Positions 1-64,000 of a DNA stretch of 64,000 bases are shown here, in pieces. The position numbers and the translations under genes are program-made. Each line of letters opens with the position of its first letter. Position 1 is the first letter of the stretch. Origin of the DNA: Neobacillus sp. PS2-9 (lineage in GTDB: Bacteria > Bacillota > Bacilli > Bacillales > Cytobacillaceae); contig NZ_CP133269.1 in the NCBI RefSeq assembly GCF_030915525.1, positions 1,017,001 to 1,081,000 of the forward strand, in the 5' to 3' direction. Under the pieces are notes generated by a model. It saw only the letters and a program-made list of their open reading frames with translations, was not told the origin of the DNA and made no database searches.

Positions 1-1163
1 CCCATGTTATCCAGCATTCCTTCGCCCCAATGAAGCACGGTCGCAGTCATTCCGCCAGCATCCATGACAACGGTAATTCCGCGAGAGATGCCAATAATAA
101 GGGCAACGCCTAACAAATCTCTTGCCCCATTCACAAACGTGCTAGTAAACTCAGATTCTTTCATTCTATAAATAAAAGCAATAATGATGGAGGAGGTTAG
201 GAATAACATCGTTAACTCACCAAACCACCAGTCTCCAAGCGGAAGGACCCCGCCGAGTAATTTCCCAATGAACGGAATTTTTGCTACGGCCTTGGTGAAA
301 TCTTCAAAAATAGTAATATTAAATTTATAAGCCCATGGAATAACTCCTAAAATCATGACAACAAAGGTTAAACCAAATACCGTAAGCACGGCCTTATGAC
401 GGCCGGTAAATGTTACTTCTTCCGCTTTCTGTGATAAAAAGTGCTGTTCATTTTCTGTTTTCATCTGGGCAATCAATGATTTAGATGGGTCTGCCTTTAC
501 TTTTTTTGCGTAGCGCATGACGAAAATAATTGTGAAAATAAGCGTGACTGCAAGGATGATGAGGCGAAGTCCCATCCCATCTCCAATTGATATTCCGGCA
601 AATCCAGAAGCGATGCCCGTAGCAAACGGGTTAACGGTGGATCCTAAACAACCAACCCCTGCACCAAGGGCGATAATCGAGACAGCGGTTAAAGCGTCAT
701 AGCCTGCTGCTATCAGTACTGGAATGAGGATGGGGTAAAACGCGATGGTTTCCTCTGCCATCCCGTAAGTGGAACCACCAATTGCGAATAGAACCATAAG
801 AATCGGAATTAGCCATTGCTCTCGCCCCTTTAGCTTGCGGATGACCCGTGTAATCCCGGCGTCAATCGCACCCGTCTTCATCACTACCCCTAAGAAACCG
901 CCAATCACTAGAACGAACAATGCAATATCCTTCGCATCGAAAAAGCCGTTGATCGGTGCATTTAAAACCTCCCACACCCCTTGAGGTGTCTGTTCGTCAC
1001 TTGGCAGCTGCTGGTAGGTTCCGGAGACAGGAATTTCTTTTTCCGTTGCTTTATCTACTTTAGTATCATAATGCCCACCTGGGATGATCCAGGTGAAGGC
1101 GGCAATCACAACAATAATCAAGAATAATAACGTATAAGCGGTAGGCATCTTGAACTTTTTCAT
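1..1163 (-). CDS. YfcC-family basic amino acid permease (5' part; continues beyond the window)
   Basis: Integral membrane carrier of the YfcC / C4-dicarboxylate anaerobic carrier family, probably serving arginine or ornithine exchange here. The start is an ATG 7 nt after GGAGG, and the N-terminus (MKKFKMPTAYTLLFLIIVVI) runs straight into a membrane segment. Several further hydrophobic helices follow, including a conserved GGSTYGMAEETIAFYPI stretch and a GAGVGCLGSTVNPF loop. About 387 residues are visible before the window ends. It is the fourth gene of the arcA-argF-peptidase run, 30 bases after the peptidase stop, so it sits where an ArcD-type exchanger is expected. The substrate is inferred from context. 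It is not an APC-type ArcD; a protein of that type is encoded separately at 23724-25145. Confidence 0.8.
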   Translation of the reverse strand, partial: MKKFKMPTAYTLLFLIIVVIAAFTWIIPGGHYDTKVDKATEKEIPVSGTYQQLPSDEQTPQGVWEVLNAPINGFFDAKDIALFVLVIGGFLGVVMKTGAIDAGITRVIRKLKGREQWLIPILMVLFAIGGSTYGMAEETIAFYPILIPVLIAAGYDALTAVSIIALGAGVGCLGSTVNPFATGIASGFAGISIGDGMGLRLIILAVTLIFTIIFVMRYAKKVKADPSKSLIAQMKTENEQHFLSQKAEEVTFTGRHKAVLTVFGLTFVVMILGVIPWAYKFNITIFEDFTKAVAKIPFIGKLLGGVLPLGDWWFGELTMLFLTSSIIIAFIYRMKESEFTSTFVNGARDLLGVALIIGISRGITVVMDAGGMTATVLHWGEGMLDNM

Positions 1164-1193
1164 GAGTATTCCTCCATTAGTCAAATGGCATAC

Positions 1194-2549
1194 CTATCGA
1201 GTTAATTCGTAGATGGCTTTTGCGTAAATCAACATCGCTGTAAACATTTTGTCTAATTCAATATGTTCATTCGGCTGATGCTCGGTTTTTGCTTGCTTTG
1301 GAAAAATGGCGCCATAGGCCACGACGTTTTCCATGGCTCTAGCATAGGTGGCACCACCAGAAGAAATCGGTTCGGAAACGGTATCCCCAGTTACTTCCTG
1401 GTAAACGTTCATTAAGGTTTTGATTAGAAATGAATCCTTTGGTAAATAAATCGATTTTAGATAGTCAAATTCTTTGTAGGTTAACCCGTATTCTTTTGCA
1501 ACTTGGGAGATCTGGTTAACGATTTCTTGTTTATCAGCAGTCACAGGAATGCGGATATCGATGGATAACTGCTCTATTTCCTCCGTTAACTCTATTTTTC
1601 CGACATTGAACTTTAGCTTACCTGATGGCTCATCTTCACAGTTGCCAAAAATGCTGGTTGCAAACGGATCTTCTTTAATTAGGTCATTAACAAACTCAAT
1701 TATTTTTGAGGTGACGCCAATCTTTTTCAACCCCAGCAATAGCCTGCTAACCGCATTGATTCCTTTTTCCGTAACTTGGGCATGAACGGCCTTTCCGAGG
1801 ACCACGACACTACCGTCAGCCACTTCGTAATCAAACTCTAATTCCTCTAGAGCAGCTTGTAATTCCTCTAGATTTTCTCCGGCATATCTTGCGTTGTCAG
1901 GTACCGCATTAAAGGCATTACCTGCTTGTAAACGGAGGTTGGTTTCGTTAGTTCCTTCTAAATGAAACTGTAGCAAGCCCTTTTCGGCGTAAACCAACGG
2001 AAAGGTGGAGTCGGGAGTAAAGCCCATGCTGGGAATTTCCTCGAGATCACAATAGCGGTTCATGCAGCGCCATAGTGTTTCTTCATCTGTCCCGAAGATA
2101 AACCGAATTCTTTTGTTAAAAGAAACACCGAGATTCATTAACGCTTTCGTGGCAAAAAGAGTAGCCAGTGTCGGTCCTTTATCATCCTGTGTTCCTCTGC
2201 CGTACATTTTGCCTTCTATGATGGTTGCATCGAAGGGAGGAGTGTGCCAATCTTCCAGCTTGCCAGCGGGTACCACATCCAAATGGCCGAGAACACCAAT
2301 CATTTCTCCACTGTCACCAATTTCGGCATACCCGTAATAACCTTTCGGATCAACATACGTCCGGAATCCAAGCTCTTCACAGATTTCTAATGACTTTTTC
2401 AAAGCTAAATCAATATTTTTTCCAAAAGGAAAACCATCCTCCTGTTCACTGATTACACTAGGGATATCAACCAGCTGCTTTAATGCATGGTGAAACTCAC
2501 CTTCTACCTTTCGTAGCTCAGAAATGAGTTGTTCGGAGATCTGATTCAT
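1194..2549 (-). CDS. M20-family dipeptidase (PepV / Sapep type)
   Basis: Cytoplasmic metallopeptidase that releases amino acids from dipeptides. The expected metal ligands are present: HLDVVP near residue 90, GRGTQDDKGP near 115-125, GTDEETLWRC near 155, and the late histidine in KTEHQPNEHI near the C-terminus. The 451 residues match PepV-like enzymes. The frame is open 22 codons further upstream, but the start is placed at the ATG of MNQISEQL because GGAGG lies 6 nt before it. It is cotranscribed with arcA and argF, about 65 bases after the argF stop. The inferred role is to feed arginine from peptides into the deiminase pathway. A deacylase-type M20 activity cannot be excluded. Confidence 0.85.
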   Translation of the reverse strand: MNQISEQLISELRKVEGEFHHALKQLVDIPSVISEQEDGFPFGKNIDLALKKSLEICEELGFRTYVDPKGYYGYAEIGDSGEMIGVLGHLDVVPAGKLEDWHTPPFDATIIEGKMYGRGTQDDKGPTLATLFATKALMNLGVSFNKRIRFIFGTDEETLWRCMNRYCDLEEIPSMGFTPDSTFPLVYAEKGLLQFHLEGTNETNLRLQAGNAFNAVPDNARYAGENLEELQAALEELEFDYEVADGSVVVLGKAVHAQVTEKGINAVSRLLLGLKKIGVTSKIIEFVNDLIKEDPFATSIFGNCEDEPSGKLKFNVGKIELTEEIEQLSIDIRIPVTADKQEIVNQISQVAKEYGLTYKEFDYLKSIYLPKDSFLIKTLMNVYQEVTGDTVSEPISSGGATYARAMENVVAYGAIFPKQAKTEHQPNEHIELDKMFTAMLIYAKAIYELTR

Positions 2550-2587
2550 GTTTTTCCTCCATTCGTTTGGTAAAACGGGAAGGAGAA

Positions 2588-2602
2588 GGGTGCCAGACAC
2601 CC
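2588..2602. repeat. GGGTG-CCAGA-CACCC palindrome between argF and the peptidase gene
   Basis: A 15-base interrupted palindrome (GGGTG and CACCC around CCAGA) lies in the 66-base gap after argF. It belongs to the GGTGCC(A/T)G(A/G)CACC word that is frequent in Bacillaceae genomes. A related copy lies inside the DUF2085 gene at 15080-15092. No function is known to me. Confidence 0.5.
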
Positions 2603-2615
2603 AACTCCTAACCAC

Positions 2616-3626
2616 TTATTCTAAATGTCCAAGTGTCGCAGCCATTACCGCCTTGATTGTATGCATTCTGTTTTCCGCTTGGTCGAATACTTTGGAATGC
2701 TCGCTGCGGAAGACTTCATCAGTCACTTCCATTTCTGGCATTCCATGTTTCGCATAAATATCCTTGCCATAACTGGTTTCAAGATCGTGGAAGGCAGGGA
2801 GGCAGTGTAGGAAAATCACTTTGTCATTGCCTGTTTTCTTAATCATGTCCATTGTTACTTGATAAGGCGACAGCAGAGCAATCCGTTCAGCGAATTTATC
2901 TTCTTCCCCCATGGAAACCCAAACATCTGTATAGATGGCGTCAGCACCAGCCACTCCTTCTTCTACATCGCTTGTGACAGTTACCCGGCCGCCTGACTTC
3001 TCGGCGAATTTTTCTGCCAGTTCAATGACCTCAGGTTCTGGGAACAACGATTCGGGTGTGCAGATGCGCACATCCATTCCTACAAGTGCACCCCCAACGA
3101 GCAGACTGTTGGCCACATTATTTCTACCGTCACCAACATACACGAATTTAATTCCTTCTAAGCGGCCAAAGTTTTCTTTTACCGTTAAAAAGTCAGCAAG
3201 TGTTTGTGTTGGATGCCAGCGATCGGTTAACCCATTCCAGACAGGCACACCCGAATGCTCTGCTAACATCTCTACCTTTTTATGCTCAAATCCACGGAAC
3301 TCGATGCCGTCAAACATCCTGCCCAACACTTTTGCAGTATCTTCTATTGATTCTTTTTTACCGAGCTGGATATCATCTTTTCCTAGATATTCAGGATGGG
3401 CACCAAGGTCAACGCAGGCTACTGTGAAGGCACAGCGTGTACGGGTAGACGGCTTTTCAAAAAGCAGCGCGATGTTTTTTCCTTCTAAGTGGCGATGGGG
3501 AATGCCATGCTTTTTCTCATCCTTTAGTTTGAAAGCCAAATCAATGAGATAAACAAACTCTTCTTTGGTAAAATCCTTTTCTGCAAGAAAGCTTCTTCCG
3601 TGTAATTGTGGGGCAGTTACTAACAT
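2616..3626 (-). CDS. argF: Ornithine carbamoyltransferase (catabolic, arc operon)
   Basis: Cytoplasmic enzyme that interconverts citrulline plus phosphate with ornithine plus carbamoyl phosphate; in this operon it runs in the catabolic direction. The carbamoyl-phosphate loop STRTR lies near residue 57, HPTQTLADF near 138, and the ornithine-site HCLPAFHD near 277. The length of 336 residues is normal. GGAG lies 9 nt before the chosen ATG; a TTG one codon upstream at 3629 is an alternative. It follows arcA by 26 bases. The symbol arcB would be equally suitable. The catabolic role is inferred from the operon, because anabolic and catabolic enzymes look alike in sequence. Confidence 0.95.
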
Positions 3627-3652
3627 CAAAATCGTCTCCTTTTATTTAAAAA

Positions 3653-4939
3653 TTAATGTCGTATATCTTCACGTACAATTGGCATGCTCATACAGCGTGG
3701 GCCGCCGCGGCCACGGGATAGTTCTGAACTGGTGATTTCGAGTACTTCAATGCCATGCTGGCGTAACAAATCATTGCTAATATAATTGCGGTCATAGGTG
3801 ACCACAATTCCAGGTGCAATCGCTAAGGTGTTCGAGCCATCATTCCATTGCTCACGAGAGGCAGCAATCTCATCTCCGCCGCCGCAAGGGATTAAGACAA
3901 GCTCGTCTAAATGTAAAACCTCTTTCAATGTTTCCTGAAGATTCGTCCGGTGTGTGATGGTACAGCGTTCGTCATCACTGCCTTTTTCAAGAATATACAC
4001 ATTCATATTGCCTTGAGGTCCTTGGATTTCAGGATGGATAGTGAATTTATCGTAATCGACCATTGTAAACACCGTATCAAGATGCATAAAGGCGCGGCAC
4101 TTCGGAATTTCCACGGCAACCACTTTTTTAATTGAATCCTGCTTCTTAAAGAGGTTAAGGGCCAGTTTTTCTATCGCACGAGCAGAGGTACGGGCGGATA
4201 CACCAATGGCTACGACTTCCTCACTAAGAATCAATTCATCGCCGCCTTCAATTGAAAATTCAAAGTCGCGGTCTAGCCAAATTGGTACGTCATGTCCAGC
4301 AAATCGTGGATGGTATTTAATGATGTATTGCATGAATAAGGACTCGCGGCGCCTTGCCGGTTCACGCATTTTGTTGATGGATAAGCCATTGCCAATACAA
4401 GCTGCTGGGTCACGAGTGAAATATAAATTAGGCATTGGATCTAAATAGAAGGGATAGTGGTCCTCCATGAATTCATAAAGGTGAGCTTTTTTCTCGGGCT
4501 CAATTTCTCTTTTTAAAATCCCGCTCATCACCTTATCCACCATATCTGCTGTGGAAAAAGAGAGTAGGTATTCTTTTAGCACGCGAGAAGCTCCGTTCAC
4601 ATTGGCCTTGCTTTCTCGTAAAATATCATCAATAAACTGCTTTTTGATGTTTGGATTACTTAAGGTTTCAACCACCAATTTTTCGAGATAAAGGACTTCG
4701 ATTCCTCGATTTTTTAAGGTTTCGGCAAAATAGTCATGCTCGCGCTGGATAATTGGCAAATAAGGAATATCATCGAATAAAAGCCGCTGCAGATATTCAG
4801 GCGTCAAATTTTCAACTTCTTTTCCAGGCCGTTTCAGCAACACCGAGCGTAACGTTCCGATTTCAGATGTAACATGGATCGGGTGCTTTAGCTTTGTCTG
4901 CATGTCCCTCTGAGAAGTGATTTCGGCTATACTGCTCAT
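3653..4939 (-). CDS. arcA: Arginine deiminase
   Basis: First enzyme of the arginine deiminase pathway; it hydrolyses arginine to citrulline and ammonia in the cytoplasm. Signature blocks are present in order: [13 protein letters not shown] near 175, [10 protein letters not shown] near 230, [10 protein letters not shown] near 285, [18 protein letters not shown] near 352, and the catalytic cysteine in [12 protein letters not shown] at about residue 416. The 428 residues slightly exceed the family norm because of a short N-terminal extension. The start is supported by AAAGGAGG 7 nt upstream of the ATG. It is the first gene of the operon, and the 288-base gap before it should hold the ArcR/ArgR-controlled promoter. 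No carbamate kinase gene is visible; it may lie beyond the left edge. Confidence 0.97.
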
Positions 4940-5069
4940 CTTTCTTCCTCCTTTTGATAGAATCCTTGCTACACCTTCATTCTAAGCATAGAAAGTGATT
5001 GCCTTTGTAAGCTTCATAACAAACAAAATGTAATAATCCTTACAGTTTTTTGTCGATCACATAAACGGG

Positions 5070-5087
5070 TTTGCATATTTATGTATA
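5070..5087 (-). promoter_or_regulatory. Candidate ARG box upstream of arcA
   Basis: Read on the minus strand, this 18-mer matches about 13 of 18 positions of the Bacillus ARG-box consensus as I recall it, with the intact ATGCAA right half. A 14-base perfect palindrome ATGTATATATACAT overlaps it at 5081-5094. The gap also holds a TGTGATC word (minus strand, near 5054-5060) that could be a Crp/Fnr half-site. Because the region is AT-rich, the match is only suggestive. An ArgR gene lies in the same locus. Confidence 0.35.
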
Positions 5088-5193
5088 TATACATGGAAAT
5101 CGATTTTCTCGAATCTAATATGCTGAATAATGGCTGAATGACAAAGATTGTTCACAGATAAAGTTCTAATATTAAGAAAACTTATTGGAGCCA

Positions 5194-5226
5194 ACAAAAA
5201 GGGCTGACTCTCGTGGAGTCAGCCTC
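5194..5226 (-). terminator. Rho-independent terminator after arcR
   Basis: On the minus strand a perfect 9-bp stem (GGCTGACTC / GAGTCAGCC) with a 5-base loop is followed by CTTTTTG. It begins immediately after the arcR stop codon and separates arcR from arcA. Confidence 0.85.
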
Positions 5227-5227
5227 T

Positions 5228-5926
5228 CTATATGCTTTTAAAATAATCAGGTTGATGAATGGTTATTTTTTTTCCGGTAACGGAGAGGATGTTCTCTCGT
5301 TTTAATTGATTCATTAGTAAACTAACGGTTTCCCGTGTGGTTCCAGATAGTTTAGAAATGTTTGTAGCCGTGAGAGGGCAGGGGATGACGATTCCTGCGC
5401 CATCCTTTTCGCCCAGGTCCTCCATTAAAAACTGGAGCGAATGCAGCACGCGTTCCTGTGCGTTAGGAATGAGAATTTTTTGGACGCGTTTTTGATGAAG
5501 ATTAAGAATGTCTGATAGTTTAGAGATGATATAGAGTAGTTGTTTAGGATTGGCTTTCAATAGTTCTTCCACAACGTGGGTTTGAATAAAGTACAAATGA
5601 ACGTCCGTGACAGCAATGGCCGTGTCTTGGTACACCTGATCCTGAAAAATGCCCCCGTAGGGAAACATTTGATTCTTTTTAATAAAGTCTAAATAAAGCA
5701 TGCTGCCATCCTGGCTGCTGCGTTCATACATGACATATCCGTCTAGTAAAAAAAAGATTTTATCGCGCGGGTCTCCCTGCATAAAGAGGAGTTGATTTTT
5801 CTTGTAGGAGCGAAAATAGAAGTAAGGTAGATATTTTTTTAGTGTTTTTACTGGAAGACATTTTAATAATTCAATTTGTTGTAAATCAGAAAGTACATCC
5901 ATCTTTTCCACGTATGAGTTGAGCAT
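5228..5926 (-). CDS. arcR: Crp/Fnr-family regulator (ArcR type)
   Basis: Transcriptional activator of the Crp/Fnr superfamily, expected to switch on the arc operon when oxygen is low. An N-terminal cyclic-nucleotide-like beta-barrel (about 20-130, with FMQGDPRDKIFFLLDGYVMY) leads through a dimer helix to a C-terminal winged helix (about 170-225, with ATNISKLSGTTRETVSLLMNQLKRE). No N-terminal cysteine cluster is present, so it is unlike an oxygen-labile Fnr, as expected for ArcR. The start has AAAGGAGGG 6 nt before the ATG. It lies between argR and arcA on the same strand, an arrangement known in B. licheniformis-type arc loci. The assignment rests on family plus context. Confidence 0.85.
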   Translation of the reverse strand: MLNSYVEKMDVLSDLQQIELLKCLPVKTLKKYLPYFYFRSYKKNQLLFMQGDPRDKIFFLLDGYVMYERSSQDGSMLYLDFIKKNQMFPYGGIFQDQVYQDTAIAVTDVHLYFIQTHVVEELLKANPKQLLYIISKLSDILNLHQKRVQKILIPNAQERVLHSLQFLMEDLGEKDGAGIVIPCPLTATNISKLSGTTRETVSLLMNQLKRENILSVTGKKITIHQPDYFKSI

Positions 5927-5962
5927 CGTAACCCTCCTTTTGCGTGTGTGTAGTTCTAGCCT

Positions 5963-6418
5963 TTACTTTTGATAGACTTTGAGCTGCTCTTCGATGCCAA
6001 GTGCTTCTTGTGGTGAACGGCAAATAATCAAGCATGTATCGTTTCCACAAATGGTTCCTGCTTTCCCGTCCAAGTCCATGGAATCGAGCAGGGCACCGAA
6101 GGAATGGGCATGCCCAGGAAGCGTCTTGATGATAATAAAGTAGTTAATTACTTCGATGTTAATAAGTGCATCCTTTAGTTTATGGCGGAACTTCTCCGTA
6201 ATTAAATGGTCCTGATCTACTTTAAGGCTATACTTCAGACTGCCATCTTTAGAAGGAACCTTGACCAGTTTCAGCTCCCGGATGTCTCTCGAGATGGTTG
6301 CTTGAGTAACCGGCAGTCCGTTCTCTAAAAGCAATTGCCCCAGTTCTTCCTGCGTCTTTACCTCCTGATCAGAAATAAGCTCCGTAATCATCTGTAACCG
6401 CATCTGTTTATTCATCAT
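5963..6418 (-). CDS. argR: Arginine repressor ArgR/AhrC family
   Basis: Arginine-sensing regulator that binds ARG boxes as a hexamer. The N-terminal winged helix (about 1-75) contains TQEELGQLLLENG and the recognition region TQATISRDIRELKLVKV. The C-terminal oligomerisation and arginine-binding domain carries the GTICGNDTCLIICRS block near residue 125. The length of 151 residues is typical. Two successive ATG codons can start it; the ribosome-binding site is weak. Being part of the arc locus suggests a dedicated copy, separate from the AhrC gene usually found elsewhere in Bacillus genomes. That second copy cannot be seen here. Confidence 0.93.
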   Translation of the reverse strand: MMNKQMRLQMITELISDQEVKTQEELGQLLLENGLPVTQATISRDIRELKLVKVPSKDGSLKYSLKVDQDHLITEKFRHKLKDALINIEVINYFIIIKTLPGHAHSFGALLDSMDLDGKAGTICGNDTCLIICRSPQEALGIEEQLKVYQK

Positions 6419-6512
6419 CGGCCCTAACTCTCTTTCTATAGGTATCTATATTATTATCATATTGGTAATTGATGGGGATTGGTATGTATAAATGGTGAAC
6501 AATGATTGAATA

Positions 6513-6541
6513 ACAAAAAGAGACAGTAGAATCTGTCTCTT
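6513..6541 (-). terminator. Terminator after the DUF192 gene
   Basis: Read on the minus strand, AGAGACAG and CTGTCTCT form an 8-bp stem with a 6-base loop followed by TTTTTG. It lies directly after the stop of the 6545-6874 gene. Confidence 0.8.
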
Positions 6542-6544
6542 GGG

Positions 6545-6874
6545 TTATTTAAGCATAATTATTTCACCTTTTTTTAATCCTAACTTTGATACATCACCAG
6601 CTGGAAGTTCCACTACTGAGTAGGCATGGTTGATTGGTTTAACAATTTGCCATGGCTTGAGCTTTTCAATCATTTTAACAATTTGTCCCTCTTTACTAAG
6701 AAAAATGGCATCAATTTCAAAGTTCATAAAGCACATGTGTATGGAATTACAGGGAATGATCCATAAACCCTCGTCCATCAGTACCTCCTTCCGAAACATT
6801 AATCCTTTTAATCTTTTAAAAAATGAATCAGCAAGGTTAATAGAATAGGGAATGGTCCTCGTTACTTGTTCCAT
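6545..6874 (-). CDS. DUF192 family protein next to the Tad locus
   Basis: Small 109-residue protein of the DUF192 family, with the conserved core FFKRLKGLMFRKEV, GLWIIPCNSIHMCFMNFEIDAIFL and a C-terminal VVELPAGDVSKLGLKKGE. The start at MEQVTR is chosen because AAAGGAG lies about 8 nt upstream; the frame is open 29 codons further but without a ribosome site. The function of the family is unknown. DUF192 genes are often found beside Tad pilus genes, and this one is divergent from the Flp pilin gene across a 288-base gap. An accessory role in pilus biogenesis is only an inference. Three TATTGAA words lie between 6911 and 6945, upstream of its start. Confidence 0.8.
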   Translation of the reverse strand: MEQVTRTIPYSINLADSFFKRLKGLMFRKEVLMDEGLWIIPCNSIHMCFMNFEIDAIFLSKEGQIVKMIEKLKPWQIVKPINHAYSVVELPAGDVSKLGLKKGEIIMLK

Positions 6875-7051
6875 TAAATAGTCTCCTTTAAATTTTTTGT
6901 TCTTTATATTGAATATACAGTATTGAATAGCAGTTCTCAATATTGAACGTTGTAGAAACATGTCGTTTTTTATTTAGAACAAGATTACTAGGAATCTATT
7001 TACAATTCATGCCAATCGTACTATTATTTACTCAAGAGCTGTTCATTAAAA

Positions 7052-7111
7052 AGAACAAACACCATAATATTTACGTAATATAAAGAACGAATATTATTTG
7101 ATAGGTGTTCT
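7052..7111. repeat. Imperfect long inverted repeat upstream of the Flp pilin gene
   Basis: The left arm at about 7052-7071 (AGAACAAACACCATAATATT) and the right arm at about 7090-7111 (AATATTAT, a 5-base interruption, then AGGTGTTCT) can pair across an AT-rich centre. A second small inverted repeat, TGTTC/GAACA, overlaps at 7040-7056. The rest of 6875-7162 shows no recognisable sigma-A promoter. The repeats are plausible regulator sites or a 5' leader structure. Confidence 0.4.
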
Positions 7112-7162
7112 GTACAATGAACGACACTCGAAAAATTAAACTATTTCTAGGAGGAAAAAAAC

Positions 7163-7327
7163 ATGTTGAAAAAAATTAAGGGATTAGTAGTACAAGAAGA
7201 AGGCCAGGCATTAACTGAGTATGGATTAATTCTTGCATTAGTTGCAGTTGTTGTAGCGGGATCACTGATATTGTTAAAAAATGAGCTAGTAACTGTGTTT
7301 GGGAAAATCACTGATAAATTAAAGTGA
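7163..7327 (+). CDS. flp: Flp-type major pilin
   Basis: Structural subunit of the Tad/Flp pilus. The 54-residue precursor has a short basic leader (MLKKIKGLVVQEEG) followed by QALTEYGLILALVAVVV, the classic Flp motif with Glu+5 and Tyr+6 after the predicted cut. TadV at 7404 should cleave between Gly14 and Gln15 and leave a mature pilin of about 40 residues. CTAGGAGG stands about 8 nt before the ATG, a strong ribosome site that fits high expression. It is the first gene of the pilus operon. A G+C-rich hairpin follows at 7351-7376. The mature chain has no cysteines. Confidence 0.93.
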   Translation: MLKKIKGLVVQEEGQALTEYGLILALVAVVVAGSLILLKNELVTVFGKITDKLK

Positions 7328-7350
7328 TAAATATTATGGATTTTCGAAAG

Positions 7351-7376
7351 AAGCCCTGCTTTAAAAAGTGGGGCTT
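7351..7376 (+). terminator. Hairpin between flp and tadV, likely attenuator or mRNA stabiliser
   Basis: AAGCCCTGCTTT can pair with AAAGTGGGGCTT (11-12 bp with two G-U pairs and a very small loop). It is followed by AATTCTTAAAA rather than a clean U run, so termination would be partial at best. Such a structure would let the pilin message outnumber the downstream assembly genes. Confidence 0.45.
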
Positions 7377-7403
7377 AATTCTTAAAAAACTGAGGTATTT
7401 CCT

Positions 7404-7913
7404 ATGATTACAAAAATAATACTTTTAGCAATATTATTAATCTCATTTTATACAGATGTAAAAAGTAGAAAGATATTAAACATTGTCACCTTGCCAGCAA
7501 TCTTGTTTGCTTTTGTTTATTATTTATCTTTTCAAGGATTAGATGGATTCCTTTTTAGCGGAAAAGGATTTCTAGTAGGATTAGGGCTACTTATTCTTCC
7601 GTATATGTTAGGTGGAATGGGAGCAGGGGATGTAAAGCTAATGGCATCAATAGGAGCTTTAATGGGAACTAGCTTTGTTTTTTATTCTTTTATCTATACA
7701 GCATTAATTGGTGGATTAATTGCAGTTGTGCTGATTGTAAAACAAAAGGGTTTTGTAAATATGATTAAGACATTCCTCTTTGCAATTGTATTTATCCGAA
7801 GCAATCTAGGTTCCATTCACTTAGCTAATGGCAACCAATCAAGCATTTCCTTTCCGTATGGAATAGCCATAGTACTTGGAACACTTTGTTCACTAATCTG
7901 GGGTGGATTTTAA
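7404..7913 (+). CDS. tadV: Prepilin peptidase TadV/CpaA (A24 aspartic protease)
   Basis: Membrane aspartic protease that removes the leader of Flp and the TadE/TadG pseudopilins. The two catalytic aspartates lie in YTDVKSRKILN (Asp18) and GGMGAGDVKLM (Asp76, the GxGD motif). Its 169 residues and about six hydrophobic helices fit the short TadV class, which lacks the N-methyltransferase domain of PilD. Its stop overlaps the tadE start by one base (TAATG), indicating translational coupling. The ribosome site at its own ATG is modest. Confidence 0.92.
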   Translation: MITKIILLAILLISFYTDVKSRKILNIVTLPAILFAFVYYLSFQGLDGFLFSGKGFLVGLGLLILPYMLGGMGAGDVKLMASIGALMGTSFVFYSFIYTALIGGLIAVVLIVKQKGFVNMIKTFLFAIVFIRSNLGSIHLANGNQSSISFPYGIAIVLGTLCSLIWGGF

Positions 7914-8281
7914 TGAAGTCTGAAAATGGTCAATCACTAGTTGAATTTGCACTAGTTCTCCCTTTGATAGTTTTATTACTGTTTGGAATTATTGACTTTT
8001 CAAGAATTTTTCATGTTTACCTGACAATGGATCATGCAGGAAGAGAAGCTGCCCGGGCAGCCAGTATTGGAAACGATGTTTCAGAGATAAAAAATACCGC
8101 TGTAAACGATGCGACAAGTATCGGTTTAACAGCAGATAGGGTAGCCATTTCTGGTACTCGGAATTCTGGTACCAATGTAACGATAACCATTACCTATCCA
8201 ATCACATTTCTAACCCCAGTAATTGGAGAAATCGTTGGATCCTTAACCTTAAAGGACACCACAACAATGAGGGTGGAGTAA
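7913..8281 (+). CDS. tadE: TadE-like pseudopilin
   Basis: Minor pilin-like protein. After MKSENG comes QSLVEFALVLPLIVLLLFGIIDFSRIF, the TadE motif with a single N-terminal membrane helix, followed by YLTMDHAGREAARAAS and a beta-rich extracytoplasmic tail; the total is 122 residues. The start is the ATG overlapping the tadV stop; an upstream in-frame start at 7886 lies inside tadV and is not used. TadV is expected to process it after Gly6. It is immediately followed by the tadG-like gene without any gap. Confidence 0.9.
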   Translation: MKSENGQSLVEFALVLPLIVLLLFGIIDFSRIFHVYLTMDHAGREAARAASIGNDVSEIKNTAVNDATSIGLTADRVAISGTRNSGTNVTITITYPITFLTPVIGEIVGSLTLKDTTTMRVE

Positions 8282-9175
8282 ATGAAAAAAATAATTAGGT
8301 TGTTGAATTTGAATGATGAAAGCGGGTCAGCATTGGTAATAGTGGCCATTTCCTTGGTTGCTCTTCTAGGCTTTACTGCTTTAGTAATAGATGGTGGAAG
8401 ACTTTATGTTGAAAAAAGCAAGTTGCAGAATGCTCTAGATGCAGCAGTATTAGCAGGGGCCCAAGGCTTAAAGAAGAGTGAGACGCAAGCAATTACAAAC
8501 GCTAAAGATGTCGCTGCAAAAAACGGTTTTTCAATTACAGAAAGTAATCTCACTATAACAGGTGACAGCATAAAGGCAACAAAACTTGTAAATGTACCGC
8601 TTACTTTTGCAAGGGTAATAGGAAAAAATGATACAGATGTTAAGGCAACTGCTAAGGCGATTGTTGGACATGTACGGATGGCAAAAGGAGTGGCTCCGAT
8701 AGCAGTAGAAGAAAGTCATATTCCAAATGGCAAGGAGCTAACCTGCTTTGAGAAGAACAAGGGGAACTGTGGTTTTCTAGCTCTAGATGGAAGAGGTGCA
8801 TCTAGCCTAGAGGAAGCGATTAGAAATGGAAGTGTTTATACTGTTGGCGAAACAGTTTTAACCGAACCTGGAGTAACGTGGGGACCCACCAGTAAAGCAA
8901 TCAATGATTTGATTGCTAGTGATGCAAGCAAACCACAGTGTCAGGACCCAAAAACTGCCGATAATCAGTGCAACAGAGTAATAAACATTGTAGTCATTGA
9001 CACTTGGGATGGAGCAAATGGACGAGACGAATTAAATGTAACCGGATTTGCATCCTATTGGCTTGAGGGATTTGACGACAAAACACTCAAAGGTCAATTC
9101 CTGACTAGACTTCAACCAGGAGAGATTAGTGATACAGGCGTTGGCACCTTATATAGTGTCAAACTAGTAGAATGA
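8282..9175 (+). CDS. TadG-like pilus assembly protein with a cysteine-containing C-terminal domain
   Basis: Membrane-anchored Tad component. Residues about 12-60 form the TadG N-terminal domain (ESGSALVIVAISLVALLGFTALVIDGGRLYVEKSKLQNALDAAVLAGAQ). After a mixed region to about 140, an extracytoplasmic domain carries four cysteines in two close pairs (Cys155/Cys163 and Cys220/Cys230), which could form two disulfides. The 297 residues are shorter than proteobacterial TadG, and no von Willebrand MIDAS motif is seen. The start codon directly abuts the tadE stop. The N-terminal assignment is firm; the role of the C-terminal domain is unknown. Confidence 0.85.
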   Translation: MKKIIRLLNLNDESGSALVIVAISLVALLGFTALVIDGGRLYVEKSKLQNALDAAVLAGAQGLKKSETQAITNAKDVAAKNGFSITESNLTITGDSIKATKLVNVPLTFARVIGKNDTDVKATAKAIVGHVRMAKGVAPIAVEESHIPNGKELTCFEKNKGNCGFLALDGRGASSLEEAIRNGSVYTVGETVLTEPGVTWGPTSKAINDLIASDASKPQCQDPKTADNQCNRVINIVVIDTWDGANGRDELNVTGFASYWLEGFDDKTLKGQFLTRLQPGEISDTGVGTLYSVKLVE

Positions 9176-9209
9176 TAATTCATGTAAGCAAGAGGTGTAG
9201 GAGGACGTT

Positions 9210-9842
9210 ATGAATACGAAAAAGATATGGATGATTTCATTAATACTTGGCATGACTGTTGCTTGCTTTGCTTATTTTACTATTTTATCAAAGGGAAACG
9301 TTACAACTGCTTCGGGAACAGAGACAGGACAGGAGCAGCAACAGAAAGCTACTGACCAATCCAATCAGCAAGCAGAAGAAAAGAAAAAAGCGGACGAGGA
9401 AAAGAAAAAGAGTGAAAGAGAATTTAAAAATTATCTTGTCGAGGTAAGCAAGGGGAAACGAGCGATGTCAATCAAGGTAGACCTCGAGCAGGGGGTATCG
9501 GGTTACATCGCACAAAATTCAAACGTAGATGTCATTGCTTATGAAACTACTAAAGATGCGGAAGGAAAGGAATTCAAATCTGCCGTCCTCGTGCTTGAAA
9601 ATGTAAAAGTCTTAACCTCAGGCAAATCCTCAGATAACAAAGAAGAGGCCCTTCATTACGAAACCGTTACTTTAGAGGTGACACCTGAAGAAGGGATCAT
9701 GCTTGGCCTAGCATCAAAGGATAAGGATGGATTTTACCTCATGCTCCGAAATACCGATGATAATGAGAGTGGTAAAGCAGGGTTAAAACAAACAAGAGAA
9801 GTGATTAAAGATGACAATGGGGAGGGTAAAGATTCGAAATGA
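9210..9842 (+). CDS. cpaB: CpaB/RcpC-like pilus assembly protein lacking the SAF domain
   Basis: An N-terminal membrane anchor (about 6-27) is followed by a Gln/Lys/Glu-rich segment (about 35-72, EEKKKADEEKKKSERE) predicted to be a coiled coil. An RcpC domain follows at about 75-190, recognisable by KGKRAMSIKVDLEQGVSGYI and NSNVDVIAYE. Usual CpaB proteins carry a SAF domain between anchor and RcpC; it is missing here and replaced by the charged segment. The ATG has AGGAGG about 6 nt upstream. The last codons overlap tadZ by four bases (ATGA). A role in organising the pilus at the cell surface is inferred from the family. Confidence 0.85.
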   Translation: MNTKKIWMISLILGMTVACFAYFTILSKGNVTTASGTETGQEQQQKATDQSNQQAEEKKKADEEKKKSEREFKNYLVEVSKGKRAMSIKVDLEQGVSGYIAQNSNVDVIAYETTKDAEGKEFKSAVLVLENVKVLTSGKSSDNKEEALHYETVTLEVTPEEGIMLGLASKDKDGFYLMLRNTDDNESGKAGLKQTREVIKDDNGEGKDSK

Positions 9843-11017
9843 GTATAAACTGGATTTATTTTTCTGATACCAATACTCCTCCTGGAGAAATTAAAGCACT
9901 ATTGGAAAAAAAGCAATTTCAGTTAACAGCATCCAATCAGGTTGAAAAACTGCATTCCCTTCTAGTCCAAAATAACCAGTCGGTCCTATTTATTAAAGCC
10001 CATACACTATATAACGTGTATGAACTGTGTCAGGAAATCTCGGTCCTTTATCCGCACGTTTATATCATATTAATAGTGGCTGACAACATGGAAAATTTGA
10101 AAAAGGCCATGCTGATGGGAGCGTCCGATACCCTCCTATCTTCGTATACTGACGAAGAACTTAGTGAAGCGATTGATCATGCGAAGAAATATATGGAGCA
10201 CCGCGCAAAAAAGGATTCCATGTTCCATTTAAAAGAAAAAAGTAGAGTCATGGCCGTTGCCACTCCCAAGGGTGGGGTTGGTAGAACACTAGTTACAGTC
10301 AATCTAGCGATTGCTTTTGCCAGAATGGGGAAAAAAGTGGCGGTCATTGATGGGAACCTGCAATTTGGTGAAGTGGCCATGTACTTTAATTCAAAACCCA
10401 AAAGAACGATTTATGAATGGGTAAAAGAAGCCTCTAGCCGTGGAACCTATTCTATTGAACAATATATGACGGCTGTTGATGGCGATGTATCCATCCTGGC
10501 AGCACCACCACGTCCCGAATTCTTTGAAGGTATTTCAGAGGAACATATGAAAGAAGCGGTTGAAGCAGCGAAGAATCTGTATGATATTGTCCTGATTGAC
10601 TTGCCGGTATATCTTTCAGAAATTCATTTACGGTGTTTGGATTTGGCAGACGACATATTACTTCTGGCCAGCAATGATATCGCAGTTTTACGACTAAGCC
10701 AACTTTACCTTGAAACGCTTGAGACCATTCAGCAAAAAGACAAAGTAAAGCTGATTTTAAACCGATTCGAAAAAGGCAAGGGATTGGAACTTAAGAAAAT
10801 TGAAGGTATCTTTGAAATGCCAATCTATCACCTTTTACCAGAACAATCAAATGTCGCGGCTGCCTCGATTAAATCCGGTGAGCCATTTATGCTTTCGAAT
10901 TCTCGTAGTCAAATTGGTAAGGGAGTTTGGAAATTAGCAGAGAAACTCTCTGAACAAATCAATCCAGTCGTGACCGAAACAAAAAAGGAAAAACGTTGGT
11001 TTCTTATAGGTAGGTAA
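9839..11017 (+). CDS. tadZ: TadZ/CpaE, ParA-like pilus localisation ATPase
   Basis: Cytoplasmic protein of 392 residues expected to place the Tad machine at a site in the cell. Residues 1-115 resemble the atypical receiver domain of TadZ proteins. From about 135 a MinD/ParA-type ATPase domain begins with the deviant Walker A KGGVGRT, followed by VAVIDGNLQFGEVAMYF and the Walker-B-like DIVLIDLPVYLSE. The Arg in place of the usual Lys/Gly before Thr in KGGVGRT is common in TadZ. The gene is translationally coupled to cpaB. The tail (TETKKEKRWFLIGR) is basic and might touch the membrane. Confidence 0.9.
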   Translation: MSINWIYFSDTNTPPGEIKALLEKKQFQLTASNQVEKLHSLLVQNNQSVLFIKAHTLYNVYELCQEISVLYPHVYIILIVADNMENLKKAMLMGASDTLLSSYTDEELSEAIDHAKKYMEHRAKKDSMFHLKEKSRVMAVATPKGGVGRTLVTVNLAIAFARMGKKVAVIDGNLQFGEVAMYFNSKPKRTIYEWVKEASSRGTYSIEQYMTAVDGDVSILAAPPRPEFFEGISEEHMKEAVEAAKNLYDIVLIDLPVYLSEIHLRCLDLADDILLLASNDIAVLRLSQLYLETLETIQQKDKVKLILNRFEKGKGLELKKIEGIFEMPIYHLLPEQSNVAAASIKSGEPFMLSNSRSQIGKGVWKLAEKLSEQINPVVTETKKEKRWFLIGR

Positions 11018-11030
11018 GGAGGGGATCCTA

Positions 11031-12386
11031 TTGTCACTGTTTGAACGATTTAAAGAGGAATCGGTTAAAGGACAGGGGAACAAAAGCATAGCAACAGATA
11101 CACTGGAATTTTCGGTGCTTAAGAGATCACAAGAATTTTGGAAGCTTGAAGCAGATCTTCACGATTTCCTCTTAGAAGAGTTAAAGAAATACCCCGGACA
11201 AAATAGAGAACAAGAAACATTAAAAATAGAAGAACTAGGGCAGGCTTTCTTTGAGCAAGAGGGCGGCAGACTGACATTTGAAGAAAAACAAGAAATTTTG
11301 AATTACGTCAAAGACGAGCTAATGGCCTACGGTCCCATTACACCTTTATTAGAAAACCCAACGATTAGTGAGGTTATGGTTAATAGCTATGACGAAATTT
11401 ATTATGAAAAAAATGGACGGATTATTAGAAGCAATGTTCATTTCGTTGATAATCATCATGTGATGCGTGTCCTAGAGAGGATTGTTTCCCCGATTGGCAG
11501 GAGGATCGATGAGAGTTCTCCCATGGTAGATGCGCGTCTGCCGAATGGATCGCGTGTCAATGCCATCATTCCTCCTCTGGCGTTAAAAGGACCTAGTTTA
11601 ACAATCAGGAAATTCTCTGATATTCCTTTTAAAATTAAGGATCTTGTTCATTTCGGAACCTTAAATAAAGACATGGCGGAATTCCTTAATGTATGTGTAA
11701 AATCCAAACTCAATATTTTTATCAGTGGTGGGACAGGGTCAGGAAAAACCTCTACATTAAATGTCTTATCATCTTTTATTCCTAACAATGAACGGATTGT
11801 TACGATTGAAGATGCTGCAGAACTAAAACTCAATCAGGAGCACATTGTGGCATTAGAATCTCGTCCGCCAAATATTGAGGGCAAAGGGCAAATCACGATT
11901 CGGGATTTAGTTCGAAATTCACTACGTATGCGTCCTGACCGTATAGTAGTTGGTGAGGTCCGTGGTGCCGAAGCCTTGGATATGCTCCAAGCCATGAATA
12001 CCGGACATGACGGCAGCTTAAGTACCGGTCACGCCAACTCGCCGAGAGATATTTTATCCCGTCTGGAAACGATGGTCTTGATGGCTGGGTTTGACCTGCC
12101 AGTAAAGGCTATTCGAGAACAGATTGCGAATGCGATTGATTTAATTGTTCATCAATCGAGATTGAAGGATGGCTCTCGAAAAATTACACATATCACCGAA
12201 GTACTGGGGATGGAGGGTGATACCATTATTCTCCAGGATATCTATTTATATAAAGAGACTGGGCTTTCTCATGACGGGAAAATCGAAGGGAAATTTATTT
12301 CTACAGGTATCCGGCCAAAATTTACAGAGCAGCTTGAATTAAATGGCTATTCAATGCCTGCTTCATGGTTTGTGAGGGAGTGGTAA
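11031..12386 (+). CDS. tadA: TadA/CpaF secretion ATPase
   Basis: Hexameric AAA-type ATPase that powers assembly and probably retraction of the Flp pilus. The 451-residue protein has the CpaF N-terminal domain (about 1-200), Walker A GGTGSGKT at 233-240, an Asp box near 260, and Walker [13 protein letters not shown] near 301-312 followed by the His box [14 protein letters not shown]. The start is a TTG at 11031, seven bases after AAGGAGGGG; no ATG with a comparable site is near. The gene lies 13 bases after tadZ and just before tadB, the usual order. Confidence 0.95.
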
Positions 12387-12389
12387 TAG

Positions 12390-13352
12390 TTGATACTAAT
12401 AATGGAACTAACTGCCATTTTTTTAATAACAAGTGCATTGATCTTCATTTTCTTAAAAAGCTATTCAAATAAGAAAAGAATCTCGCACCGTCTAGATAAG
12501 TTTTTGCCAACTCCTTCCTTGGAAAACTCTCACAGCATAAAAGAAAAAGGACAACCTCTATTCCAGCATTTTTTTCTATCGATTAGCTTACTGTTTAAGG
12601 ATGTTCAATTTAGTGAAAGGACAGAGAATATCTTACTTGAGGCAGGGAGCAAATTAAAACCCGAGGAATTTTTTGCTCTTCGATTATTGTCAGCATCAGG
12701 TTTAGGAGGCGTGACTCTTATTTTAGGGCTGTCATGGTATCTCGTTGCTATACCGATTATCATGGGGTTTGTTATTCCTAAATTCCTCATGCAGAAAAAA
12801 AGAAAAAAAAGACTACATGTATCATCCCTCCAGTTAATTGATATTTTAGGGATGATGGCGAATTCAATGAGGGCGGGATTTAGTTTTATGCAGGCCATGC
12901 AACTGGTCGGAAAAGAAGTTCCAGCCCCACTTGGTCCTGAGTTTGATCGAGTTGTTCGACAGGTAGCACTAGGGATGCCAATGGAAGAGGTCTTTGAAGA
13001 ATTAGTCAAGAGGGTCCCGAATAAAGAACTTGAAGTAGTGGTACGTGCCATTCTAGCACAAAGAAAAAGTGGAGGGAACCTGGCTGAGCTTCTCGAAACG
13101 ATGGAGGAAACTATTAGAGGCAGGGTCAGAATTTTAGAAGAGTTAAACACACTGACCGCACAAGGGAAAATGTCATCATGGATTATTACACTACTCCCAG
13201 TTGGGTTAGGCTTATATTTATCATTAGTGAACAGAGAATATTTTGGCCCCATGCTTGAGCACCCACTTGGCTGGGCAATGCTCTTTATCTGCGGGGTTTC
13301 TATAATGATTGGCTGGATATTTATTCAAAAGATTATCCGAATAGAGGTGTGA
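12390..13352 (+). CDS. tadB: TadB inner-membrane platform protein
   Basis: Polytopic T2SS-F type platform protein of 320 residues. A T2SSF domain occupies about 150-275, with the hallmark LQLIDILGMMANSMRAGFSFMQAM and KSGGNLAELLETMEETIRGR. One helix precedes it and two follow. The TTG at 12390 is used because GAGGGAG precedes it; the ATG four codons later at 12402 is an alternative. It lies three bases after the tadA stop and overlaps the frame of tadC. It is expected to work as a pair with TadC around the TadA hexamer. Confidence 0.92.
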   Translation: MILIMELTAIFLITSALIFIFLKSYSNKKRISHRLDKFLPTPSLENSHSIKEKGQPLFQHFFLSISLLFKDVQFSERTENILLEAGSKLKPEEFFALRLLSASGLGGVTLILGLSWYLVAIPIIMGFVIPKFLMQKKRKKRLHVSSLQLIDILGMMANSMRAGFSFMQAMQLVGKEVPAPLGPEFDRVVRQVALGMPMEEVFEELVKRVPNKELEVVVRAILAQRKSGGNLAELLETMEETIRGRVRILEELNTLTAQGKMSSWIITLLPVGLGLYLSLVNREYFGPMLEHPLGWAMLFICGVSIMIGWIFIQKIIRIEV

Positions 13353-13354
13353 TC

Positions 13355-14287
13355 ATGCAGGAAATGATTCTTATTTTATTATCAGGAGCCTTCCTCACTT
13401 TTCTACTTGCTGGCATACTATTTTCTGTATTCAAAAAACAGCTCGCTTTTAATGAGCGTGTAGGCAAATTTTTTGAAGAACCTAAAGGAAAAGAAAAAAT
13501 GGAGCATTCTGAGAATCTGAAGGAAAGTAAATTAAAACTAAGATTTCAAAGATATTGGGATATGGGGACAAATTGGTTAAATAAAAAAGTGTCAAAAACA
13601 GAAAGAAAAAGAATAGATAGCACCCTTCGTGATGCAGGCTATCCATTTAAAACGGCTATTGATTTTAGATTATTTCAATTTGTACTAAGTGCAGCTCTTG
13701 CTCTTCCTTTTATTCTTTTCATTCTGCCTATAGCTGATAACAAGATGATAACTTGGATATTGGCCATTACCATGGGTTTGCTAGGCTTCCGCTTGCCTGT
13801 ATTTTTACTTGGAAAAAAGAAGACGGCAAGAATAAAGGAGATTAATAAGTCGATGCCTGATTTTTTCGATACGGTTAACCTATTACTTGAGGCAGGAATG
13901 GGGCTGGATTTAGCAATTGCTGAAGTGTCTAAAAACAATAAGGGCCCTCTTTCAGAGGAGTTTCTACATACATTGGAGGATATGAAGCTAGGAAAATCAA
14001 GAAGAGAAGCTTTTTATGATTTACGCAAAAGAGTACCTTCTGATTCGTTTCAAACGATTATCACTTCATTAATTCAGGCGGATCAACTGGGAATTGGTAT
14101 GGCTAAGGTGTTAGGGAATCTCACGATCCGTGTACGAGAACAGCGTCGTGAAGCAGCCCGTGAACAAGCCATGAAAGCCCCTGTAAAAATGCTTTTTCCA
14201 ATGGTGTTTTTCATTTTTCCAGCCTTATTTATCATCATATTAGGTCCGTTAGTCATTACTTTGGTCACAAAGGGATTCGGTGGATAA
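13355..14287 (+). CDS. tadC: TadC inner-membrane platform protein
   Basis: Second T2SS-F platform protein (310 residues). The domain at about 170-290 contains MPDFFDTVNLLLEAGMGLDLAIAEV and ADQLGIGMAKVLGNLTIRVREQRR, followed by a final membrane helix (PMVFFIFPALFIIILGPLVI). The start is the ATG two bases after the tadB stop, with the GAGGTG inside tadB as ribosome site; a GTG two codons upstream is less likely. It is the last structural gene of the locus and is followed after 61 bases by the SinR-like gene. Confidence 0.92.
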   Translation: MQEMILILLSGAFLTFLLAGILFSVFKKQLAFNERVGKFFEEPKGKEKMEHSENLKESKLKLRFQRYWDMGTNWLNKKVSKTERKRIDSTLRDAGYPFKTAIDFRLFQFVLSAALALPFILFILPIADNKMITWILAITMGLLGFRLPVFLLGKKKTARIKEINKSMPDFFDTVNLLLEAGMGLDLAIAEVSKNNKGPLSEEFLHTLEDMKLGKSRREAFYDLRKRVPSDSFQTIITSLIQADQLGIGMAKVLGNLTIRVREQRREAAREQAMKAPVKMLFPMVFFIFPALFIIILGPLVITLVTKGFGG

Positions 14288-14348
14288 TTTCTAAGTACAA
14301 GAATGGTGGGATTTACGACATTGTTGTTTTGGATTAAGGAGAGATCAA

Positions 14349-14687
14349 ATGGACGGAAAAAGACTCAAACAGTTGAGACTGGGAAAAGGATTTTCATTAA
14401 CAAAGCTTAGTGAATGTACGGGTATATCAAAGTCTTATTTAAGTTTGATTGAACGTAATATTCAAAGGAATCCTAGCTTAGAAATATTAAATAAGCTTGC
14501 AACCCTTTTGGAAGTAGATATGGAAGAGCTAGTGAAAAAAGAAGATAGTGAATCAACTAATAGTACTAAAGGGAAATATTCTGTTAAGAGTATCTTAAAA
14601 GTAGAAATTGAACTGTCGGAGGAGCAACTGAGTCCTCAGAAATTAAAACAGATAAAAGAATTAATCCATGTGATAAGTGAGTGTTAA
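14349..14687 (+). CDS. SinR-like HTH transcriptional regulator
   Basis: A 112-residue Xre-type DNA-binding protein. The HTH domain (about 3-62) has the SinR/Slr signature GFSLTKLSECTGISKSYLSLIERN followed by NPSLEILNKLATLLEV. A hydrophilic linker leads to a short C-terminal helical segment (LSEEQLSPQKLKQIKELIHVI), positioned like the SinI/SinR dimerisation domain. In B. subtilis SinR represses matrix genes and is antagonised by SinI. Here the gene closes the Tad locus and a terminator follows, so it is a candidate local regulator of the pilus. No separate SinI-like gene is visible. The target is inferred from position only. Confidence 0.85.
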   Translation: MDGKRLKQLRLGKGFSLTKLSECTGISKSYLSLIERNIQRNPSLEILNKLATLLEVDMEELVKKEDSESTNSTKGKYSVKSILKVEIELSEEQLSPQKLKQIKELIHVISEC

Positions 14688-14696
14688 GTTTCATTG

Positions 14697-14732
14697 ATAG
14701 AGAGACCAGTTGACTCTGGCTCTCTTTTTTCT
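14697..14732 (+). terminator. Terminator at the end of the Tad locus
   Basis: AGAGAG(a)CCAG and CTGG(c)TCTCT form a stem around TTGACT, followed by TTTTTT. It lies ten bases after the stop of the SinR-like gene and in front of the convergent DUF2085 gene. Confidence 0.75.
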
Positions 14733-14746
14733 TAATTAATTTCTCA

Positions 14747-15379
14747 TCAGGATAAGACAACATTGTGAAGTAACGAAAGGAGCGACAAGATCCCAAGGCT
14801 AACTAGGATTGAAAAAAGGGATTTTATTCTATAGTTGGAGACGGATGAAAAAAGCCTTGAAGTAAATAAACTGAGCCAAATGACCACCGTCAAAATGATA
14901 AAGCTATCAAAAATATAATATGAAATCATTCCCCAATAAACTACAACGCCCAAAACTGCACTTACAATCAGTGGCACAATCCAATCTCTGCTACCCTTCA
15001 CACAAGGCTCACTATCATTATCAAGCGACCTTGACGAAAGCAACGGATATAGAAAATAGGGCAAAACAAAACCAAAGCTGGTGCCTGACACTAATCGTTT
15101 GATATTGTCACTTTCAAACCAATGCAGATAGGAGCCTAGGCCGTCAACCATCATGGGGACCATTAATAATAGAAGAAAGAAGCTTACTTTAATTGTAGGT
15201 ATGGTGATTTTTGATTTTCGTTTAGTGAAATGCAAATACGTAAGTGAGGAAAAAATCCCAATATAAATACCTGTATCACGGGCGCAAACGGAAAGAGTTT
15301 CTCCTGAAATTTGGAGTGATCTTTCTTCTAATTGGTGACAGATGGCTCTTCCAAAGAAATCCAATAGTTCGTGTAACAA
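14747..15379 (-). CDS. DUF2085 family membrane protein
   Basis: A 210-residue polytopic membrane protein of the DUF2085 family. The N-terminal signature CHQLEERSLQISGETLSVCARDTGIYIG is clear (CHQxxxRS and CARxTGIYIG), followed by about five hydrophobic helices. No biochemical function is known for the family. A TTG at 15379 serves as start, with AGGAG nine bases upstream; no ATG has a better site. It is convergent with the Tad locus. A GGTGCCTGACACT word inside it (15080-15092) resembles the intergenic palindrome at 2588. Confidence 0.75.
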   Translation of the reverse strand: MLHELLDFFGRAICHQLEERSLQISGETLSVCARDTGIYIGIFSSLTYLHFTKRKSKITIPTIKVSFFLLLLMVPMMVDGLGSYLHWFESDNIKRLVSGTSFGFVLPYFLYPLLSSRSLDNDSEPCVKGSRDWIVPLIVSAVLGVVVYWGMISYYIFDSFIILTVVIWLSLFTSRLFSSVSNYRIKSLFSILVSLGILSLLSLLHNVVLS

Positions 15380-15397
15380 CGAGTATCACTCCTATAC

Positions 15398-15436
15398 GAA
15401 AAACCCAATTCTTGAAGAGATGAATTGGGTTTTTCC
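15398..15436 (-). terminator. Terminator of the small membrane protein gene
   Basis: AAAAACCCAATTC pairs perfectly with GAATTGGGTTTTT around a 10-base loop, with T-rich flanks on both sides. It follows the stop at 15443 on the minus strand and lies just upstream of the DUF2085 start. Confidence 0.75.
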
Positions 15437-15442
15437 ACTTTT

Positions 15443-15661
15443 TTAATACCCCGACATAAACGGCAAAAAGGAGAAGGCAGAAAGAGCGAACCAACAGATA
15501 CAGCTCAATACGATCATACCTAAAGCAATGTATAAACAGGTTTTTCCGACAGCTTTCTTTTCTGGATCTTGATCGTTCATCCAAATAATTCCTAGAACGA
15601 TCCCGACCACAGGAATAAGTATAGATAAGATATAAAAGAGTGCTTTTTGCCCACCTGACAC
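15443..15661 (-). CDS. Small two-helix membrane protein of unknown function
   Basis: A 72-residue protein with two hydrophobic stretches: ALFYILSILIPVVGIVLGII and, after the polar WMNDQDPEKKAVGKT turn, CLYIALGMIVLSCICWFAL. The DPEKK(A/S)xGK turn is recurrent in small Bacillaceae membrane proteins. The GTG start is chosen because GGAGGTG lies 8 nt upstream; an in-frame ATG five codons earlier overlaps that site and is less likely. It stands alone between two terminator-like regions. I do not recognise a function. Confidence 0.6.
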   Translation of the reverse strand: MSGGQKALFYILSILIPVVGIVLGIIWMNDQDPEKKAVGKTCLYIALGMIVLSCICWFALSAFSFLPFMSGY

Positions 15662-15676
15662 TAACTTCACCTCCAT

Positions 15677-16013
15677 AACTCAAAATTAAGAGGAATTCCA
15701 TCTAGTAAGAAAATCCCGTTCAATGATATGTATGTCAGTTCACAGGAGAATTTGCCTGTCCTTCTTTTAGAAATTTCTGATTTAAATTTTGTCCACGGGT
15801 ACATTTTCTAAATTTACCTGTTATAATAGATTGGTAAAAAGTGGGGTATATAAGAAATGGGGGAATTTTTCAGTTCAAGACTTTTGGAGGATGTGCTGAT
15901 ATAAAAGTTATATTTTAATAGAATTGTAATATTTTTAATAGGATAGTAACAATTCAAGAGAAGCTTCGTCTATAATGAAGAAAGACATAAAACATCAAAG
16001 AGGGTAATGAAAC
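15677..16013. other. 337-base gap between the small membrane gene and the deacetylase gene
   Basis: No gene is seen. A TATAAT at 15822-15827 and another at 15971-15976 are possible -10 boxes facing the deacetylase gene, but neither has a convincing -35 box. The gap is otherwise AT-rich and featureless. Confidence 0.5.
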
Positions 16014-17033
16014 ATGGGGGATCAAAAGCAAGGATGGACCAAAGGGACATTAGTTATTGTCATTTTTGCAATTGGGTTCTTGTTTGCAGGGGTATTTGTG
16101 AACAACTATTTTAAGGCAAAAGCCGCCAGTAAACCTATTACTCAAGAAAAAAATGAATTTATGAATCATCCTGGTCAAACCTCAGAAACTATTGTTCAGA
16201 ATACCAATGATTTACGGATTGAGAAAGAAATGATTCACAAGAAACAAGAGGAAGCGATGGTTGGGAGAAATAAACAAGAGCGAGAGGCAACTAAGGCTCC
16301 GGAAAAAACAACTACTGATACTGCCACTACACAGCCTTCAACACAGCCTACAACACCAAAGGACCAAGAAAAAACAAAACCGCCATCAACGGAAACGAAA
16401 CCAGCTAATGCACAGCCAGCGGCAGCAAGTAAGAAAACGATATACTTAACATTCGATGATGGCCCAGCTGCGTTTTCTGGGGAAATTATCGCGCTTTTAG
16501 AAAAATTTCACTACAAAGCGACCTTCTTTATGATTGACGGCAATATAAGAAGATATCCAAACGCGGTAAAATTGATGGTCCAATCTGGAGAGACAGTGGC
16601 ACTTCATAGTGTCTCCCACAATCAAAAGGTTTTCTATGCATCTGCCACATCTGTAATCAATGAATTAACCCAAAACCGAAATACTCTAAAAGAAGTTTCG
16701 GGGGTCGATTCGTATATTATGAGAACACCTTATGGTAGTGTACCAGGCATGACTGCAGAGTACCGTAAAGCGGTTACCGATAATGGCTACTTAATGTGGG
16801 ATTGGAATATTGACAGCAAAGATTGGTATTATAAAGATGCACGCTATGTGGAGAGTGTCAAACAACAATTAACAAAGTTAGCTAACCATAATGGTCCGAT
16901 TGTCATTCTTATGCATGAAAGAAAGGAAACGCTTATGCATTTACCGGCTTTACTTGACTATTTGAGTAAACAGGGATACGAAGGTAAAGCGATCGATAGC
17001 TCTATGACGCCGGTTCAATTTACGGTAAGATAG
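16014..17033 (+). CDS. Membrane-anchored polysaccharide deacetylase (NodB domain)
   Basis: Extracytoplasmic metal-dependent deacetylase of the carbohydrate esterase 4 family, probably acting on peptidoglycan or a wall polymer. One N-terminal membrane anchor (12-31) is followed by a polar region and a Thr/Pro/Gln/Lys-rich wall-spanning linker (about 90-138). The NodB domain (141-335) has TFDDGP at 146-151 with the catalytic and metal-binding aspartates, HSVSH at 198-202 as metal-binding histidines, and RTPYGS near 240. GAGGGTAATGAAAC precedes the ATG. The gene stands alone. The exact substrate cannot be read from the sequence. Confidence 0.9.
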   Translation: MGDQKQGWTKGTLVIVIFAIGFLFAGVFVNNYFKAKAASKPITQEKNEFMNHPGQTSETIVQNTNDLRIEKEMIHKKQEEAMVGRNKQEREATKAPEKTTTDTATTQPSTQPTTPKDQEKTKPPSTETKPANAQPAAASKKTIYLTFDDGPAAFSGEIIALLEKFHYKATFFMIDGNIRRYPNAVKLMVQSGETVALHSVSHNQKVFYASATSVINELTQNRNTLKEVSGVDSYIMRTPYGSVPGMTAEYRKAVTDNGYLMWDWNIDSKDWYYKDARYVESVKQQLTKLANHNGPIVILMHERKETLMHLPALLDYLSKQGYEGKAIDSSMTPVQFTVR

Positions 17034-17117
17034 CAATTAGGTAGGACAAAATGCTTCAGGGTTTGATATAATTAACATGCAGTTAATAGTATAAATAATG
17101 GGGTCCGATAATTTCCT

Positions 17118-18119
17118 ATGATAAATAAAATTTTGAACAGCAGTGGTTTTAAGAGAATATCAATTTTTGTCCTAATTGCACTCGTTTTGTATGCGATGCA
17201 ATCGATGATTAATTTAATCTTACTTACGTTTATTTTCACCTTTCTAATGGATAGATTAGTGCAATTCATTGAGAGAAAAATACCTCTCAATCGCAAATTG
17301 ATTGTGGTTACATCGTATGCATGTATTGTCGGATTGCTATCCTATGGATTGGTGATGTACCTGCCAATGATTGCCGGTGAGATTACGGCGTTAATTAAGC
17401 AGCTAACCGCTTTTTACACATCAAAGCATGATAATATCTTTTTAAATTATGTAGTCAAGCGAATTGAAGAAATTCAGATTTCTAGTTATCTGGAACAAGG
17501 CTTTCAGTTTGTATTAAAATATTTTACTGATATTAGTAAAATTACGTTACAAGTGTTATTAGCTTTATTAATGAGTTTATTTTTCTTATTAGAAAAACCA
17601 CGCTTAATCGAATTTACGAAGAAATTCAAGACGAGTAAAATTGCACCGTTTTATGCGGAAATTGAATTCTTCGCTAAGAAATTTGTTCGTACTTTTGGTA
17701 AAGTAATTGAGGCACAATTAATTATTGCCGTGGTTAACTGTACTTTAACGACGATTTCCCTATGGCTGCTTGATTTTCCGCAATTAGGCGGATTGTCCAT
17801 TATGATTTTCATATTGGGATTAATCCCTGTGGCAGGTGTCATTATTTCACTTATACCACTTGTCATTATTGCCTACAGTATAGGCGGTATGATGAAGGTA
17901 CTGTATGTAGGTATTGCCATTATGATCATTCATGGTGTGGAAGCTTATATCTTAAATCCTAATTTAATGAGTTCAAAAACGAATCTTCCTGTTTTCTATA
18001 CATTCATTGTGCTAATTTTTTCAGAACACTTTTTTGGAATATGGGGACTGATTATCGGGATTCCGGTGTTTGTTTTCCTTTTGGATGTATTAGAAGTGAC
18101 GGAGACGAAGAAAACGTAA
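17118..18119 (+). CDS. AI-2E family transporter
   Basis: Polytopic membrane protein of 333 residues in the AI-2E (autoinducer-2 exporter-like, PerM/YdbI) family. It has about eight helices, a long central amphipathic region (about 95-150) and the conserved C-terminal block PVAGVIISLIPLVIIAYSIGG followed by GVEAYILNPNLMSSKT. Family members export varied small molecules or ions, and few have proven substrates. It lies 84 bases after the deacetylase gene on the same strand and ends in a strong terminator. The ribosome site is weak. Confidence 0.88.
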   Translation: MINKILNSSGFKRISIFVLIALVLYAMQSMINLILLTFIFTFLMDRLVQFIERKIPLNRKLIVVTSYACIVGLLSYGLVMYLPMIAGEITALIKQLTAFYTSKHDNIFLNYVVKRIEEIQISSYLEQGFQFVLKYFTDISKITLQVLLALLMSLFFLLEKPRLIEFTKKFKTSKIAPFYAEIEFFAKKFVRTFGKVIEAQLIIAVVNCTLTTISLWLLDFPQLGGLSIMIFILGLIPVAGVIISLIPLVIIAYSIGGMMKVLYVGIAIMIIHGVEAYILNPNLMSSKTNLPVFYTFIVLIFSEHFFGIWGLIIGIPVFVFLLDVLEVTETKKT

Positions 18120-18144
18120 AAAAGCCCTTTTGTGGGCTTTTTTG
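18118..18144 (+). terminator. Terminator after the AI-2E family gene
   Basis: AAAAAAGCCC and GGGCTTTTTT pair around TTTTGT; the hairpin starts at the stop codon and ends in a T run. Confidence 0.9.
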
Positions 18145-18196
18145 TTTGTCATTTTCTGATATGCTAAGGGTATGATGCAGGTGAGGAGGAGTTAAG

Positions 18197-18430
18197 ATGG
18201 GCGAGTGTAAGTTGAACCATACAAAAGAAGATGTGAAAAGTAAGTACGAGTCTCAGGCTGAATTTTTACCGGAGGACATGAAGCAATTATTTGATTCCTT
18301 CTTTGCAGGTGAGCATACGCAGGAGCTTTTAAATGAAGTGTTCCATTTGCTGAAAAAGTATGATTTAGCGTCTGGTGAGGAGCAAAGTGCTCGTAACGAG
18401 CGTTTGTATTTGGTGTTAAGGAACTTATAA
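18197..18430 (+). CDS. Small acidic helical protein, unknown function
   Basis: A 77-residue soluble protein rich in charged residues (MGECKLNHTKEDVKSKYESQ at the start), predicted largely helical, without membrane segments or a signal peptide. I do not recognise a family. GAGGAGG stands 7 nt before the ATG, and a perfect 10-bp terminator follows within eight bases, so it is very likely a real monocistronic gene. It is convergent with the alkD gene, with the 52-bp repeat array A lying between them. Confidence 0.7.
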   Translation: MGECKLNHTKEDVKSKYESQAEFLPEDMKQLFDSFFAGEHTQELLNEVFHLLKKYDLASGEEQSARNERLYLVLRNL

Positions 18431-18437
18431 TCATTGT

Positions 18438-18475
18438 GGGTCGCGTAGAATCTTGAAGATACGCGACCCTTTTTA
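18438..18475 (+). terminator. Terminator after the 77-residue protein gene
   Basis: GGGTCGCGTA and TACGCGACCC form a perfect 10-bp stem followed by TTTTTAATTT. The tandem array at 18501 starts about 25 bases further on. Confidence 0.92.
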
Positions 18476-18500
18476 ATTTGGTTTATTGGTTTGTTTTTCC

Positions 18501-18748
18501 GGGGGAAAAGTGTCTAGATCTATTTTAGATCGCTTTTTTCAAGGGAAAGTAAAAGTAGAGCGAGTCTAGATCGACTTTTGCTCGTTTTTTTGAAGGAAAA
18601 GTAAAAGTAGAGCGAGTCTACATCGACTTTTACAGGCTTAATCCAAGGAAAAGTAAAAGTAGAACGAGTCTACATCGACTTTTACAGGCTTAACCAAGGA
18701 AAAGTAAAAGTAAAACGTGTCAACATCGACTTTTACTTGTTTTTTTAA
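18501..18748. repeat. Tandem array A: five copies of a 52-bp unit with a hairpin
   Basis: The GTCTAGA/GTCTACA core recurs at 18512, 18564, 18616, 18668 and (degenerate) near 18719, giving steps of 52, 52, 52 and 51. A typical unit contains AGTAAAAGTAGAGCGAGTCT then ACATCGACTTTTACAGG, in which GTAAAAG pairs with CTTTTAC and TAGA with TCTA. The first copy is degenerate. The array fills the space between the terminator of the 77-residue gene and the end of the convergent alkD gene. It is not coding: a 52-base step breaks every frame. Confidence 0.9.
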
Positions 18749-18761
18749 ATTCCCATCCCAC

Positions 18762-19469
18762 TTAACAGATACAAGTCTTCCTCTTGACCCCAATTTTACC
18801 ACGCTGCTCAATCTTTTTAATATAATCGGTAGCAAGCGGTACCTTACAGGCAGTGTTTCCAACATCGACATGCACTTTACCAATAACTCCGGCAACCCGG
18901 ATCGCTTCTTCGTAAAGCTCAACAACATAAGCTCCAACACATATAACAAAATTATTCATCACATAGCGGACCCGATTTTTTTCTAAATGGATCGAAGTTT
19001 CAACCTGTTTCAAGAGCGTGCGTATTTCCTCCAGGTCCAGCTTTTCATCAGGTGTAATCGATAAATAATTAGAATATGTACTCCACCCGGCAACGGCAGT
19101 CATCTCTACTTCTGATTTCATCCATTCCTTTGCCAGTTCCATGGCGTAATTACTTTCTGCCGCCACGCTCGCCACCGTATATTCCGCGAGCATATACCAG
19201 TTGGCATTCTTCACCCACTCCTGAAGCGTTTCTTTTTCCATGAGCTTTGGATTTACAGAAAGTCCTGCTAAATACATAGCGTCATGATTACCTGTGTTGT
19301 AAAGTGCCAACGCTAATTCCTGATCCTTTTTCACGTATTTTACAAGCTTTTTTAAATCTCCGACTTTCACACCGAAGAATGCTCCCTTAGCACCATGATT
19401 CATAAATGTTTTCTTAGTTTGTTCGGACCCCAGTTCCTCGAGCTTATGCATGATTTCATCTAATTTCAT
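18762..19469 (-). CDS. DNA alkylation repair protein, AlkD family
   Basis: HEAT-like-repeat DNA glycosylase family protein (235 residues) that removes positively charged alkylated bases. Typical segments are FFGVKVGDLKKLVKYVKKD, LALALYNTGNHDAMYLAGL, WVKNANWYMLAEYTV, and RNRVRYVMNNFVICVG-like KNRVRYVMNNFVICVGAYV. It is a close fit to the short Bacillus AlkD-like proteins. The ATG is preceded by GAGGTCGC, a weak ribosome site. The enzyme specificity of this subfamily is inferred, not visible. Confidence 0.85.
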   Translation of the reverse strand: MKLDEIMHKLEELGSEQTKKTFMNHGAKGAFFGVKVGDLKKLVKYVKKDQELALALYNTGNHDAMYLAGLSVNPKLMEKETLQEWVKNANWYMLAEYTVASVAAESNYAMELAKEWMKSEVEMTAVAGWSTYSNYLSITPDEKLDLEEIRTLLKQVETSIHLEKNRVRYVMNNFVICVGAYVVELYEEAIRVAGVIGKVHVDVGNTACKVPLATDYIKKIEQRGKIGVKRKTCIC

Positions 19470-19623
19470 CTAGCGACCTCAACTTCTTGTCATTTTTCTC
19501 CATAATAACATCAATTTTAATAAATTTACTTTTCTTGAAAGGTCCAACAAGTTATTTATCATGAAATATGTTATTTTTGAAAATAGTAAGTGTACATACT
19601 TTAGTAAAAGAAAAGAGGATACG

Positions 19624-20598
19624 ATGGGAGAAATATTTCAATTATTAAAGCGTGGAAATAAGTCAGCCATGCTCGCAGCTATTATTAATTCGGTCATTTC
19701 AATTATTAAAGGTGTAGCCTTTATGTATACTGGCAATGTCGCGATGTTTGCTGAAACGATGCACAGTTTAGGGGATGCTGCCAATCAGTTCTTTGTTTTT
19801 ATCGGCTCCGCTTTAAGTAAAAAGGCACCGACAGAAAAATATCCAAATGGATTTGGCCGTTTAGTCAATCTTGTCCTTTTAGGGGCTGTCCTAATCGTTG
19901 GAATCATGGCCTTTGAAACAATAAAAGAAGGCTATCACCATGTGGTACATCCAACCGAGTCTGGTGGTTTCGCCATTAATATTATCGTGCTTGCAGTTGC
20001 AACGCTTTTGGAAACGTTTGTCCTGTTTAAGGCGATGAAGGAAATATTGCATGATATTGAGGTGGAAGCAAGCGGTCTAAGTGTGTTTGGTAAAAGCTTT
20101 GCTAATTTGAGTAGAGCGAAGCCTGCCACAAAGCTTGTATTCATGGAGGATTTGGTTGCAACGTTGGGCGGTTTGTTAGCGATAATTGCGGTTGTAATTT
20201 CTCATTACACCGATTTGCACCAACTAGAGGGAATCGCTTCTATGATCATCGGGGCGATGATGTTTTTCGTGGTGGGTAAGGTGTTTTTAGATAATGCTGC
20301 AGGTGTCATAGGACAAGCAGATGAAGAGATGGAGAATAAAATAGGAGCACTTGTTATGGCTGACCCTGATGTAAAGGATATTCAAGGGATTACGGTCATC
20401 AAAGAGGGAGAAGACCTTCACGTTGAATTGGAAATTGAAGTGGACCCGAAATTAACGGTGGCAGCTGCCGATGATATTAAGGACCGTTTAGAAGAAAAAA
20501 TCATGGCTGAAAAAGGCGTCGTGGATGTAACAATCGAGATTGATGAGGAAGATGGAGTCATGACCTGGAAGAGCAAGAGTGAATTAAATCCGGAGTAG
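19624..20598 (+). CDS. Cation diffusion facilitator transporter
   Basis: Membrane metal/proton antiporter of the CDF family (324 residues). Six helices occupy about 12-225, with metal-site residues in MFAETMHSLGDAANQF (near 45-60) and a later helix carrying MEDLVATLGG. The cytoplasmic C-terminal domain spans about 230-310. The frame is open 21 codons upstream, but the ATG of MGEIFQLL has AAAGAGGA about 5 nt before it and begins like homologues. The helix sequence APTEKYPNGFGRLVNL is typical of the YdbO-like branch. The metal (Zn, Fe, Co or Mn) cannot be decided. Confidence 0.88.
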   Translation: MGEIFQLLKRGNKSAMLAAIINSVISIIKGVAFMYTGNVAMFAETMHSLGDAANQFFVFIGSALSKKAPTEKYPNGFGRLVNLVLLGAVLIVGIMAFETIKEGYHHVVHPTESGGFAINIIVLAVATLLETFVLFKAMKEILHDIEVEASGLSVFGKSFANLSRAKPATKLVFMEDLVATLGGLLAIIAVVISHYTDLHQLEGIASMIIGAMMFFVVGKVFLDNAAGVIGQADEEMENKIGALVMADPDVKDIQGITVIKEGEDLHVELEIEVDPKLTVAAADDIKDRLEEKIMAEKGVVDVTIEIDEEDGVMTWKSKSELNPE

Positions 20599-20608
20599 GG
20601 TTCCTAAT

Positions 20609-20642
20609 AAAAAAGGTTCGCGAAAATTTCGCGAACTTTTTT
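20609..20642. terminator. Bidirectional terminator between the CDF gene and the thioesterase gene
   Basis: AAAAAAGGTTCGCGAAA and TTTCGCGAACTTTTTT form a long perfect hairpin with A and T tracts on both sides. It serves the two convergent genes and overlaps the thioesterase stop. Confidence 0.92.
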
Positions 20643-21153
20643 ATTCCCAAGGCTTCTTGGTTGTAAAAACCCCGGCCAGTTCCTTACTGCTCTTTCGATG
20701 TTCTTTCCGCTTTTCCGCCCGATCTTTCCCCGTTTCAAATAGCTTCTTCTCTTCCTCTGTCTCAGGAATAATAGAAGGGACCTTAGTTGGCTTACCATTG
20801 TCATCTAACGCAACAAACGTTAAAAAGGCGGTGGCTGCAATTTTTCTATCACCTGACATCAGATTTTCGGCGATAACTTTGACGAAAATTTCCATTGACG
20901 AGGTTCCTGTATAGGAAACAAACGTTTCAATGCAAACGGAATCCTTCGGCGTAATTGGACTGAGGAAATCAACCGAATCAATCGACGCCGTTACGCATTC
21001 AGCCCGGGAATGTCTAACCGCTGAAATCGAAGCAATCATATCAATATCACTGATTAACTTACCGCCAAATAACGTATTATGGTTGTTGACATCATTAGGG
21101 AAAATTCTACTCGTTCTTACTACTCTAGATTCATTACAAGTCTTTGCTTCCAT
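20641..21153 (-). CDS. Acyl-CoA thioesterase, hot-dog fold (YkhA type)
   Basis: Cytoplasmic acyl-CoA hydrolase of 170 residues. It has one hot-dog domain (about 10-125) with the signature FPNDVNNHNTLFGGKLISDIDMIA, in which the Asn and Asp/Glu positions build the active site, and FLTFVALDDNGKPTKVP at the end of the domain. The hydrophilic tail is rich in Lys and Glu. The ATG of MEAKTCNES is chosen because GGAG lies 8 nt upstream; the frame is open nine codons further. It is likely a hexameric broad-range thioesterase, and the physiological substrate is unknown. Confidence 0.88.
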   Translation of the reverse strand: MEAKTCNESRVVRTSRIFPNDVNNHNTLFGGKLISDIDMIASISAVRHSRAECVTASIDSVDFLSPITPKDSVCIETFVSYTGTSSMEIFVKVIAENLMSGDRKIAATAFLTFVALDDNGKPTKVPSIIPETEEEKKLFETGKDRAEKRKEHRKSSKELAGVFTTKKPWE

Positions 21154-21276
21154 TATTATCACTCCACACTTCTTTTGCACCCCTACAACATACTTAGTAG
21201 ATGGCCATGGGCATATTTTTTGTTAGTATGGCCACGATAGTAATAGATTATAAACCTTATGCCCTTCAATGTGGAA

Positions 21277-21480
21277 TTATTTGTTTACTTCAAAATCCTT
21301 GCTTACACTTTGAAATACATGTTTGGATATAATCGTGCAGTGGTCACCAAAGTTAATCGTACAGCCAACTTGTTTACTATTTGCCGTATTACTGTCTTGA
21401 ACTGTTGGCCCAACATTAATATTTGCATTATTATTGATAGAATTTACTTTGAAATAGTCGATATTTATTGAAAACGACAT
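21277..21480 (-). CDS. GerPA/GerPF-like spore protein
   Basis: A 67-residue protein resembling the GerPA/GerPF spore-coat permeability family: an N-terminal beta-prone MSFSINIDYFKVNSINNNAN, then INVGPTVQDSNTANSKQVG and a second NFGD block (CTINFGDHCTIISKHV). Gly-Asp and NxG patterns alternate as in that family. The start is uncertain among a GTG and two ATGs within nine bases; the last ATG is used. It stands alone rather than in a gerP operon. Forespore or mother-cell expression is inferred; no sigma-K or sigma-G promoter was recognised. Confidence 0.6.
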   Translation of the reverse strand: MSFSINIDYFKVNSINNNANINVGPTVQDSNTANSKQVGCTINFGDHCTIISKHVFQSVSKDFEVNK

Positions 21481-21624
21481 GCTCATCACCGTCCTATTTT
21501 TATTTTATTTTTAAAAATGAAAGATGATTGTCCTCATACCTAGAACAAGCAGTTAAATAATAAGCGAATGAAACGTAGTTGTGGTACATTACATATATCA
21601 ATATCTGGTCAGGAGGTACAATCA

Positions 21625-22446
21625 ATGGATTTACAGGCACAAATTATGAAGGATTTACATGTTACTCCGAACATTGAACCAAAAGAGGAGATTCGTAAGA
21701 GAATCGACTTTTTGAAAAATTACCTGCTACAAACCAAGGCTAAGGGATATGTACTAGGGATTAGCGGTGGTCAAGATTCCACACTCGCAGGAAGATTGGC
21801 ACAGTTGGCAGTGGAAGAATTGCGAAGTGAAGGAAAAGATGCTTTGTTTATTGCTGTTCGTCTTCCATATGGCTTGCAAAAAGATGAGGAGGATGCACAG
21901 CGTTCATTAGCCTTTATCCGTGCAGACCGTGAGCATGTTTTTAATATAAAAACAGCCGTGGACGAGGTTCAAAATGAGTATAATGCTAGCATTGATGGTG
22001 AGCCGTTACGTGATTACCATAAAGGAAATGTAAAAGCGAGAATGAGAATGATTGCCCAATATGCAATCGGTGGTATGGAGGGGCTGCTTGTTATTGGGAC
22101 CGATCATGCAGCAGAAGCAGTGACTGGTTTTTATACAAAATATGGAGACGGCGGGGCGGACATCCTGCCATTGACTGGATTAAGTAAACGCCAAGGGAAG
22201 GCCTTGCTAAAGGAACTTGGTGCAGATGAGCGTCTCTATTTAAAAGTTCCAACGGCAGACCTCCTCGATCAAAAACCTGGTCAGGCAGATGAAACGGAAT
22301 TAGGGATAACATATGATGAACTGGATGATTATCTAGAAGGAAAACCTGTCTCCAAAGAAGTGGCTGAAAAAGTGGAGAAACGATATCTCATGACGGAGCA
22401 CAAGCGTCAGATGCCCGCTACTATGTTTGACGACTGGTGGAAATAA
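21625..22446 (+). CDS. nadE: NH3-dependent NAD+ synthetase
   Basis: Last step of NAD synthesis: deamido-NAD plus ammonia and ATP gives NAD. The 273-residue protein is the short ammonia-dependent type without a glutaminase domain. The ATP-pyrophosphatase P-loop SGGQDS is at 47-52, followed by the [29 protein letters not shown] block near 155-185. AGGAGGT stands 7 nt before the chosen ATG; an upstream in-frame start lacks a ribosome site. It is a monocistronic housekeeping gene with its own terminator. Confidence 0.97.
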
Positions 22447-22449
22447 ACC

Positions 22450-22486
22450 AAAAGAGAGGCTGCATATCCGGCAGTCTCTTTTTTTT
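22450..22486 (+). terminator. Terminator after nadE
   Basis: AAGAGAGGCTGC and GGCAGTCTCTT form an imperfect stem followed by eight T residues, four bases after the nadE stop. Confidence 0.8.
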
Positions 22487-22582
22487 GTAAAATTCATAAA
22501 ACAGCTACAAGTATGACCGTCATTTGTAGTCAACTGCTTTTATAATAAAGTAAAACAAGATGTCAAAGGAGGTGTAACTGGT

Positions 22583-23419
22583 GTGAAAATAACGGAAGGG
22601 AGATTTCTAATCTTTTCGGTTTTGGCCATCGTTTTACTAATGATGATTCATGTGTTTCAAGCGCAAATTGCTGTCTTTTATAACCCCGCGAACTACGTTG
22701 GCTTTCATACGCTTTTAGAGAGCTTTAGCATCGCTGCTTCTGCAGCTATACTTTTGTATGGATTGAAAAGCTTTGAGAAGAATCAGTCCAGTCGGATGCT
22801 CCTCTTATCTTTTACATTCTTAATAGTAGGGACACTTGACCTGCTCCACACCTTATCCTTTAAAGGGATGCCTTATTTTTTTACTGAAAGCTCTGTCGCG
22901 AAAGCCACCTGGTTTTGGGTTTGTGCACGAACTTTTCAGTCATTATTCATTTTAGCTACCCTATTCATTCCTGAGCGAAAATTATCAAGGGATTACCGCC
23001 CGCTAACTTTACTAGCTGGAATAATTGTTGCACTAATGATCGGCTTCTTGATTATTTATTATGAAAAAAACTTGCCTATCCTTATGGTAGAAGGTAAAGG
23101 AACAACCCTTTTGAAAAATGGAATTGAATATGGGATTAGTTTTATTCTTTTTGTCACTTTAATTAGGACATTGTATCAATATCATCTAGAAAAAAGTGAA
23201 GCGACACTTTCGCTTGCTTTAGCATTTGTTTATTTACTGTTAACAGAGCTAGTTTTTACCATCTATCAAAGTGTATTTGATCTGGATAATTTTTTGGGCC
23301 ATATTTTTAAAACACTTGGTTTCTATTTCATCTTAAAGAGTTTTTATTTTTCAAATCGGAAGATCGCTGAAGAGGAAGAAAAGAATGAAGAAGAGCCGAA
23401 AATGAGGAGATGGATATAA
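22583..23419 (+). CDS. Stand-alone MASE3 membrane sensor domain protein
   Basis: A 278-residue integral membrane protein consisting almost only of a MASE3 domain: seven to eight helices with HVFQAQIAVFYNPANYVGFH, LVGTLDLLHTLSFKGMPYF-like IVGTLDLLHTLSFKGMPYF, and WFWVCARTFQSL. MASE3 is normally the input part of histidine kinases or diguanylate cyclases. Here the chain stops after a short acidic cytoplasmic tail (KIAEEEEKNEEEPKMRRWI) without any output domain. The GTG start has AAGGAGGTG 6 nt upstream. No fragment of a kinase or GGDEF domain follows, so it does not look like a recent truncation. Confidence 0.8.
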   Translation: MKITEGRFLIFSVLAIVLLMMIHVFQAQIAVFYNPANYVGFHTLLESFSIAASAAILLYGLKSFEKNQSSRMLLLSFTFLIVGTLDLLHTLSFKGMPYFFTESSVAKATWFWVCARTFQSLFILATLFIPERKLSRDYRPLTLLAGIIVALMIGFLIIYYEKNLPILMVEGKGTTLLKNGIEYGISFILFVTLIRTLYQYHLEKSEATLSLALAFVYLLLTELVFTIYQSVFDLDNFLGHIFKTLGFYFILKSFYFSNRKIAEEEEKNEEEPKMRRWI

Positions 23420-23597
23420 TGGCGAAAACTATCCTAATTTCCATTAACCTCATATTTGATTAACAACATATTGAAGATATAATGGGAACTGTTCTATAGA
23501 GCAAATTCAAGTAGTAATGTGATCACGACGTTTGATTACTTACTATTTTTTTTGGTGTTTTTAACATGTTAACACTTTACTAAGATAAAATTTTCTG

Positions 23598-23626
23598 TTG
23601 ACATAAATTCTGATTCATCCTATATT
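23598..23626 (+). promoter_or_regulatory. Sigma-A promoter of the amino acid antiporter gene
   Basis: TTGACA (23598-23603) and TATATT (23621-23626) are separated by exactly 17 bases, about 100 bases before the gene. The rest of the 304-base gap is AT-rich. It contains a TGTGATCAC word near 23519 that shares ATGTGATC with the arcA upstream region. Confidence 0.75.
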
Positions 23627-23723
23627 AGAAACCGTTGATTATTAATATTTATACAATGAATTGTCGACTTCAAAAATTATTGCACAATAAAAATATACAT
23701 TTCATCGGAGAGGTGTTCACAGC

Positions 23724-25145
23724 ATGGGGAAAGTAAATAAGTTAGGTTTTTGGGTGCTAACCGCACTGGTTGTTGGTAACATGGTTGGTTCGGGTATTTT
23801 TATGCTTCCACGTTCTTTATCAGAATCAGCAAGTCCTGCCGGCGTTATTGCTGCTTGGCTTGTAACTGGACTTGGTGTATTAATGACTGCGCTCGTGTTC
23901 GGAAACTTGGCGGTACGAAAACCTAAATTACAAGGCGGACCGCAAATTTATGCAAAAGACTTGTTTAAACAAGGTTCACATGCATCTACTTTATCAGGGT
24001 TTATGTCTACTTGGGGTTATTGGATCGGGAACTTAGCAGGGAACGTAGCCATGATTACTACCTTCGCTGGTTATTTATCTACCTTTTTCCCGATTTTAAC
24101 AAGCCAGGCTGACTGGTTCACTATTGGTAACTTTACACTTAAGGTGGGGAATGGTTTAACCTTTATCGTTTGTTCCGTTCTATTATGGGGTACGCATACA
24201 ATTATCCTCCGCGGGATGGAAAGTGCTGGTAAATTAAACTTTTTAGCTACTGCTGCTAAGGTTGCTGGATTTATCTTATTTATTATCGTTGGTTTGTTTG
24301 CTTTTGAAAAAAGTAATATGCTTCCATTCATGGCAGAAAGACTCGATGACGCTGGTCACTCGATTAGTATGATGAAGCAAATTAACAACGCAGCAGTTAA
24401 TACCTTATGGGCATTTATTGGTGTGGAATCAGCAGTCGTTTTTGCCTCACGTGCGAGAAAACAGACAGACGTCAAACGTGCGACAATACTTGGATTATTT
24501 ATTGCGCTTGGAATATACGTCGGAATCAGTACATTAGTGATGGGGATGTTAGACCAAAACACACTTATTCACTCGGATAAGCCATTAATTGATGCGATTT
24601 CTACTGTACTAGGACCAATTGGTGGGAAAGTGTTAGCATCAGTGGGACTAATCAGCTTATTTGGATCAACGATTGGTTGGTTAATGTTAAGTGCAGAGGT
24701 TCCGTATCAAGCAGCAAAACAGGGATTGTTCCTTCCAGCTTTCTTAAAAGAAAATAAAAAAGGCATACCAGTCTTTTCAATGATTGTTTCAAACGGTTTA
24801 GGTCAATTGTTCATTTTCTCTACGATTTCAAAATCAATCTCAGGTGCATTTGATTTTGTTATTGTCATTGCCACTTTATCGTATTTAGTTCCATACTTTA
24901 TCTCGTCTGTCTATCAACTGAAATTAGTTGTTACAGGAGATACCTATAATGGGGATAAATCCAGAATCACAGATGGAATCATCGCTCTGCTTTCAACCAT
25001 TTATTCGGTTTGGGTCATCATCGCAGGAACGGCGGATATTAAAACCTTTACCTACGGAATGATTCTTTTAGCAAGTGGAATCTTATTCTACGGACCAATG
25101 TTGAAAAAGAAAAGGGCGAATAAGGCCCAACAAAAGGCCGCATAA
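23724..25145 (+). CDS. APC-family basic amino acid antiporter (ArcD-like)
   Basis: A 473-residue, twelve-helix transporter of the basic amino acid/polyamine antiporter branch of the APC superfamily. The N-terminal signature VVGNMVGSGIFMLPRSLSES and the WGYWIGNLAGNVAMITTFAGYL stretch match arginine:ornithine and lysine-type exchangers. GGAGAGG precedes the ATG. It is monocistronic with a strong promoter and terminator. Because the arc operon of this window lacks an APC-type exchanger, this gene is a good candidate for the missing arginine:ornithine antiporter. Lysine/cadaverine or agmatine/putrescine exchange is equally possible on sequence alone. Confidence 0.85.
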   Translation: MGKVNKLGFWVLTALVVGNMVGSGIFMLPRSLSESASPAGVIAAWLVTGLGVLMTALVFGNLAVRKPKLQGGPQIYAKDLFKQGSHASTLSGFMSTWGYWIGNLAGNVAMITTFAGYLSTFFPILTSQADWFTIGNFTLKVGNGLTFIVCSVLLWGTHTIILRGMESAGKLNFLATAAKVAGFILFIIVGLFAFEKSNMLPFMAERLDDAGHSISMMKQINNAAVNTLWAFIGVESAVVFASRARKQTDVKRATILGLFIALGIYVGISTLVMGMLDQNTLIHSDKPLIDAISTVLGPIGGKVLASVGLISLFGSTIGWLMLSAEVPYQAAKQGLFLPAFLKENKKGIPVFSMIVSNGLGQLFIFSTISKSISGAFDFVIVIATLSYLVPYFISSVYQLKLVVTGDTYNGDKSRITDGIIALLSTIYSVWVIIAGTADIKTFTYGMILLASGILFYGPMLKKKRANKAQQKAA

Positions 25146-25182
25146 AAAAGCCTATCAGGGATTCTCTGATAGGTTTTTTTTT
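25145..25182 (+). terminator. Terminator after the antiporter gene
   Basis: CCTATCAG and CTGATAGG form a stem around GGATTCT, preceded by six A and followed by nine T residues. Confidence 0.88.
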
Positions 25183-25227
25183 ATTGAAAGGGGCAAAATA
25201 ATTTTGATTCCAAACAATTTATTTCTT

Positions 25228-25256
25228 TTGACAGATAGGAATGGATGTAATATGAT
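25228..25256 (+). promoter_or_regulatory. Sigma-A promoter of the cystine-type ABC operon
   Basis: TTGACA (25228-25233) and TATGAT (25251-25256) are separated by 17 bases and end 44 bases before the substrate-binding protein start. No S-box or T-box leader is visible between promoter and gene. Confidence 0.8.
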
Positions 25257-25299
25257 AATTAAATCCTATAAAAACTATCAGAATTAGGGGGTTTTAAAA

Positions 25300-26133
25300 T
25301 TGAAAAAGTTAACTGTACTATTTGCACTTTTATTAAGCTTCATGTTTGTACTATCAGCATGTGGTAAAGACGAGAATGCTGATAAAGATAAAAAGGATTC
25401 AGATAAAAAGACAGCTGAAAAAGCTGATGGGGACTTATTGAAAAAAATAAAAGCTGATGGAACGATTACTATTGGTACTGAGGGTACATATCCACCATTT
25501 ACCTTTCATGATACAAGTGGAAACTTAACTGGATTTGATGTGGAGCTTGCACAAGAAGTCGCTAAGCGTCTGGGTGTTAAGGCTGAATTCAAAGAAACAC
25601 AGTGGGATGCGATGTTCGCCGGACTGGATGCCAAGCGTTTTGATATGATTGCAAACCAGGTAGGAATTCGTCCTGACCGTCAGGAAAAGTATGATTTCTC
25701 TGATCCGTACATTACGTCATCTGCTGTATTAATTGTAAGCAAGGACAATGATAAGGTAAAAGCCTTTGAAGACATTAAAGGATTAAACTCTGCCCAGTCC
25801 TTGACAAGTAACTATGCAGATATGGCGAAAAAACTGGGAGCTAATATCGTTGGTGTAGAAGGCTTCCAACAAGCGGTTGAACTGCTTGCTCAAAAACGTG
25901 TCGATGTAACTATCAATGATAAACTAACATTCTTAGACTTTAAAAAGAGTAAGCCAGATGCACCGGTTAAGGTCGCTGCTACTAGTGATGATGCTTCAAC
26001 TAGCGGATTTATGTTTAGAAAGAAAAGCGGCTCGCTTGTGGATGAAGTGAATAAGGCATTAAAAGATATCGTCGATGATGGTACGTATAAAAAAATCTCA
26101 GAGAAATGGTTTGGTGAAGATGTACTTAAATAG
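25300..26133 (+). CDS. tcyA: Amino acid (probably cystine) ABC transporter lipoprotein
   Basis: Extracytoplasmic substrate-binding lipoprotein of the polar amino acid family (277 residues). The signal peptide ends in a lipobox [11 protein letters not shown] with the lipidated Cys near 21, followed by a Lys/Asp-rich spacer. The binding fold has [25 protein letters not shown] and [24 protein letters not shown]. It resembles TcyA-type cystine binders, but glutamine or histidine binders are similar, so the substrate is tentative. The TTG start follows AGGGGG by 8 nt. It is the first gene of a three-gene operon and overlaps the permease gene. Confidence 0.8.
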
Positions 26134-26818
26134 TATTTTTACTGACCCAGAAAGAGCACAAAAGTTATTTGAGATAGCAAAAAATTCCCTCCAGCCGATG
26201 CTGGAGGGAGCTATTTTAAATACGATACCGTTGACTATTGTTAGCTTTATTTGCGGTATAATCTTGGCTGTGCTGACAGCGTTAGCTAGGATTTCTCATG
26301 TAAGGGTATTGCAAATTATTGCTAGAGTCTATGTTTCAGCGATTCGAGGAACACCGTTGTTAGTGCAATTATTTATTATTTTTTACGGGCTTCCTAATCT
26401 TGGTGTTACCCTTGATCCTTTTATTTCTGCGGTCATTGGATTTTCACTTAGTGTAGGGGCATATGCATCAGAAATCATCCGTGCAGCTATTCTTTCTATT
26501 CCGAAAGGACAGTGGGAAGCGGGATATTCCATTGGTATGTCTTATACGCAAGCATTAAGAAGAATTATTCTTCCACAGGCAGCCAAAGTTTCCATTCCGC
26601 CCTTATCGAATACCTTTATCAGTCTTGTAAAAGATACATCACTTGCTTCACTTGTGCTTGTAACTGAGATGTTTCGCCGGGCTCAGGAGATTGCTTCAAC
26701 CAATTATGAATTTTTATTGGTCTATTCCGAAGCGGCACTCCTCTATTGGGTCATTTGCTTTTTCCTATCCGTCCTTCAAGGTTTTATGGAAAGAAGACTG
26801 GACCGATATGGAGCATAG
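26120..26818 (+). CDS. tcyB: Amino acid ABC transporter permease
   Basis: Membrane permease of the HisM/GlnP type (232 residues) with five helices and the EAA loop [25 protein letters not shown] near 140-165, which contacts the ATPase. The start at MYLNSIF overlaps the preceding gene by 14 bases and uses GGTGA within it; the frame is open 15 codons upstream but lacks a ribosome site. The N-terminal hydrophilic stretch before the first helix is usual for TcyB-like proteins. Confidence 0.82.
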
Positions 26819-26851
26819 CATGGGGATTAACGGAAAAAAGGGAGTTTTACG

Positions 26852-27586
26852 ATGATTTCAATTAATGGTCTATATAAACAGTTCGGTCAATTAGAAGTGT
26901 TAAAGGGAATTGACCTTGAGGTGGAGAAGGGAAAAGTGGTGGTTGTCATCGGGCCGTCCGGTTCCGGAAAGACGACTATGCTTCGCTGCTTGAATGTGCT
27001 GGAAACTCCTACAAAAGGTATTATTTCCATCGAAGGTCAGAGTCTTGATTTTTCAAAAGCAGTTGCGAAAAAAAATATTTCTACGTTCCGGCGATTAACC
27101 GGAATGGTGTTTCAAAATTATAATCTTTTCCCACATAAAACGGCCCTTGAGAACGTGATGGAAGGACCAGTGGTGGTAAAGGGTGAAAGTAAAGAGGCTG
27201 CTCGAAAAAAAGCCCTGTCACTATTAGAGAAGGTAGGACTTGGGGATAAGGTGGACTATTACCCTGCACAGCTTTCAGGCGGCCAGCAGCAGCGTGTTGG
27301 GATTGCCAGGGCGCTTGCAATGGAGCCTGAGGTGATGCTGTTTGATGAACCGACATCGGCGCTTGACCCTGAGCTTGTCGGTGAAGTTTTAAAAGTTATG
27401 AAGGATCTTGCCGCAGAAGGCATGACGATGATTGTAGTCACCCACGAAATGCGCTTTGCCCGTGAAGCGGCGGATGAGGTCATTTTTATGGACCAAGGTG
27501 TAGTGGTCGAAAGAGACAAGCCAGAGGTCATCTTCACCCAGCCAAAAGAAGAACGAACCAGGAAGTTTTTGAATATGATTCAGTAA
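26852..27586 (+). CDS. tcyC: Amino acid ABC transporter ATPase
   Basis: Cytoplasmic ATP-binding subunit (244 residues) of the polar amino acid importer. Walker A GPSGSGKT is at about 34-41, the Q-loop in [11 protein letters not shown], the signature LSGGQQQR near 137, Walker [14 protein letters not shown] near 157, and the switch histidine in VVTHEMRFA. It begins 33 bases after the permease with AAAAGGGAG upstream, and a good terminator follows. With the two preceding genes it makes a complete importer. Confidence 0.88.
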
Positions 27587-27622
27587 GGTGCTGTAGCTCG
27601 GGGAGCTATGGCACTTTTTTGT
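27587..27622 (+). terminator. Terminator after tcyC
   Basis: GTGCTGTAGCTC and GAGCTATGGCAC form a 12-bp stem with one or two wobble pairs around GGG, followed by TTTTTT. Array B begins about 28 bases later. Confidence 0.88.
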
Positions 27623-27647
27623 TGTTGATATTTCTAGTATTTGGAAA

Positions 27648-27755
27648 AATAGCCATTACCCTTTGAAAATGAGCCAATCTCCCACAAAAATGAGCCAATC
27701 CACCCAAAATATAAGCCAATGTTTCCCAAAAATGAGCCAATCGCAAAATTGGCAG
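27648..27755. repeat. Tandem array B: five copies of a 21-bp unit (core GAGCCAAT)
   Basis: The core GAGCCAAT (with variants TAGCCATT and AAGCCAAT) starts at 27650, 27671, 27692, 27713 and 27734, exactly 21 bases apart. Between cores the sequence varies around CCCA and AAAA. The array sits between the tcyC terminator and the sigma-W promoter of yuaF. On the plus strand one frame is open through all five copies (repeat MSQSxxK, ATG at 27669, stop at 27756), but no ribosome site precedes it, so I do not call a gene. Confidence 0.9.
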
Positions 27756-27846
27756 TAAAATTGTTCATAATATCTCCTTATCCTACTGTAGGATACTCAG
27801 TTTCAATGTTGAATTTATAATTATTAGGTAAATATTTGAAGAAAAA

Positions 27847-27872
27847 TGAAACTTTTTCCACATTCAAACGTA
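27847..27872 (+). promoter_or_regulatory. Sigma-W promoter of yuaF-floT
   Basis: TGAAAC (27847-27852) and CGTA (27869-27872) are separated by 16 bases, an exact match to the ECF sigma-W consensus. It lies 28 bases before yuaF. In B. subtilis the yuaFGI operon is a known sigma-W target, so the control seems conserved. Confidence 0.88.
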
Positions 27873-27900
27873 AATATGGTACCTACATAAGAAGGGACTG

Positions 27901-28452
27901 ATGCCTTTGGAACCTTTTAGCATTCCTTTAGAGACGATTTATTTGTATGGCTTAATCATTTCGGGTGTATTAACTGTTGTGTATGTCTTGTTTGCGGATG
28001 TGTTTCATTTCCACGGAGCAGGCGATGGGGGACTTCATTTTCTCAATCCTGTCTTGATCTTTGCCTTTATCACGATCTTATCAGCAAGCGGTTATTTGTT
28101 TGAAAAGCTATCATCTCTACATTATTTACTGATTTTGGGAATATCTGCAGTTGCCGCTTTTATGATCGTCACCTTATTAAATGTATTTGTACTCGTACCT
28201 TTATCCTCTGCGGAGGAGTCTCTGGTCTACAAAGATTCAGATTTAAGGGGACGAATAGGGACCGTGATCACACCTATCCCTGTGGATGGCTTTGGGGAAG
28301 TAATGATTGATAGCACAAGTGGAAGAATTGCCAAACCGGCATCAAGCTTTGATGGAGAGCAAATCCCGAATGGCACAACTGTACTTGTCGTGCAGGTGAA
28401 AAATGGGGTACTTGAAGTCACTGTTCATCAAGAATTAGAGAGTTTTATTTAG
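27901..28452 (+). CDS. yuaF: NfeD-family membrane protein YuaF
   Basis: A 183-residue membrane protein of the NfeD family that partners with flotillin. It has three or four helices in the first 110 residues, then a C-terminal OB-like domain (about 120-180; LRGRIGTVITPIPVDGFGEVMI and GTTVLVVQV). AAGGG stands close before the ATG. The floT gene follows after 15 bases. Both are expected to respond to cell-envelope stress through sigma-W. The length agrees with B. subtilis YuaF. Confidence 0.9.
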   Translation: MPLEPFSIPLETIYLYGLIISGVLTVVYVLFADVFHFHGAGDGGLHFLNPVLIFAFITILSASGYLFEKLSSLHYLLILGISAVAAFMIVTLLNVFVLVPLSSAEESLVYKDSDLRGRIGTVITPIPVDGFGEVMIDSTSGRIAKPASSFDGEQIPNGTTVLVVQVKNGVLEVTVHQELESFI

Positions 28453-28467
28453 AGGGGGTTTTAAGAG

Positions 28468-29988
28468 ATGGAATTTAGCATTATCTGGGTTATTATCGGT
28501 ATTGTCGCACTTATTCTTATTGCTTTAATTGGCGTGTTTATCACAAAGTATAGAACAGCTGGACCTGACGAGGCACTTATCATAACAGGTAGCTTCCTCG
28601 GTAACGGGAGTGTACATGTCGACGAATCAGGAAACAAAATCAAGATTATCCGCGGCGGAGGTAGCTTTATTTTACCAGTATTCCAACAAGCAAAGCCGAT
28701 TAGCTTGCTTTCTAGTAAACTCGAGGTAACCACTCCAGAGGTCTATACAGAGCAAGGTGTGCCGGTTATGGCTGATGGTGTCGCAATTATTAAAATTGGC
28801 GGTTCTATTAGTGAAATCGCAACGGCTGCTGAACAGTTTCTTGGCAAGCCGAAGGAAGATCGTGAAAACGAAGCAAGGGAAGTTCTTGAAGGTCATTTAC
28901 GGTCGATTCTTGGCTCTATGACAGTGGAAGAAATTTATAAAAACCGCGATAAGTTTTCGCAGGAGGTCCAAAGGGTAGCATCACAGGATCTAGCGAAAAT
29001 GGGGTTAGTCATTGTCTCGTTCACTATTAAAGATGTTCGTGATAAAAATGGCTACCTTGACTCACTTGGTAAGCCGCGTATTGCGCAAGTAAAAAGGGAT
29101 GCCGATATTGCTACGGCCGAGGCAGAGAAAGAAACACGGATTAAAAAAGCGGAAGCCGCTAAGGAAGCAAAACGCAGTGAACTAGAGCGCGCAACTGAAA
29201 TCGCTGAAGCAGAGAAAACGAATCAGCTGAAAGTTGCTGATTTCCGCCGTGAGCAAGATATAGCCAAAGCCCGTGCCGACCAAGCGTATGATCTTGAAAG
29301 TGCACGTTCGAAGCAAGAGGTAATGGAGCAAGAAATGCAAATCAAGATCATCGAAAGACAAAAGCAAATCGAACTAGAAGAAAAAGAAATTCAGCGCCGT
29401 GAGCGCCAATATGATTCTGAAGTGAAGAAAAAGGCCGATGCAGACCGTTACTCTGTTGAGCAATCAGCAGCAGCGGATAAAGCGAAGCAAATGGCGGAAG
29501 CAGAAGCAAATAAATACCGGATCGAAGCAATGGCAAAGGCGGAAGCAGAACGAATCCGCCTCGACGGTTTGGCGAAAGCGGAAGCACAAAAGGCCCAGGG
29601 TTCAACCGAGGCAGAAATTATCCGCTTAAAAGGTTTGGCAGAAGCAGAAGCGAAAGTAAAAATCGCCGAAGCGTTCGAGCAATTCGGGCAAGCAGCGATC
29701 TTGGATATGGTTATTAAAATGCTTCCTGAATATGCAAAGCAAGTGGCTGCTCCATTATCTAATATCGATAAAATTACGGTCGTGGATACGGGCGGTGGCT
29801 CAGGTGAAAATGGCGGTGCCAATAAAATCACCAGCTACGCAACGAATCTAATGGCGAGCCTTCAGGAATCCTTAAAGGCATCAAGCGGCATCGATGTAAA
29901 AGAGTTGATTGAGAATTACTCAGGTAAAGGTAATGTGAGAAAAAGCATTGAGGAATTAACAGACGAAGTGAAAAAGAAGACCGAATAA
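28468..29988 (+). CDS. floT: Flotillin FloT (YuaG)
   Basis: Membrane-microdomain scaffold protein of 506 residues. A short N-terminal membrane hairpin (about 4-25) is followed by an SPFH/PHB domain (about 30-210) and a long Glu/Ala/Lys-rich coiled coil (about 215-400, with many EAE and AEAE repeats). The C-terminal domain with LDMVIKMLPEYAKQVAAPLSNIDKITVVDTGG is typical of flotillins. AGAGGGGG precedes the ATG. B. subtilis carries yuaI after this gene; here a terminator follows at once and no yuaI is present. Confidence 0.96.
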   Translation: MEFSIIWVIIGIVALILIALIGVFITKYRTAGPDEALIITGSFLGNGSVHVDESGNKIKIIRGGGSFILPVFQQAKPISLLSSKLEVTTPEVYTEQGVPVMADGVAIIKIGGSISEIATAAEQFLGKPKEDRENEAREVLEGHLRSILGSMTVEEIYKNRDKFSQEVQRVASQDLAKMGLVIVSFTIKDVRDKNGYLDSLGKPRIAQVKRDADIATAEAEKETRIKKAEAAKEAKRSELERATEIAEAEKTNQLKVADFRREQDIAKARADQAYDLESARSKQEVMEQEMQIKIIERQKQIELEEKEIQRRERQYDSEVKKKADADRYSVEQSAAADKAKQMAEAEANKYRIEAMAKAEAERIRLDGLAKAEAQKAQGSTEAEIIRLKGLAEAEAKVKIAEAFEQFGQAAILDMVIKMLPEYAKQVAAPLSNIDKITVVDTGGGSGENGGANKITSYATNLMASLQESLKASSGIDVKELIENYSGKGNVRKSIEELTDEVKKKTE

Positions 29989-29992
29989 ATAA

Positions 29993-30030
29993 CAAAACTC
30001 CTTATCGAATACTGCGATAAGGAGTTTTTA
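29993..30030. terminator. Terminator between floT and the convergent kinase gene
   Basis: AAAACTCCTTATCG and CGATAAGGAGTTTTT form a perfect hairpin with a 7-base loop; A and T tracts on both sides make it work for both strands. Confidence 0.92.
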
Positions 30031-30031
30031 A

Positions 30032-31405
30032 TTATAGGATTATGTCAAAAGTCGTACCTTCATTTGGGCTGCTTGTTACCTCCACTGTTCCACCATGGGC
30101 CTCAATCAATTGTTTTACAATAGCTAGTCCAAGCCCCGAGCCGCCAAGTGCCCGGGTTCTTGATTTATCCACACGATAGAAGCGTTCAAAGATGCGAGGT
30201 AAATCCTCTACAGGTATACCTTTTCCTTCATCTTGTACTCGTATATGAATTTTTCCACTAATCTGTTTCGCCCCAAGTCTAATTTTGGTATGAGGCTCAG
30301 AATATTTCCGCGCATTATCCAGCAGATTTAGAATGACCTGTTCAAATCGGATCGGATCAATCGATAAATACAGATCATCCGGGCAATCAAGAAAAAGGTT
30401 CATATGATGTTCTTTCAGTGCTGGAGAAACTTTTTCAATGATTCCTTGGAAATAAGGACGTAAGTGAACCTCTTCTTTTTCAATAGAGAACGTATTTTCA
30501 TCCATTTTAGCCAAATTAAATAGTTCCTTCACCAGGTTGGATAACTTCAGTGACTCTTCATGGATGATGTCTAAATAGTGTTTCCGATCCTGTTCATTCG
30601 TTTCCTTACGTCGGGCAATATCTGCATAGCCCTTAATATAAGTTAACGGCGTTCGCAGCTCGTGTGAGATACTTGCCAGGAATTCATTTCGTTCATTCTT
30701 TAAAATTTCTAGATCACTCGCTAAGACTTTAATGGATTCTCCCAGTTCCCCTATTTCGTCCTTCCCCAACTTTGGCAAAGAGACGCTGAGGTCACCTTTA
30801 CTGATTCGTTTGGTCACCTCACTCATTTGAATAAGCGGATGTGTGACCACTCGGGTTAAAAACACAATGATAATCATCATAAAGAGAAGGGATAGCAGTC
30901 CGGCAAGTAGAAAATGCTGGTTAAGTCCGGAGATTAAGTCTTTAATTTTTTGTGTATTTTGGAACATGTATACATAGCCATTAATCTGTTGATCAATGAC
31001 AACAGGACTAATTGAAGCAATATACGTCGCATTTTTCCAATTGTCTTCTAAAATCAGTCCTTCATGTGGTATCTTCTTCGGTGTATTACGGAGAATTTGC
31101 TTCATTTCATCTGTCACTTTATTGGACGACATATAAATGGATCCATCTGGTTTCGTAAGGATTACCTGTGTATCTGTCTGGGCTTCCATCATAGCAATAT
31201 GTCTATTTGTCTCATCATGAAATGAAGCCTCTAATACTTCCCGATGGTTATTTCCCCTGGTCTGGAGCGCAGACAGCTCCTCATGCACGCGGGAATGAAT
31301 AATATTATTATGCAAAAAGAACATCGAAATCGTTTCTAGTAGAAAAATGGCTAAGAAGAAAAGCAAGCCTATTTTAAATGATATTTTATTCATTCTATTC
31401 AGCAC
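30032..31405 (-). CDS. Sensor histidine kinase (divergent, no adjacent cognate regulator)
   Basis: Membrane-bound HisKA-type kinase of 457 residues. Helices at about 11-31 and 165-186 enclose an extracellular sensor of about 130 residues. A HAMP domain follows to about 240, then the H-box SISHELRTPLTYIKGY with His248, and an HATPase_c domain with NLLDNARKYS, DEGKGIP and GGSGLGLAIVKQ. The GTG at 31405 has AGGAG 6 nt upstream; an ATG four codons later is an alternative. It is divergent from a response regulator gene that already has its own downstream kinase. Its partner is therefore uncertain. Confidence 0.9.
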   Translation of the reverse strand: MLNRMNKISFKIGLLFFLAIFLLETISMFFLHNNIIHSRVHEELSALQTRGNNHREVLEASFHDETNRHIAMMEAQTDTQVILTKPDGSIYMSSNKVTDEMKQILRNTPKKIPHEGLILEDNWKNATYIASISPVVIDQQINGYVYMFQNTQKIKDLISGLNQHFLLAGLLSLLFMMIIIVFLTRVVTHPLIQMSEVTKRISKGDLSVSLPKLGKDEIGELGESIKVLASDLEILKNERNEFLASISHELRTPLTYIKGYADIARRKETNEQDRKHYLDIIHEESLKLSNLVKELFNLAKMDENTFSIEKEEVHLRPYFQGIIEKVSPALKEHHMNLFLDCPDDLYLSIDPIRFEQVILNLLDNARKYSEPHTKIRLGAKQISGKIHIRVQDEGKGIPVEDLPRIFERFYRVDKSRTRALGGSGLGLAIVKQLIEAHGGTVEVTSSPNEGTTFDIIL

Positions 31406-31451
31406 CTCACTCTCCTAAGAATACTACAACAATAGAGTAAAAGTAGTCTCA

Positions 31452-31501
31452 AGTTGTAGCCAATTTTTAAAAATTGAAGATGTTTTGACTAAGTTGTAGC
31501 G
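31452..31501. promoter_or_regulatory. Two direct AAGTTGTAGC repeats, 40 bp apart
   Basis: AAGTTGTAGC occurs at 31452-31461 and again at 31492-31501, each followed by a CAATTT or GAATTT word. They lie in the 161-base space between the divergent kinase and response regulator genes. Direct repeats are the usual form of OmpR-type operator sites, so autoregulation is a reasonable inference. The spacing is about four helical turns. Confidence 0.5.
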
Positions 31502-31566
31502 AATTTGTGAAGTTACAAAAATCACAGACCCAAGATGATATAGTAAAGATATGGGGAGTGATTATA

Positions 31567-32277
31567 ATGAAAATATTATTGGTGGATGATGAACGTAGAA
31601 TTATAGAAGTTCTCGAGGCCTACTTAGAGAGAGAAGGCTATGAAATTCACAGTGCTGATAATGGAATAGATGCTTTAAAGAAGGCAAAAAGCATAAACCC
31701 TGACTTAATTATATTAGACCTTATGCTGCCCGATATTTCTGGGGAAGAGGTTTGCCGGCTCGTACGGAAAGAATCAGATGTTCCCATTCTGATGCTTACG
31801 GCCAAATCGGCAGAGGATGACCGAATCAACGGAATTGTTATGGGTGCAGATGACTACTTAACGAAGCCATTTAGTCCTCGGGAAGTGGTTGTACGCGTTC
31901 AGGCCATTTTAAGGCGTGTCAAAAAGACGGAGAAAGTACAACTCCTTGAATTCAACGAAAAAAAATTAGTGGTAGACATTATAAAGAAAGAAGTCAAAGT
32001 AAACGGAGAATATGTGACATTAACACCAATCGAATACAAGCTATTAACGAATATGGCGGAAAATCCAGGTCGTGTATACAGTCGAATGGACTTATTAGAG
32101 AAAATTCAGGACGAGGGCATGTATTATGAAGGCTATGAACGCAGTGTGGATACACATATTAAAAACCTCCGGAAAAAAATAGAGCAAGATACACGACAGC
32201 CGGATTTCATCGTTACTGTTTTTGGGATGGGCTATAAATTTGGAGGGGTACTAGATGCTGCAAACACTCCGGTCTAA
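31567..32277 (+). CDS. OmpR-family response regulator
   Basis: A 236-residue two-component regulator. The receiver domain (1-118) has acidic residues DDE at 7-9, the phospho-acceptor Asp51 in LIILDLMLPD, and Lys in DYLTKPFSPRE. The winged-helix domain (about 130-230) has LTPIEYKLLTNMAENPGRVYSR and RSVDTHIKNLRKKI. The start is the ATG of MKILLVDDE with GGAG 8 nt upstream; an upstream in-frame start is less likely. The next gene, a kinase, overlaps its end by 23 bases, so the two are translationally coupled. Confidence 0.93.
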   Translation: MKILLVDDERRIIEVLEAYLEREGYEIHSADNGIDALKKAKSINPDLIILDLMLPDISGEEVCRLVRKESDVPILMLTAKSAEDDRINGIVMGADDYLTKPFSPREVVVRVQAILRRVKKTEKVQLLEFNEKKLVVDIIKKEVKVNGEYVTLTPIEYKLLTNMAENPGRVYSRMDLLEKIQDEGMYYEGYERSVDTHIKNLRKKIEQDTRQPDFIVTVFGMGYKFGGVLDAANTPV

Positions 32278-33628
32278 AATCCTTTTTTATTTAGTTTTGA
32301 TTTCTATGATCGGAATCTTAATCGTCAGCTTTTTTATTCAATATGGATTTGAAGAGAGCTTTAATAGTTATTTAGACCACAACAGAGAAAAGAAAATTGA
32401 TCGAATTATCACGGAAATTGAGAAGGATTATAGGAAGAATGGACATTTTACCAGTGATCCTGTGTATGGTCTGTTGCACGAGCATGCAATGACTGATCAG
32501 CTTTATTTTCAATTATATGATCGCTTTGGACAACTGCAGATGGATTCTTCTAACATTAGGAGCATGCTGAATAGCTTCGGTTTGACTGAACCAGCACCGG
32601 ATGGGGAGGAGTGGCATTCCAAGTCCTACACACTGAAGGTGAATAATACCATCATTGGGAAATTGGTGGCCATTTATCCTAAAGGCTTAATTGATGATGA
32701 ATATACGTTTATCCAATCTATCCAACTCTATATTTACGCAGCGGTATGTTTAACGATTGTTCTAGCCATCGTATTCAGCATGCTTTTTTCAAAAAAGCTG
32801 ACATCTGGTTTAAAGAAGTTATCTTTTGCTGCAAATGAACTTCAGCAGCATAATTTGGATATTCGCATTCCATTGTCAGGTCTGCCTACAGAAGTGAAGC
32901 AAATTGCCATCTCATTCAATAACCTTGCAGAATCCCTGGCAAGGGAAGAAATGCTTCGGAAGCAGTTTACCGGTGACCTGGCCCATGAATTAAGGACACC
33001 CCTGGCGACTTTAAGAAGTCAAATTGAAGCCTTTCAGGATGGGATTTGGGAGCCAACACCACAGCGTTTACAGGTAAGTCACGAAGAGCTGATGCGGTTA
33101 GTAAGACTAGTGAATGAACTAGAAAAATTACTAGCTGCTGAAAATCCGCAAATTAGGCTGGAAAAAATAGAATTAGAGGCTGGTAGTGTATTAGAGGCAT
33201 TGTACGAAATGTTTATGCCTATTTTTAAGGAAAAAGGTGTTCATCTTCACATCGAGGAACCGAAACAGGAGGAATTGTTTGAGGCGGACAAAGACAAGCT
33301 CATGCAAATCCTTTCAAACATACTTAATAATGCATTGAAATATACACCAGAAGGGAAGAATGTCACCCTTTCCGTCCAAACGGATAAGGAAGGCTATGTT
33401 GGCTTCAAAATTCAAGATGAAGGCTCAGGTATGGCCGAAGATGATATCCCGCATATATTCGAACGGTTCTATCGCGGTGACAAATCACGAGACCGCAAAA
33501 CAGGCGGGGTCGGCATTGGTCTCTCTATTGTGAAGGCCTTAATGGATGCACACAAAGGGTTAATCAAAGTAAAAAGTAAACTAAACAAAGGAACCAGCAT
33601 CACCTTATGGTTTCCACAGGAAGATTAG
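32255..33628 (+). CDS. Sensor histidine kinase paired with the upstream regulator
   Basis: A 457-residue HisKA kinase. Membrane helices at about 9-29 and 155-178 flank an extracytoplasmic sensor of about 125 residues. HAMP is at about 178-232, then DLAHELRTPLATLRSQIEAF with His244, and an HATPase_c domain with ILNNALKYTPEG, DEGSGMAEDDIPHIFERFYRGDKSR and GGVGIGLSIVKAL. GGAGGGG precedes the ATG by 6 nt, inside the regulator gene. It is the obvious cognate kinase of the 31567-32277 regulator. The ligand is unknown. Confidence 0.92.
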   Translation: MLQTLRSKILFYLVLISMIGILIVSFFIQYGFEESFNSYLDHNREKKIDRIITEIEKDYRKNGHFTSDPVYGLLHEHAMTDQLYFQLYDRFGQLQMDSSNIRSMLNSFGLTEPAPDGEEWHSKSYTLKVNNTIIGKLVAIYPKGLIDDEYTFIQSIQLYIYAAVCLTIVLAIVFSMLFSKKLTSGLKKLSFAANELQQHNLDIRIPLSGLPTEVKQIAISFNNLAESLAREEMLRKQFTGDLAHELRTPLATLRSQIEAFQDGIWEPTPQRLQVSHEELMRLVRLVNELEKLLAAENPQIRLEKIELEAGSVLEALYEMFMPIFKEKGVHLHIEEPKQEELFEADKDKLMQILSNILNNALKYTPEGKNVTLSVQTDKEGYVGFKIQDEGSGMAEDDIPHIFERFYRGDKSRDRKTGGVGIGLSIVKALMDAHKGLIKVKSKLNKGTSITLWFPQED

Positions 33629-33767
33629 AAAAGCGGAAGCGCCTTGGTCAGCCCCGACAGGCAAATGTTTTTCGGCAAGAAAAGTCGTTCTTTTGACTTT
33701 TATTGCCGAAGGTTATTTGACCCGAGGGGCTAGGCGCTGGAGCTAGACAATTCTCGAAGTCGAATTT
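33629..33767. repeat. Interspersed foldback element, copy 1
   Basis: The element begins GAAAAGCGGAAGCGCCTTGG, contains TCAGCCCC-GACAGGCAAATG, a central hairpin with TTCGGCAA (33671) pairing with TTGCCGAA (33703), and ends ATTTGACCCGAGGGGCTAGG then CGCTGGAGCTAGAC and an AATTCTCGAAGTCGAATTTT tail. The outer arms (GCGCC..AGCCCC..GGCAAAT) pair with (ATTTGACC..GGGGCT..GGCGC). Copies 2 and 3 lie inverted at 47428-47568 and 47939-48060. It begins directly at the kinase stop codon. No coding capacity is seen; it resembles bcr/MITE-like intergenic elements common in Bacillaceae. Confidence 0.88.
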
Positions 33768-33819
33768 TATACTTTTTTATAATGAAAAGAGGCCTTTGCT
33801 AGATGCAAGGCCTCATTGC

Positions 33820-34578
33820 TTACTTTAATAGTTCATTAATATTGTACACTTTTCCACTTTCAACATTCCCGCTTAACAGTAAGTCTACTAATGCATTGGC
33901 CACGGTGTCTGCCTGTAAGAGAGTATTTTTCTCCTTAAATTCCTTGAAGCGTTCCAAATCTTTAAACGCTTCTTTTGAGGAAGAGCGAATGGTAGTCTGC
34001 ATGTTAGTATCCATGACCCCTGGACTGAAGGCAATGATTTTGTTGTTCGTCTTCAGTTCAGTTTGTTCGAGTGCTACTGTCTGTGTAAACATATTAATGC
34101 CCGCTTTAGAACTGCAGTACACACTCCAGCCTTCGATTGAACGAACGGCTGCCCCGGAGGTTACATTGATGACCTGTACTGCCGTATTTGTGACCTGCGC
34201 TTTATTAAAAAAGAGATTAGTTGTAATGATCGGTGCAATTAAATTAACTTGGATATTACGGATAATCGGCGTTTGATCTAAATTTCCGACTGTCTGAATC
34301 GGTTCGATAACGCCTGCGTTGTTAAAAAGAAGAATCTCTTTAGGATTCTTTTCAAAAATCCAGTGGGCAATCTCCATAAATACTTCCTGTACTTCTTTTT
34401 CCAAAGAGAGATTGCAGGCATAGTGCTGATAAAATAGCCCTTTTTCGGCAGCCAATTGTTTAATTTCCTCGTTTTCTGTTCTAGAAACAGAAACGACGGC
34501 AATTTGTTCTTGAATGAGGCGTTTCGCAATCGCTTCACCTAGCCCCTTTGATGCACCGGTTATTATTGCATATTTCAT
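33820..34578 (-). CDS. Short-chain dehydrogenase, (S)-benzoin-forming benzil reductase type (YueD-like)
   Basis: NADPH-dependent classical SDR of 252 residues. It has the Rossmann motif TGASKGLGEAIAKRL (about 7-21), NNAG near 90, and the catalytic Ser followed by YCSSK near 155. It is most like Bacillus YueD/sepiapterin-reductase-like enzymes, which reduce benzil and other diketones. The natural substrate is unknown. The gene is monocistronic, and GGGGGAG precedes the ATG. It lies between the foldback element and the tungstate operon. Confidence 0.8.
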   Translation of the reverse strand: MKYAIITGASKGLGEAIAKRLIQEQIAVVSVSRTENEEIKQLAAEKGLFYQHYACNLSLEKEVQEVFMEIAHWIFEKNPKEILLFNNAGVIEPIQTVGNLDQTPIIRNIQVNLIAPIITTNLFFNKAQVTNTAVQVINVTSGAAVRSIEGWSVYCSSKAGINMFTQTVALEQTELKTNNKIIAFSPGVMDTNMQTTIRSSSKEAFKDLERFKEFKEKNTLLQADTVANALVDLLLSGNVESGKVYNINELLK

Positions 34579-34671
34579 GGAATGAACTCCCCCTTAAAAT
34601 CTCAGATTAATATGTATCTGTAAAAAGTTAACTTCTACCATATTTTATTCCTCTCGTCGTTTTTAATCAAA

Positions 34672-34705
34672 CAAAAACGGCAGCTCTAGAGGGAGATGCC
34701 GTTTA
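34672..34705 (-). terminator. Terminator of the tungstate ABC operon
   Basis: Read on the minus strand, AACGGCATCTC and GAGCTGCCGTT form a stem with one mismatch around CCTCTA, followed by TTTTGTTTG. It overlaps the end of the ATPase gene. Confidence 0.85.
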
Positions 34706-35446
34706 ACGTGCGACTGGAAAGAATTTTTTCCATTCATTTAGGAAAGGGGAGGTGGCTGCATTCGGCTGATCTAACACCCGGGAAGTTGGCCCCGTTTGCT
34801 TCACTTCTCCATTGACAATAATGGCGAGCTGGTTTGTGAGATAATGAATCTCCATCAAATCATGGCTGACAAACACAGCCGTCGTGTTCGCTTCCTCAAT
34901 AATTCGCTTGAAATCTTCCATTAGCTTAATCTTAGTCGGGAAATCTAAAGCAGAAAAAGGCTCATCTAGAAACAGAATTTCTGGTTCCACAATCATTGCT
35001 CGTGCCAAATTGACCCTTTGTGCCTCACCACCGGATAAGTACAAGGCATTTTTCTTCGCTAGATGAGTGATGCCGAATACCTCCATCCAATGAGCCACTT
35101 TCTCCTTTATGATGCTTTTTGGAACCTTTCGTAAGGTTAACCCAATAGCAATGTTTTGAAAAACAGTTCCATCTAGAAGTAAGGTCTGTTGAAGAGCAAT
35201 CGAGAATTTCCGTCGTAACTCTAGAGGGACATTTCCTTTTGGGATGGACTGTCCACGATAAAGTATATCACCCCTTGTTTGGCTTTCAAGAAAAGCAAGC
35301 ACCTTCAGCAGTGTACTTTTTCCTGCACCATTCGGCCCCATGATGCCAAGAAACTCTCCCTCATGAATATGGAAATCCGGAATCGTGAGAATTGTTCGAT
35401 CATGCGCGTTAAAAGTGATATTCTTCAACTCAATTAGTGGGCTCAT
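34703..35446 (-). CDS. tupC: Tungstate ABC transporter ATPase
   Basis: ATP-binding subunit (247 residues). Walker A GPNGAGKST is at about 36-44, a Q-loop lies in ALQQTLLLDG, the signature YLSGGEAQR near 137, Walker B ILFLDEPFSALD near 157, and the switch His in FVSHDLMEI. It overlaps the permease gene by four bases. Together with the two upstream genes it forms a TupABC importer for the tungstate or molybdate oxyanion. No molybdate-specific C-terminal TOBE domain is present, which fits Tup rather than Mod. Confidence 0.88.
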   Translation of the reverse strand: MSPLIELKNITFNAHDRTILTIPDFHIHEGEFLGIMGPNGAGKSTLLKVLAFLESQTRGDILYRGQSIPKGNVPLELRRKFSIALQQTLLLDGTVFQNIAIGLTLRKVPKSIIKEKVAHWMEVFGITHLAKKNALYLSGGEAQRVNLARAMIVEPEILFLDEPFSALDFPTKIKLMEDFKRIIEEANTTAVFVSHDLMEIHYLTNQLAIIVNGEVKQTGPTSRVLDQPNAATSPFLNEWKKFFPVAR

Positions 35447-36141
35447 GAAAATCGCTTCCTTTGCTGTAAAAAGGTTAAGATGGCTGTGATTAATAGGGCT
35501 ACGGTCAATAGGATAAACGAAAGGGCGAGGGCAATATCGAAATTACCTTTTGATACTTCCATCACAATCGTAGTAGTTAAAATTCGTGTGTCCCCTTGGA
35601 TATTACCACCAACCATCATGGCGGCACCCACCTCAGCAATGACCCGCCCAAACCCAGCCATTACCGCAGCTAGAATCGCAATTTTAGATTGTTTGATGAG
35701 GATGACTAACGTTTGCCATTTCGTTGCTCCGAGCGCTTTGATTTGCAGAAGCATTTTATCATTAATTTGCTGAAAAGCAGAACAGGTTAAGCTTGTAATT
35801 ATGGGCAAGGAGACTAACACTTGTGCCATGACAATGGCTGTGGGTGAATACAGCAGAGACCAATCACCTAACGGGCCAGAGCGCCATAAAAACAAGGTAA
35901 TCCAAAGTCCTGCAACAACAGGGGGGAGCCCCATTCCCATATTAATGAATAATAGAAATAATTTGCGGCCTCTAAATCTAGTTAATCCAAGTAGAATACC
36001 CAGGGGAAGACCAAGTAAGGTGCTAAAAAGGATGGAAATTAAACAAACCTTTAGAGTCAGCCATGTAATTTGAAAAATCTCTGGGTCTCCAGAGAGGATC
36101 ATCTCTATTGCTTTTTTAAGTCCATCTATTAATAGTTCCAT
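35443..36141 (-). CDS. tupB: Tungstate ABC transporter permease
   Basis: A 232-residue permease with about five or six helices. The cytoplasmic loop IKALGATKWQTLVILIKQSK is the ATPase contact (EAA-like). The PVVAGLWITLFLWRSGPLGDW and GFGRVIAEVGAAMMVGGNIQGDTRILTT segments are characteristic of TupB. GGAGGG lies about 9 nt before the ATG. A hairpin with a U run lies between tupA and this gene. Confidence 0.88.
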   Translation of the reverse strand: MELLIDGLKKAIEMILSGDPEIFQITWLTLKVCLISILFSTLLGLPLGILLGLTRFRGRKLFLLFINMGMGLPPVVAGLWITLFLWRSGPLGDWSLLYSPTAIVMAQVLVSLPIITSLTCSAFQQINDKMLLQIKALGATKWQTLVILIKQSKIAILAAVMAGFGRVIAEVGAAMMVGGNIQGDTRILTTTIVMEVSKGNFDIALALSFILLTVALLITAILTFLQQRKRFS

Positions 36142-36159
36142 ACATAGCTGCCCTCCAGG

Positions 36160-36200
36160 TTAAAAACAGGGCAGGAAGAATCAAAGAGACCTTCCTGCCG
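36160..36200 (-). terminator. Intra-operon terminator-like hairpin between tupA and tupB
   Basis: On the minus strand, GGCAGGAA pairs with TTCCTGCC, followed by CTGTTTTTAACC. It lies in the 68-base gap between tupA and tupB. It probably reduces read-through, so that the binding protein is made in excess over the membrane parts. Confidence 0.65.
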
Positions 36201-36209
36201 CTGGTAAAT

Positions 36210-37076
36210 CTATTCAGTATATTTATAGAACAATGATTGGCCATAGTCTTTCTTGCCGAAGTTTTCGATCACATCTTGTGTTTTAGGATCTACCATAAAT
36301 TCTACAAATTTTTCGGCATCTTTGCTATTAATTTTATCATGCTTTTCAGGATTTACTTGCATGACATGATAAATGTTCATTAAATCCTTGCCGCCTTCAA
36401 CAACAATTTTAAGAGTGTCTAAGTTTTTCTCTTGGGCAAGCCAAGTAGCACGGTCTGTTAGCACATAGCCTTTTTTCTCTGCCGCCACCTGTAATGTTTG
36501 ACCCATACCTTGACCTGTTGAAACATACCAGTCACCTGCAGGCTTCATGTTCGCTAAAGTCCAGATGCCAAGTTCTTTTTTGTTTGTACCAGAGTCGTCC
36601 CCACGGGAAATAAAAGTAGCTTTCGCCTCTGCCAGCTTCTTGAACGCAGCAGTAACGTCATCACCGCTGACACCCGCTGGATTCTCTTTTGGACCAACTA
36701 AAATGAAGTCATTATACATTACGCGCTTATAGTTAATAGCATCACCAGCATCAACCACTGCTTTTTCAGCTGCTGGAGCATGTACTAGAAGGGCATCTGC
36801 TTCTCCTTTTGTTCCCATCTCTAATGCTTGTCCAGTACCAACCGCAATGGTTTTTACTTTTACATTATTTTGCTTTTCAAACATAGGAATAAGGACATCT
36901 AATAAACCACTGTCCTGTGTACTTGTTGTTGTAGCAAGAATCATTTCAGTTGGTGCTGCCTTAGGTTCTACCTTCTTCTCTTTCGCAGCTGCATCATTGG
37001 TTTCGGATTTTCCGCAGGCGGAAAGGACTAAAAGCATAAAAGCAAATAAAACAGCAACATAGCGATTTTTTAACAT
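36210..37076 (-). CDS. tupA: Tungstate-binding lipoprotein
   Basis: Extracytoplasmic binding protein of 288 residues. The signal peptide ends in the lipobox LVLSACG (Cys near 21). The mature start after a Lys-rich spacer carries the TupA signature ILATTTSTQDSGLLDVLIPMF (oxyanion-binding TTTS). Further TupA blocks are GEADALLVHAPAAEKAVVDAG, FISRGDDSGTNKKE and VLTDRATWLA. GGAGG stands 7 nt before the ATG, and the first bases overlap the regulator gene. Tungstate rather than molybdate is inferred from the TTTSxxxSG signature. Confidence 0.9.
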   Translation of the reverse strand: MLKNRYVAVLFAFMLLVLSACGKSETNDAAAKEKKVEPKAAPTEMILATTTSTQDSGLLDVLIPMFEKQNNVKVKTIAVGTGQALEMGTKGEADALLVHAPAAEKAVVDAGDAINYKRVMYNDFILVGPKENPAGVSGDDVTAAFKKLAEAKATFISRGDDSGTNKKELGIWTLANMKPAGDWYVSTGQGMGQTLQVAAEKKGYVLTDRATWLAQEKNLDTLKIVVEGGKDLMNIYHVMQVNPEKHDKINSKDAEKFVEFMVDPKTQDVIENFGKKDYGQSLFYKYTE

Positions 37077-38014
37077 GTGGTTTCCTCCGGTAAAGTAGTT
37101 TGATAGATTACTTTTCCTAAATCAACGATAGAATAACCTTCTAATTCAGTTAAACTATTTTTAAACTCAGGAGATTGTAGATATTGGATGATCTCTTTCA
37201 GGCTTTGTTTGTTCTCATCTGTGAAACGGAACACAAGATCAAAATGTTCTTGCGCAACGGGAATGAAATCTAGTCCTAAATGGCTAGCAGCGGACTGAAT
37301 CCCAAAGGCCACATCTGCGACCCCTCTGCTTATATAAGAAGCTGCAGAAAGATGATTCCATTCTTCATTTTCGTAACCGTTAATTTTACTAGGATTAATC
37401 CCATAGCTTGATAGCTTAGAGTCAAGTAAGAATCTTGTCCCTGCTCCCTTTTGACGGTTGATAAATTGGACATCTTTTCTTACAAGGTCAGGGAAATCAA
37501 GAATACTTTTTGGATTGCCCTTTGCAACGATAAAGCCTTGCTGTCTTGCAGCCAATCGAAGGACCAGGATGGATTCATAGACAAAAAGCTGATGAATAAA
37601 TGGCAGGTTATATTCTTGTGATGTCGGATCTAATAGATGAATGGCAGCGATATCGCATTGACCGCGGTATAGCATCATGAGCCCTTCTAGACTCCCTATG
37701 TAAGATGGCTGAATTTGTAGATTTAATGCAGTGCCAGCCTGTTTAGCAAAATGTTCGACAAGAAAATCGTGACTTCCGGATAGTCGAATAGAGAGGGGCT
37801 GATTATTGAACGTGTTTGATAGTCCAGCATGACTTTTCTTTGCCGGAGCTTTCGTATTCTCTTTGTACCTTTCCAGCTCGGCGTGCTCAATTCTCATTTT
37901 GTTACCAATCTTAAATGCCTGCAACTCACCTCTTTTAATTAACTCATAAACAGTATGTTTAGAGATTTGAAAGATTTGGGCCACTTCATCGGGAGTATAT
38001 GCCTTTTCTTCCAT
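37070..38014 (-). CDS. HTH plus periplasmic-binding-like domain regulator of the tungstate operon
   Basis: A 314-residue cytoplasmic protein with two parts. Residues 1-55 form an excisionase/MerR-like HTH (YTPDEVAQIFQISKHTVYELIKRGELQAFKIGNKMRI). From about 75 a binding-protein-like domain (PBP-like, related to ModA/TupA folds) contains LVEHFAKQAGTALNLQIQPSYIGSLEGLMMLY and RQKGAGTRFLLDSKL. Such proteins sense molybdate or tungstate directly. It is the first gene of the tup operon and overlaps tupA by seven bases. Three 10-bp direct repeats lie 64-96 bases upstream of its start. Sensing of the oxyanion is an inference from family and position. Confidence 0.85.
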   Translation of the reverse strand: MEEKAYTPDEVAQIFQISKHTVYELIKRGELQAFKIGNKMRIEHAELERYKENTKAPAKKSHAGLSNTFNNQPLSIRLSGSHDFLVEHFAKQAGTALNLQIQPSYIGSLEGLMMLYRGQCDIAAIHLLDPTSQEYNLPFIHQLFVYESILVLRLAARQQGFIVAKGNPKSILDFPDLVRKDVQFINRQKGAGTRFLLDSKLSSYGINPSKINGYENEEWNHLSAASYISRGVADVAFGIQSAASHLGLDFIPVAQEHFDLVFRFTDENKQSLKEIIQYLQSPEFKNSLTELEGYSIVDLGKVIYQTTLPEETTC

Positions 38015-38077
38015 GTGTCACCCACCTTTTCCAATTCCAAGTTTACTTTATTAAAAGATTATCATAATAGCTGTGAT

Positions 38078-38110
38078 TTTTGTTAAGTTTTGTTAAGTTT
38101 TGTTTGGTTT
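38078..38110. promoter_or_regulatory. Three 10-bp direct repeats upstream of the tup regulator
   Basis: TGTTAAGTTT occurs twice in tandem (38081-38090 and 38091-38100), followed by the variant TGTTTGGTTT (38101-38110). The step of one helical turn and the position in the divergent tup/azoreductase promoter region make it a candidate operator for the excisionase-type HTH of the first tup gene. Confidence 0.5.
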
Positions 38111-38122
38111 CGTGTGGAATTG

Positions 38123-38190
38123 TCACTGTTTGTTCAAAGGGAGCTGTAAATTTCACATAAATATCACAAACTTCACTTTTTGTTCAATGG
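38123..38190. promoter_or_regulatory. Pair of 18-bp direct repeats in the tup/azoreductase intergenic region
   Basis: TCACTGTTTGTTCAAAGG (38123-38140) and TCACTTTTTGTTCAATGG (38173-38190) differ at two positions and are 50 bases apart. A TATAGT at 38213-38218 could be the -10 box of the azoreductase gene, but no good -35 box is seen. Confidence 0.5.
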
Positions 38191-38257
38191 TGAGCATGGA
38201 AGTTTGTTGTAGTATAGTAGTAGAAATATTAATTGTGTGATAAGGGAAGGGATGTAC

Positions 38258-38920
38258 ATGTCGAAGCTCTTGTATATTACGGCTAATCCGAAAAACGATA
38301 TAAAGCTTTCAAAAGGAATGCAGATTGGGGAAGTATTTTTAGAGGAGTTTAAAAAGGAACAGCCGGATGTTGAAATTGAACATATGCACTTATATAGCAT
38401 GGATATCCCCCAGATTGACATGGATTTACTATATGCACGTGCAAAATTATCCTTTATGGGATATACAAAAGATCAGCTTACAGAAGAAGAGCTGACAAAA
38501 ATCGAAAAAATGCATGCACTTGCTGAGCGATTTATTGATGCGGACTACTATGTTTTTGTTACTCCAATATGGAATCTGGGTGCACCGGCCATTTTAAAAT
38601 CCTTTATGGATTGTTTATTTATTGCAGGAAAAACGTTTAAATACTCTGAGCATGGTGCAGAGGGTCTTCTTACGGGAAGAAAGGCTATTCACATTCAAAC
38701 ACGTGGAGGCATTTATTCAAGTGGCCGGATGGTGGATTTTGAAATGGGCGACCGTTATTTAAGCAAAGCCCTTGAATTCCTTGGCTTTGAATTGATGGAA
38801 ACCGTTTTTGCAGAAGGAATGGATCATTTTCCAAAAATAGTCCCGGAAATTATGGCAAAAGCGAAAGCACAGGCTGCGGAGGCTGCTCGAGAAATGGCAA
38901 AACAGACTGAAACAGTATAA
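38258..38920 (+). CDS. azoR: FMN-dependent NADH-azoreductase
   Basis: Flavodoxin-fold quinone/azo reductase of 220 residues. The N-terminal LLYITANPKNDIKLSKGMQIGEVFLEEF and the FMN loop TPIWNLGAPAILKSFMDCLFIAGKTFKYSEHG are characteristic, followed by HIQTRGGIYSSG. The start is the ATG of MSKLLY with GGAAGGG 6 nt upstream; upstream in-frame starts overlap that site. It is monocistronic with a strong terminator. Such enzymes detoxify quinones, and B. subtilis AzoR1/AzoR2 are regulated by thiol and quinone stress. The regulation is not visible here. Confidence 0.9.
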   Translation: MSKLLYITANPKNDIKLSKGMQIGEVFLEEFKKEQPDVEIEHMHLYSMDIPQIDMDLLYARAKLSFMGYTKDQLTEEELTKIEKMHALAERFIDADYYVFVTPIWNLGAPAILKSFMDCLFIAGKTFKYSEHGAEGLLTGRKAIHIQTRGGIYSSGRMVDFEMGDRYLSKALEFLGFELMETVFAEGMDHFPKIVPEIMAKAKAQAAEAAREMAKQTETV

Positions 38921-38958
38921 AAAAAGGCAGTTCGAGTCATCTCGAACTGCCTTTTTTT
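38918..38958 (+). terminator. Terminator after the azoreductase gene
   Basis: AAAAAAAGGCAGTTCGAG and CTCGAACTGCCTTTTTTT pair perfectly around TCAT. Array C begins about 15 bases later. Confidence 0.93.
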
Positions 38959-38970
38959 GAGTTTAATCTA

Positions 38971-39078
38971 TTCTATTTGCGATAAAAGGTGGTTTATTTG
39001 CGATAATCCACCTTTTATTTGCGATAATCCATGTTTTATTTGCGAAAACAGACCTTTTATTTGCGAAACCGCTCCACC
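38971..39078. repeat. Tandem array C: five copies of a 21-bp unit (core TTTATTTGCGA)
   Basis: The core TATTTGCGA starts at 38974, 38995, 39016, 39037 and 39058, exactly 21 bases apart. Each core is followed by about ten variable bases. The array lies between the azoreductase terminator and the end of the convergent uppP gene. On the minus strand one frame stays open through the array (repeat FANKxxx), but it begins inside uppP in another frame and has no ribosome site, so it is not called a gene. Confidence 0.92.
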
Positions 39079-39081
39079 TGA

Positions 39082-39864
39082 TTAAAACTTCCCTGTAAAT
39101 TGGAAAAACAAGACGATAATTCCTAGTGCCCATACATAAATAGCAAACGGTTTTAATGAATTCTTTTTCAAATAACCAATCATCCATTTAACAGCAATAT
39201 AGCCAAAAATGGCAGAAGAGATTATCCCCACGAGCAAAGCAGACAAGGAGATTTCCTCACCAGCGCCGCCCAACAAATCCTTCGTTTGTAGCACAATCGC
39301 ACCAGCAATAGCAGGGGTTGATAAGAGAAAGGAGAAATAGGCCGCTGTTTCTCGATCTAATTTCCGCCACAGGGCTGCTACTATCGTCATACCCGAACGA
39401 GAGATGGCAGGCATAATGGCTACCGCTTGAAAAGTCCCAATAATCAACGCATCTTTATAGCTAATATCGTCCATTTTCTTATAACCATTTTTTGCTGAAT
39501 CTGCGAGCCACAGGAATAATCCTGTAACGAGAAACTCCCAGCCAATCGTAACGCCTGTCTTGGAAATTTCATCAATGTAATCCTTTAAAGTAAGACCGAA
39601 AATAACCGCAGGGATCGTACCGACAATCAACAAAAAGGTTAACTTACTAAAGGGATTTTTGATGATTTTAATAAATTCATCCTTATAAAAAACGAAAACA
39701 GCGAGTAAGGTACCGATATGGAGCATGGTATCGAGTAAAAGCCCCGCTTCCTGCAGCCCAAATAAATTTCTTCCTAAATAAAGATGGCCTGTACTGCTAA
39801 TAGGCAAAAATTCCGTTAAACCTTGGATAATTCCGAGAATAAGTGCTTCCAGTTTTGTTAACAT
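39082..39864 (-). CDS. uppP: Undecaprenyl-diphosphatase
   Basis: Membrane phosphatase of the BacA/UppP family that recycles undecaprenyl pyrophosphate for wall synthesis and gives bacitracin tolerance. Its 260 residues form about eight helices. The active-site motifs GLTEFLPISSTGHL (about 15-28) and AIMPAISRSGMTIVAAL (about 153-170) are intact. AGGGGAC lies before the ATG. The gene is monocistronic and convergent with the azoreductase gene across array C. Bacillus genomes usually encode a second, PAP2-type enzyme elsewhere. Confidence 0.95.
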   Translation of the reverse strand: MLTKLEALILGIIQGLTEFLPISSTGHLYLGRNLFGLQEAGLLLDTMLHIGTLLAVFVFYKDEFIKIIKNPFSKLTFLLIVGTIPAVIFGLTLKDYIDEISKTGVTIGWEFLVTGLFLWLADSAKNGYKKMDDISYKDALIIGTFQAVAIMPAISRSGMTIVAALWRKLDRETAAYFSFLLSTPAIAGAIVLQTKDLLGGAGEEISLSALLVGIISSAIFGYIAVKWMIGYLKKNSLKPFAIYVWALGIIVLFFQFTGKF

Positions 39865-40067
39865 AGGTCCCCTCTCATTTCTACATAATAATAAGCCTGT
39901 ACATATAAATGATATGCATAGAAAAGCAGCTTCATGAAATCCACCTTTATTTTAGGTTTATTTTACCAATTGGGTCAATGAAATTCTCCGACATTCAAAC
40001 AAAATAAGTGCAAATGAAGGGTCGACTCCCATAAAATAGAACTATAACGTTCGAGAGGAGAAACACT

Positions 40068-40829
40068 TTGGAACATACACATCTGCATTTTAATACTTCT
40101 ATTGGAGTCAAAAAGCCAGAAAATATCCGGAACAAACAACAGGCCTGCCCTTTTTGCGAACGCGACCAACTGACGGACCTTCTAGCGGTGGATGGACCCA
40201 TCATTCTATTGAAAAATAAATACCCGGTTTTAGAAAATGCATATCAGACCGTCTTAATTGAAACAGACGATTGCCATGCAGAGCTGTCAACTTATTCAAA
40301 AGATCATTTGCATCGCTTAATAAAGTTCGGAATCAAGCATTGGCTCGAAATGGAGGAGACTGGTCGCTATCGTTCGGTGATATTCTTCAAAAATCATGGC
40401 CCATTATCTGGAGGAACACTTGCCCATCCGCATATGCAAATCGTTGGCTTAAATGATATTGATTATAAAGAAAAAGTTACCCATGAAATGTTTGAGGGGC
40501 TTGTGATTGCAGAAGAGGAGGGCACTCGATTTACGCTTTCCTCCAAACCACGTGTGGGATTTTATGAGTTTAATATCGAGATGAATGATTCGAGCTACCA
40601 GGAACCATTTTCGGATTATCTGCAAATAGCGGTTCATTATATACTGAATCATTTTCCATTCAAGGCAACGAGCTACAATGTGTTTTTTCATCATATAGAT
40701 GATAAAATCTACGCCAAGGTTGTCTCCCGTTTCGTCACCACTCCACTCTACATCGGCTATGGCCTTCCACAAGTCCCAAGCAACCTAGAATGGATGACAA
40801 ACGAAGTAAAGCGGATTTACTTTAAATGA
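40068..40829 (+). CDS. DUF4931 protein, HIT/GalT-like fold
   Basis: A 253-residue cytoplasmic protein with features of galactose-1-phosphate uridylyltransferase-like HIT proteins. CPFCER near 25-30 is a possible zinc site. GPLSGGTLAHPHMQIVG near 122-138 contains the HPHxQ nucleotide-transfer motif, where the first His would bind the substrate phosphate. The family is annotated as DUF4931 and has no proven reaction. A TTG serves as start with GAGGAG 7 nt upstream. The gene is alone between uppP (divergent) and the rodA-type gene. Confidence 0.8.
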   Translation: MEHTHLHFNTSIGVKKPENIRNKQQACPFCERDQLTDLLAVDGPIILLKNKYPVLENAYQTVLIETDDCHAELSTYSKDHLHRLIKFGIKHWLEMEETGRYRSVIFFKNHGPLSGGTLAHPHMQIVGLNDIDYKEKVTHEMFEGLVIAEEEGTRFTLSSKPRVGFYEFNIEMNDSSYQEPFSDYLQIAVHYILNHFPFKATSYNVFFHHIDDKIYAKVVSRFVTTPLYIGYGLPQVPSNLEWMTNEVKRIYFK

Positions 40830-40858
40830 TAGGTTAAAGCAAAATCTTTAATTGACAC

Positions 40859-40895
40859 TCTGTTGATTGAAGCGTCTTGAGCGGAAATCAACAGA
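40859..40895. repeat. Perfect 10-bp inverted repeat upstream of the rodA-type gene
   Basis: TCTGTTGATT (40859-40868) and AATCAACAGA (40886-40895) are exact reverse complements separated by 17 bases. No T run follows, so it is not a terminator. It overlaps the downstream side of a TTGACA word at 40852-40857 and lies 122 bases before the gene. Confidence 0.6.
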
Positions 40896-41016
40896 CAAGT
40901 TTAATATAGGAAAATAGTATGTAAATAAAACCATTGTCGTTTAGAAGTTGTGATTTGTCCTCTTTAAAAATATAATGGAGGAATGGACAAGTTTTAATAT
41001 AAGGTGGAGACCTAGT

Positions 41017-42186
41017 ATGACTTCAAATAATAATACAACTTCTAAACTTGATTATAATCTCGTTTTTATACTGATATTACTTTTTCTAGCCAGCTGTTTA
41101 GCAATCTATAGCGCCCAGGCAAGCGGTCAATATAAGGAGAACTTCCTATTAAAGCAAATCGTTTGGTACGTCGTTGGTGGGGGAATTATTGCGAGTGTAA
41201 TGACACTTGACTCGGATCAATTACGAAAGCTAACCTGGTATGCGTATGGATTCGGACTTTTCCTGCTGGCATTCCTGATTGTCGCGCCACCAAGTATTGC
41301 ACCGGTCATCAACGGAGCAAAAAACTGGTTTAAGGTTCCGGGATTGGGTACCATCCAGCCGTCAGAGTTTGTTAAAATTTTCATTATTTTAGCTCTTTCC
41401 CGGACGATTGAGGACCACCATCAGAAAAATCTAATCAAAACGATGCAATCCGATTTTTGGTTGTTAGTGAAGCTTGGAATGGTAACAATGGCACCGTTGA
41501 TTCTAATCATTAAACAGGACTTAGGAACTTCTCTCGTTTTCCTTGCCATCCTATTAGGTATGATCTTTATTTCGGGAATTTCCTGGAAGCTGCTCACACC
41601 GTTGTTTTCAGTCGGTGTCTTGCTTATTGGAACGATTTTTTACTTCGTTCTCTGGAATCCAGAACTACTTGAAAAATATCTTGGAGTAAAACAATACCAG
41701 TTCAATCGGATTTATTCCTGGCTTGACCCGTATAGCTATCAAGGCTCAGATGCCTATCAATTGACCAAATCGTTACTTGCGATTGGATCAGGGCAGACTG
41801 GGGGAAAAGGAACAGGTAACCGTGAAGTGTATTTACCGGAAAGCCAAACTGATTTCATTTTTAGTGTCGTCGGGGAGGAATATGGCTTCATTGGAGCAAG
41901 TGTGTTAATCAGTTTATTTTTCTTATTAATTTATCACATTACCAAGGTTGGAATGGAAACGAAGAATAACTTTTATACGTATATATGTGTAGGTGTCATC
42001 AGCATGATTACCTTCCACGTGTTTCAAAATATCGGAATGACTATTGGAGTTCTGCCAATTACCGGTATTCCATTGCCATTCATCAGCTATGGAGGAAGTG
42101 CCCTCATGGGGAATATGCTCGGACTGGGTTTAATCTTTTCCATACGCTACCATTATAAAAAATACATGTTTTCAACAACAGCTTAA
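41017..42186 (+). CDS. FtsW/RodA/SpoVE family glycosyltransferase (RodA type)
   Basis: SEDS-family peptidoglycan polymerase with about ten membrane helices (389 residues). Conserved blocks are AQASGQYKENFLLKQIVWY, GAKNWFKVPGLGTIQPSEFVK (about 100-122), IKQDLGTSLVF with the functional Asp, PESQTDFIFSVVGEEYGFIG, and ITGIPLPFISYGGSALMGNM. It is closer to RodA than FtsW by the IAPVINGAKNWF and PESQTDFIFS context. The start is the ATG with GGTGGAG 7 nt upstream; the frame is open 14 codons further. It is isolated from mre or division genes, so it is probably an accessory paralogue. Confidence 0.88.
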   Translation: MTSNNNTTSKLDYNLVFILILLFLASCLAIYSAQASGQYKENFLLKQIVWYVVGGGIIASVMTLDSDQLRKLTWYAYGFGLFLLAFLIVAPPSIAPVINGAKNWFKVPGLGTIQPSEFVKIFIILALSRTIEDHHQKNLIKTMQSDFWLLVKLGMVTMAPLILIIKQDLGTSLVFLAILLGMIFISGISWKLLTPLFSVGVLLIGTIFYFVLWNPELLEKYLGVKQYQFNRIYSWLDPYSYQGSDAYQLTKSLLAIGSGQTGGKGTGNREVYLPESQTDFIFSVVGEEYGFIGASVLISLFFLLIYHITKVGMETKNNFYTYICVGVISMITFHVFQNIGMTIGVLPITGIPLPFISYGGSALMGNMLGLGLIFSIRYHYKKYMFSTTA

Positions 42187-42189
42187 AAC

Positions 42190-42232
42190 AGAAGAGAGCG
42201 GGGTCATGGCAACCCCGCTCTCTTCTATTTTT
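42190..42232. terminator. Bidirectional terminator between the rodA-type gene and the siderophore-binding protein gene
   Basis: GAAGAGAGCGGGGT and ACCCCGCTCTCTTC form a perfect 14-bp stem around CATGGCA, followed by TATTTTTG; it lies between convergent genes. Confidence 0.92.
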
Positions 42233-42247
42233 GTTACATATGAGATG

Positions 42248-43216
42248 TTATTTCTTAAGGAAGATTTTCTCCACATCATCAAGCATTAGATTTGCAGCTA
42301 TTACACCACCAGCTGTGTTCCAAATAGCATCGTTTACTTTGTGTACTTCACCTTTTTTTGCTACCTCTAGGTTTTTGAATAATGGATCAGCAAGCCATTC
42401 TTTTGCAAGCGTATTGCCTTTTCCATCCCCTGTATCATAAGTGAAATAGAAGAGAATGTCCCCATCCATTGCTGGAATACGCTCTTTCGTTACATTCTTT
42501 TCAGCAAAATCATCCACGTTTTGGCTCTCAGGACGAGCAAACCCAAGGTCATTTAAGATCACACCTGAGAAGGTATCTTTATGGTAAATACGAACTTCTC
42601 CAGACATAAAACGAACCATAGAAACTTTCATATTCTTTTTGTCGCCAAGTTTTTCCTTGATATCTGCAATTCGGCCATTGTACTTTTCTAAAACTTCATT
42701 CCCTTTATCTACTTTATTAACAGCTTTCGCATAAAGAGAATAGTTAGCTTTCCAGTCGCCACGTAAAGTTTCGGCAAAAACAGTCGGAGCAATCGCACTT
42801 AATTGCTCATAAATTTTTTCTTGACGCATTTTATTACCGATAATCAAATCAGGCTTCAATGCAGCAATTGCTTCAACGTTAACTTCACTCTCCGTACCCA
42901 CAACTTTTGTGTCCTTTAACTGACCAGCGATATGCTCATACCAAGGGTCACCCGTCCAAGATTTAACCGCACCAACTGGAGTAACTCCCATAGATAAAAG
43001 GGCTTCTGTTCCTTCGTTTGTAAGAATAACTACGCGTTTTGGCGTACTCTTGATAGTGGTTGATCCCATTGCGTGTTCGACAGTATAGCTTTTTTCAGCA
43101 GCTGTCTTTGGTGCTTCTTTCTTTTTAGTTGTTTTGTCCTCTGCACCGCCACAAGCTGCTAATAAGAATATAGCCAGGATGGAGAAGATAGATAATAAAG
43201 ATTTTGTCATTTTCAT
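42248..43216 (-). CDS. Iron-siderophore ABC transporter binding lipoprotein (YfiY-like)
   Basis: Class III (helical backbone) binding protein for ferric siderophore, 322 residues. The signal peptide ends in the lipobox FLLAACG (Cys near 22). The N-lobe has RVVILTNEGTEALLSMGVTPVG, then IAALKPDLIIGNKMRQEKI, and the C-lobe ends with VNDAIWNTAGGVIAANLMLDDVEKIF. The start is an ATG about 12 nt after AAGGAGG; another ATG two codons later is possible. The gene is divergent from the permease operon, sharing a Fur-box-rich promoter. A hydroxamate siderophore of the schizokinen type is suggested by YfiY similarity but not proven. Confidence 0.88.
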   Translation of the reverse strand: MKMTKSLLSIFSILAIFLLAACGGAEDKTTKKKEAPKTAAEKSYTVEHAMGSTTIKSTPKRVVILTNEGTEALLSMGVTPVGAVKSWTGDPWYEHIAGQLKDTKVVGTESEVNVEAIAALKPDLIIGNKMRQEKIYEQLSAIAPTVFAETLRGDWKANYSLYAKAVNKVDKGNEVLEKYNGRIADIKEKLGDKKNMKVSMVRFMSGEVRIYHKDTFSGVILNDLGFARPESQNVDDFAEKNVTKERIPAMDGDILFYFTYDTGDGKGNTLAKEWLADPLFKNLEVAKKGEVHKVNDAIWNTAGGVIAANLMLDDVEKIFLKK

Positions 43217-43248
43217 ATGGGTATGTATCCTCCTTGGTAAATGTAAAT

Positions 43249-43263
43249 GATAATCATTTTCAA
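43249..43263. promoter_or_regulatory. Fur box 1 (siderophore-binding protein side)
   Basis: TGATAATCATTTTCA matches the 7-1-7 Fur consensus TGATAATNATTATCA with one mismatch, 33 bases before the binding protein start. Confidence 0.88.
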
Positions 43264-43313
43264 TGACATCTTTATCATAAAATGAACAATTGGAGGATGT
43301 CAACGATTTAATT

Positions 43314-43328
43314 GAAAATGATTTTCAA
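43314..43328. promoter_or_regulatory. Fur box 2 (middle of divergent promoter)
   Basis: TGAAAATGATTTTCA is a 7-1-7 Fur-type palindrome; an overlapping second half (AAAATCATTT) extends it to 43337. Confidence 0.8.
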
Positions 43329-43368
43329 AATCATTTACGACACTGTAAACAAACTTTAAAAGGTAAAT

Positions 43369-43383
43369 GAAAATGATTTTCAT
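43369..43383. promoter_or_regulatory. Fur box 3 (permease operon side)
   Basis: TGAAAATGATTTTCA, identical to box 2, lies 55 bases further right. Confidence 0.82.
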
Positions 43384-43390
43384 AGTCATT

Positions 43391-43405
43391 GACAATCATT
43401 ATCAT
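43391..43405. promoter_or_regulatory. Fur box 4 (permease operon side)
   Basis: TGACAATCATTATCA matches the Fur consensus with one mismatch and lies 22 bases after box 3, two helical turns away. Confidence 0.88.
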
Positions 43406-43462
43406 TTAGAGATAGACTTAAATTAATTACTACTATAAACATGTTAGAAGGGTTTCAATCAC

Positions 43463-44467
43463 ATGCTGTTAAAAAGTACACCATTAAAATGGCTGGGGCT
43501 AATCACTGCCATTTTGCTAATGCTGTTATTAATGTGTGCCAGTGTCATCTATGGTTATACAGACACTAGCTGGCGGACAGCAATCGAGTCCTATACGAGT
43601 TATAATGGGTCAAACGAACATATTATTATTCAAACTGTTAGATTTCCGAGAGCATTAATTGCTTCCGCAGTGGGGGCAAGCCTTGCCATTGCTGGGGTTC
43701 TCATGCAAACATTAACCAAAAATCCTTTGGCATCGCCAGGAATCTTTGGGATTAATGCGGGAGCAGGGTTTGCAGTTGTTGTGGCCATTACTTTATTTTC
43801 AGTAACAGACCTTCAAGCATTCAACGGTCTCGCATTCTTGGGTGCAGCTGTAGCCGCTGTCAGTGTATATGCCATCGGTTCCTTCGGTCGTGAAGGCTTA
43901 ACACCGATGAAGCTAACCTTAGCTGGAGCAGCGATGTCAGCCATGTTTTCATCTTTTACACAAGGCTTGCTTGTAGTTGATGAAGCGGCATTGGAGCAGG
44001 TATTGTTCTGGCTGGCAGGGTCTGTTCAAGGAAGAAAATTGGAGACCTTGTTTTCTGTCTTACCTTATATTGGTGTTGGCTGGGTAGGAGCCGTGCTTAT
44101 TTCTGGAAAAATGAATATCTTGTCCATGGGGGAAGATGTGGCTAAGGGGCTGGGGCTAAACACAGGGCTAGTCAAACTAGCCATTGGAGTCATTGTGATC
44201 CTACTTGCGGGCGGTTCAGTAGCAGTCGCTGGTCCGATTGGCTTTGTGGGGATTGTTGTTCCTCATATTACAAGATCCATTATTGGAATTGATCATCGTT
44301 GGGTGATTCCCTTATCCGGTATTTTGGGAGCCATCCTCTTATTGGCAGCAGATATCGCTGCAAGATATGTCTTAATGCCATCTGAAGTGCCTGTCGGTGT
44401 CATGACAGCGGTTATTGGGACTCCATTCTTTATTTTTATTGCAAGAAGGGGGTTCAACGGACGATGA
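43463..44467 (+). CDS. Iron-siderophore ABC permease (FecCD family, first subunit)
   Basis: BtuC/FecCD-type permease of 334 residues with about ten helices. Characteristic blocks are VRFPRALIASAVGASLAIAGVLMQTLTKNPLASPGIFGINAGA (about 52-95) and GPIGFVGIVVPHITRSIIGIDHRWVIPLSGILGAILLLAADI near the C-terminus, which contacts the ATPase. AGAAGGG precedes the ATG. It overlaps the next permease gene by four bases (ATGA). It resembles YfiZ of B. subtilis, matching the YfiY-like binding protein across the promoter. Confidence 0.9.
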   Translation: MLLKSTPLKWLGLITAILLMLLLMCASVIYGYTDTSWRTAIESYTSYNGSNEHIIIQTVRFPRALIASAVGASLAIAGVLMQTLTKNPLASPGIFGINAGAGFAVVVAITLFSVTDLQAFNGLAFLGAAVAAVSVYAIGSFGREGLTPMKLTLAGAAMSAMFSSFTQGLLVVDEAALEQVLFWLAGSVQGRKLETLFSVLPYIGVGWVGAVLISGKMNILSMGEDVAKGLGLNTGLVKLAIGVIVILLAGGSVAVAGPIGFVGIVVPHITRSIIGIDHRWVIPLSGILGAILLLAADIAARYVLMPSEVPVGVMTAVIGTPFFIFIARRGFNGR

Positions 44468-45519
44468 GCAAATATAAAAACTTTCGCTTATTCAATGATA
44501 AAATCTCTTTTTTAATCGATAAGAAGGCAGCTACCACTTTTATCATCCTGCTGATTGCAGCCTTCATTGTCTTTGTTATTAGTACAGGGATGGGGGAAAT
44601 GAAAATTAACCCACTCACGGTGGTACAAGTATTGTTCGGCGGCGGTCCTGAAATGGAAAAGCTTATTATTACCTCCTTTCGATTGCCAAGAATCATTGTT
44701 GCCTTAATGGTTGGTATTTCATTAGCGGTGGCCGGTGGTATTTTACAAGGGATGATTCGAAATCCGCTGGCATCGCCTGATGTTCTTGGAATTACTGGTG
44801 GCGCGACTGTTGCAGTGGTTGGATTTTTAGCCTTCTTTAGTGATAAAAATAATGCTTTAACAGTCAGTATTGCTTGGCTTCCGTTAGCCGCCTTTTTGGG
44901 TGCTGGGATTGTTGCCTTTTTAGTGTACATCCTTGCTTGGAAAAATGGAGTATCGCCTATACGTCTTGTTTTAATCGGGATTGGGATATCCACTTTGATG
45001 CAAGCACTAACGACATTGATGATGATTATGGGACCGATCTATCAGGCAAGTCAGGCAAACATATGGATTACAGGTACGGTTTACGGCTCTAACTGGAAAA
45101 ATGTTGCTACATTGGTTCCTTGGACGATTACGTTCCTCTTAATTGCTTTCTTTGCAGCGAGAACCATTAATATTCAAGAACTAGGCGATGAAGTGGCAAC
45201 GGGGTTAGGTGGAAAGGTCCAAAAACAACGATTTTTATTATTGATGATTAGCACCGCTTTGATTGGAAGTTCGGTAGCTTTTGCTGGAGGAATTGGTTTC
45301 GTTGGCTTGATGGCACCGCATATGGCAAGGCGATTAGTAGGCTCCTCCTTTGGTGCGCTGCTTCCGGCTTCTGCACTTATTGGTGGAATTCTTGTTATGA
45401 CAGCCGATTTGATTGGAAGAACCATGTTTTCACCTATGGAGGTACCTGCGGGTGTGTTTACAGCCGGTATCGGGGCACCATATTTTATCTACTTACTTTT
45501 TAAAACAAGAAATGCATAA
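44464..45519 (+). CDS. Iron-siderophore ABC permease (FecCD family, second subunit)
   Basis: Second FecCD permease (351 residues), forming a heterodimer with the preceding gene product. Blocks include SFRLPRIIVALMVGISLAVAGGILQGMIRNPLASPDVLGITGGA and GGIGFVGLMAPHMARRLVGSSFGALLPASALIGGILVMTADLIGR. It has a longer basic N-terminus (MSKYKNFRLFNDK) before the first helix. It resembles YfhA of B. subtilis. The gene ends 30 bases before the ATPase gene. Confidence 0.9.
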   Translation: MSKYKNFRLFNDKISFLIDKKAATTFIILLIAAFIVFVISTGMGEMKINPLTVVQVLFGGGPEMEKLIITSFRLPRIIVALMVGISLAVAGGILQGMIRNPLASPDVLGITGGATVAVVGFLAFFSDKNNALTVSIAWLPLAAFLGAGIVAFLVYILAWKNGVSPIRLVLIGIGISTLMQALTTLMMIMGPIYQASQANIWITGTVYGSNWKNVATLVPWTITFLLIAFFAARTINIQELGDEVATGLGGKVQKQRFLLLMISTALIGSSVAFAGGIGFVGLMAPHMARRLVGSSFGALLPASALIGGILVMTADLIGRTMFSPMEVPAGVFTAGIGAPYFIYLLFKTRNA

Positions 45520-45549
45520 TGGAAGACAAACGTTAACGAAGGAGCTGGC

Positions 45550-46374
45550 ATGAGAATGAACGCGATTGAAACGAAGAATTTATCACTTTCATATGGAGAG
45601 ACCCTCATTATTAATGAGTTGGATTTAAAAATTCCAAAGGGTGAGATCACCGTTTTTATTGGAGCAAACGGGTGCGGGAAATCTACCCTTCTTCGTTCGA
45701 TCGCCCGTCTCTTGAAGCCAACTTCTGGCGGTGTGTTGCTCGAAGGAAAAGCCATCGCAAAGATTTCAACTAAGGAAATCGCCAAAAGGATGGCCATTTT
45801 ACCTCAGTCTCCTTCCGCACCAGAAGGGCTAACCGTACTTCAACTCGTTAAACAGGGGCGCTACCCTCATCAAACTTGGTTAAAACAATGGTCGGAGGAA
45901 GATGAAAAAAAGGTCAATGAAGCCTTAAAGGCAACCCGTTTAGAGGAGTTAAAAGAAAGAACAGTAGACTCACTTTCAGGCGGACAAAGACAGCGTGCCT
46001 GGATTGCCATGACCTTAGCTCAGGATACAGATGTCATTCTTTTAGACGAACCAACCACTTACTTGGATATGACACATCAAATCGAAATTCTCGATTTACT
46101 GTTTGAATTAAATGAAAAGAAAAAGCGGACCGTTGTGATGGTCCTTCATGACCTTAACCTTGCCTGCCGTTATGCTCATAACGTGGTAGCTATTAAGGAT
46201 AAAAAGGTGTATGCCCAGGGCAAGCCTGAGCATGTCATCAATTGTGGCCTTGTGAAAAATGTGTTTGGTATGGACTGTGAGGTCACGATGGATCCATTAT
46301 TCGGAACACCATTATGCATTCCTTATGGCAGGGGAAGATGTATTATCGATAAGGCGGTGGCGATGAATGGATAA
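45550..46374 (+). CDS. yusV: Iron-siderophore ABC transporter ATPase (YusV-like)
   Basis: FecE/FepC-type ATPase of 274 residues. Walker A GANGCGKST is near 38-46, QSPSAPEGLTVLQLVKQGRYPHQ near 85-105, signature DSLSGGQRQRAW near 140, Walker B VILLDEPTTYLDM near 160, and the switch His in MVLHDLNLA. GGAG lies 5 nt before the ATG; a second ATG two codons later is possible. In B. subtilis the YusV ATPase serves several siderophore systems. Here it is encoded with permeases and is followed by FhuF and a YusU homologue. Confidence 0.9.
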   Translation: MRMNAIETKNLSLSYGETLIINELDLKIPKGEITVFIGANGCGKSTLLRSIARLLKPTSGGVLLEGKAIAKISTKEIAKRMAILPQSPSAPEGLTVLQLVKQGRYPHQTWLKQWSEEDEKKVNEALKATRLEELKERTVDSLSGGQRQRAWIAMTLAQDTDVILLDEPTTYLDMTHQIEILDLLFELNEKKKRTVVMVLHDLNLACRYAHNVVAIKDKKVYAQGKPEHVINCGLVKNVFGMDCEVTMDPLFGTPLCIPYGRGRCIIDKAVAMNG

Positions 46375-47161
46375 AGAGCTGACAGAAAATGAACTTCTTG
46401 TATTGGAGAAATACAGGTTGGGCAGTAAAAGTACGAATTCTTTTCCTATTGCCTCTCTGCTTGACGAGTCATTCCTTAAAGACTTTCTTGAAAAGTTAGC
46501 TCTGACCATTGGTGCACCTTCCACAAAGGTTGCCGCATCCATTTTTATCAAAAGATATGCTTTTTTAGCGGTAACGGTCCTTTATAGTATGAGTGTTTGG
46601 AATAAAAAGCTGAATGTATCGGTAGAAAATGTATCAATGGAATCTCCTGAACAGGGGAAAGCCTGGCTCCCGTCTTTTTCGTTGAAGGAGATGACTACAC
46701 AGGATTGGAATGGAGAGGATCGCACTCTATGGCGTGATATTGTGCTCCGGGACCTTTTCGCCAATAACATTTATCCAATCATTATGGCATTAGAAAAAGC
46801 TGTTGGTATATCCAAGTTAATTCTGTGGGAAAATATTGCTGTTTACTTGTTTTGGCTCTATGAAAAAGAATTAAAAGAGAACGAGAATAGTAATGTAGCA
46901 GACGACTTCCGTTATTTGTTACTAGAAGCAGAAGGTTCTTTATTCGGCCAATATAACTTAAATCCCCTGCAACGCTATTATGCAGAAAAGACGTTTGTAG
47001 AAGAAATGGATGAAGAGATTCGTCTACGAAAAACGTGCTGTTTCTCTTATCAGCTTGCAGCAGGAAAACGCTGTAAAGTATGCCCATGTACGCATGTAAC
47101 TAAGGATGGAAGGTGTCATGATGGAGAAAGTATTTGTTCAGCAGTTCGAAGCTTTGCTTGA
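46367..47161 (+). CDS. FhuF-like siderophore-iron reductase, 2Fe-2S
   Basis: Cytoplasmic ferric-siderophore reductase of the FhuF/IucA-IucC-like group (264 residues). The C-terminal 2Fe-2S motif is intact: C-C-x10-C-x2-C, with Cys224, Cys225, Cys236 and Cys239 in RKTCCFSYQLAAGKRCKVC. A further CPC and two more cysteines follow. It overlaps the ATPase gene by eight bases and the next gene by 44 bases, showing translational coupling. It would release iron by reduction after uptake. Confidence 0.88.
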   Translation: MDKELTENELLVLEKYRLGSKSTNSFPIASLLDESFLKDFLEKLALTIGAPSTKVAASIFIKRYAFLAVTVLYSMSVWNKKLNVSVENVSMESPEQGKAWLPSFSLKEMTTQDWNGEDRTLWRDIVLRDLFANNIYPIIMALEKAVGISKLILWENIAVYLFWLYEKELKENENSNVADDFRYLLLEAEGSLFGQYNLNPLQRYYAEKTFVEEMDEEIRLRKTCCFSYQLAAGKRCKVCPCTHVTKDGRCHDGESICSAVRSFA

Positions 47162-47369
47162 GAAGTATAGTGAGCTTTTGGTTGGAGAATCCAACGAAGA
47201 GGTGAAGGAAAAAGTGAAGGCGTGGGCCTTGTATACGCATATTGCGAAGTCCATGCCTGCTTTAGCTAAGCATTGGAATGAACTGTACCCTGATGGGAAA
47301 GAAGAAATAAAACAGATAGTTGGCGAAATTAAGCAGATGAACGAAAAGCATCGGAAATCAGCTCAATAA
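47118..47369 (+). CDS. yusU: DUF2573 family protein YusU
   Basis: A small 83-residue acidic helical protein (FEALLEKYSELLVGESNEEVKEKVKAWALYTHIAKSMPALAKHWNELYPDGKEEI) of the DUF2573 family. B. subtilis yusU lies beside yusV, the same neighbourhood as here. It starts at the first of two ATGs, preceded by GGAAGG, and overlaps the fhuF gene by 44 bases. The function is unknown. Its coupling to FhuF suggests a link to siderophore-iron release. Confidence 0.82.
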   Translation: MMEKVFVQQFEALLEKYSELLVGESNEEVKEKVKAWALYTHIAKSMPALAKHWNELYPDGKEEIKQIVGEIKQMNEKHRKSAQ

Positions 47370-47375
47370 GTACAT

Positions 47376-47406
47376 AAAAAACCCGGAGGCGGCGCCTTCG
47401 GGTTTT
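47376..47406 (+). terminator. Terminator of the siderophore uptake operon
   Basis: AAAAACCCGGAGGC and GCCTTCGGGTTTT form a strong stem around GGC, eight bases after the yusU stop. Confidence 0.9.
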
Positions 47407-47427
47407 AGCTTAAATAATAAAAATGTT

Positions 47428-47568
47428 TAAAATTCGACTTCGAGAATTGTCCAGCTCCAGCGCCTAGCCCCTCGGGTCAAATAACCTTCTGCAATAAAAG
47501 TCAAAGAACGACTTTTTTGCAGAAGAACATTTGCCTGTCGGGGCTGACCAAGGCGCTTGCGCTTTTCT
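47428..47568. repeat. Interspersed foldback element, copy 2 (inverted relative to copy 1)
   Basis: It is the reverse complement of the 33629 element over almost its full length, including the CGACTTCGAGAATTGTC tail. The inner stem reads TTCTGCAA (47487) and TTGCAGAA (47517), where copy 1 has TTCGGCAA and TTGCCGAA: a paired G-C to T-A change. It ends at the stop of the CotF-like gene. Confidence 0.9.
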
Positions 47569-47921
47569 TATTGCATAGTGGTATTGCCGCCGCCATGCTG
47601 TGGCAACTGGTTTGTATAACCTTGGAACTGCTGGTACGATTGCTGAAGCTTTTGTTGATCGGCAGCTTCAATTGCATACCAGCCTTTTCTAAACATAAGG
47701 TCGTAAAGGTCGCGCTGACATTGTTGTGTTTCAGTGAAAATCTGCATAACATCCTGATACAAGCCTTCGTGGCTAGCTTCATGCAGAGCCATAGTGTAAG
47801 CCGTAGTCATATATTTTTCCGTAGACAGGATATCATTAATAAAATCACGATCGTTCATTTGTGGAGTTTTTGGCACCTGTGATTCAGGGTTTTGAATTTT
47901 TTGTTGGCTTTGGTTCATCAT
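47568..47921 (-). CDS. Spore coat protein, CotF family (YusN-like)
   Basis: A 117-residue coat protein of the CotF/coat-F domain family. The core is PQMNDRDFINDILSTEKYMTTAYTMALHEASHEGLYQDVMQIFTETQQCQRDLYDLMFRKGWYAIE, flanked by Gln/Pro-rich ends. GGAGG precedes two adjacent ATGs. It is followed by a second, shorter CotF-like gene on the same strand upstream. Copies 2 and 3 of the foldback element flank it exactly. Mother-cell expression is expected, but no sigma-K or sigma-E promoter was identified. Confidence 0.85.
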   Translation of the reverse strand: MMNQSQQKIQNPESQVPKTPQMNDRDFINDILSTEKYMTTAYTMALHEASHEGLYQDVMQIFTETQQCQRDLYDLMFRKGWYAIEAADQQKLQQSYQQFQGYTNQLPQHGGGNTTMQ

Positions 47922-47938
47922 CAGATTCCTCCTTTTTT

Positions 47939-48060
47939 GTCTAGCTCCAGCGCCTAGCCCCTCGGGTCAAATAACCTTCGGCAATAAAAGTCAAAAGGCG
48001 GACTTTTCTTGCCAAAGAACATTTGCCTGTCGGGGCTGACCAAGGCGATTCCGCTTTTCG
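47939..48060. repeat. Interspersed foldback element, copy 3
   Basis: It has the same orientation as copy 2: TCTAGCTCCAGCGCCTAGCC, then CTCGGGTCAAATAACCTTCG, an altered centre, and CATTTGCCTGTCGGGGCTGA then CCAAGGCGATTCCGCTTTTC. It lacks the AATTCGACTTCGAG tail of copies 1 and 2. It lies between the two CotF-like genes. Confidence 0.88.
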
Positions 48061-48339
48061 TTATTGCATGTTGTTAAGTGGCTGTTGCTGGCCTGAATGC
48101 ATGCCTAGGTGGCCTAGAAGTTGTTGGTAGTGACGCTCATGCATTTGGCAAACCTTTTCTGCTTCCGCTTTAATCTCAGGGTCTTGGCACTGTCCGGCAA
48201 AGAAGTGTGCTTTCTTCGCAGAGAGTAAATTCCATGACATCATATCGGTTAAATAAAGAGCATCCTTCGTCGATACTACACCTGGAGGCTGTTGCATGGT
48301 CGCTTGTTGATTTTGCATGTTCATATTTTGTTGCTGCAT
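48061..48339 (-). CDS. Short CotF-like spore coat protein (YusN-like)
   Basis: A 92-residue Gln/Met-rich protein with the coat-F-like core VVSTKDALYLTDMMSWNLLSAKKAHFFAGQCQDPEIKAEAEKVCQMHERHYQQLLGHL. It is shorter than the neighbouring CotF-like protein; the two may act as partners. GGAGG stands 6 nt before the ATG. It lies next to the yuzL gene, the same place as yusN in B. subtilis. The subunit role in the coat is inferred from the family. Confidence 0.78.
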   Translation of the reverse strand: MQQQNMNMQNQQATMQQPPGVVSTKDALYLTDMMSWNLLSAKKAHFFAGQCQDPEIKAEAEKVCQMHERHYQQLLGHLGMHSGQQQPLNNMQ

Positions 48340-48369
48340 AGAGAATCCTCCTTGTTCTTTGGATTTTAA

Positions 48370-48501
48370 TTACCTTTTGAACTGATTGTTCTGGCTGTTT
48401 TTTTTGTCTAGGTGGGCCTCTTCATTTCCTGGCCCGCCATTTCCCTTGACACTAGCCGCACTAACTCCAGCTTTGGAAGGGTTCTTTTTCATTTTCGCCA
48501 T
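48370..48501 (-). CDS. yuzL: YuzL family small protein
   Basis: A 43-residue hydrophilic protein with starting sequence MAKMKKNPSKAGVSAASVKG followed by NGGPGNEEAHLDKKNSQNNQFKR. The PSKAGVSAASVKGN pattern is typical of the YuzL family of Bacillus, which has no known function. GAGGTGAT precedes the ATG by 4 nt. It is divergent from fadN, as in B. subtilis. Confidence 0.82.
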   Translation of the reverse strand: MAKMKKNPSKAGVSAASVKGNGGPGNEEAHLDKKNSQNNQFKR

Positions 48502-48594
48502 CTTTATCACCTCAAGAATAGGATGCCCAGTGCTTAGAAATTATGTAAGAGGAGACAAATGTTCAAAAAAATTTCAAATTTCCGCTATTATCGA

Positions 48595-48623
48595 TTGCAC
48601 AAATTTTCGAAATATTTTATTAT
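48595..48623 (+). promoter_or_regulatory. Candidate sigma-A promoter of the fad operon
   Basis: TTGCAC (48595-48600) and TATTAT (48618-48623) with a 17-base spacer lie upstream of the FadR box. A second possibility is TTGACT at 48658, but it has no good -10 box. Confidence 0.5.
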
Positions 48624-48669
48624 AAATAATAACAAAGCTCATTCAGAAATATTTTTTTTGACTAAAAAA

Positions 48670-48687
48670 TGAATGAGTATTCATTCA
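48670..48687. promoter_or_regulatory. FadR operator of the fadNAE operon
   Basis: TGAATGAGTATTCATTCA is an 18-bp near-perfect palindrome identical to the B. subtilis FadR (YsiA) consensus TGAATGANTANTCATTCA. It lies 23 bases before the fadN start. Long-chain acyl-CoA should release FadR and derepress beta-oxidation. Confidence 0.92.
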
Positions 48688-48709
48688 AAGTTTGAAGGGG
48701 GAGACAGTG

Positions 48710-51094
48710 TTGAACCAATTAATTAAGAAAGCAGCTGTCCTAGGATCAGGAGTTATGGGCTCAGGGATTGCAGCACATCTAGCGAATATCGGAATTCCTA
48801 CACTATTATTGGATATCGTGCCACGTGAATTAACGAAAGAGGAAGAAGCTAAAGGACTTACATTACAAAATAAACAAGTTCGCAACCGAATCAGTGCGAC
48901 CGCTATTCAAAAGCTATTAAAGCAAAAGCCGGCCCCACTGACCTCCAAGAAAAATCTTGCTCTCATTGAAGCAGGAAACCTTGAAGACGATTTAGTGAAA
49001 TTGAAAGATGTCGACTGGGTTATCGAGGTAGTCGTTGAAAACTTAAAGGTAAAACAGCAGGTTTTTGAAAAAGTGGATCAATTCCGTAAACCTGGAAGTA
49101 TCATTAGTTCTAATACATCAGGTATCTCTGTCGAGGCGATGGTTGAAGGCCGCTCAGAAGATTTCCAAAAGCATTTCTTAGGAACACATTTCTTTAATCC
49201 ACCTCGTTATTTAAAATTACTCGAAGTTATTCCAACTCAGTACACGGATCCAGAAATTCTTTCCTTTATGAAAACTTTCGGTGAGGATGTACTTGGAAAA
49301 GGCGTGGTAGTGGCAAAGGATACGCCTAACTTTATTGCAAACCGCATTGGTACGTACGGTCTTCTAGTTACGGTTCAAGAAATGTTAAAAGGCGGCTTAA
49401 GTGTTGGAGAAGTTGATTCCATCACAGGTCCGCTGATTGGCCGTGCGAAGAGTGCAACATTCCGTACATTGGATGTAGTTGGATTAGATACCTTCTATCA
49501 TGTTGCCAACAACGTCTATGAGAAAGTGGATGGCCATGAGAAAGAAGTGTTTGAAATTCCTACTTTTCTTAAGGCGATGGTGGAAAAAGGCTGGCTTGGC
49601 AGCAAGTCCGGACAAGGGTTTTTCTTGAAAAAAGGAAAAGAAATTCTTGAGCTTGATCCAAGCACATTGGAATATGGACCGCGTAAAAAGCTGACAACTC
49701 CATCTGTTGAATTGGCAAAACAGGAAAAAGGCTCAGGGAATAAATTGAAAGCGCTTGTTTACGCCAATGATAAGGCGGGGCAATTTTTATGGAATACGAC
49801 CAAGCAATCGCTTCTTTACTCAGCAAAGCTATTAGGTGAAATTGCTGATGATATCGTAGCCATTGATCGTGCCATGAAATGGGGATTTGGCTGGGATAAA
49901 GGACCGTTTGAGACATGGGATGCAATTGGTGTTGAAAAATCAGTTAAAAAGATGCAGGAAGAAGGAATGGAAGTACCTGATTGGGTGACGGAGATGCTTG
50001 AAAAAGGCTTTACCTCCTTCTATATCGAGGAAAACGGTGAATCCTTCTTCTATCATAAGGGTCAATATCGTTTAGTAGAATTTAATCCGAAGGTAATTGA
50101 CCTTAAAAAGATTAAAAACCAAAAAGGTGTCATTAAGAAGAACAGTGGCGCGAGCCTAATTGACATTGGCGACGGTGTGGCACTCCTAGAGTTCCATTCA
50201 CCGAATAATGCCATTGGTCTTGATATCGTTCAAATGATCAATTTTGCTGTGGATGAGGTGGAGAAGAATTATAAGGGCCTTGTCATCGGTAACCAAGGAA
50301 AGAACTTCTGTGTCGGTGCGAACCTCGCCATGATGCTGATGGAAGCACAGGATGACAATATCTATGAGCTTGATTTAGTGGTCCGTCACCTCCATAGCGC
50401 ATTATTAAAAGTGAAATACAGCTCGAAGCCAGTGGTGGCAGCACCATTTGGTATGACACTTGGCGGCGGTGCAGAGGTTTGTCTGCCAACGGCACATATT
50501 CAAGCATCATCAGAAACCTATATGGGGCTTGTTGAAGTCGGTGTCGGCCTGCTTCCAGGCGGCGGTGGAAACAAAGAGCTTTATATTAAGCACTTAGAAA
50601 ATCTTCCAAGCGGTGTTCCGTTTGATTTGCAAAACGTCGCTAACAAAGTGTTTGAAACGATTGCAATGGCAAAGGTTTCTACATCCGCTGAAGAAGCACG
50701 CGAAACGAATTTCTTAGACGGATCTGATGGCATCAGCTTTAATGGGGATCACCTATTGTATGATGCGAAGCAAGCCGTTCTTGCCTTACATGAGCAGGGC
50801 TATAAGCCAAGAGTACGTAAAAAGGTTCCCGTAGTCGGTGAAACCGGTTATGCAACACTTTTACTGGGTGCAGAAGCGATGCGCTTATCTGGCTATATTT
50901 CCGAGCATGATTTGAAAATTGCTAAGAAGGTTGCCTATGTGATCGCCGGTGGCAGAGTGCCATTTGGAACGGAAGTAGATGAGCAATATTTATTAGATTT
51001 AGAAAGAGAAGCATTCTTAAGTCTAATTGCAGAGCCAAAATCACAACAACGTATGCAGCACATGCTTGTAAAAGGAAAACCTCTACGTAACTAA
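48710..51094 (+). CDS. fadN: 3-hydroxyacyl-CoA dehydrogenase / enoyl-CoA hydratase
   Basis: Multifunctional beta-oxidation enzyme of 794 residues. The N-terminal dehydrogenase (about 1-430) has the NAD motif [17 protein letters not shown] and the [16 protein letters not shown] block with the catalytic His. The C-terminal crotonase domain (about 470-680) has [25 protein letters not shown] and [13 protein letters not shown]. It is nearly colinear with B. subtilis FadN (YusL), including the end [18 protein letters not shown] at 48710 is taken as start, 6 nt after GGGGGAG; the GTG just before is an alternative. It is the first gene of fadNAE. Confidence 0.95.
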
Positions 51095-51141
51095 TAATAG
51101 ATTTTTATTTTTCTAATTCGATAGAAAGCGAGGGAACTTGC

Positions 51142-52317
51142 ATGAGAGAAGCGGTAATCGTGGCAGGAGCCAGAACCCCGGTAGGTAAGGCAAAGAAAGG
51201 AACGCTTGCCCATGTTCGTCCTGATGATTTGGGAGCATTGGTGGTAAAAGAAACATTAAGACGTGCAGGAAACTATGAAGGAAATATTGATGATTTAATC
51301 ATTGGCTGTGCTATGCCTGAAGCAGAACAAGGGAATAACATGGCTCGTAATATCGGTGCACTTGCAGGGCTTTCACATACGGTCCCTGCTATCACAATCA
51401 ATCGCTTCTGTTCTTCGGGGCTACAAGCGGTTGCCTATGCAGCACAAGGAATTATGACAGGGCAAATTGACACAGCTATTGCAGGTGGAGCCGAATCAAT
51501 GAGCATGATTCCCATGATGGGACATGTGGTTCGGCCGAATATTAAACTAGCCGAAACGGCACCGCAATATTACATGGGAATGGGCCATACAGCAGAAGAA
51601 GTAGCAAAGAAATATGGCATCAGCCGTGAAGACCAAGATGCTTTTGCGGTAAGAAGTCATCAGCGGGCAGCCAAAGCGATTGCAGAAGGAAAATTTGTCG
51701 ATGAAATCGTACCAGTTGATGTGACCATTCGTACTGTTGGACATGACAATAAACTAGTTGAAAAAACAATCCAATTTTCACAAGATGAGGGCGTTCGTCC
51801 AGATACAAACTTAGAAACATTAGGTAAACTTCGTCCTGCCTTTTCTGTTACAGGAACGGTAACGGCAGGTAATGCGTCGCAAACAAGTGACGGAGCAGCT
51901 GCATTGATGGTCATGGACCGTGAAAAAGCGGAAGCACTTGGTTTGAAGCCACTAGCAAAATTCAGATCGTTTGCAGTTGGAGGCGTGCCACCTGAAATTA
52001 TGGGTGTCGGCCCAGTGGTAGCTATTCCAAAAGCAGTGAAGCTAGCTGGATTAGAATTATCCGATATTAACTTGTTTGAATTGAATGAAGCGTTTGCTTC
52101 ACAGTCGCTTCAGGTAATTAGAGAATTAGGTCTTAACGAAGAAATTGTGAACGTAAATGGTGGTGCGATTGCCCTTGGACACCCACTAGGATGTACGGGT
52201 GCAAAACTAACACTCTCACTTATTCATGAATTAAAACGCAGGAACGAGCAATTCGGTGTAGTTACCATGTGTATCGGCGGCGGTATGGGTGCTGCCGGAG
52301 TATTTGAACTTTTGTAA
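51142..52317 (+). CDS. fadA: Acetyl-CoA C-acyltransferase (3-ketoacyl-CoA thiolase)
   Basis: Degradative thiolase of 391 residues that cleaves 3-ketoacyl-CoA with CoA. The nucleophile Cys90 lies in [14 protein letters not shown], the catalytic His in [16 protein letters not shown] near 349, and the second Cys in [13 protein letters not shown] near 379. AGCGAGGG stands before the ATG. It lies 47 bases after fadN and 64 bases before fadE. The order equals yusL-yusK-yusJ of B. subtilis. Confidence 0.96.
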
Positions 52318-52381
52318 TCAAGACGCACCAGGGGTAAGCGGGACTTAGCCCCTGGCTAATTAAAGTCTAGGAGGAATAGAG

Positions 52382-54166
52382 ATGGCAAATCAAACAGAAA
52401 AGATTATTAAAGGCGGAAGCTTTTTAATTGAGGATGTTTCTTATAATCAAGTATTTACACCGGAAGATTTTTCAGATGAGCACAAAATGATTGCTAAAAC
52501 AGCAGAAGACTTTGTGGAAAACAAAGTACTACCACAAATTGAACACTTAGAAAACCATGAGTTTGATCGTACGGTAAAGCTTCTAAAGGAAATGGGGGAG
52601 CTTGGTCTTTTAGCAGCTGACGTACCAGAAGAATTTGATGGTCTAGGTCTAGATAAAATTACTTCTTCATTAATTACTGAAAAAATGTCTAGGGCTGGCG
52701 GATTCTCACTTTCTTATGGTGCCCACGTTGGTATTGGGTCCTTGCCAATTGTATTATTCGGTAACGATGACCAAAAGGGCAGATATTTACCTGGCCTTGC
52801 ATCAGGTGAAATGCTGGCTGCCTACGCATTAACTGAGCCAGGATCAGGTTCTGATGCCCTTGGTGCTAAAACAACAGCGAAGCTTAATGCTGAAGGCACA
52901 CACTATATCTTAAACGGTGAAAAACAATGGATTACAAACGCAGGCTTTGCAGATGTATTCGTCGTGTATGCAAAGGTGGATGGTGAACACTTCACTGCAT
53001 TCATCGTTGAAAGAAACTTCCCAGGCGTTTCAACTGGCGCTGAAGAGAAGAAAATGGGGATCAAGAGTTCTTCCACTCGTACTCTTATTTTAGAAGATGT
53101 TCCTGTACCAGTTGAAAACCTATTAGGTGATTTTGGTAAGGGCCACGTCATTGCCTTTAATATCTTAAATATCGGCCGCTATAAATTAGCTGTTGGCGGT
53201 GTAGGCGGATCGAAGAGTGCCTTTGAAATGACTGTAAAGTATGCAAATGGCCGTAAGCAGTTTAAAACGCCAATCGCTCAGTTCAACTTAACAAAAGAGA
53301 AATTTGGTACAATGGCATCCAAAATTTATGCAGCAGAAAGTGCTGTTTACCGTACAATCGGATTATATGAGGATAACCAAGGTAAGCTGACCGATGAGGA
53401 AGCGAAAGACATTAAAAAGGTGGCCAATTCAATTGCAGAGTATGCGATTGAGTGTTCATTAAACAAATTTTTTAACAGTGAAGTGTTAGATTATGTCGTT
53501 GATGAAGGCGTTCAAATTCATGGCGGATATGGTTTCATGCAAGAGTACCCAATCGAGAGAGCATACCGTGATTCTCGTATTAACCGCATTTTCGAAGGTA
53601 CAAACGAAATCAACCGTTTGTTAGTATTAGGCACGTATCTGCGTAAAGCTATGAAGGGTGAGCTTCCATTATTCCAAAAAGCAATGGCACTTCAAGAAGA
53701 ACTTATGATGCTTATGCCTGAGGAGCCAGGTGATGAGCCGTTAGCACAAGAAAAATATTTGGTGAAAAATGCGAAGAAAATTGGTTTGCTTGCAGCTGGT
53801 TTAGCCGCACAAAAATACGGCAAGGCGATTGAAAAAGAACAAGAAATATTCGTAAACATTGCTGATATTGTTTCTAATGCGTATGCTATGGAATCTGTCG
53901 TATTACGTACAGAAAAAGCAATCGCTAAAGATGGAGTGGAGAAGAGCAAACAAAAGCTTCTTTACACACAAATTTTCTGCCAAGAAGCATTTAATAAAAT
54001 CGAAGCAGATGCGAAAGAAACATTGGTGGCCGTTGAACACGGTGATACTCTTCGCATGATGTTATCATCTCTTCGCAAGTTTACTCGCCACACGCCAATT
54101 AACGTGATTGCGAAAAAGCGTGAAGCAGCAGACGCGCTTATCGAAGCAGAACGCTATATCGTTTAA
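52382..54166 (+). CDS. fadE: Acyl-CoA dehydrogenase
   Basis: FAD-dependent acyl-CoA dehydrogenase of 594 residues, the long form with an additional C-terminal domain (about 430-594) resembling very-long-chain enzymes. Blocks include YALTEPGSGSDA near 155, LNGEKQWITNAGFADVFVVYA, and the catalytic region VDEGVQIHGGYGFMQEYPIERAYRDSRINRIFEGTNEINR. AGGAGGAAT lies before the ATG. It is the last gene of the operon and is followed by a short terminator. The electron acceptor would be an ETF encoded elsewhere. Confidence 0.95.
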   Translation: MANQTEKIIKGGSFLIEDVSYNQVFTPEDFSDEHKMIAKTAEDFVENKVLPQIEHLENHEFDRTVKLLKEMGELGLLAADVPEEFDGLGLDKITSSLITEKMSRAGGFSLSYGAHVGIGSLPIVLFGNDDQKGRYLPGLASGEMLAAYALTEPGSGSDALGAKTTAKLNAEGTHYILNGEKQWITNAGFADVFVVYAKVDGEHFTAFIVERNFPGVSTGAEEKKMGIKSSSTRTLILEDVPVPVENLLGDFGKGHVIAFNILNIGRYKLAVGGVGGSKSAFEMTVKYANGRKQFKTPIAQFNLTKEKFGTMASKIYAAESAVYRTIGLYEDNQGKLTDEEAKDIKKVANSIAEYAIECSLNKFFNSEVLDYVVDEGVQIHGGYGFMQEYPIERAYRDSRINRIFEGTNEINRLLVLGTYLRKAMKGELPLFQKAMALQEELMMLMPEEPGDEPLAQEKYLVKNAKKIGLLAAGLAAQKYGKAIEKEQEIFVNIADIVSNAYAMESVVLRTEKAIAKDGVEKSKQKLLYTQIFCQEAFNKIEADAKETLVAVEHGDTLRMMLSSLRKFTRHTPINVIAKKREAADALIEAERYIV

Positions 54167-54178
54167 AATGAAATCAGG

Positions 54179-54212
54179 GCTCCCTTTTTCTCAAGGGGGC
54201 TATTTATTTTTT
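54179..54212 (+). terminator. Terminator of the fadNAE operon
   Basis: GCTCCCTT and AAGGGGGC pair (one G-U) around TTTCTC, followed by TATTTATTTTTT. Confidence 0.7.
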
Positions 54213-54366
54213 AAAATTATATTTAGATAAAGAAGGAGTATTTACGAAATTAGTCGAATTTTTATTTGGAACATATTTTTTGCATTAGGATTTTGAAAAA
54301 CGTTATGATAATATTCAAATGACGTGATTATGTCATTGAATGAAGTGGGAAAAGGCGGTGAAACTT

Positions 54367-54723
54367 ATGTCGATGACTTTTTACTGGTATCCAAAATGCG
54401 GCACATGTCGAAACGCTAAGAAATGGCTGGATGCCCATCAACTTTCCTATGAAGAAGTACATATTGTGGAACATCCCCCAAGTCGTGAGAAACTGCAGGA
54501 TCTTTATCAAAAAAGCGGACTAGAACTTAAAAAATTCTTTAATACGAGCGGTATGAAGTATCGTGAATTAGGTATAAAGGATAAGATGAAGTCAGCAACG
54601 GACGAAGAGCTGCTAGACCTACTTGCTTCCGATGGGATGTTAATCAAACGGCCGATTTTAACGGATGGCGAACGAGTCACCGTAGGCTTTAAAGAAGAAG
54701 AGTATGAAAAAATGTGGCAATAA
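54367..54723 (+). CDS. yusI: ArsC/Spx-family protein YusI
   Basis: Thioredoxin-fold protein of the ArsC/Spx/YffB family (118 residues) with CGTC at residues 11-14 (YWYPKCGTCRNAKKWL), and the ArsC-like RPILTDGERVTVGFKEEEYEKMW C-terminus. It is a close match to B. subtilis YusI, whose activity is not established. The start at MSMTFYW is chosen because AGGCGGTG lies 6 nt upstream. It stands between fadE and gcvH as in B. subtilis. Arsenate reductase activity should not be assumed. Confidence 0.85.
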   Translation: MSMTFYWYPKCGTCRNAKKWLDAHQLSYEEVHIVEHPPSREKLQDLYQKSGLELKKFFNTSGMKYRELGIKDKMKSATDEELLDLLASDGMLIKRPILTDGERVTVGFKEEEYEKMWQ

Positions 54724-54806
54724 GCCTGCTCTTCCTTTCCTGACTCATGGTAATCGATTTTATTCGATGATAGATTTTAGAAAAAACAATGGAGGGATTT
54801 AAGCGA

Positions 54807-55190
54807 ATGAGTACACCAAAAGAGTTACGTTATTCAGAAGAACATGAATGGGTAAAAGTTGAAGGGGAAAAGGTGCGCGTTGGTATCACTGACTTTGCAC
54901 AGCATGAATTAGGAGATATCGTATTCGTAGAACTACCTGAAGTTGGTACTGAAGTATCAGCTGACGAGCCATTCGGAAGCGTTGAATCTGTTAAAACAGT
55001 TTCTGAGCTATATGCTCCTGTAAGCGGAAAAGTGGTAGAAGTAAACGAAGACTTAAATGACAGTCCTGAATTTGTAAATGAATCTCCATATGAAAAAGCA
55101 TGGATGATTGTCATCGAACTTTCTGACAGCAGCGAAGTAGATAAGCTAATGACTGCTGAACAGTACGAAGAAATGGTTAAAGAAGACTAA
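54807..55190 (+). CDS. gcvH: Glycine cleavage system H protein
   Basis: Lipoyl carrier protein of 127 residues. The lipoylated Lys63 lies in [16 protein letters not shown]. Other conserved parts are [28 protein letters not shown] and [13 protein letters not shown]. In Bacillus GcvH is also the relay for lipoic acid to other enzymes, which explains its position away from gcvT-gcvP. The ATG of MSTPKEL is used with GGAGGG upstream; the frame is open six codons earlier. Confidence 0.97.
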
Positions 55191-55203
55191 TCATCATCAT
55201 TAG

Positions 55204-55229
55204 AAAAGCACCTTTTAGGGTGCTTTTTC
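55204..55229 (+). terminator. Terminator after gcvH
   Basis: AAAAGCACC and GGGTGCTTTTT pair around TTTTA. Confidence 0.88.
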
Positions 55230-55329
55230 TGTTAATAATATAGGGGTTCCTCTTTTTTATAATAATTTCCACGATTTCTTCTACTAAAGTGGGGAAACTA
55301 AACGTAAATATATTAAAGAGGGTGGACAT

Positions 55330-55569
55330 ATGTCATTGAAACAACAAAAGGTAGACGTTACTGATCGTGTAGTAGGGAAAATTAAAAATGGTGAGATTGA
55401 ACTGTTCTTAGAATCATCCTCTATCGGAAAAATTAAACTACCTGAAAATATGCAGTATGACCTAGAGCATCACTTTGAGGCTGACCAACAAAAGATATAC
55501 CAGCATGTTACGGTTACCGATCAACCTGATGCGAAATATACCGATTGTGATGAAGGTGGATGGTGTTAA
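55330..55569 (+). CDS. yusG: YusG family small protein (DUF2553)
   Basis: A 79-residue hydrophilic protein (MSLKQQKVDVTDRVVGKIKN at the start) with two C-terminal cysteines (YTDCDEGGWC). It matches the YusG/DUF2553 family, found next to gcvH in Bacillus. The function is unknown. AGAGGGTGG precedes the ATG. The following 147-base gap holds a single word GAGCAAATAC (55597), also seen at the edge of array D, and two GTTAACATA repeats. Confidence 0.8.
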   Translation: MSLKQQKVDVTDRVVGKIKNGEIELFLESSSIGKIKLPENMQYDLEHHFEADQQKIYQHVTVTDQPDAKYTDCDEGGWC

Positions 55570-55716
55570 CTCCTACGTTGTAGCCGTCGTGAGTATGAGC
55601 AAATACCTATTTTTAAGATGACAATAATGATATAGTTAACATACTAAGAAGAAGACACACGTAATCAAAATTTTAGAATATGTTAACATAAACAACTTCT
55701 ATTACAGGTGATGGAT

Positions 55717-56073
55717 ATGAATGATTCGTATGTTGACAAAGTTCTTATTGTCGAAGGAAAGTCAGATAAAAATAAGGTAAAAAGTATTGTAAAGGAACCG
55801 GTTGAAATCATTTGTACGAATGGAACCATCAGTGTTTCGAGACTCGATGAATTAATCGAGTTTCTTGAGGATAAGGATGTCTATATTCTTGTTGATGCAG
55901 ATAAAGCAGGTGAAAAGCTTCGTAAGCAATTTAAGCGGGAATTTCCACATGCTGAGCATATATATATTGATCGGATGTATCGCGAGGTCGCAACGGCACC
56001 AGTACAGCATTTGGCGACTGTGCTTTTAGGGGCGAACATCGATGTGCATACTGAGTTTTTAGAAATGGGATAA
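55717..56073 (+). CDS. yusF: Toprim-domain protein YusF
   Basis: A 118-residue single Toprim domain protein. The glutamate motif VLIVEGKSDKNKVK lies near 8-21 and the DxD motif YILVDADKAGEKLRKQF near 70-85. It resembles the small primase-like Toprim proteins (RNase M5-like) and equals YusF in gene order. Several starts are possible (GTG 55708, ATG 55711, ATG 55717); the last has AGGTG 6 nt upstream. Nucleic-acid processing is a family expectation, not shown. Confidence 0.85.
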   Translation: MNDSYVDKVLIVEGKSDKNKVKSIVKEPVEIICTNGTISVSRLDELIEFLEDKDVYILVDADKAGEKLRKQFKREFPHAEHIYIDRMYREVATAPVQHLATVLLGANIDVHTEFLEMG

Positions 56074-56079
56074 CGAAAA

Positions 56080-56385
56080 ATGAACGAATGGAACCAAAAT
56101 GATTTTGTTGATTTCCTTGAAAATAAGTCAACAGGACTAATCTATTTTTATACACCACTTTGTGGTACGTGCCAGCTCGCTTCCAAGATGCTGCAGGTGG
56201 TCGAAGAGTTGGTAGATAGGCCAATGGGAAAAATGAACTTAAATTTTTATCCACAATTGGCGAAGGATTTAGCGATTGAAAGTGTACCCTGTCTGTTAAT
56301 CGTGAGAGACGGAAAGGTAGTAGAAATGCTGTATGCATTTCATTCTGTTCCGTTTTTGTTGGATAAAATTAAGAGTTATATTTAG
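56080..56385 (+). CDS. yusE: Thioredoxin-like protein YusE
   Basis: A 101-residue thioredoxin-fold protein with the redox motif CGTC at 28-31 (FYTPLCGTCQLASKML) and the cis-Pro in ESVPCLLIVRDG near 70-80. It corresponds to B. subtilis YusE. It begins six bases after yusF, so both are in one operon. A terminator and then array D follow. Confidence 0.88.
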   Translation: MNEWNQNDFVDFLENKSTGLIYFYTPLCGTCQLASKMLQVVEELVDRPMGKMNLNFYPQLAKDLAIESVPCLLIVRDGKVVEMLYAFHSVPFLLDKIKSYI

Positions 56386-56388
56386 TGG

Positions 56389-56417
56389 AGCAGATACCTC
56401 GGGGTGTCTGCTTTTTA
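56389..56417 (+). terminator. Terminator after yusE
   Basis: GCAGATACC and GGGTGTCTGC pair around TCG, followed by TTTTTA. Array D starts about 20 bases later. Confidence 0.85.
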
Positions 56418-56433
56418 CTTCCGATATGGGGAA

Positions 56434-56745
56434 TGTGAGCAAATACATTGGGACTCTACAGCCTCATAGAACCCAAATGAGCAAGTATCGGGATTGTGAA
56501 AGGGTCACAAATCCCGTAGCCTTTAAAAAGACCAAGTATGGGAATTGTGAAGGGCTCACAAATCCCGTAGACTCCTAAAAAGAGCGAGTATGGGAATTGT
56601 GAAGGGCTCACAAATCCCGTAGACTCCTAAAAAGAGCGAGTATGGGAATTGTGAAGGGCTCACAAATCCTGTAGCCTCTAAAAAGAGCGAGTATGGGAAT
56701 TGTGAAAGGTTCACAAATCCCGATGTCCCCGAAAAAGAGGAAAGA
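56434..56745. repeat. Tandem array D: five copies of a 51-52-bp unit with hairpin, plus one degenerate copy
   Basis: The TATGGGAATTGTGA-type core starts at 56486, 56537, 56589, 56641 and 56692 (steps 51, 52, 52, 51). Each copy holds GGGAATTGTGAAGGGCTCAC then AAATCCCG, which folds into a stem with TGTGA and TCACA arms. Most copies begin AAAAAGAGCGAGTATGGG. A degenerate copy starts at 56437 (GAGCAAATAC), 42 bases before the matching word GAGCAAGTAT. The array fills the 421-base gap between yusE and the convergent NERD gene. Confidence 0.92.
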
Positions 56746-56806
56746 TCATAACCCCCGTAATATCAGCATACCCTTTGCTATTATTAGTTCTGTGGAAAAA
56801 CTAATT

Positions 56807-57709
56807 CTATTTAATAAAAATAAATTCTTTCTTTCCAACAGCATCACAATTCTTCTTCAAAACCCTTAAAAAAGTCTTCTTTGAATCCAACACTTGAAAC
56901 CAATCATGAATCACATTGGTTGTTATTTTTTCATTTGGAAATAGTAAACTAAATTCATTTACTCCCCTCAATATAGAGCTGTCAAGACCTTCTGTATAAC
57001 CGCAAACATCACAAACTAATTTTTTGCCTAAAACAGTAACGTTAAAGGAATGGCATAAACAACAATTTATTCCTTTCTTAACAGAATGCAAATCATAAGG
57101 GGGAATCTTGTCCTTTTTAAAATCAGTTTGGTGCATAGAAACTAATTGGTCAGCTAACCTTTTGTGGTGGTCTTTTAATGTCGAAGGATGATTGTTCAAT
57201 TTTTTCATAAATTGATTAAGCTGATTTGGATAAATAATAGGTTTGTCTAGGGGAGCCTGATATAAATAAAACTCGGGGTTAATAAAAACTACATACGCTT
57301 TAATGGGGATTCGATACCCAAGATTTTGGAGAAGCTGCCGGAGTAAGGATTCACTTCTTTCAATTTGTAGTAAAGCGTTTGTAATTTCTTTCTTGTAAAT
57401 GGTATAGAACCTACCTGATTCATAATAATAATCACCTTCATAATTCTTTACTTCGAAAAGATAAATTGGGTCTTGAGTAACTATTAAAGAATCTATTTGG
57501 AATTTCGCACCACTGGTCTCCAGCAATAAATCGTTTAGTATAAAACTTTTACAGCTCAACTTTTCTGTCAATAAATCAAACACAACTTCACCCTCATATC
57601 CCTTTTCGAGGTTGTGATATGATTGTTTGTATTTATCTTCTAGAGTCATTCGTTGGGAAAGTAATTTAAGAATTATTAATTCCATCGATTCACACCGCTC
57701 TTTATAAGC
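56807..57709 (-). CDS. NERD domain protein with a C-terminal zinc-ribbon-like segment
   Basis: A 300-residue protein. The NERD (nuclease-related) domain spans about 35-140, with GYEGEVVFDLL, FQIDSLIVTQDPIYLFEVKNYEGDYYYESGRFYT containing the D...ExK nuclease-like core. A zinc-ribbon-like CCLCHSF...LVCDVCGY follows near 220-245. The start MAYKER has AAAGGA 8 nt upstream; the frame is open further. Base composition is more AT-rich than its neighbours. It interrupts the yusE-yusD order known from B. subtilis, so it is probably an insertion. The biological role of NERD proteins in Bacillus is unknown. Confidence 0.82.
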   Translation of the reverse strand, partial: AYKERCESMELIILKLLSQRMTLEDKYKQSYHNLEKGYEGEVVFDLLTEKLSCKSFILNDLLLETSGAKFQIDSLIVTQDPIYLFEVKNYEGDYYYESGRFYTIYKKEITNALLQIERSESLLRQLLQNLGYRIPIKAYVVFINPEFYLYQAPLDKPIIYPNQLNQFMKKLNNHPSTLKDHHKRLADQLVSMHQTDFKKDKIPPYDLHSVKKGINCCLCHSFNVTVLGKKLVCDVCGYTEGLDSSILRGVNEFSLLFPNEKITTNVIHDWFQVLDSKKTFLRVLKKNCDAVGKKEFIFIK

Positions 57710-57941
57710 CATAATCCACATCCTTTCAAAATAGAAAACCACATCCTACCATTTTCAGTTTAATTAAAAAGCCACTCCAAATGTGTGACCAATTACCGAC
57801 ATTTCATAAACCCTAAGTATCCGACATATTTCTCAGGAAAATTATGACCATTAGCCCAAATATTGTCGAGCGATTATAAAAGGAATTCCGCTCCTATTGC
57901 TGAATAGTTTAGATATAAGAGTATAGACCGGAGTGGTAAAA

Positions 57942-58295
57942 ATGATAGAGGAAATCCAAAAATTTCTTGTGAAAATGCAACAACAGGAGCATGTGTATCC
58001 TTTAATTCGTCAGGCAGAAGTCCATGTAAACCTTCGTTGCGACCAGCAACTGGTCCAGTTAGTGATAAAAAATGGGGCAGTGTTTATTCTCCAAAATCCA
58101 TCTGAGCATCAAGTGGCCTATGAAATTAGAGGTAGCGATTTGTCAATGAAACAACTAGTTGAAGGAGCGGCAAGGCTGCGAGTACTAGAACAAAAAGAAG
58201 AAATAAAAGTAGATGCACCGTTAAGAATTAGCCTATTACTGGAGTCCCTTTTTTACCTAACAAAAGCACAGGAAGATTTTGCAAACATCATTTAA
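57942..58295 (+). CDS. yusD: SCP2-like protein YusD
   Basis: A 117-residue protein with an SCP-2 sterol-transfer-like fold: HVYPLIRQAEVHVNLRCDQQLVQLVIKNGAVFIL, YEIRGSDLSMKQLVEGAARLRVL and a helical C-terminus. B. subtilis YusD lies in the same place before metN. The ligand is unknown. GGAG stands 8 nt before the ATG; a GTG three codons upstream is less likely. Confidence 0.78.
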   Translation: MIEEIQKFLVKMQQQEHVYPLIRQAEVHVNLRCDQQLVQLVIKNGAVFILQNPSEHQVAYEIRGSDLSMKQLVEGAARLRVLEQKEEIKVDAPLRISLLLESLFYLTKAQEDFANII

Positions 58296-58301
58296 AATAC
58301 A

Positions 58302-58330
58302 TTGACTTCTAAAGGGACATCATGTAATAT
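58302..58330 (+). promoter_or_regulatory. Sigma-A promoter of the metY S-box unit
   Basis: TTGACT (58302-58307) and TAATAT (58325-58330) are separated by 17 bases; transcription would start just upstream of the S-box. Confidence 0.75.
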
Positions 58331-58369
58331 ATTGTTTAAATATTCTATTAATTAAAACAACCACATAAA

Positions 58370-58512
58370 CATTCTTATCTAGAGTGGCGGAGGGACTGGC
58401 CCTTTGAAGCCCGGCAACCGGTTTATACACGGTGCTAAATCCAGCAGAGCATAAAAAGCTCTGAAAGATAAGAAGAGAGCCCCCTCTTCTTATGAAGCGG
58501 GGGTTTTTGTTT
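58370..58512 (+). ncRNA. SAM-I riboswitch (S-box) with terminator controlling metY
   Basis: The leader has the S-box core elements in order: CTTATCTAGAGTGGCGGAGG, GACTGGCCCTTTGAAGCCCG, GCAACCGG, GGTGCTAAATCCAGCAGAGC, GCTCTGAAAGATAAG. A terminator with CCCCC and GGGGGTTTTTG follows at about 58484-58510, overlapping a possible antiterminator. Binding of S-adenosylmethionine should cause early termination. The metY start lies 29 bases further. Confidence 0.96.
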
Positions 58513-58538
58513 ATGTTGTTAAGGGAGGAGCTAGGAAA

Positions 58539-59855
58539 ATGGGAGAAAATCAAAAGAAATATCGTTTTGAAACCTTGAGTGTTCATGGAGGATTGGCTCC
58601 AGATCCAGTAACAGGAGCGCGTGCCGTTCCCATCTATCAAAACAATGCCTATCAATTCAAAAACACTGAACATGCAGCAAACCTATTTAGTTTAGCAGAA
58701 CCAGGGTACATATACACCCGTATTCATAATCCTACTACAACCGTATTTGAAGAGAGAGTAGCCCTGCTAGAAGGCGGTGTCGGAGCCCTGGCCGTTGCTA
58801 GTGGTATGGCAGCAATTACCCTCGCCATTCTGAATGTGGCTGAGGCAGGAGATGAGATTGTTGCTGCTTCCAACCTCTATGGTGGAACCTATAATTTATT
58901 CGCAGTGACCCTTCCAAAGTACGGAATTAACGTTAAATTTGTCGACTCGGAAAATCCGGAGAACTTCAGAGCAGCGATTACTCCAAAAACAAAGGCTGTC
59001 TTTGCAGAAACAATCGGGAACCCAAGCTTACGTGTGTTAGACATTGAAAAAGTGGCTGATATTGCACACGAGGCAGGTGTCCCATTAATTATCGACAATA
59101 CCTTTGCGACACCATACTTATGCAGACCAATTGAGTACGGGGCAGACATTGTTGTTCACTCGGCAACAAAGTGGTTATTAGGTAATGGGACATCAACGGG
59201 CGGCATAATTGTTGATGGTGGGAAGTTTGACTGGAACTCTTCTAGATTCCCTGGCTTTACGACTCCGGATGCAAGCTACCATGATCTTGTCTATGCAGAA
59301 GCATTGGGCGCTGTAGCGTATATTGTAAAGGCACGTGTACAGTTATTGCGTGATCTCGGTCCGGCACTGAGCCCGCAAAATTCATTCCAATTTACACTAG
59401 GCCTTGAAACCCTGCATGTTCGGATGAAAGAGCATGTAGCCAATACGAAAACGATTGTGGACTATTTATTAAACCACCCAGCAGTAGAATGGGTATCCTA
59501 TCCGGGGCATCCATCACATCCGGACTATGAATTAGCGAAAAAATATTTACCTAAAGGTGCAGGGTCCATGGTTGTTTTTGGAATTAAAGGTGGGAAGGAA
59601 GCAGGAGCGAAGCTCATTGATTCTCTATCCTTATGGGCACATGTGGCCAATGTTGGCGATTCAAAAAGTCTAATCATTCACCCAGCTAGTACTACCCATC
59701 AACAATTAGATGCAGAGGGGTTGAAGGCAGCAGGTGTATCAGAAGATTTAATCCGTCTCTCTATTGGGATTGAAAATGTTGAAGACTTAATTGATGATCT
59801 CGAATCTGCGATTGAGACAGCAACGGGATTGGCATCTGTCAAAGCAAATGCCTAA
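58539..59855 (+). CDS. metY: O-acetylhomoserine sulfhydrylase (homocysteine synthase)
   Basis: PLP enzyme of the Cys/Met metabolism family (438 residues) that makes homocysteine from O-acetylhomoserine and sulfide. The N-terminal [31 protein letters not shown] and the PLP-binding Lys211 in [15 protein letters not shown] are typical for the long MetY type. The S-box leader supports a methionine-pathway role. GGAGGAG precedes the ATG. The gene is placed between yusD and metN, a position without counterpart in B. subtilis. A role in O-acetylserine chemistry is less likely. Confidence 0.93.
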
Positions 59856-59897
59856 AATTTACCTCATCCAATAAGTAAGAATTAATAGATTTTTTTA

Positions 59898-59926
59898 TTG
59901 ACACCCTTTTTTATCCATGATACGAT
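59898..59926 (+). promoter_or_regulatory. Sigma-A promoter of the metNPQ S-box unit
   Basis: TTGACA (59898-59903) and TACGAT (59921-59926) are separated by exactly 17 bases, upstream of the second S-box. Confidence 0.82.
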
Positions 59927-59990
59927 AGCTTTCGTACTAAAATAACTACTTAAACTGACTAACGTGTTAATTGAATATAGAATGCTGTAA

Positions 59991-60153
59991 GCTCTTATCA
60001 AGAGAGGTGGAGGGATGTGCCCGATGAAGCCCGGCAACCGTCAATGTTACATTGAAATGGTGCCAATTCACACAAAGCGTTTGCTTTGGGAGATGGGAGA
60101 AAGGTCTATTTTACTAATGCCTTTCTGCCCGTGCAGAAAGGCATTTTATTTTT
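59991..60153 (+). ncRNA. SAM-I riboswitch (S-box) with terminator controlling metNPQ
   Basis: Core elements appear in order: CTCTTATCAAGAGAGGTGGA, GGGATGTGCCCGATGAAGCC, CGGCAACCG, AATGGTGCCAATTC, and GGGAGATGGGAGAAAGG. A perfect terminator stem (AATGCCTTTCTGC / GCAGAAAGGCATT) with TTTTATTTTT follows at 60117-60153. Gene metN begins 109 bases later. It is independent of the metY riboswitch, so import and synthesis respond to S-adenosylmethionine separately. Confidence 0.95.
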
Positions 60154-60261
60154 CTAAAATAGAATCTTTTCAGGGGTACAGTCAAATTCTATAAGTAAAT
60201 GTCAGGTTATAGTAGATACTTTCTGAATTTTAGGTAAATAGGATAGAAGCGGGTGATTCAA

Positions 60262-61287
60262 ATGATTTCAATAAAAAACGTCCGTAAGATTTTTCCTTCC
60301 AAACAAGGCCAGCTAAAAGCGGTCGATGACGTGAATTTAGAAATTCAAGAGGGGGAAATTTTCGGAGTCATCGGATATAGTGGTGCCGGAAAAAGTACGT
60401 TAATTCGAATGCTTAATGGGTTGGAGCTACCAACCGATGGATCAGTCACAGTGGCTGGTCGTGTCATTTCAAAGATTAAGGGCAGTGAGCTTCGTAAAGC
60501 ACGTCAAGAAATCAGTATGATCTTTCAACATTTCAACTTACTTTGGTCAAGAACAGTAAGTGAAAATATTGCTTTTCCACTGGAAATTGCAGGTATAAAG
60601 GGACCGGAAAGACAGAAAAGAGTCAATGAGCTCATCAAACTCGTCGGCCTTGAGGGACGTGAAAACGCCTATCCCTCTCAATTGAGTGGGGGACAAAAGC
60701 AGCGGGTAGGGATTGCGAGAGCCCTTGCTAATAATCCAAAGGTTTTACTTTGTGATGAAGCAACTTCAGCACTGGACCCTCAGACAACCGATTCCATTTT
60801 GGATTTATTAGTCGATATCAATAAGCGACTAGGTCTGACCATTGTGTTGATTACACATGAAATGCATGTTATTCGAAAAATTTGCCATCGGGTTGCCGTC
60901 ATGGAAAGCGGCCGTGTAGTTGAGCTTGGTTCCGTTTTGGATGTGTTCCGTAATCCGCAGCAGCAAATCACGAAGCGATTTGTTCAACAGGTGACAGAGC
61001 CTGAAGAAACAAAAGAAACAGCGGAACATTTGCTGGCACGGTATCATTCTGGTCAGGTCGTTCAATTGACTTTCATTGGCGAGTCAGCTGAGCAGCCGCT
61101 CATCTCAAATTTAATCAGACACCATGAGGTTACAGTAAATATTCTGCAGGGGAAAATTTCGCAAACACAAAGTGGTTCATATGGAACTCTCTTTATTCAT
61201 CTTGATGGTGACGAAAAAGAAGTAAACAAAGCCATAGACTTTATTCGTTCCCAGCAGGTTGGTTTGGAGGTGGTAACAAATGAATAA
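60262..61287 (+). CDS. metN: Methionine ABC transporter ATPase
   Basis: ATPase subunit (341 residues) of the D/L-methionine importer. Walker A GYSGAGKST near 38-46, signature LSGGQKQR near 140, Walker B VLLCDEATSALDP near 161, and the switch His in LITHEMHV. The C-terminal NIL domain (about 265-341; VQLTFIGESAEQPLISNLIR) is the allosteric methionine sensor. GGGTGAT stands before the ATG. It overlaps metP by eight bases. Confidence 0.96.
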   Translation: MISIKNVRKIFPSKQGQLKAVDDVNLEIQEGEIFGVIGYSGAGKSTLIRMLNGLELPTDGSVTVAGRVISKIKGSELRKARQEISMIFQHFNLLWSRTVSENIAFPLEIAGIKGPERQKRVNELIKLVGLEGRENAYPSQLSGGQKQRVGIARALANNPKVLLCDEATSALDPQTTDSILDLLVDINKRLGLTIVLITHEMHVIRKICHRVAVMESGRVVELGSVLDVFRNPQQQITKRFVQQVTEPEETKETAEHLLARYHSGQVVQLTFIGESAEQPLISNLIRHHEVTVNILQGKISQTQSGSYGTLFIHLDGDEKEVNKAIDFIRSQQVGLEVVTNE

Positions 61288-61954
61288 TAGTGGAAAATAT
61301 TTTGAAAATGTCGATTGGCTCATGATGTGGGACGCAACGAAAGACACCGTTTATATGACAGCCATTTCGGTTCTCGTTACCTTTATCTTGGGGACAATCT
61401 TAGGTTTACTTCTTTTCCTAACAACGAAAGGTAATATGTGGGAGAATAAACCGATTAATACGATTATTAGTGGAATAGTTAATATTTTTCGTTCCATTCC
61501 GTTCATCATTTTAATTGTATTATTAATCCCGTTCACCACCTTCTTATTAGGAACGATGATTGGAGAAGATGCGGCCTTGCCGGCACTGATTATTGGGGCT
61601 GCCCCTTTTTATGCAAGGATGGTGGAGATTGGTCTTCGAGAGATTAATAAAGGAGTCATTGAAGCCGCTAAGTCAATGGGAGCAACAACAAGCACGATCA
61701 TTTGGAAGGTGCTACTACCAGAATCCATGCCAGCGCTCATTTCCGGTATTACCGTTACAGCTATTGCTCTTGTGGGTTACACAGCAATGGCAGGAGCGAT
61801 TGGTGCAGGTGGATTAGGAAACCTTGCCTACAACTATGGTTTCCAACGAAATCAAAATGACGTCACATTTGTCGCTACCGTCATTATTTTAATTATTGTG
61901 TTTATCATTCAGTTAATTGGTGATCTCATCACTTCAAAATTAGATAAAAGATAA
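61280..61954 (+). CDS. metP: Methionine ABC transporter permease
   Basis: A 224-residue MetI-type permease with five helices. The EAA loop INKGVIEAAKSMGATTSTIIWKVLLPESMP near 118-148 contacts MetN. GYTAMAGAIGAGGLGNLAYNYGFQR is typical of MetI. It overlaps metN and precedes metQ by 20 bases. Confidence 0.95.
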   Translation: MNNSGKYFENVDWLMMWDATKDTVYMTAISVLVTFILGTILGLLLFLTTKGNMWENKPINTIISGIVNIFRSIPFIILIVLLIPFTTFLLGTMIGEDAALPALIIGAAPFYARMVEIGLREINKGVIEAAKSMGATTSTIIWKVLLPESMPALISGITVTAIALVGYTAMAGAIGAGGLGNLAYNYGFQRNQNDVTFVATVIILIIVFIIQLIGDLITSKLDKR

Positions 61955-61974
61955 AAATAAAAGGAGAGTTCAAC

Positions 61975-62814
61975 ATGAAAAAATGGTTATCCGTTTTACT
62001 AGCTTTAACATTAGCCCTAGCTCTTGCAGCTTGCGGTAAATCAGAAGAAAAATCTGAGGGTACTTCAGAAAAGGGTGGCACTACTAAATTAGTAGTTGGG
62101 GCTTCAACTGTGCCACACGCTGAAATTTTAGAACAAGCAAAACCGTTATTAAAAGAAAAAGGAATCGACCTTGAAATCACAACTTTCACTGACTATGTTT
62201 TACCAAACAAAGCATTGGCTTCAAAAGAATTAGATGCAAACTACTTCCAGCACATCCCTTACTTAGAATCACAAAACAAAGAATTTAACTACGGATTTGT
62301 TAACGCTGGCGGTATTCACATCGAGCCAATCGGTGTCTATTCTAAAAAATATAAAAAGTTAAGTGACCTTCCAAAGGGTGCTCACTTAATCATGAGTAAC
62401 TCTGTAGCTGACCATGGCCGCCTACTTTCATTACTAGAAGCACAAGGCTTAATCAAGTTAAAAGAAGGCATTGATAAAACAAAAGCAGAATTAAAAGACG
62501 TTGTAGAAAATCCAAAGAACCTAAAATTTGATGCAAACTATGAAGCGAAGCTTTTACCACAGATCTTCAATAATGGTGAAGGTGATGCAGTATTGATCAA
62601 CTCTAACTACGCAATTGATGCAGGATTAAACCCAGTGAAGGATTCTATTGCAATTGAAGACAAAGAATCACCATATGTAAACGTCATTGCCGTTCGTAAA
62701 GGTGACGAAAATAAAGACGCAATCAAAGCTCTTGTAGAAGTCCTTCATTCAAAAGAAATCCAAGACTTCATCCTTGAAAAATACAAAGGTGCAGTTGTAC
62801 CTGTTTCTGAATAA
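61975..62814 (+). CDS. metQ: Methionine-binding lipoprotein (NlpA family)
   Basis: Binding lipoprotein of 279 residues. The signal peptide ends in LALALAACG (lipidated Cys near 20). The mature part carries TKLVVGASTVPHAEILEQAKPLL, FTDYVLPNKALASKELDANYFQHIPYL, and NGEGDAVLINSNYAIDAGLNP, as in MetQ. AAAGGAGAG precedes the ATG. It is the last gene of metNPQ, followed by a terminator. Confidence 0.95.
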   Translation: MKKWLSVLLALTLALALAACGKSEEKSEGTSEKGGTTKLVVGASTVPHAEILEQAKPLLKEKGIDLEITTFTDYVLPNKALASKELDANYFQHIPYLESQNKEFNYGFVNAGGIHIEPIGVYSKKYKKLSDLPKGAHLIMSNSVADHGRLLSLLEAQGLIKLKEGIDKTKAELKDVVENPKNLKFDANYEAKLLPQIFNNGEGDAVLINSNYAIDAGLNPVKDSIAIEDKESPYVNVIAVRKGDENKDAIKALVEVLHSKEIQDFILEKYKGAVVPVSE

Positions 62815-62846
62815 AAAACGATTACCATATAAATAAGAAGAAAATA

Positions 62847-62885
62847 GTAAAAGTCAGTGAGCTATTCACTGGCTTTTGCTATTTC
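62847..62885 (+). terminator. Terminator of the metNPQ operon
   Basis: AAAAGTCAGTGA and TCACTGGCTTTT pair over 12 bp (one G-U) around GCTAT, then GCTATTTC; the T tract is weak. Confidence 0.7.
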
Positions 62886-63125
62886 TGAAGTCATACATGA
62901 AACGTTAGAATTGGGTAAAAATAGAAGAGATATACACCCAAATTCACTTGGCAAAAGTTGAAAAAATAAGGTATGATTTTAACCGAGTGTATTTTTACAT
63001 ATATGGGTTCAAGAATTTTTTTATCAGAAAATTCTTTAAAAAGCACTTCTTATTCTCAATTAGCAATTACTTAATGAAAATAGGGGTACTGTTTTTACTG
63101 TTTTAGAGTTGCTAATACATTTCAT

Positions 63126-63161
63126 TTGTTATAAGATTGTAATGAGAATAAAATGAGAATA
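63126..63161 (+). promoter_or_regulatory. Candidate suf operon promoter with a 10-bp direct repeat
   Basis: TTGTTA (63126-63131) and TAAAAT (63149-63154) have a 17-base spacer. AATGAGAATA occurs at 63141-63150 and again at 63152-63161, overlapping the -10 box. The remainder of the 405-base gap before sufC shows nothing further except the metQ terminator. Confidence 0.5.
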
Positions 63162-63219
63162 GAGTTATAGACCTAACACGGTCTGCAAGATACAACACTT
63201 TCTTTTCGGAGGTATAGAT

Positions 63220-64000
63220 ATGGCTGGATCAACTTTAACGATTAAAGATTTACATGTAGGAATTGATGGGAAAGAAATTTTAAAAGGTGTTAACCTTGAA
63301 GTGAAAGGTGGAGAAATCCACGCAATTATGGGACCTAACGGAACTGGTAAATCCACTTTATCATCTGCAATCATGGGTCACCCTAAATATGAAGTAACTA
63401 GTGGTAACATTACTTTAGATGGACAAAATGTCCTTGAAATGGAAGTAGATGAGCGCGCTCGTGCAGGTCTATTCCTAGCAATGCAATATCCAAGTGAAAT
63501 CAACGGCGTAACCAATGCCGATTTTTTACGTTCAGCATTAAATAGTCGCCTAGGTGAAGGTAATGAAATTTCATTAATGAAATTCATCCGTAAGATGGAT
63601 AAGCAAATGGAATTCCTTGAAATGGACCTTGATATGGCGCAACGCTACTTAAATGAAGGTTTCTCTGGTGGAGAGAAAAAGCGTAATGAAATCTTACAAT
63701 TAATGATGTTAGAACCAAAAATTGCGATCCTGGATGAAATTGACTCAGGGCTAGATATTGACGCATTAAAAGTTGTGTCAAAAGGAATCAATGAAATGCG
63801 AGGCGAAGAATTCGGATGCCTAGTTATTACTCACTATCAACGTCTTTTAGACTATATCACTCCTGACTATGTGCACGTTATGATGCAGGGTCGTATTGTG
63901 AAATCAGGCGGGCCAGAGTTAGCACAACGCTTAGAAGCAGAAGGATATGACTGGATCAAGCAAGAGCTTGGAATTGAAGATGAAACAGTTGGGCAAGAAG
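63220..64000 (+). CDS. sufC: Fe-S cluster assembly ATPase SufC (5' part; continues beyond the window)
   Basis: ABC-type ATPase of the SUF iron-sulfur assembly machine, partner of SufB and SufD. Walker A GPNGTGKST is at 38-46, the signature EGFSGGEKKRNEILQ near 147, Walker B KIAILDEIDSGLDIDALKVV near 166-185 and the switch His in LVITHYQRLLDYI. Only about the last residue or two are missing. GGAGGT stands 6 nt before the ATG. It is the first gene of the sufCDSUB operon, the usual place after metNPQ in Bacillus. Confidence 0.97.
   Translation, partial: MAGSTLTIKDLHVGIDGKEILKGVNLEVKGGEIHAIMGPNGTGKSTLSSAIMGHPKYEVTSGNITLDGQNVLEMEVDERARAGLFLAMQYPSEINGVTNADFLRSALNSRLGEGNEISLMKFIRKMDKQMEFLEMDLDMAQRYLNEGFSGGEKKRNEILQLMMLEPKIAILDEIDSGLDIDALKVVSKGINEMRGEEFGCLVITHYQRLLDYITPDYVHVMMQGRIVKSGGPELAQRLEAEGYDWIKQELGIEDETVGQE

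What the first reader, a model, noticed from the sequence alone, without database searches (positions are those of the whole stretch)
18501..56745. Four intergenic tandem arrays share helical-turn periodicity and post-gene position
Arrays A (18501), B (27648), C (38971) and D (56434) have different sequences, yet each has five copies. Periods are exactly 21 bp in B and C and 51-52 bp in A and D, that is, close to 2 and 5 turns of B-DNA (10.5 bp per turn). Each begins 15-30 bases after a rho-independent terminator. Three lie between convergent genes. A and D also share the word AGAGCGAGT. Together this looks like one class of element built on different sequence words, placing a motif on one face of the helix, perhaps for a nucleoid protein, topology control or a transcript-end function. 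I know of no described system that fits all these properties.
Basis: partly seen in the sequence, partly recalled or inferred. Interest (0 to 1): 0.75.

Follow-up and report, generated by a model that had tools for sequence, protein, structure and literature searches.

The report
NERD nucleases and their repeat arrays
The evenly spaced repeats scattered between genes of this bacterium appear to be reading sites for a large family of nuclease-like proteins, each with its own DNA word, which offers a protein partner for repeats that have been called enigmatic.

Summary
In 1.664 Mb of this Neobacillus-type genome, repeat arrays peak at periods 20-21 and 51-52; a shuffled control gave none. The arrays themselves are in print: Subirana & Messeguer 2021 (PMC8161180) described constant 20-21 or 52 nt repeats of variable sequence in Bacillus, and guessed at a polymerising protein or small RNAs without naming a partner.

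The partner is what I did not find in print. Array D lies beside a NERD-domain gene (window 56807-57742). Own genome: 11 of 14 NERD loci carry an array, each with a different word; background genes 53 of 378. Over 168 distinct NERD proteins of the genus, one subfamily has 52-bp arrays (68 of 74, never 21) and the other 21-bp arrays (78 of 94, never 52). The proteins combine a PD-(D/E)XK nuclease fold with conserved catalytic residues, a zinc ribbon and a C-terminal winged-helix-like end. Residues that covary with the DNA word cluster there. In two sister genomes the same gene differs in this end together with its array.

So arrays are very probably in-phase binding sites of NERD proteins. What binding achieves is unproven; a self-maintaining nuclease-repeat element is my best guess.

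The parts
18501..18745 (+). Array A: class 2 (52-bp) palindromic units; orphan (no NERD gene beside it). Its family resembles the NERD-linked array of sister genome G027 (L415)
   Evidence: own C1:1035541-1035734 matches L415:1658-1852, 70% identity, E 1.8e-16
27646..27750 (+). Array B: class 1 (21-bp), word AATGAGCCAAT; orphan; same word beside own NERD gene at C1:203.9 kb (L362)
38971..39069 (+). Array C: class 1 (21-bp), word TTTATTTGCGA; orphan; same word beside own NERD gene at C1:1431.6 kb (L353)
56434..56735 (+). Array D: class 2 (52-bp), palindrome GGGAATTGTGA-AGGGC-TCACAAATCCC plus 25-bp linker; linked to the NERD gene that follows
56807..57742 (-). NERD-domain protein (311 aa): PD-(D/E)XK nuclease fold (D84, E97, K99), zinc ribbon (C227, C230, C244, C247), C-terminal helices and a wing-like end
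18437..18477 (+). Terminator-like hairpin before array A
   Evidence: sequence read; not listed by the scan
27585..27617 (+). Terminator-like hairpin before array B
38918..38959 (+). Terminator-like hairpin (listed on both strands) before array C
56386..56417 (+). Terminator-like hairpin before array D
   Evidence: sequence read; not listed by the scan

Best explanation
The arrays are binding platforms for NERD-domain proteins. Each such protein carries a nuclease-fold domain with conserved catalytic residues, a zinc ribbon and a C-terminal winged-helix-like end. It reads one DNA word, and copies of it line up on one face of the helix: head to tail at 2 turns on direct words (subfamily 2), or as symmetric pairs on palindromes every 5 turns (subfamily 1). 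The own genome holds 11 such protein-word pairs: a linked array beside the gene and orphan arrays of the same word elsewhere. When the reading end is exchanged, the linked array is exchanged too and old arrays can be left as relics. SHOWN by sequence: linkage, subfamily-to-period match, word families, covariation, reading-end-plus-array difference at one locus. INFERRED: physical binding, cooperativity, cleavage, the direction of the swap. Role beyond binding, inferred only: most likely (about 45%) a self-maintaining nuclease-repeat element comparable in logic to RAYT-REP; otherwise a host function (about 25%: insulation or nucleoid) or defence/self-marking (about 20%).
For: Own genome: 11 of 14 NERD loci with an array, within 1 kb of the gene (distances), each with a different word, against 53 of 378 background genes within 1 kb, Fisher p 2.5e-7. 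Genus: subfamily 1, 68 of 74 distinct proteins with 49-53-bp arrays and 0 with class 1; subfamily 2, 78 of 94 with 20-22/40-43 and 0 with class 2 (cut 1500 bp). Contrast: 30 best-scoring NERDs of a relatives search centred on another genus (28 of 30 under 300 aa), 4 of 30. Class-1 word similarity follows protein identity, rho 0.52, 75 loci, 0 of 1000 permutations. Subfamily 2: of 277 columns the four that covary most with the variable dinucleotide are 283, 287, 291, 294 (34 loci; clustering 0 of 5000); the first three lie on helix 294-303 of the AF2 model of P0122 (offset 11), the fourth two residues after it (pLDDT 93.8). Subfamily 1: residues 304-308, between two short C-terminal strands, covary with the palindrome (45 loci), 0 of 5000. 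Among pairs with N-part identity >=80%, the word tracks the C-terminal part (rho 0.86, 15 pairs; 0.67, 71 pairs) more than the N-part (0.17; 0.30). Sister genomes at one locus: N-terminal part 89% identical, C-terminal 53%, arrays of different families. Catalytic D 155, E/D 155, K 156 of 156.
Against: No binding or cleavage was measured. Covariation is not corrected for phylogeny except by comparison among columns. Over all class-1 pairs the partial correlation does not single out the C-terminal part (0.25 for C given N, 0.28 for N given C). 22 of 168 distinct NERD proteins have no detected array (4 of these, L376, L377, L382, L384, show short remnants in the targeted look). Some word families of the own genome have no linked NERD (GTGTAGAAA, TACTGTCG, the family of array A; for TATCAGCGAA only its TATCGGCGAA variant lies near one). 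TTTATTTGCGA arrays occur in 3 of 22 genomes (G005, G039, G046) without a NERD of that clade. At the UppP gap the orphan word matched a fetched clade-1 NERD of the same genome in 4 of 8 genomes (my reading: yes G000, G027, G059, G049; no G021, G029, G054, G057; not all their NERDs were fetched). Two of six long NERDs of other genera had no array. A nuclease whose sites sit dozens of times in its own chromosome must be restrained somehow; how is unknown.
Confidence: 0.8

Rival explanations
1. NERD genes only hitch-hike: they insert into or beside arrays, and something else reads the arrays.
For: Some NERD genes are flanked on both sides by arrays with shared spacers (L369, L464, L390 at 0.91-0.98 against a control maximum of 0.84; 25 loci compared, 18 control pairs), as if placed inside an array.
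Against: Subfamily-to-period split with no crossover in 168 proteins; word covaries with residues of the C-terminal reading end; this end and the array differ together between sister genomes.
Confidence: 0.08
2. Host-serving sites for nucleoid structure, insulation of convergent transcription, or backup termination, with NERD proteins as domesticated binders.
For: Excess in convergent gaps (20 of 66 against 12% of intergenic bases); a terminator-like hairpin before each of the four window arrays; word and spacing kept while spacers vary.
Against: Turnover: words, orientation and class differ between species at one orthologous gap; NERD genes vary in number and some have internal stops; 40 of 66 arrays lie between tandem genes.
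Confidence: 0.25
3. RNA function: arrays act as transcribed repeats or small RNAs (the alternative of Subirana & Messeguer 2021).
For: Their Discussion says that the 52-nt repeats of B. coagulans are transcribed (PMC8161180); class-2 units are inverted repeats.
Against: Class-1 words keep a 20-21 helical step with variable spacers; specificity maps to a predicted DNA-reading end; no Rfam family matches the arrays at gathering score in the 4 pieces searched, and an evalue-mode scan of array A gave only a snoR03 hit at E 0.32. I did not fold the arrays as RNA.
Confidence: 0.07
4. Pure mutational satellites: slippage amplifies units and the period reflects a replication or repair step.
For: Whole-unit differences between sister genomes (arrays A, B, C).
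Against: Slippage does not explain 11-bp words kept among variable 10-bp spacers, word families shared by dispersed loci, or linkage to NERD genes.
Confidence: 0.04

Closest known systems
Constant-size tandem repeats of Bacillus (20-21 and 52 nt), Subirana & Messeguer 2021, PMC8161180 (read: abstract, part 1 of 5 of the text, Results part 1 of 2, whole Discussion)
   Same: Same two repeat sizes, variable sequence, several families per genome, shared short words, partial conservation between strains. These are the same elements. They already noted that 20-21 nt is two helix turns and proposed, as one option, a protein or group of proteins that polymerises on the repeats.
   Different: No protein is named (they state there is no evidence for a Cas-like protein), and NERD, nuclease, terminator and convergent do not occur in the text. 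Added here: NERD linkage, subfamily-to-period rule, covariation with a reading helix, paired domain-and-array differences, palindrome/direct-word anatomy.
RAYT-REP (REP-associated tyrosine transposase and its palindromes; recalled)
   Same: One gene beside its own repeat, dispersed orphan copies, intergenic palindromes, suspected selfish origin.
   Different: The protein is a NERD PD-(D/E)XK type; no transposase family was found in the 5 own proteins scanned; many paralogs per genome with different words; helically phased arrays; a direct-repeat class.
Iterons and partition sites (RepA iterons, ParR-parC; recalled)
   Same: In-phase direct repeats at about 20-22 bp read by a DNA-binding protein.
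   Different: Chromosomal and dispersed in dozens, with a nuclease-fold candidate binder. Neighbouring replication or partition genes were not searched for systematically.
NERD domain family (PF08378)
   Same: Domain identity, cut-off 22.1 bits passed.
   Different: Array-linked members add a zinc ribbon and a C-terminal end that tracks the array word; the mostly shorter NERDs show no array excess over background.

Membership tests
Subirana-Messeguer constant-size repeats | Repeat size 20-21 or 51-53 with variable sequence | tested here: met
   72 of 85 arrays at 20, 21, 51 or 52
Subirana-Messeguer constant-size repeats | Mostly noncoding, several families per genome | tested here: met
   35 of 42 and 33 of 35 noncoding; families by typed word patterns, 7 arrays unassigned
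NERD (PF08378) | Domain hit above curated cut-off | tested here: met
   65.1, 77.2, 57.8, 71.6, 60.6 bits against 22.1; 14 of 14 own loci over the cut-off
NERD (PF08378) | PD-(D/E)XK catalytic residues | tested here: met
NERD (PF08378) | DNA cleavage activity | not testable with these tools
   needs purified protein
RAYT-REP | Y1/HUH tyrosine transposase encoded beside the repeats | tested here: not met
   5 of the 14 own NERD-locus proteins scanned: NERD is the only Pfam family over its cut-off
RAYT-REP | Repeat beside the gene plus dispersed copies | tested here: met
   orphan arrays for all 11 NERD-linked words (the L360 word is filed under GCGGAAT)
RAYT-REP | Transposition | tested here: inconclusive
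   one site compared (array D in G027): no clean empty site found
CRISPR-like array | Identical repeats alternating with unique spacers | tested here: not met
   class-2 units are near identical throughout; class-1 words are degenerate
CRISPR-like array | cas genes | not tested
   no search for cas genes was made
Known Rfam RNA | Match at gathering score | tested here: not met
   only SAM and c-di-GMP-I riboswitches in the 4 pieces searched

The most novel reading that the evidence does not exclude
A previously undescribed, widespread class of genome-resident systems: families of nuclease-fold NERD proteins, each reading its own DNA word through a winged-helix end with a readable amino-acid-to-base code, and keeping or spreading helically phased arrays of that word across the chromosome. 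Specificity evolves by exchanging the reading end together with its array, leaving relic arrays behind.
Probability: 0.6. Interest if true: 0.92.

Novelty: categorically new. Interest (0 to 1): 0.85.

Why it matters
The 20-21 and 52-nt repeats have been called enigmatic, with no protein partner named, and NERD proteins carry little more than 'nuclease-related' or 'hypothetical' as names in the listings. Pairing them turns two unknowns into one testable system with 11 protein-word pairs in this genome alone. It suggests a natural recognition code (residue 283: I/V for A, R for C, H/S/P/Q/E/D for G at the second variable base) in compact nuclease-like proteins, and a mode of evolution in which a reader and its dispersed sites change together. 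The arrays alone are known; the category label is for the protein-array pairing.

Tried and rejected
Rfam homology: none. The word TTTATTTGCGA in print: 9 papers hold it, none by title about bacterial repeats (listing only). MacGregor's TAACTGA repeats (PMC4679880, outline and abstract only): a 7-mer mostly just upstream of start codons, different. PMC6749651 (passages only): '52 nt', NERD and nuclease do not occur. First gene caller was poor and replaced. Partial Mantel to separate N- and C-terminal parts over all class-1 pairs was inconclusive. A clean empty site for the D cassette in G027 was not found: the left flank aligns to window 56395 and then differs. PADLOC gave only weak hits for 2 of 3 proteins (MkoA, PglW, PDC-M03B, Cas10a; best E 2.8e-4), NCBIfam a weak MADS6 hit (17.8 bits against 460): no defence system assigned. 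PDB sequence search with the D protein: 0 matches. Foldseek: first model, 1 match at E <= 0.001, an R2 retrotransposon protein (3.4e-4); second model, none. The winged-helix-like end alone was not folded or searched, and no protein-DNA complex was modelled. L365 (654 aa) had no hit with my reference NERDs and was left out. The pair survey stopped on an error and was completed. 'Not in print' rests on the searches (20 of 12,711 listed); most subscription papers are not held, and the earlier survey that PMC8161180 cites as its reference 3 was not read.
Full report
WHERE. The window is C1:1017001-1081000 of a 5.19-Mb single-contig genome. The genus is taken as Neobacillus because genus-mate G039 has the same match coordinates as N. 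fumarioli NZ_BCUZ01000006.1.

OBSERVATION. Arrays A-D are real. B and C belong to dispersed word families. In the own genome AATGAGCCAAT-type pairs occur only 21 or 42 bases apart (8 of 8 matches, 6 places), and TTTATTTGCGA pairs likewise (11 of 11 matches), although the patterns allowed 14-44; reversed-pattern controls gave 0. Of 37 exact TTTATTTGCG in the genome, 27 lie in 6 arrays (my count). The 10-bp spacers differ, so word and step are kept, not the whole unit.

GENOME-WIDE PERIODS. A scan for three in-phase 11-mers, periods 12-70, over the window and 80 stretches (1.664 Mb, 32%; three stretches chosen for known arrays) found 85 arrays: 21 (30), 20 (7), 52 (33), 51 (2), 41-42 (5), 18/33/39/60 (8); one Markov shuffle gave 0. 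So the 2-turn and 5-turn periods are real.

TWO ANATOMIES. Class 1: direct 11-13-bp words, 20-21 bp apart. Class 2: a palindrome of about 27 bp plus a linker (a simple arm search gave exactly 27 in 12 of 35 arrays and 29 in 7 of 35). For 66 NERD-linked class-2 arrays I imposed a 27-bp frame; in the 45 with good symmetry it has G at -12 (43 of 45), T and/or G at -11 (42 of 45) and A at -5 (33 of 45).

ALREADY IN PRINT. Subirana & Messeguer 2021 counted 781 arrays of 20-21 and 1886 of 51-53 in 176 Bacillus genomes. They note that 20-21 is two helix turns and suggest a polymerising protein, nucleoid stabilisation or small RNAs; no protein is named (PMC8161180).

THE PARTNER. The gene beside array D encodes a NERD protein (PF08378, E 1e-17). 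The own genome has 14 NERD loci. Eleven have an array, each with its own word: TTTATTTGCGA, TATTCGCGAAT, TGACGAGTAAA, TTGGCGGAAT, AATGAGCCAAT (class 1); GGGAATTGTGA, ATGAAGGACA, GGTAACGTAGA, TGTCCGAAT, TTTCTAATGCCC, GGTCGCATAGA (class 2). Background: 53 of 378 genes of 750-1200 bp. Hence B and C have NERD partners elsewhere in the genome, D has one adjacent, and A resembles the NERD-linked array of sister genome G027.

THE RULE. 171 NERD loci (168 distinct proteins) were taken by search rank or contig quality, not for arrays beside them; 16 of the last 18 come from G049, G029 and G054, chosen because their UppP gap holds an array. Subfamily 1: 68 of 74 with class 2, 0 with class 1. Subfamily 2: 78 of 94 with class 1, 0 with class 2. 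In the first 153 loci, 77 of 78 class-2 arrays within 1500 bp lie on the 3' side of the gene. Contrast: the 30 best-scoring NERDs, 28 of 30 under 300 aa, 4 of 30 with an array; these are mostly other genera, so not a matched control. Long NERDs of six other genera: 4 of 6 with 21-bp arrays.

THE CODE. Clade-1 NERDs (45 examined) go with ATTCGC-NN-ATAAA, NN variable. In 34 proteins with one clear NN, the top four of 277 columns are 283, 287, 294, 291 (P0122 294, 298, 305, 302; the first helix positions 294, 298, 302 fall on helix 294-303). Second base A: I/V at 283 (11 of 11 with a residue; one gap); C: R (6 of 6); G: H/S/P/Q/E/D (16 of 16). First base A: G at 287 (7 of 7). Clustering test 0 of 5000. 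In subfamily 1 (45 loci) the cluster is 304-308, between two short C-terminal strands, 0 of 5000. These counts share ancestry and are not independent events.

PAIRED DIFFERENCES. At one locus own and G027 share a 97% identical flank; the NERD N-part is 89% identical, the C-terminal part 53%, and the arrays belong to different families. G027's array resembles array A. Among close pairs (N-part >=80%) word similarity follows the C-terminal part, rho 0.86 (15 pairs, class 2) and 0.67 (71 pairs, class 1), against 0.17 and 0.30 for the N-part. Over all class-1 pairs the partial correlations do not differ.

DYNAMICS. Between own and G027 arrays B and C differ by whole units, and A is a single remnant unit in G027. 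In the orthologous gap behind UppP, 9 of 30 species loci hold arrays, with different words, and in G021 both classes. The orphan word there matched a fetched clade-1 NERD of the same genome in 4 of 8 genomes.

TRANS EVIDENCE. TTTATTTGCGA arrays occur in 22 of 61 genus genomes; 19 of the 22 have a NERD of that clade (E <= 1e-90), against 19 of the other 39 (my count).

VERDICT. NERD proteins as readers of the arrays: about 0.8. What the reading does: open; a self-maintaining nuclease-repeat element is my leading guess, at about 45%.

Noticed in passing
window 58372-58474 and 59992-60099 (+): Two SAM riboswitches 1.5 kb apart (Rfam RF00162).
   Followed up: no
L206:8097-8188, L211:6829-6920, L527:3647-3835: A third repeat type with 39-bp period; in L206 and L211 with GGGGGACAGTCCCC-like palindromes. 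Coding status not checked.
   Followed up: no
L026 (own C1 about 731 kb): Class-1 array whose words drift towards TTATCCACA, the recalled DnaA box, at its downstream end.
   Followed up: no
L294 (G021, behind UppP): A 21-bp and a 52-bp array side by side in one gap.
   Followed up: partly
L369, L464, L390: NERD gene flanked on both sides by arrays that share spacers (0.91-0.98 identity), as if the gene sat inside a duplicated array.
   Followed up: partly
own C1:4673261-4674153 and 5020738-5021672: Two broken NERD genes (split frames, one with a stop) that still have class-2 arrays beside them.
   Followed up: no
L531 (G093, another family of the order): Long runs of 21-bp arrays with TTCTTGAA words upstream of a NERD gene.
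   Followed up: no
L354, L368, L379, L385, L459, L460, L478, L481, L495: NERD genes with different words in their 5' and 3' arrays (9 of 33 clade-1 loci with both).
   Followed up: partly
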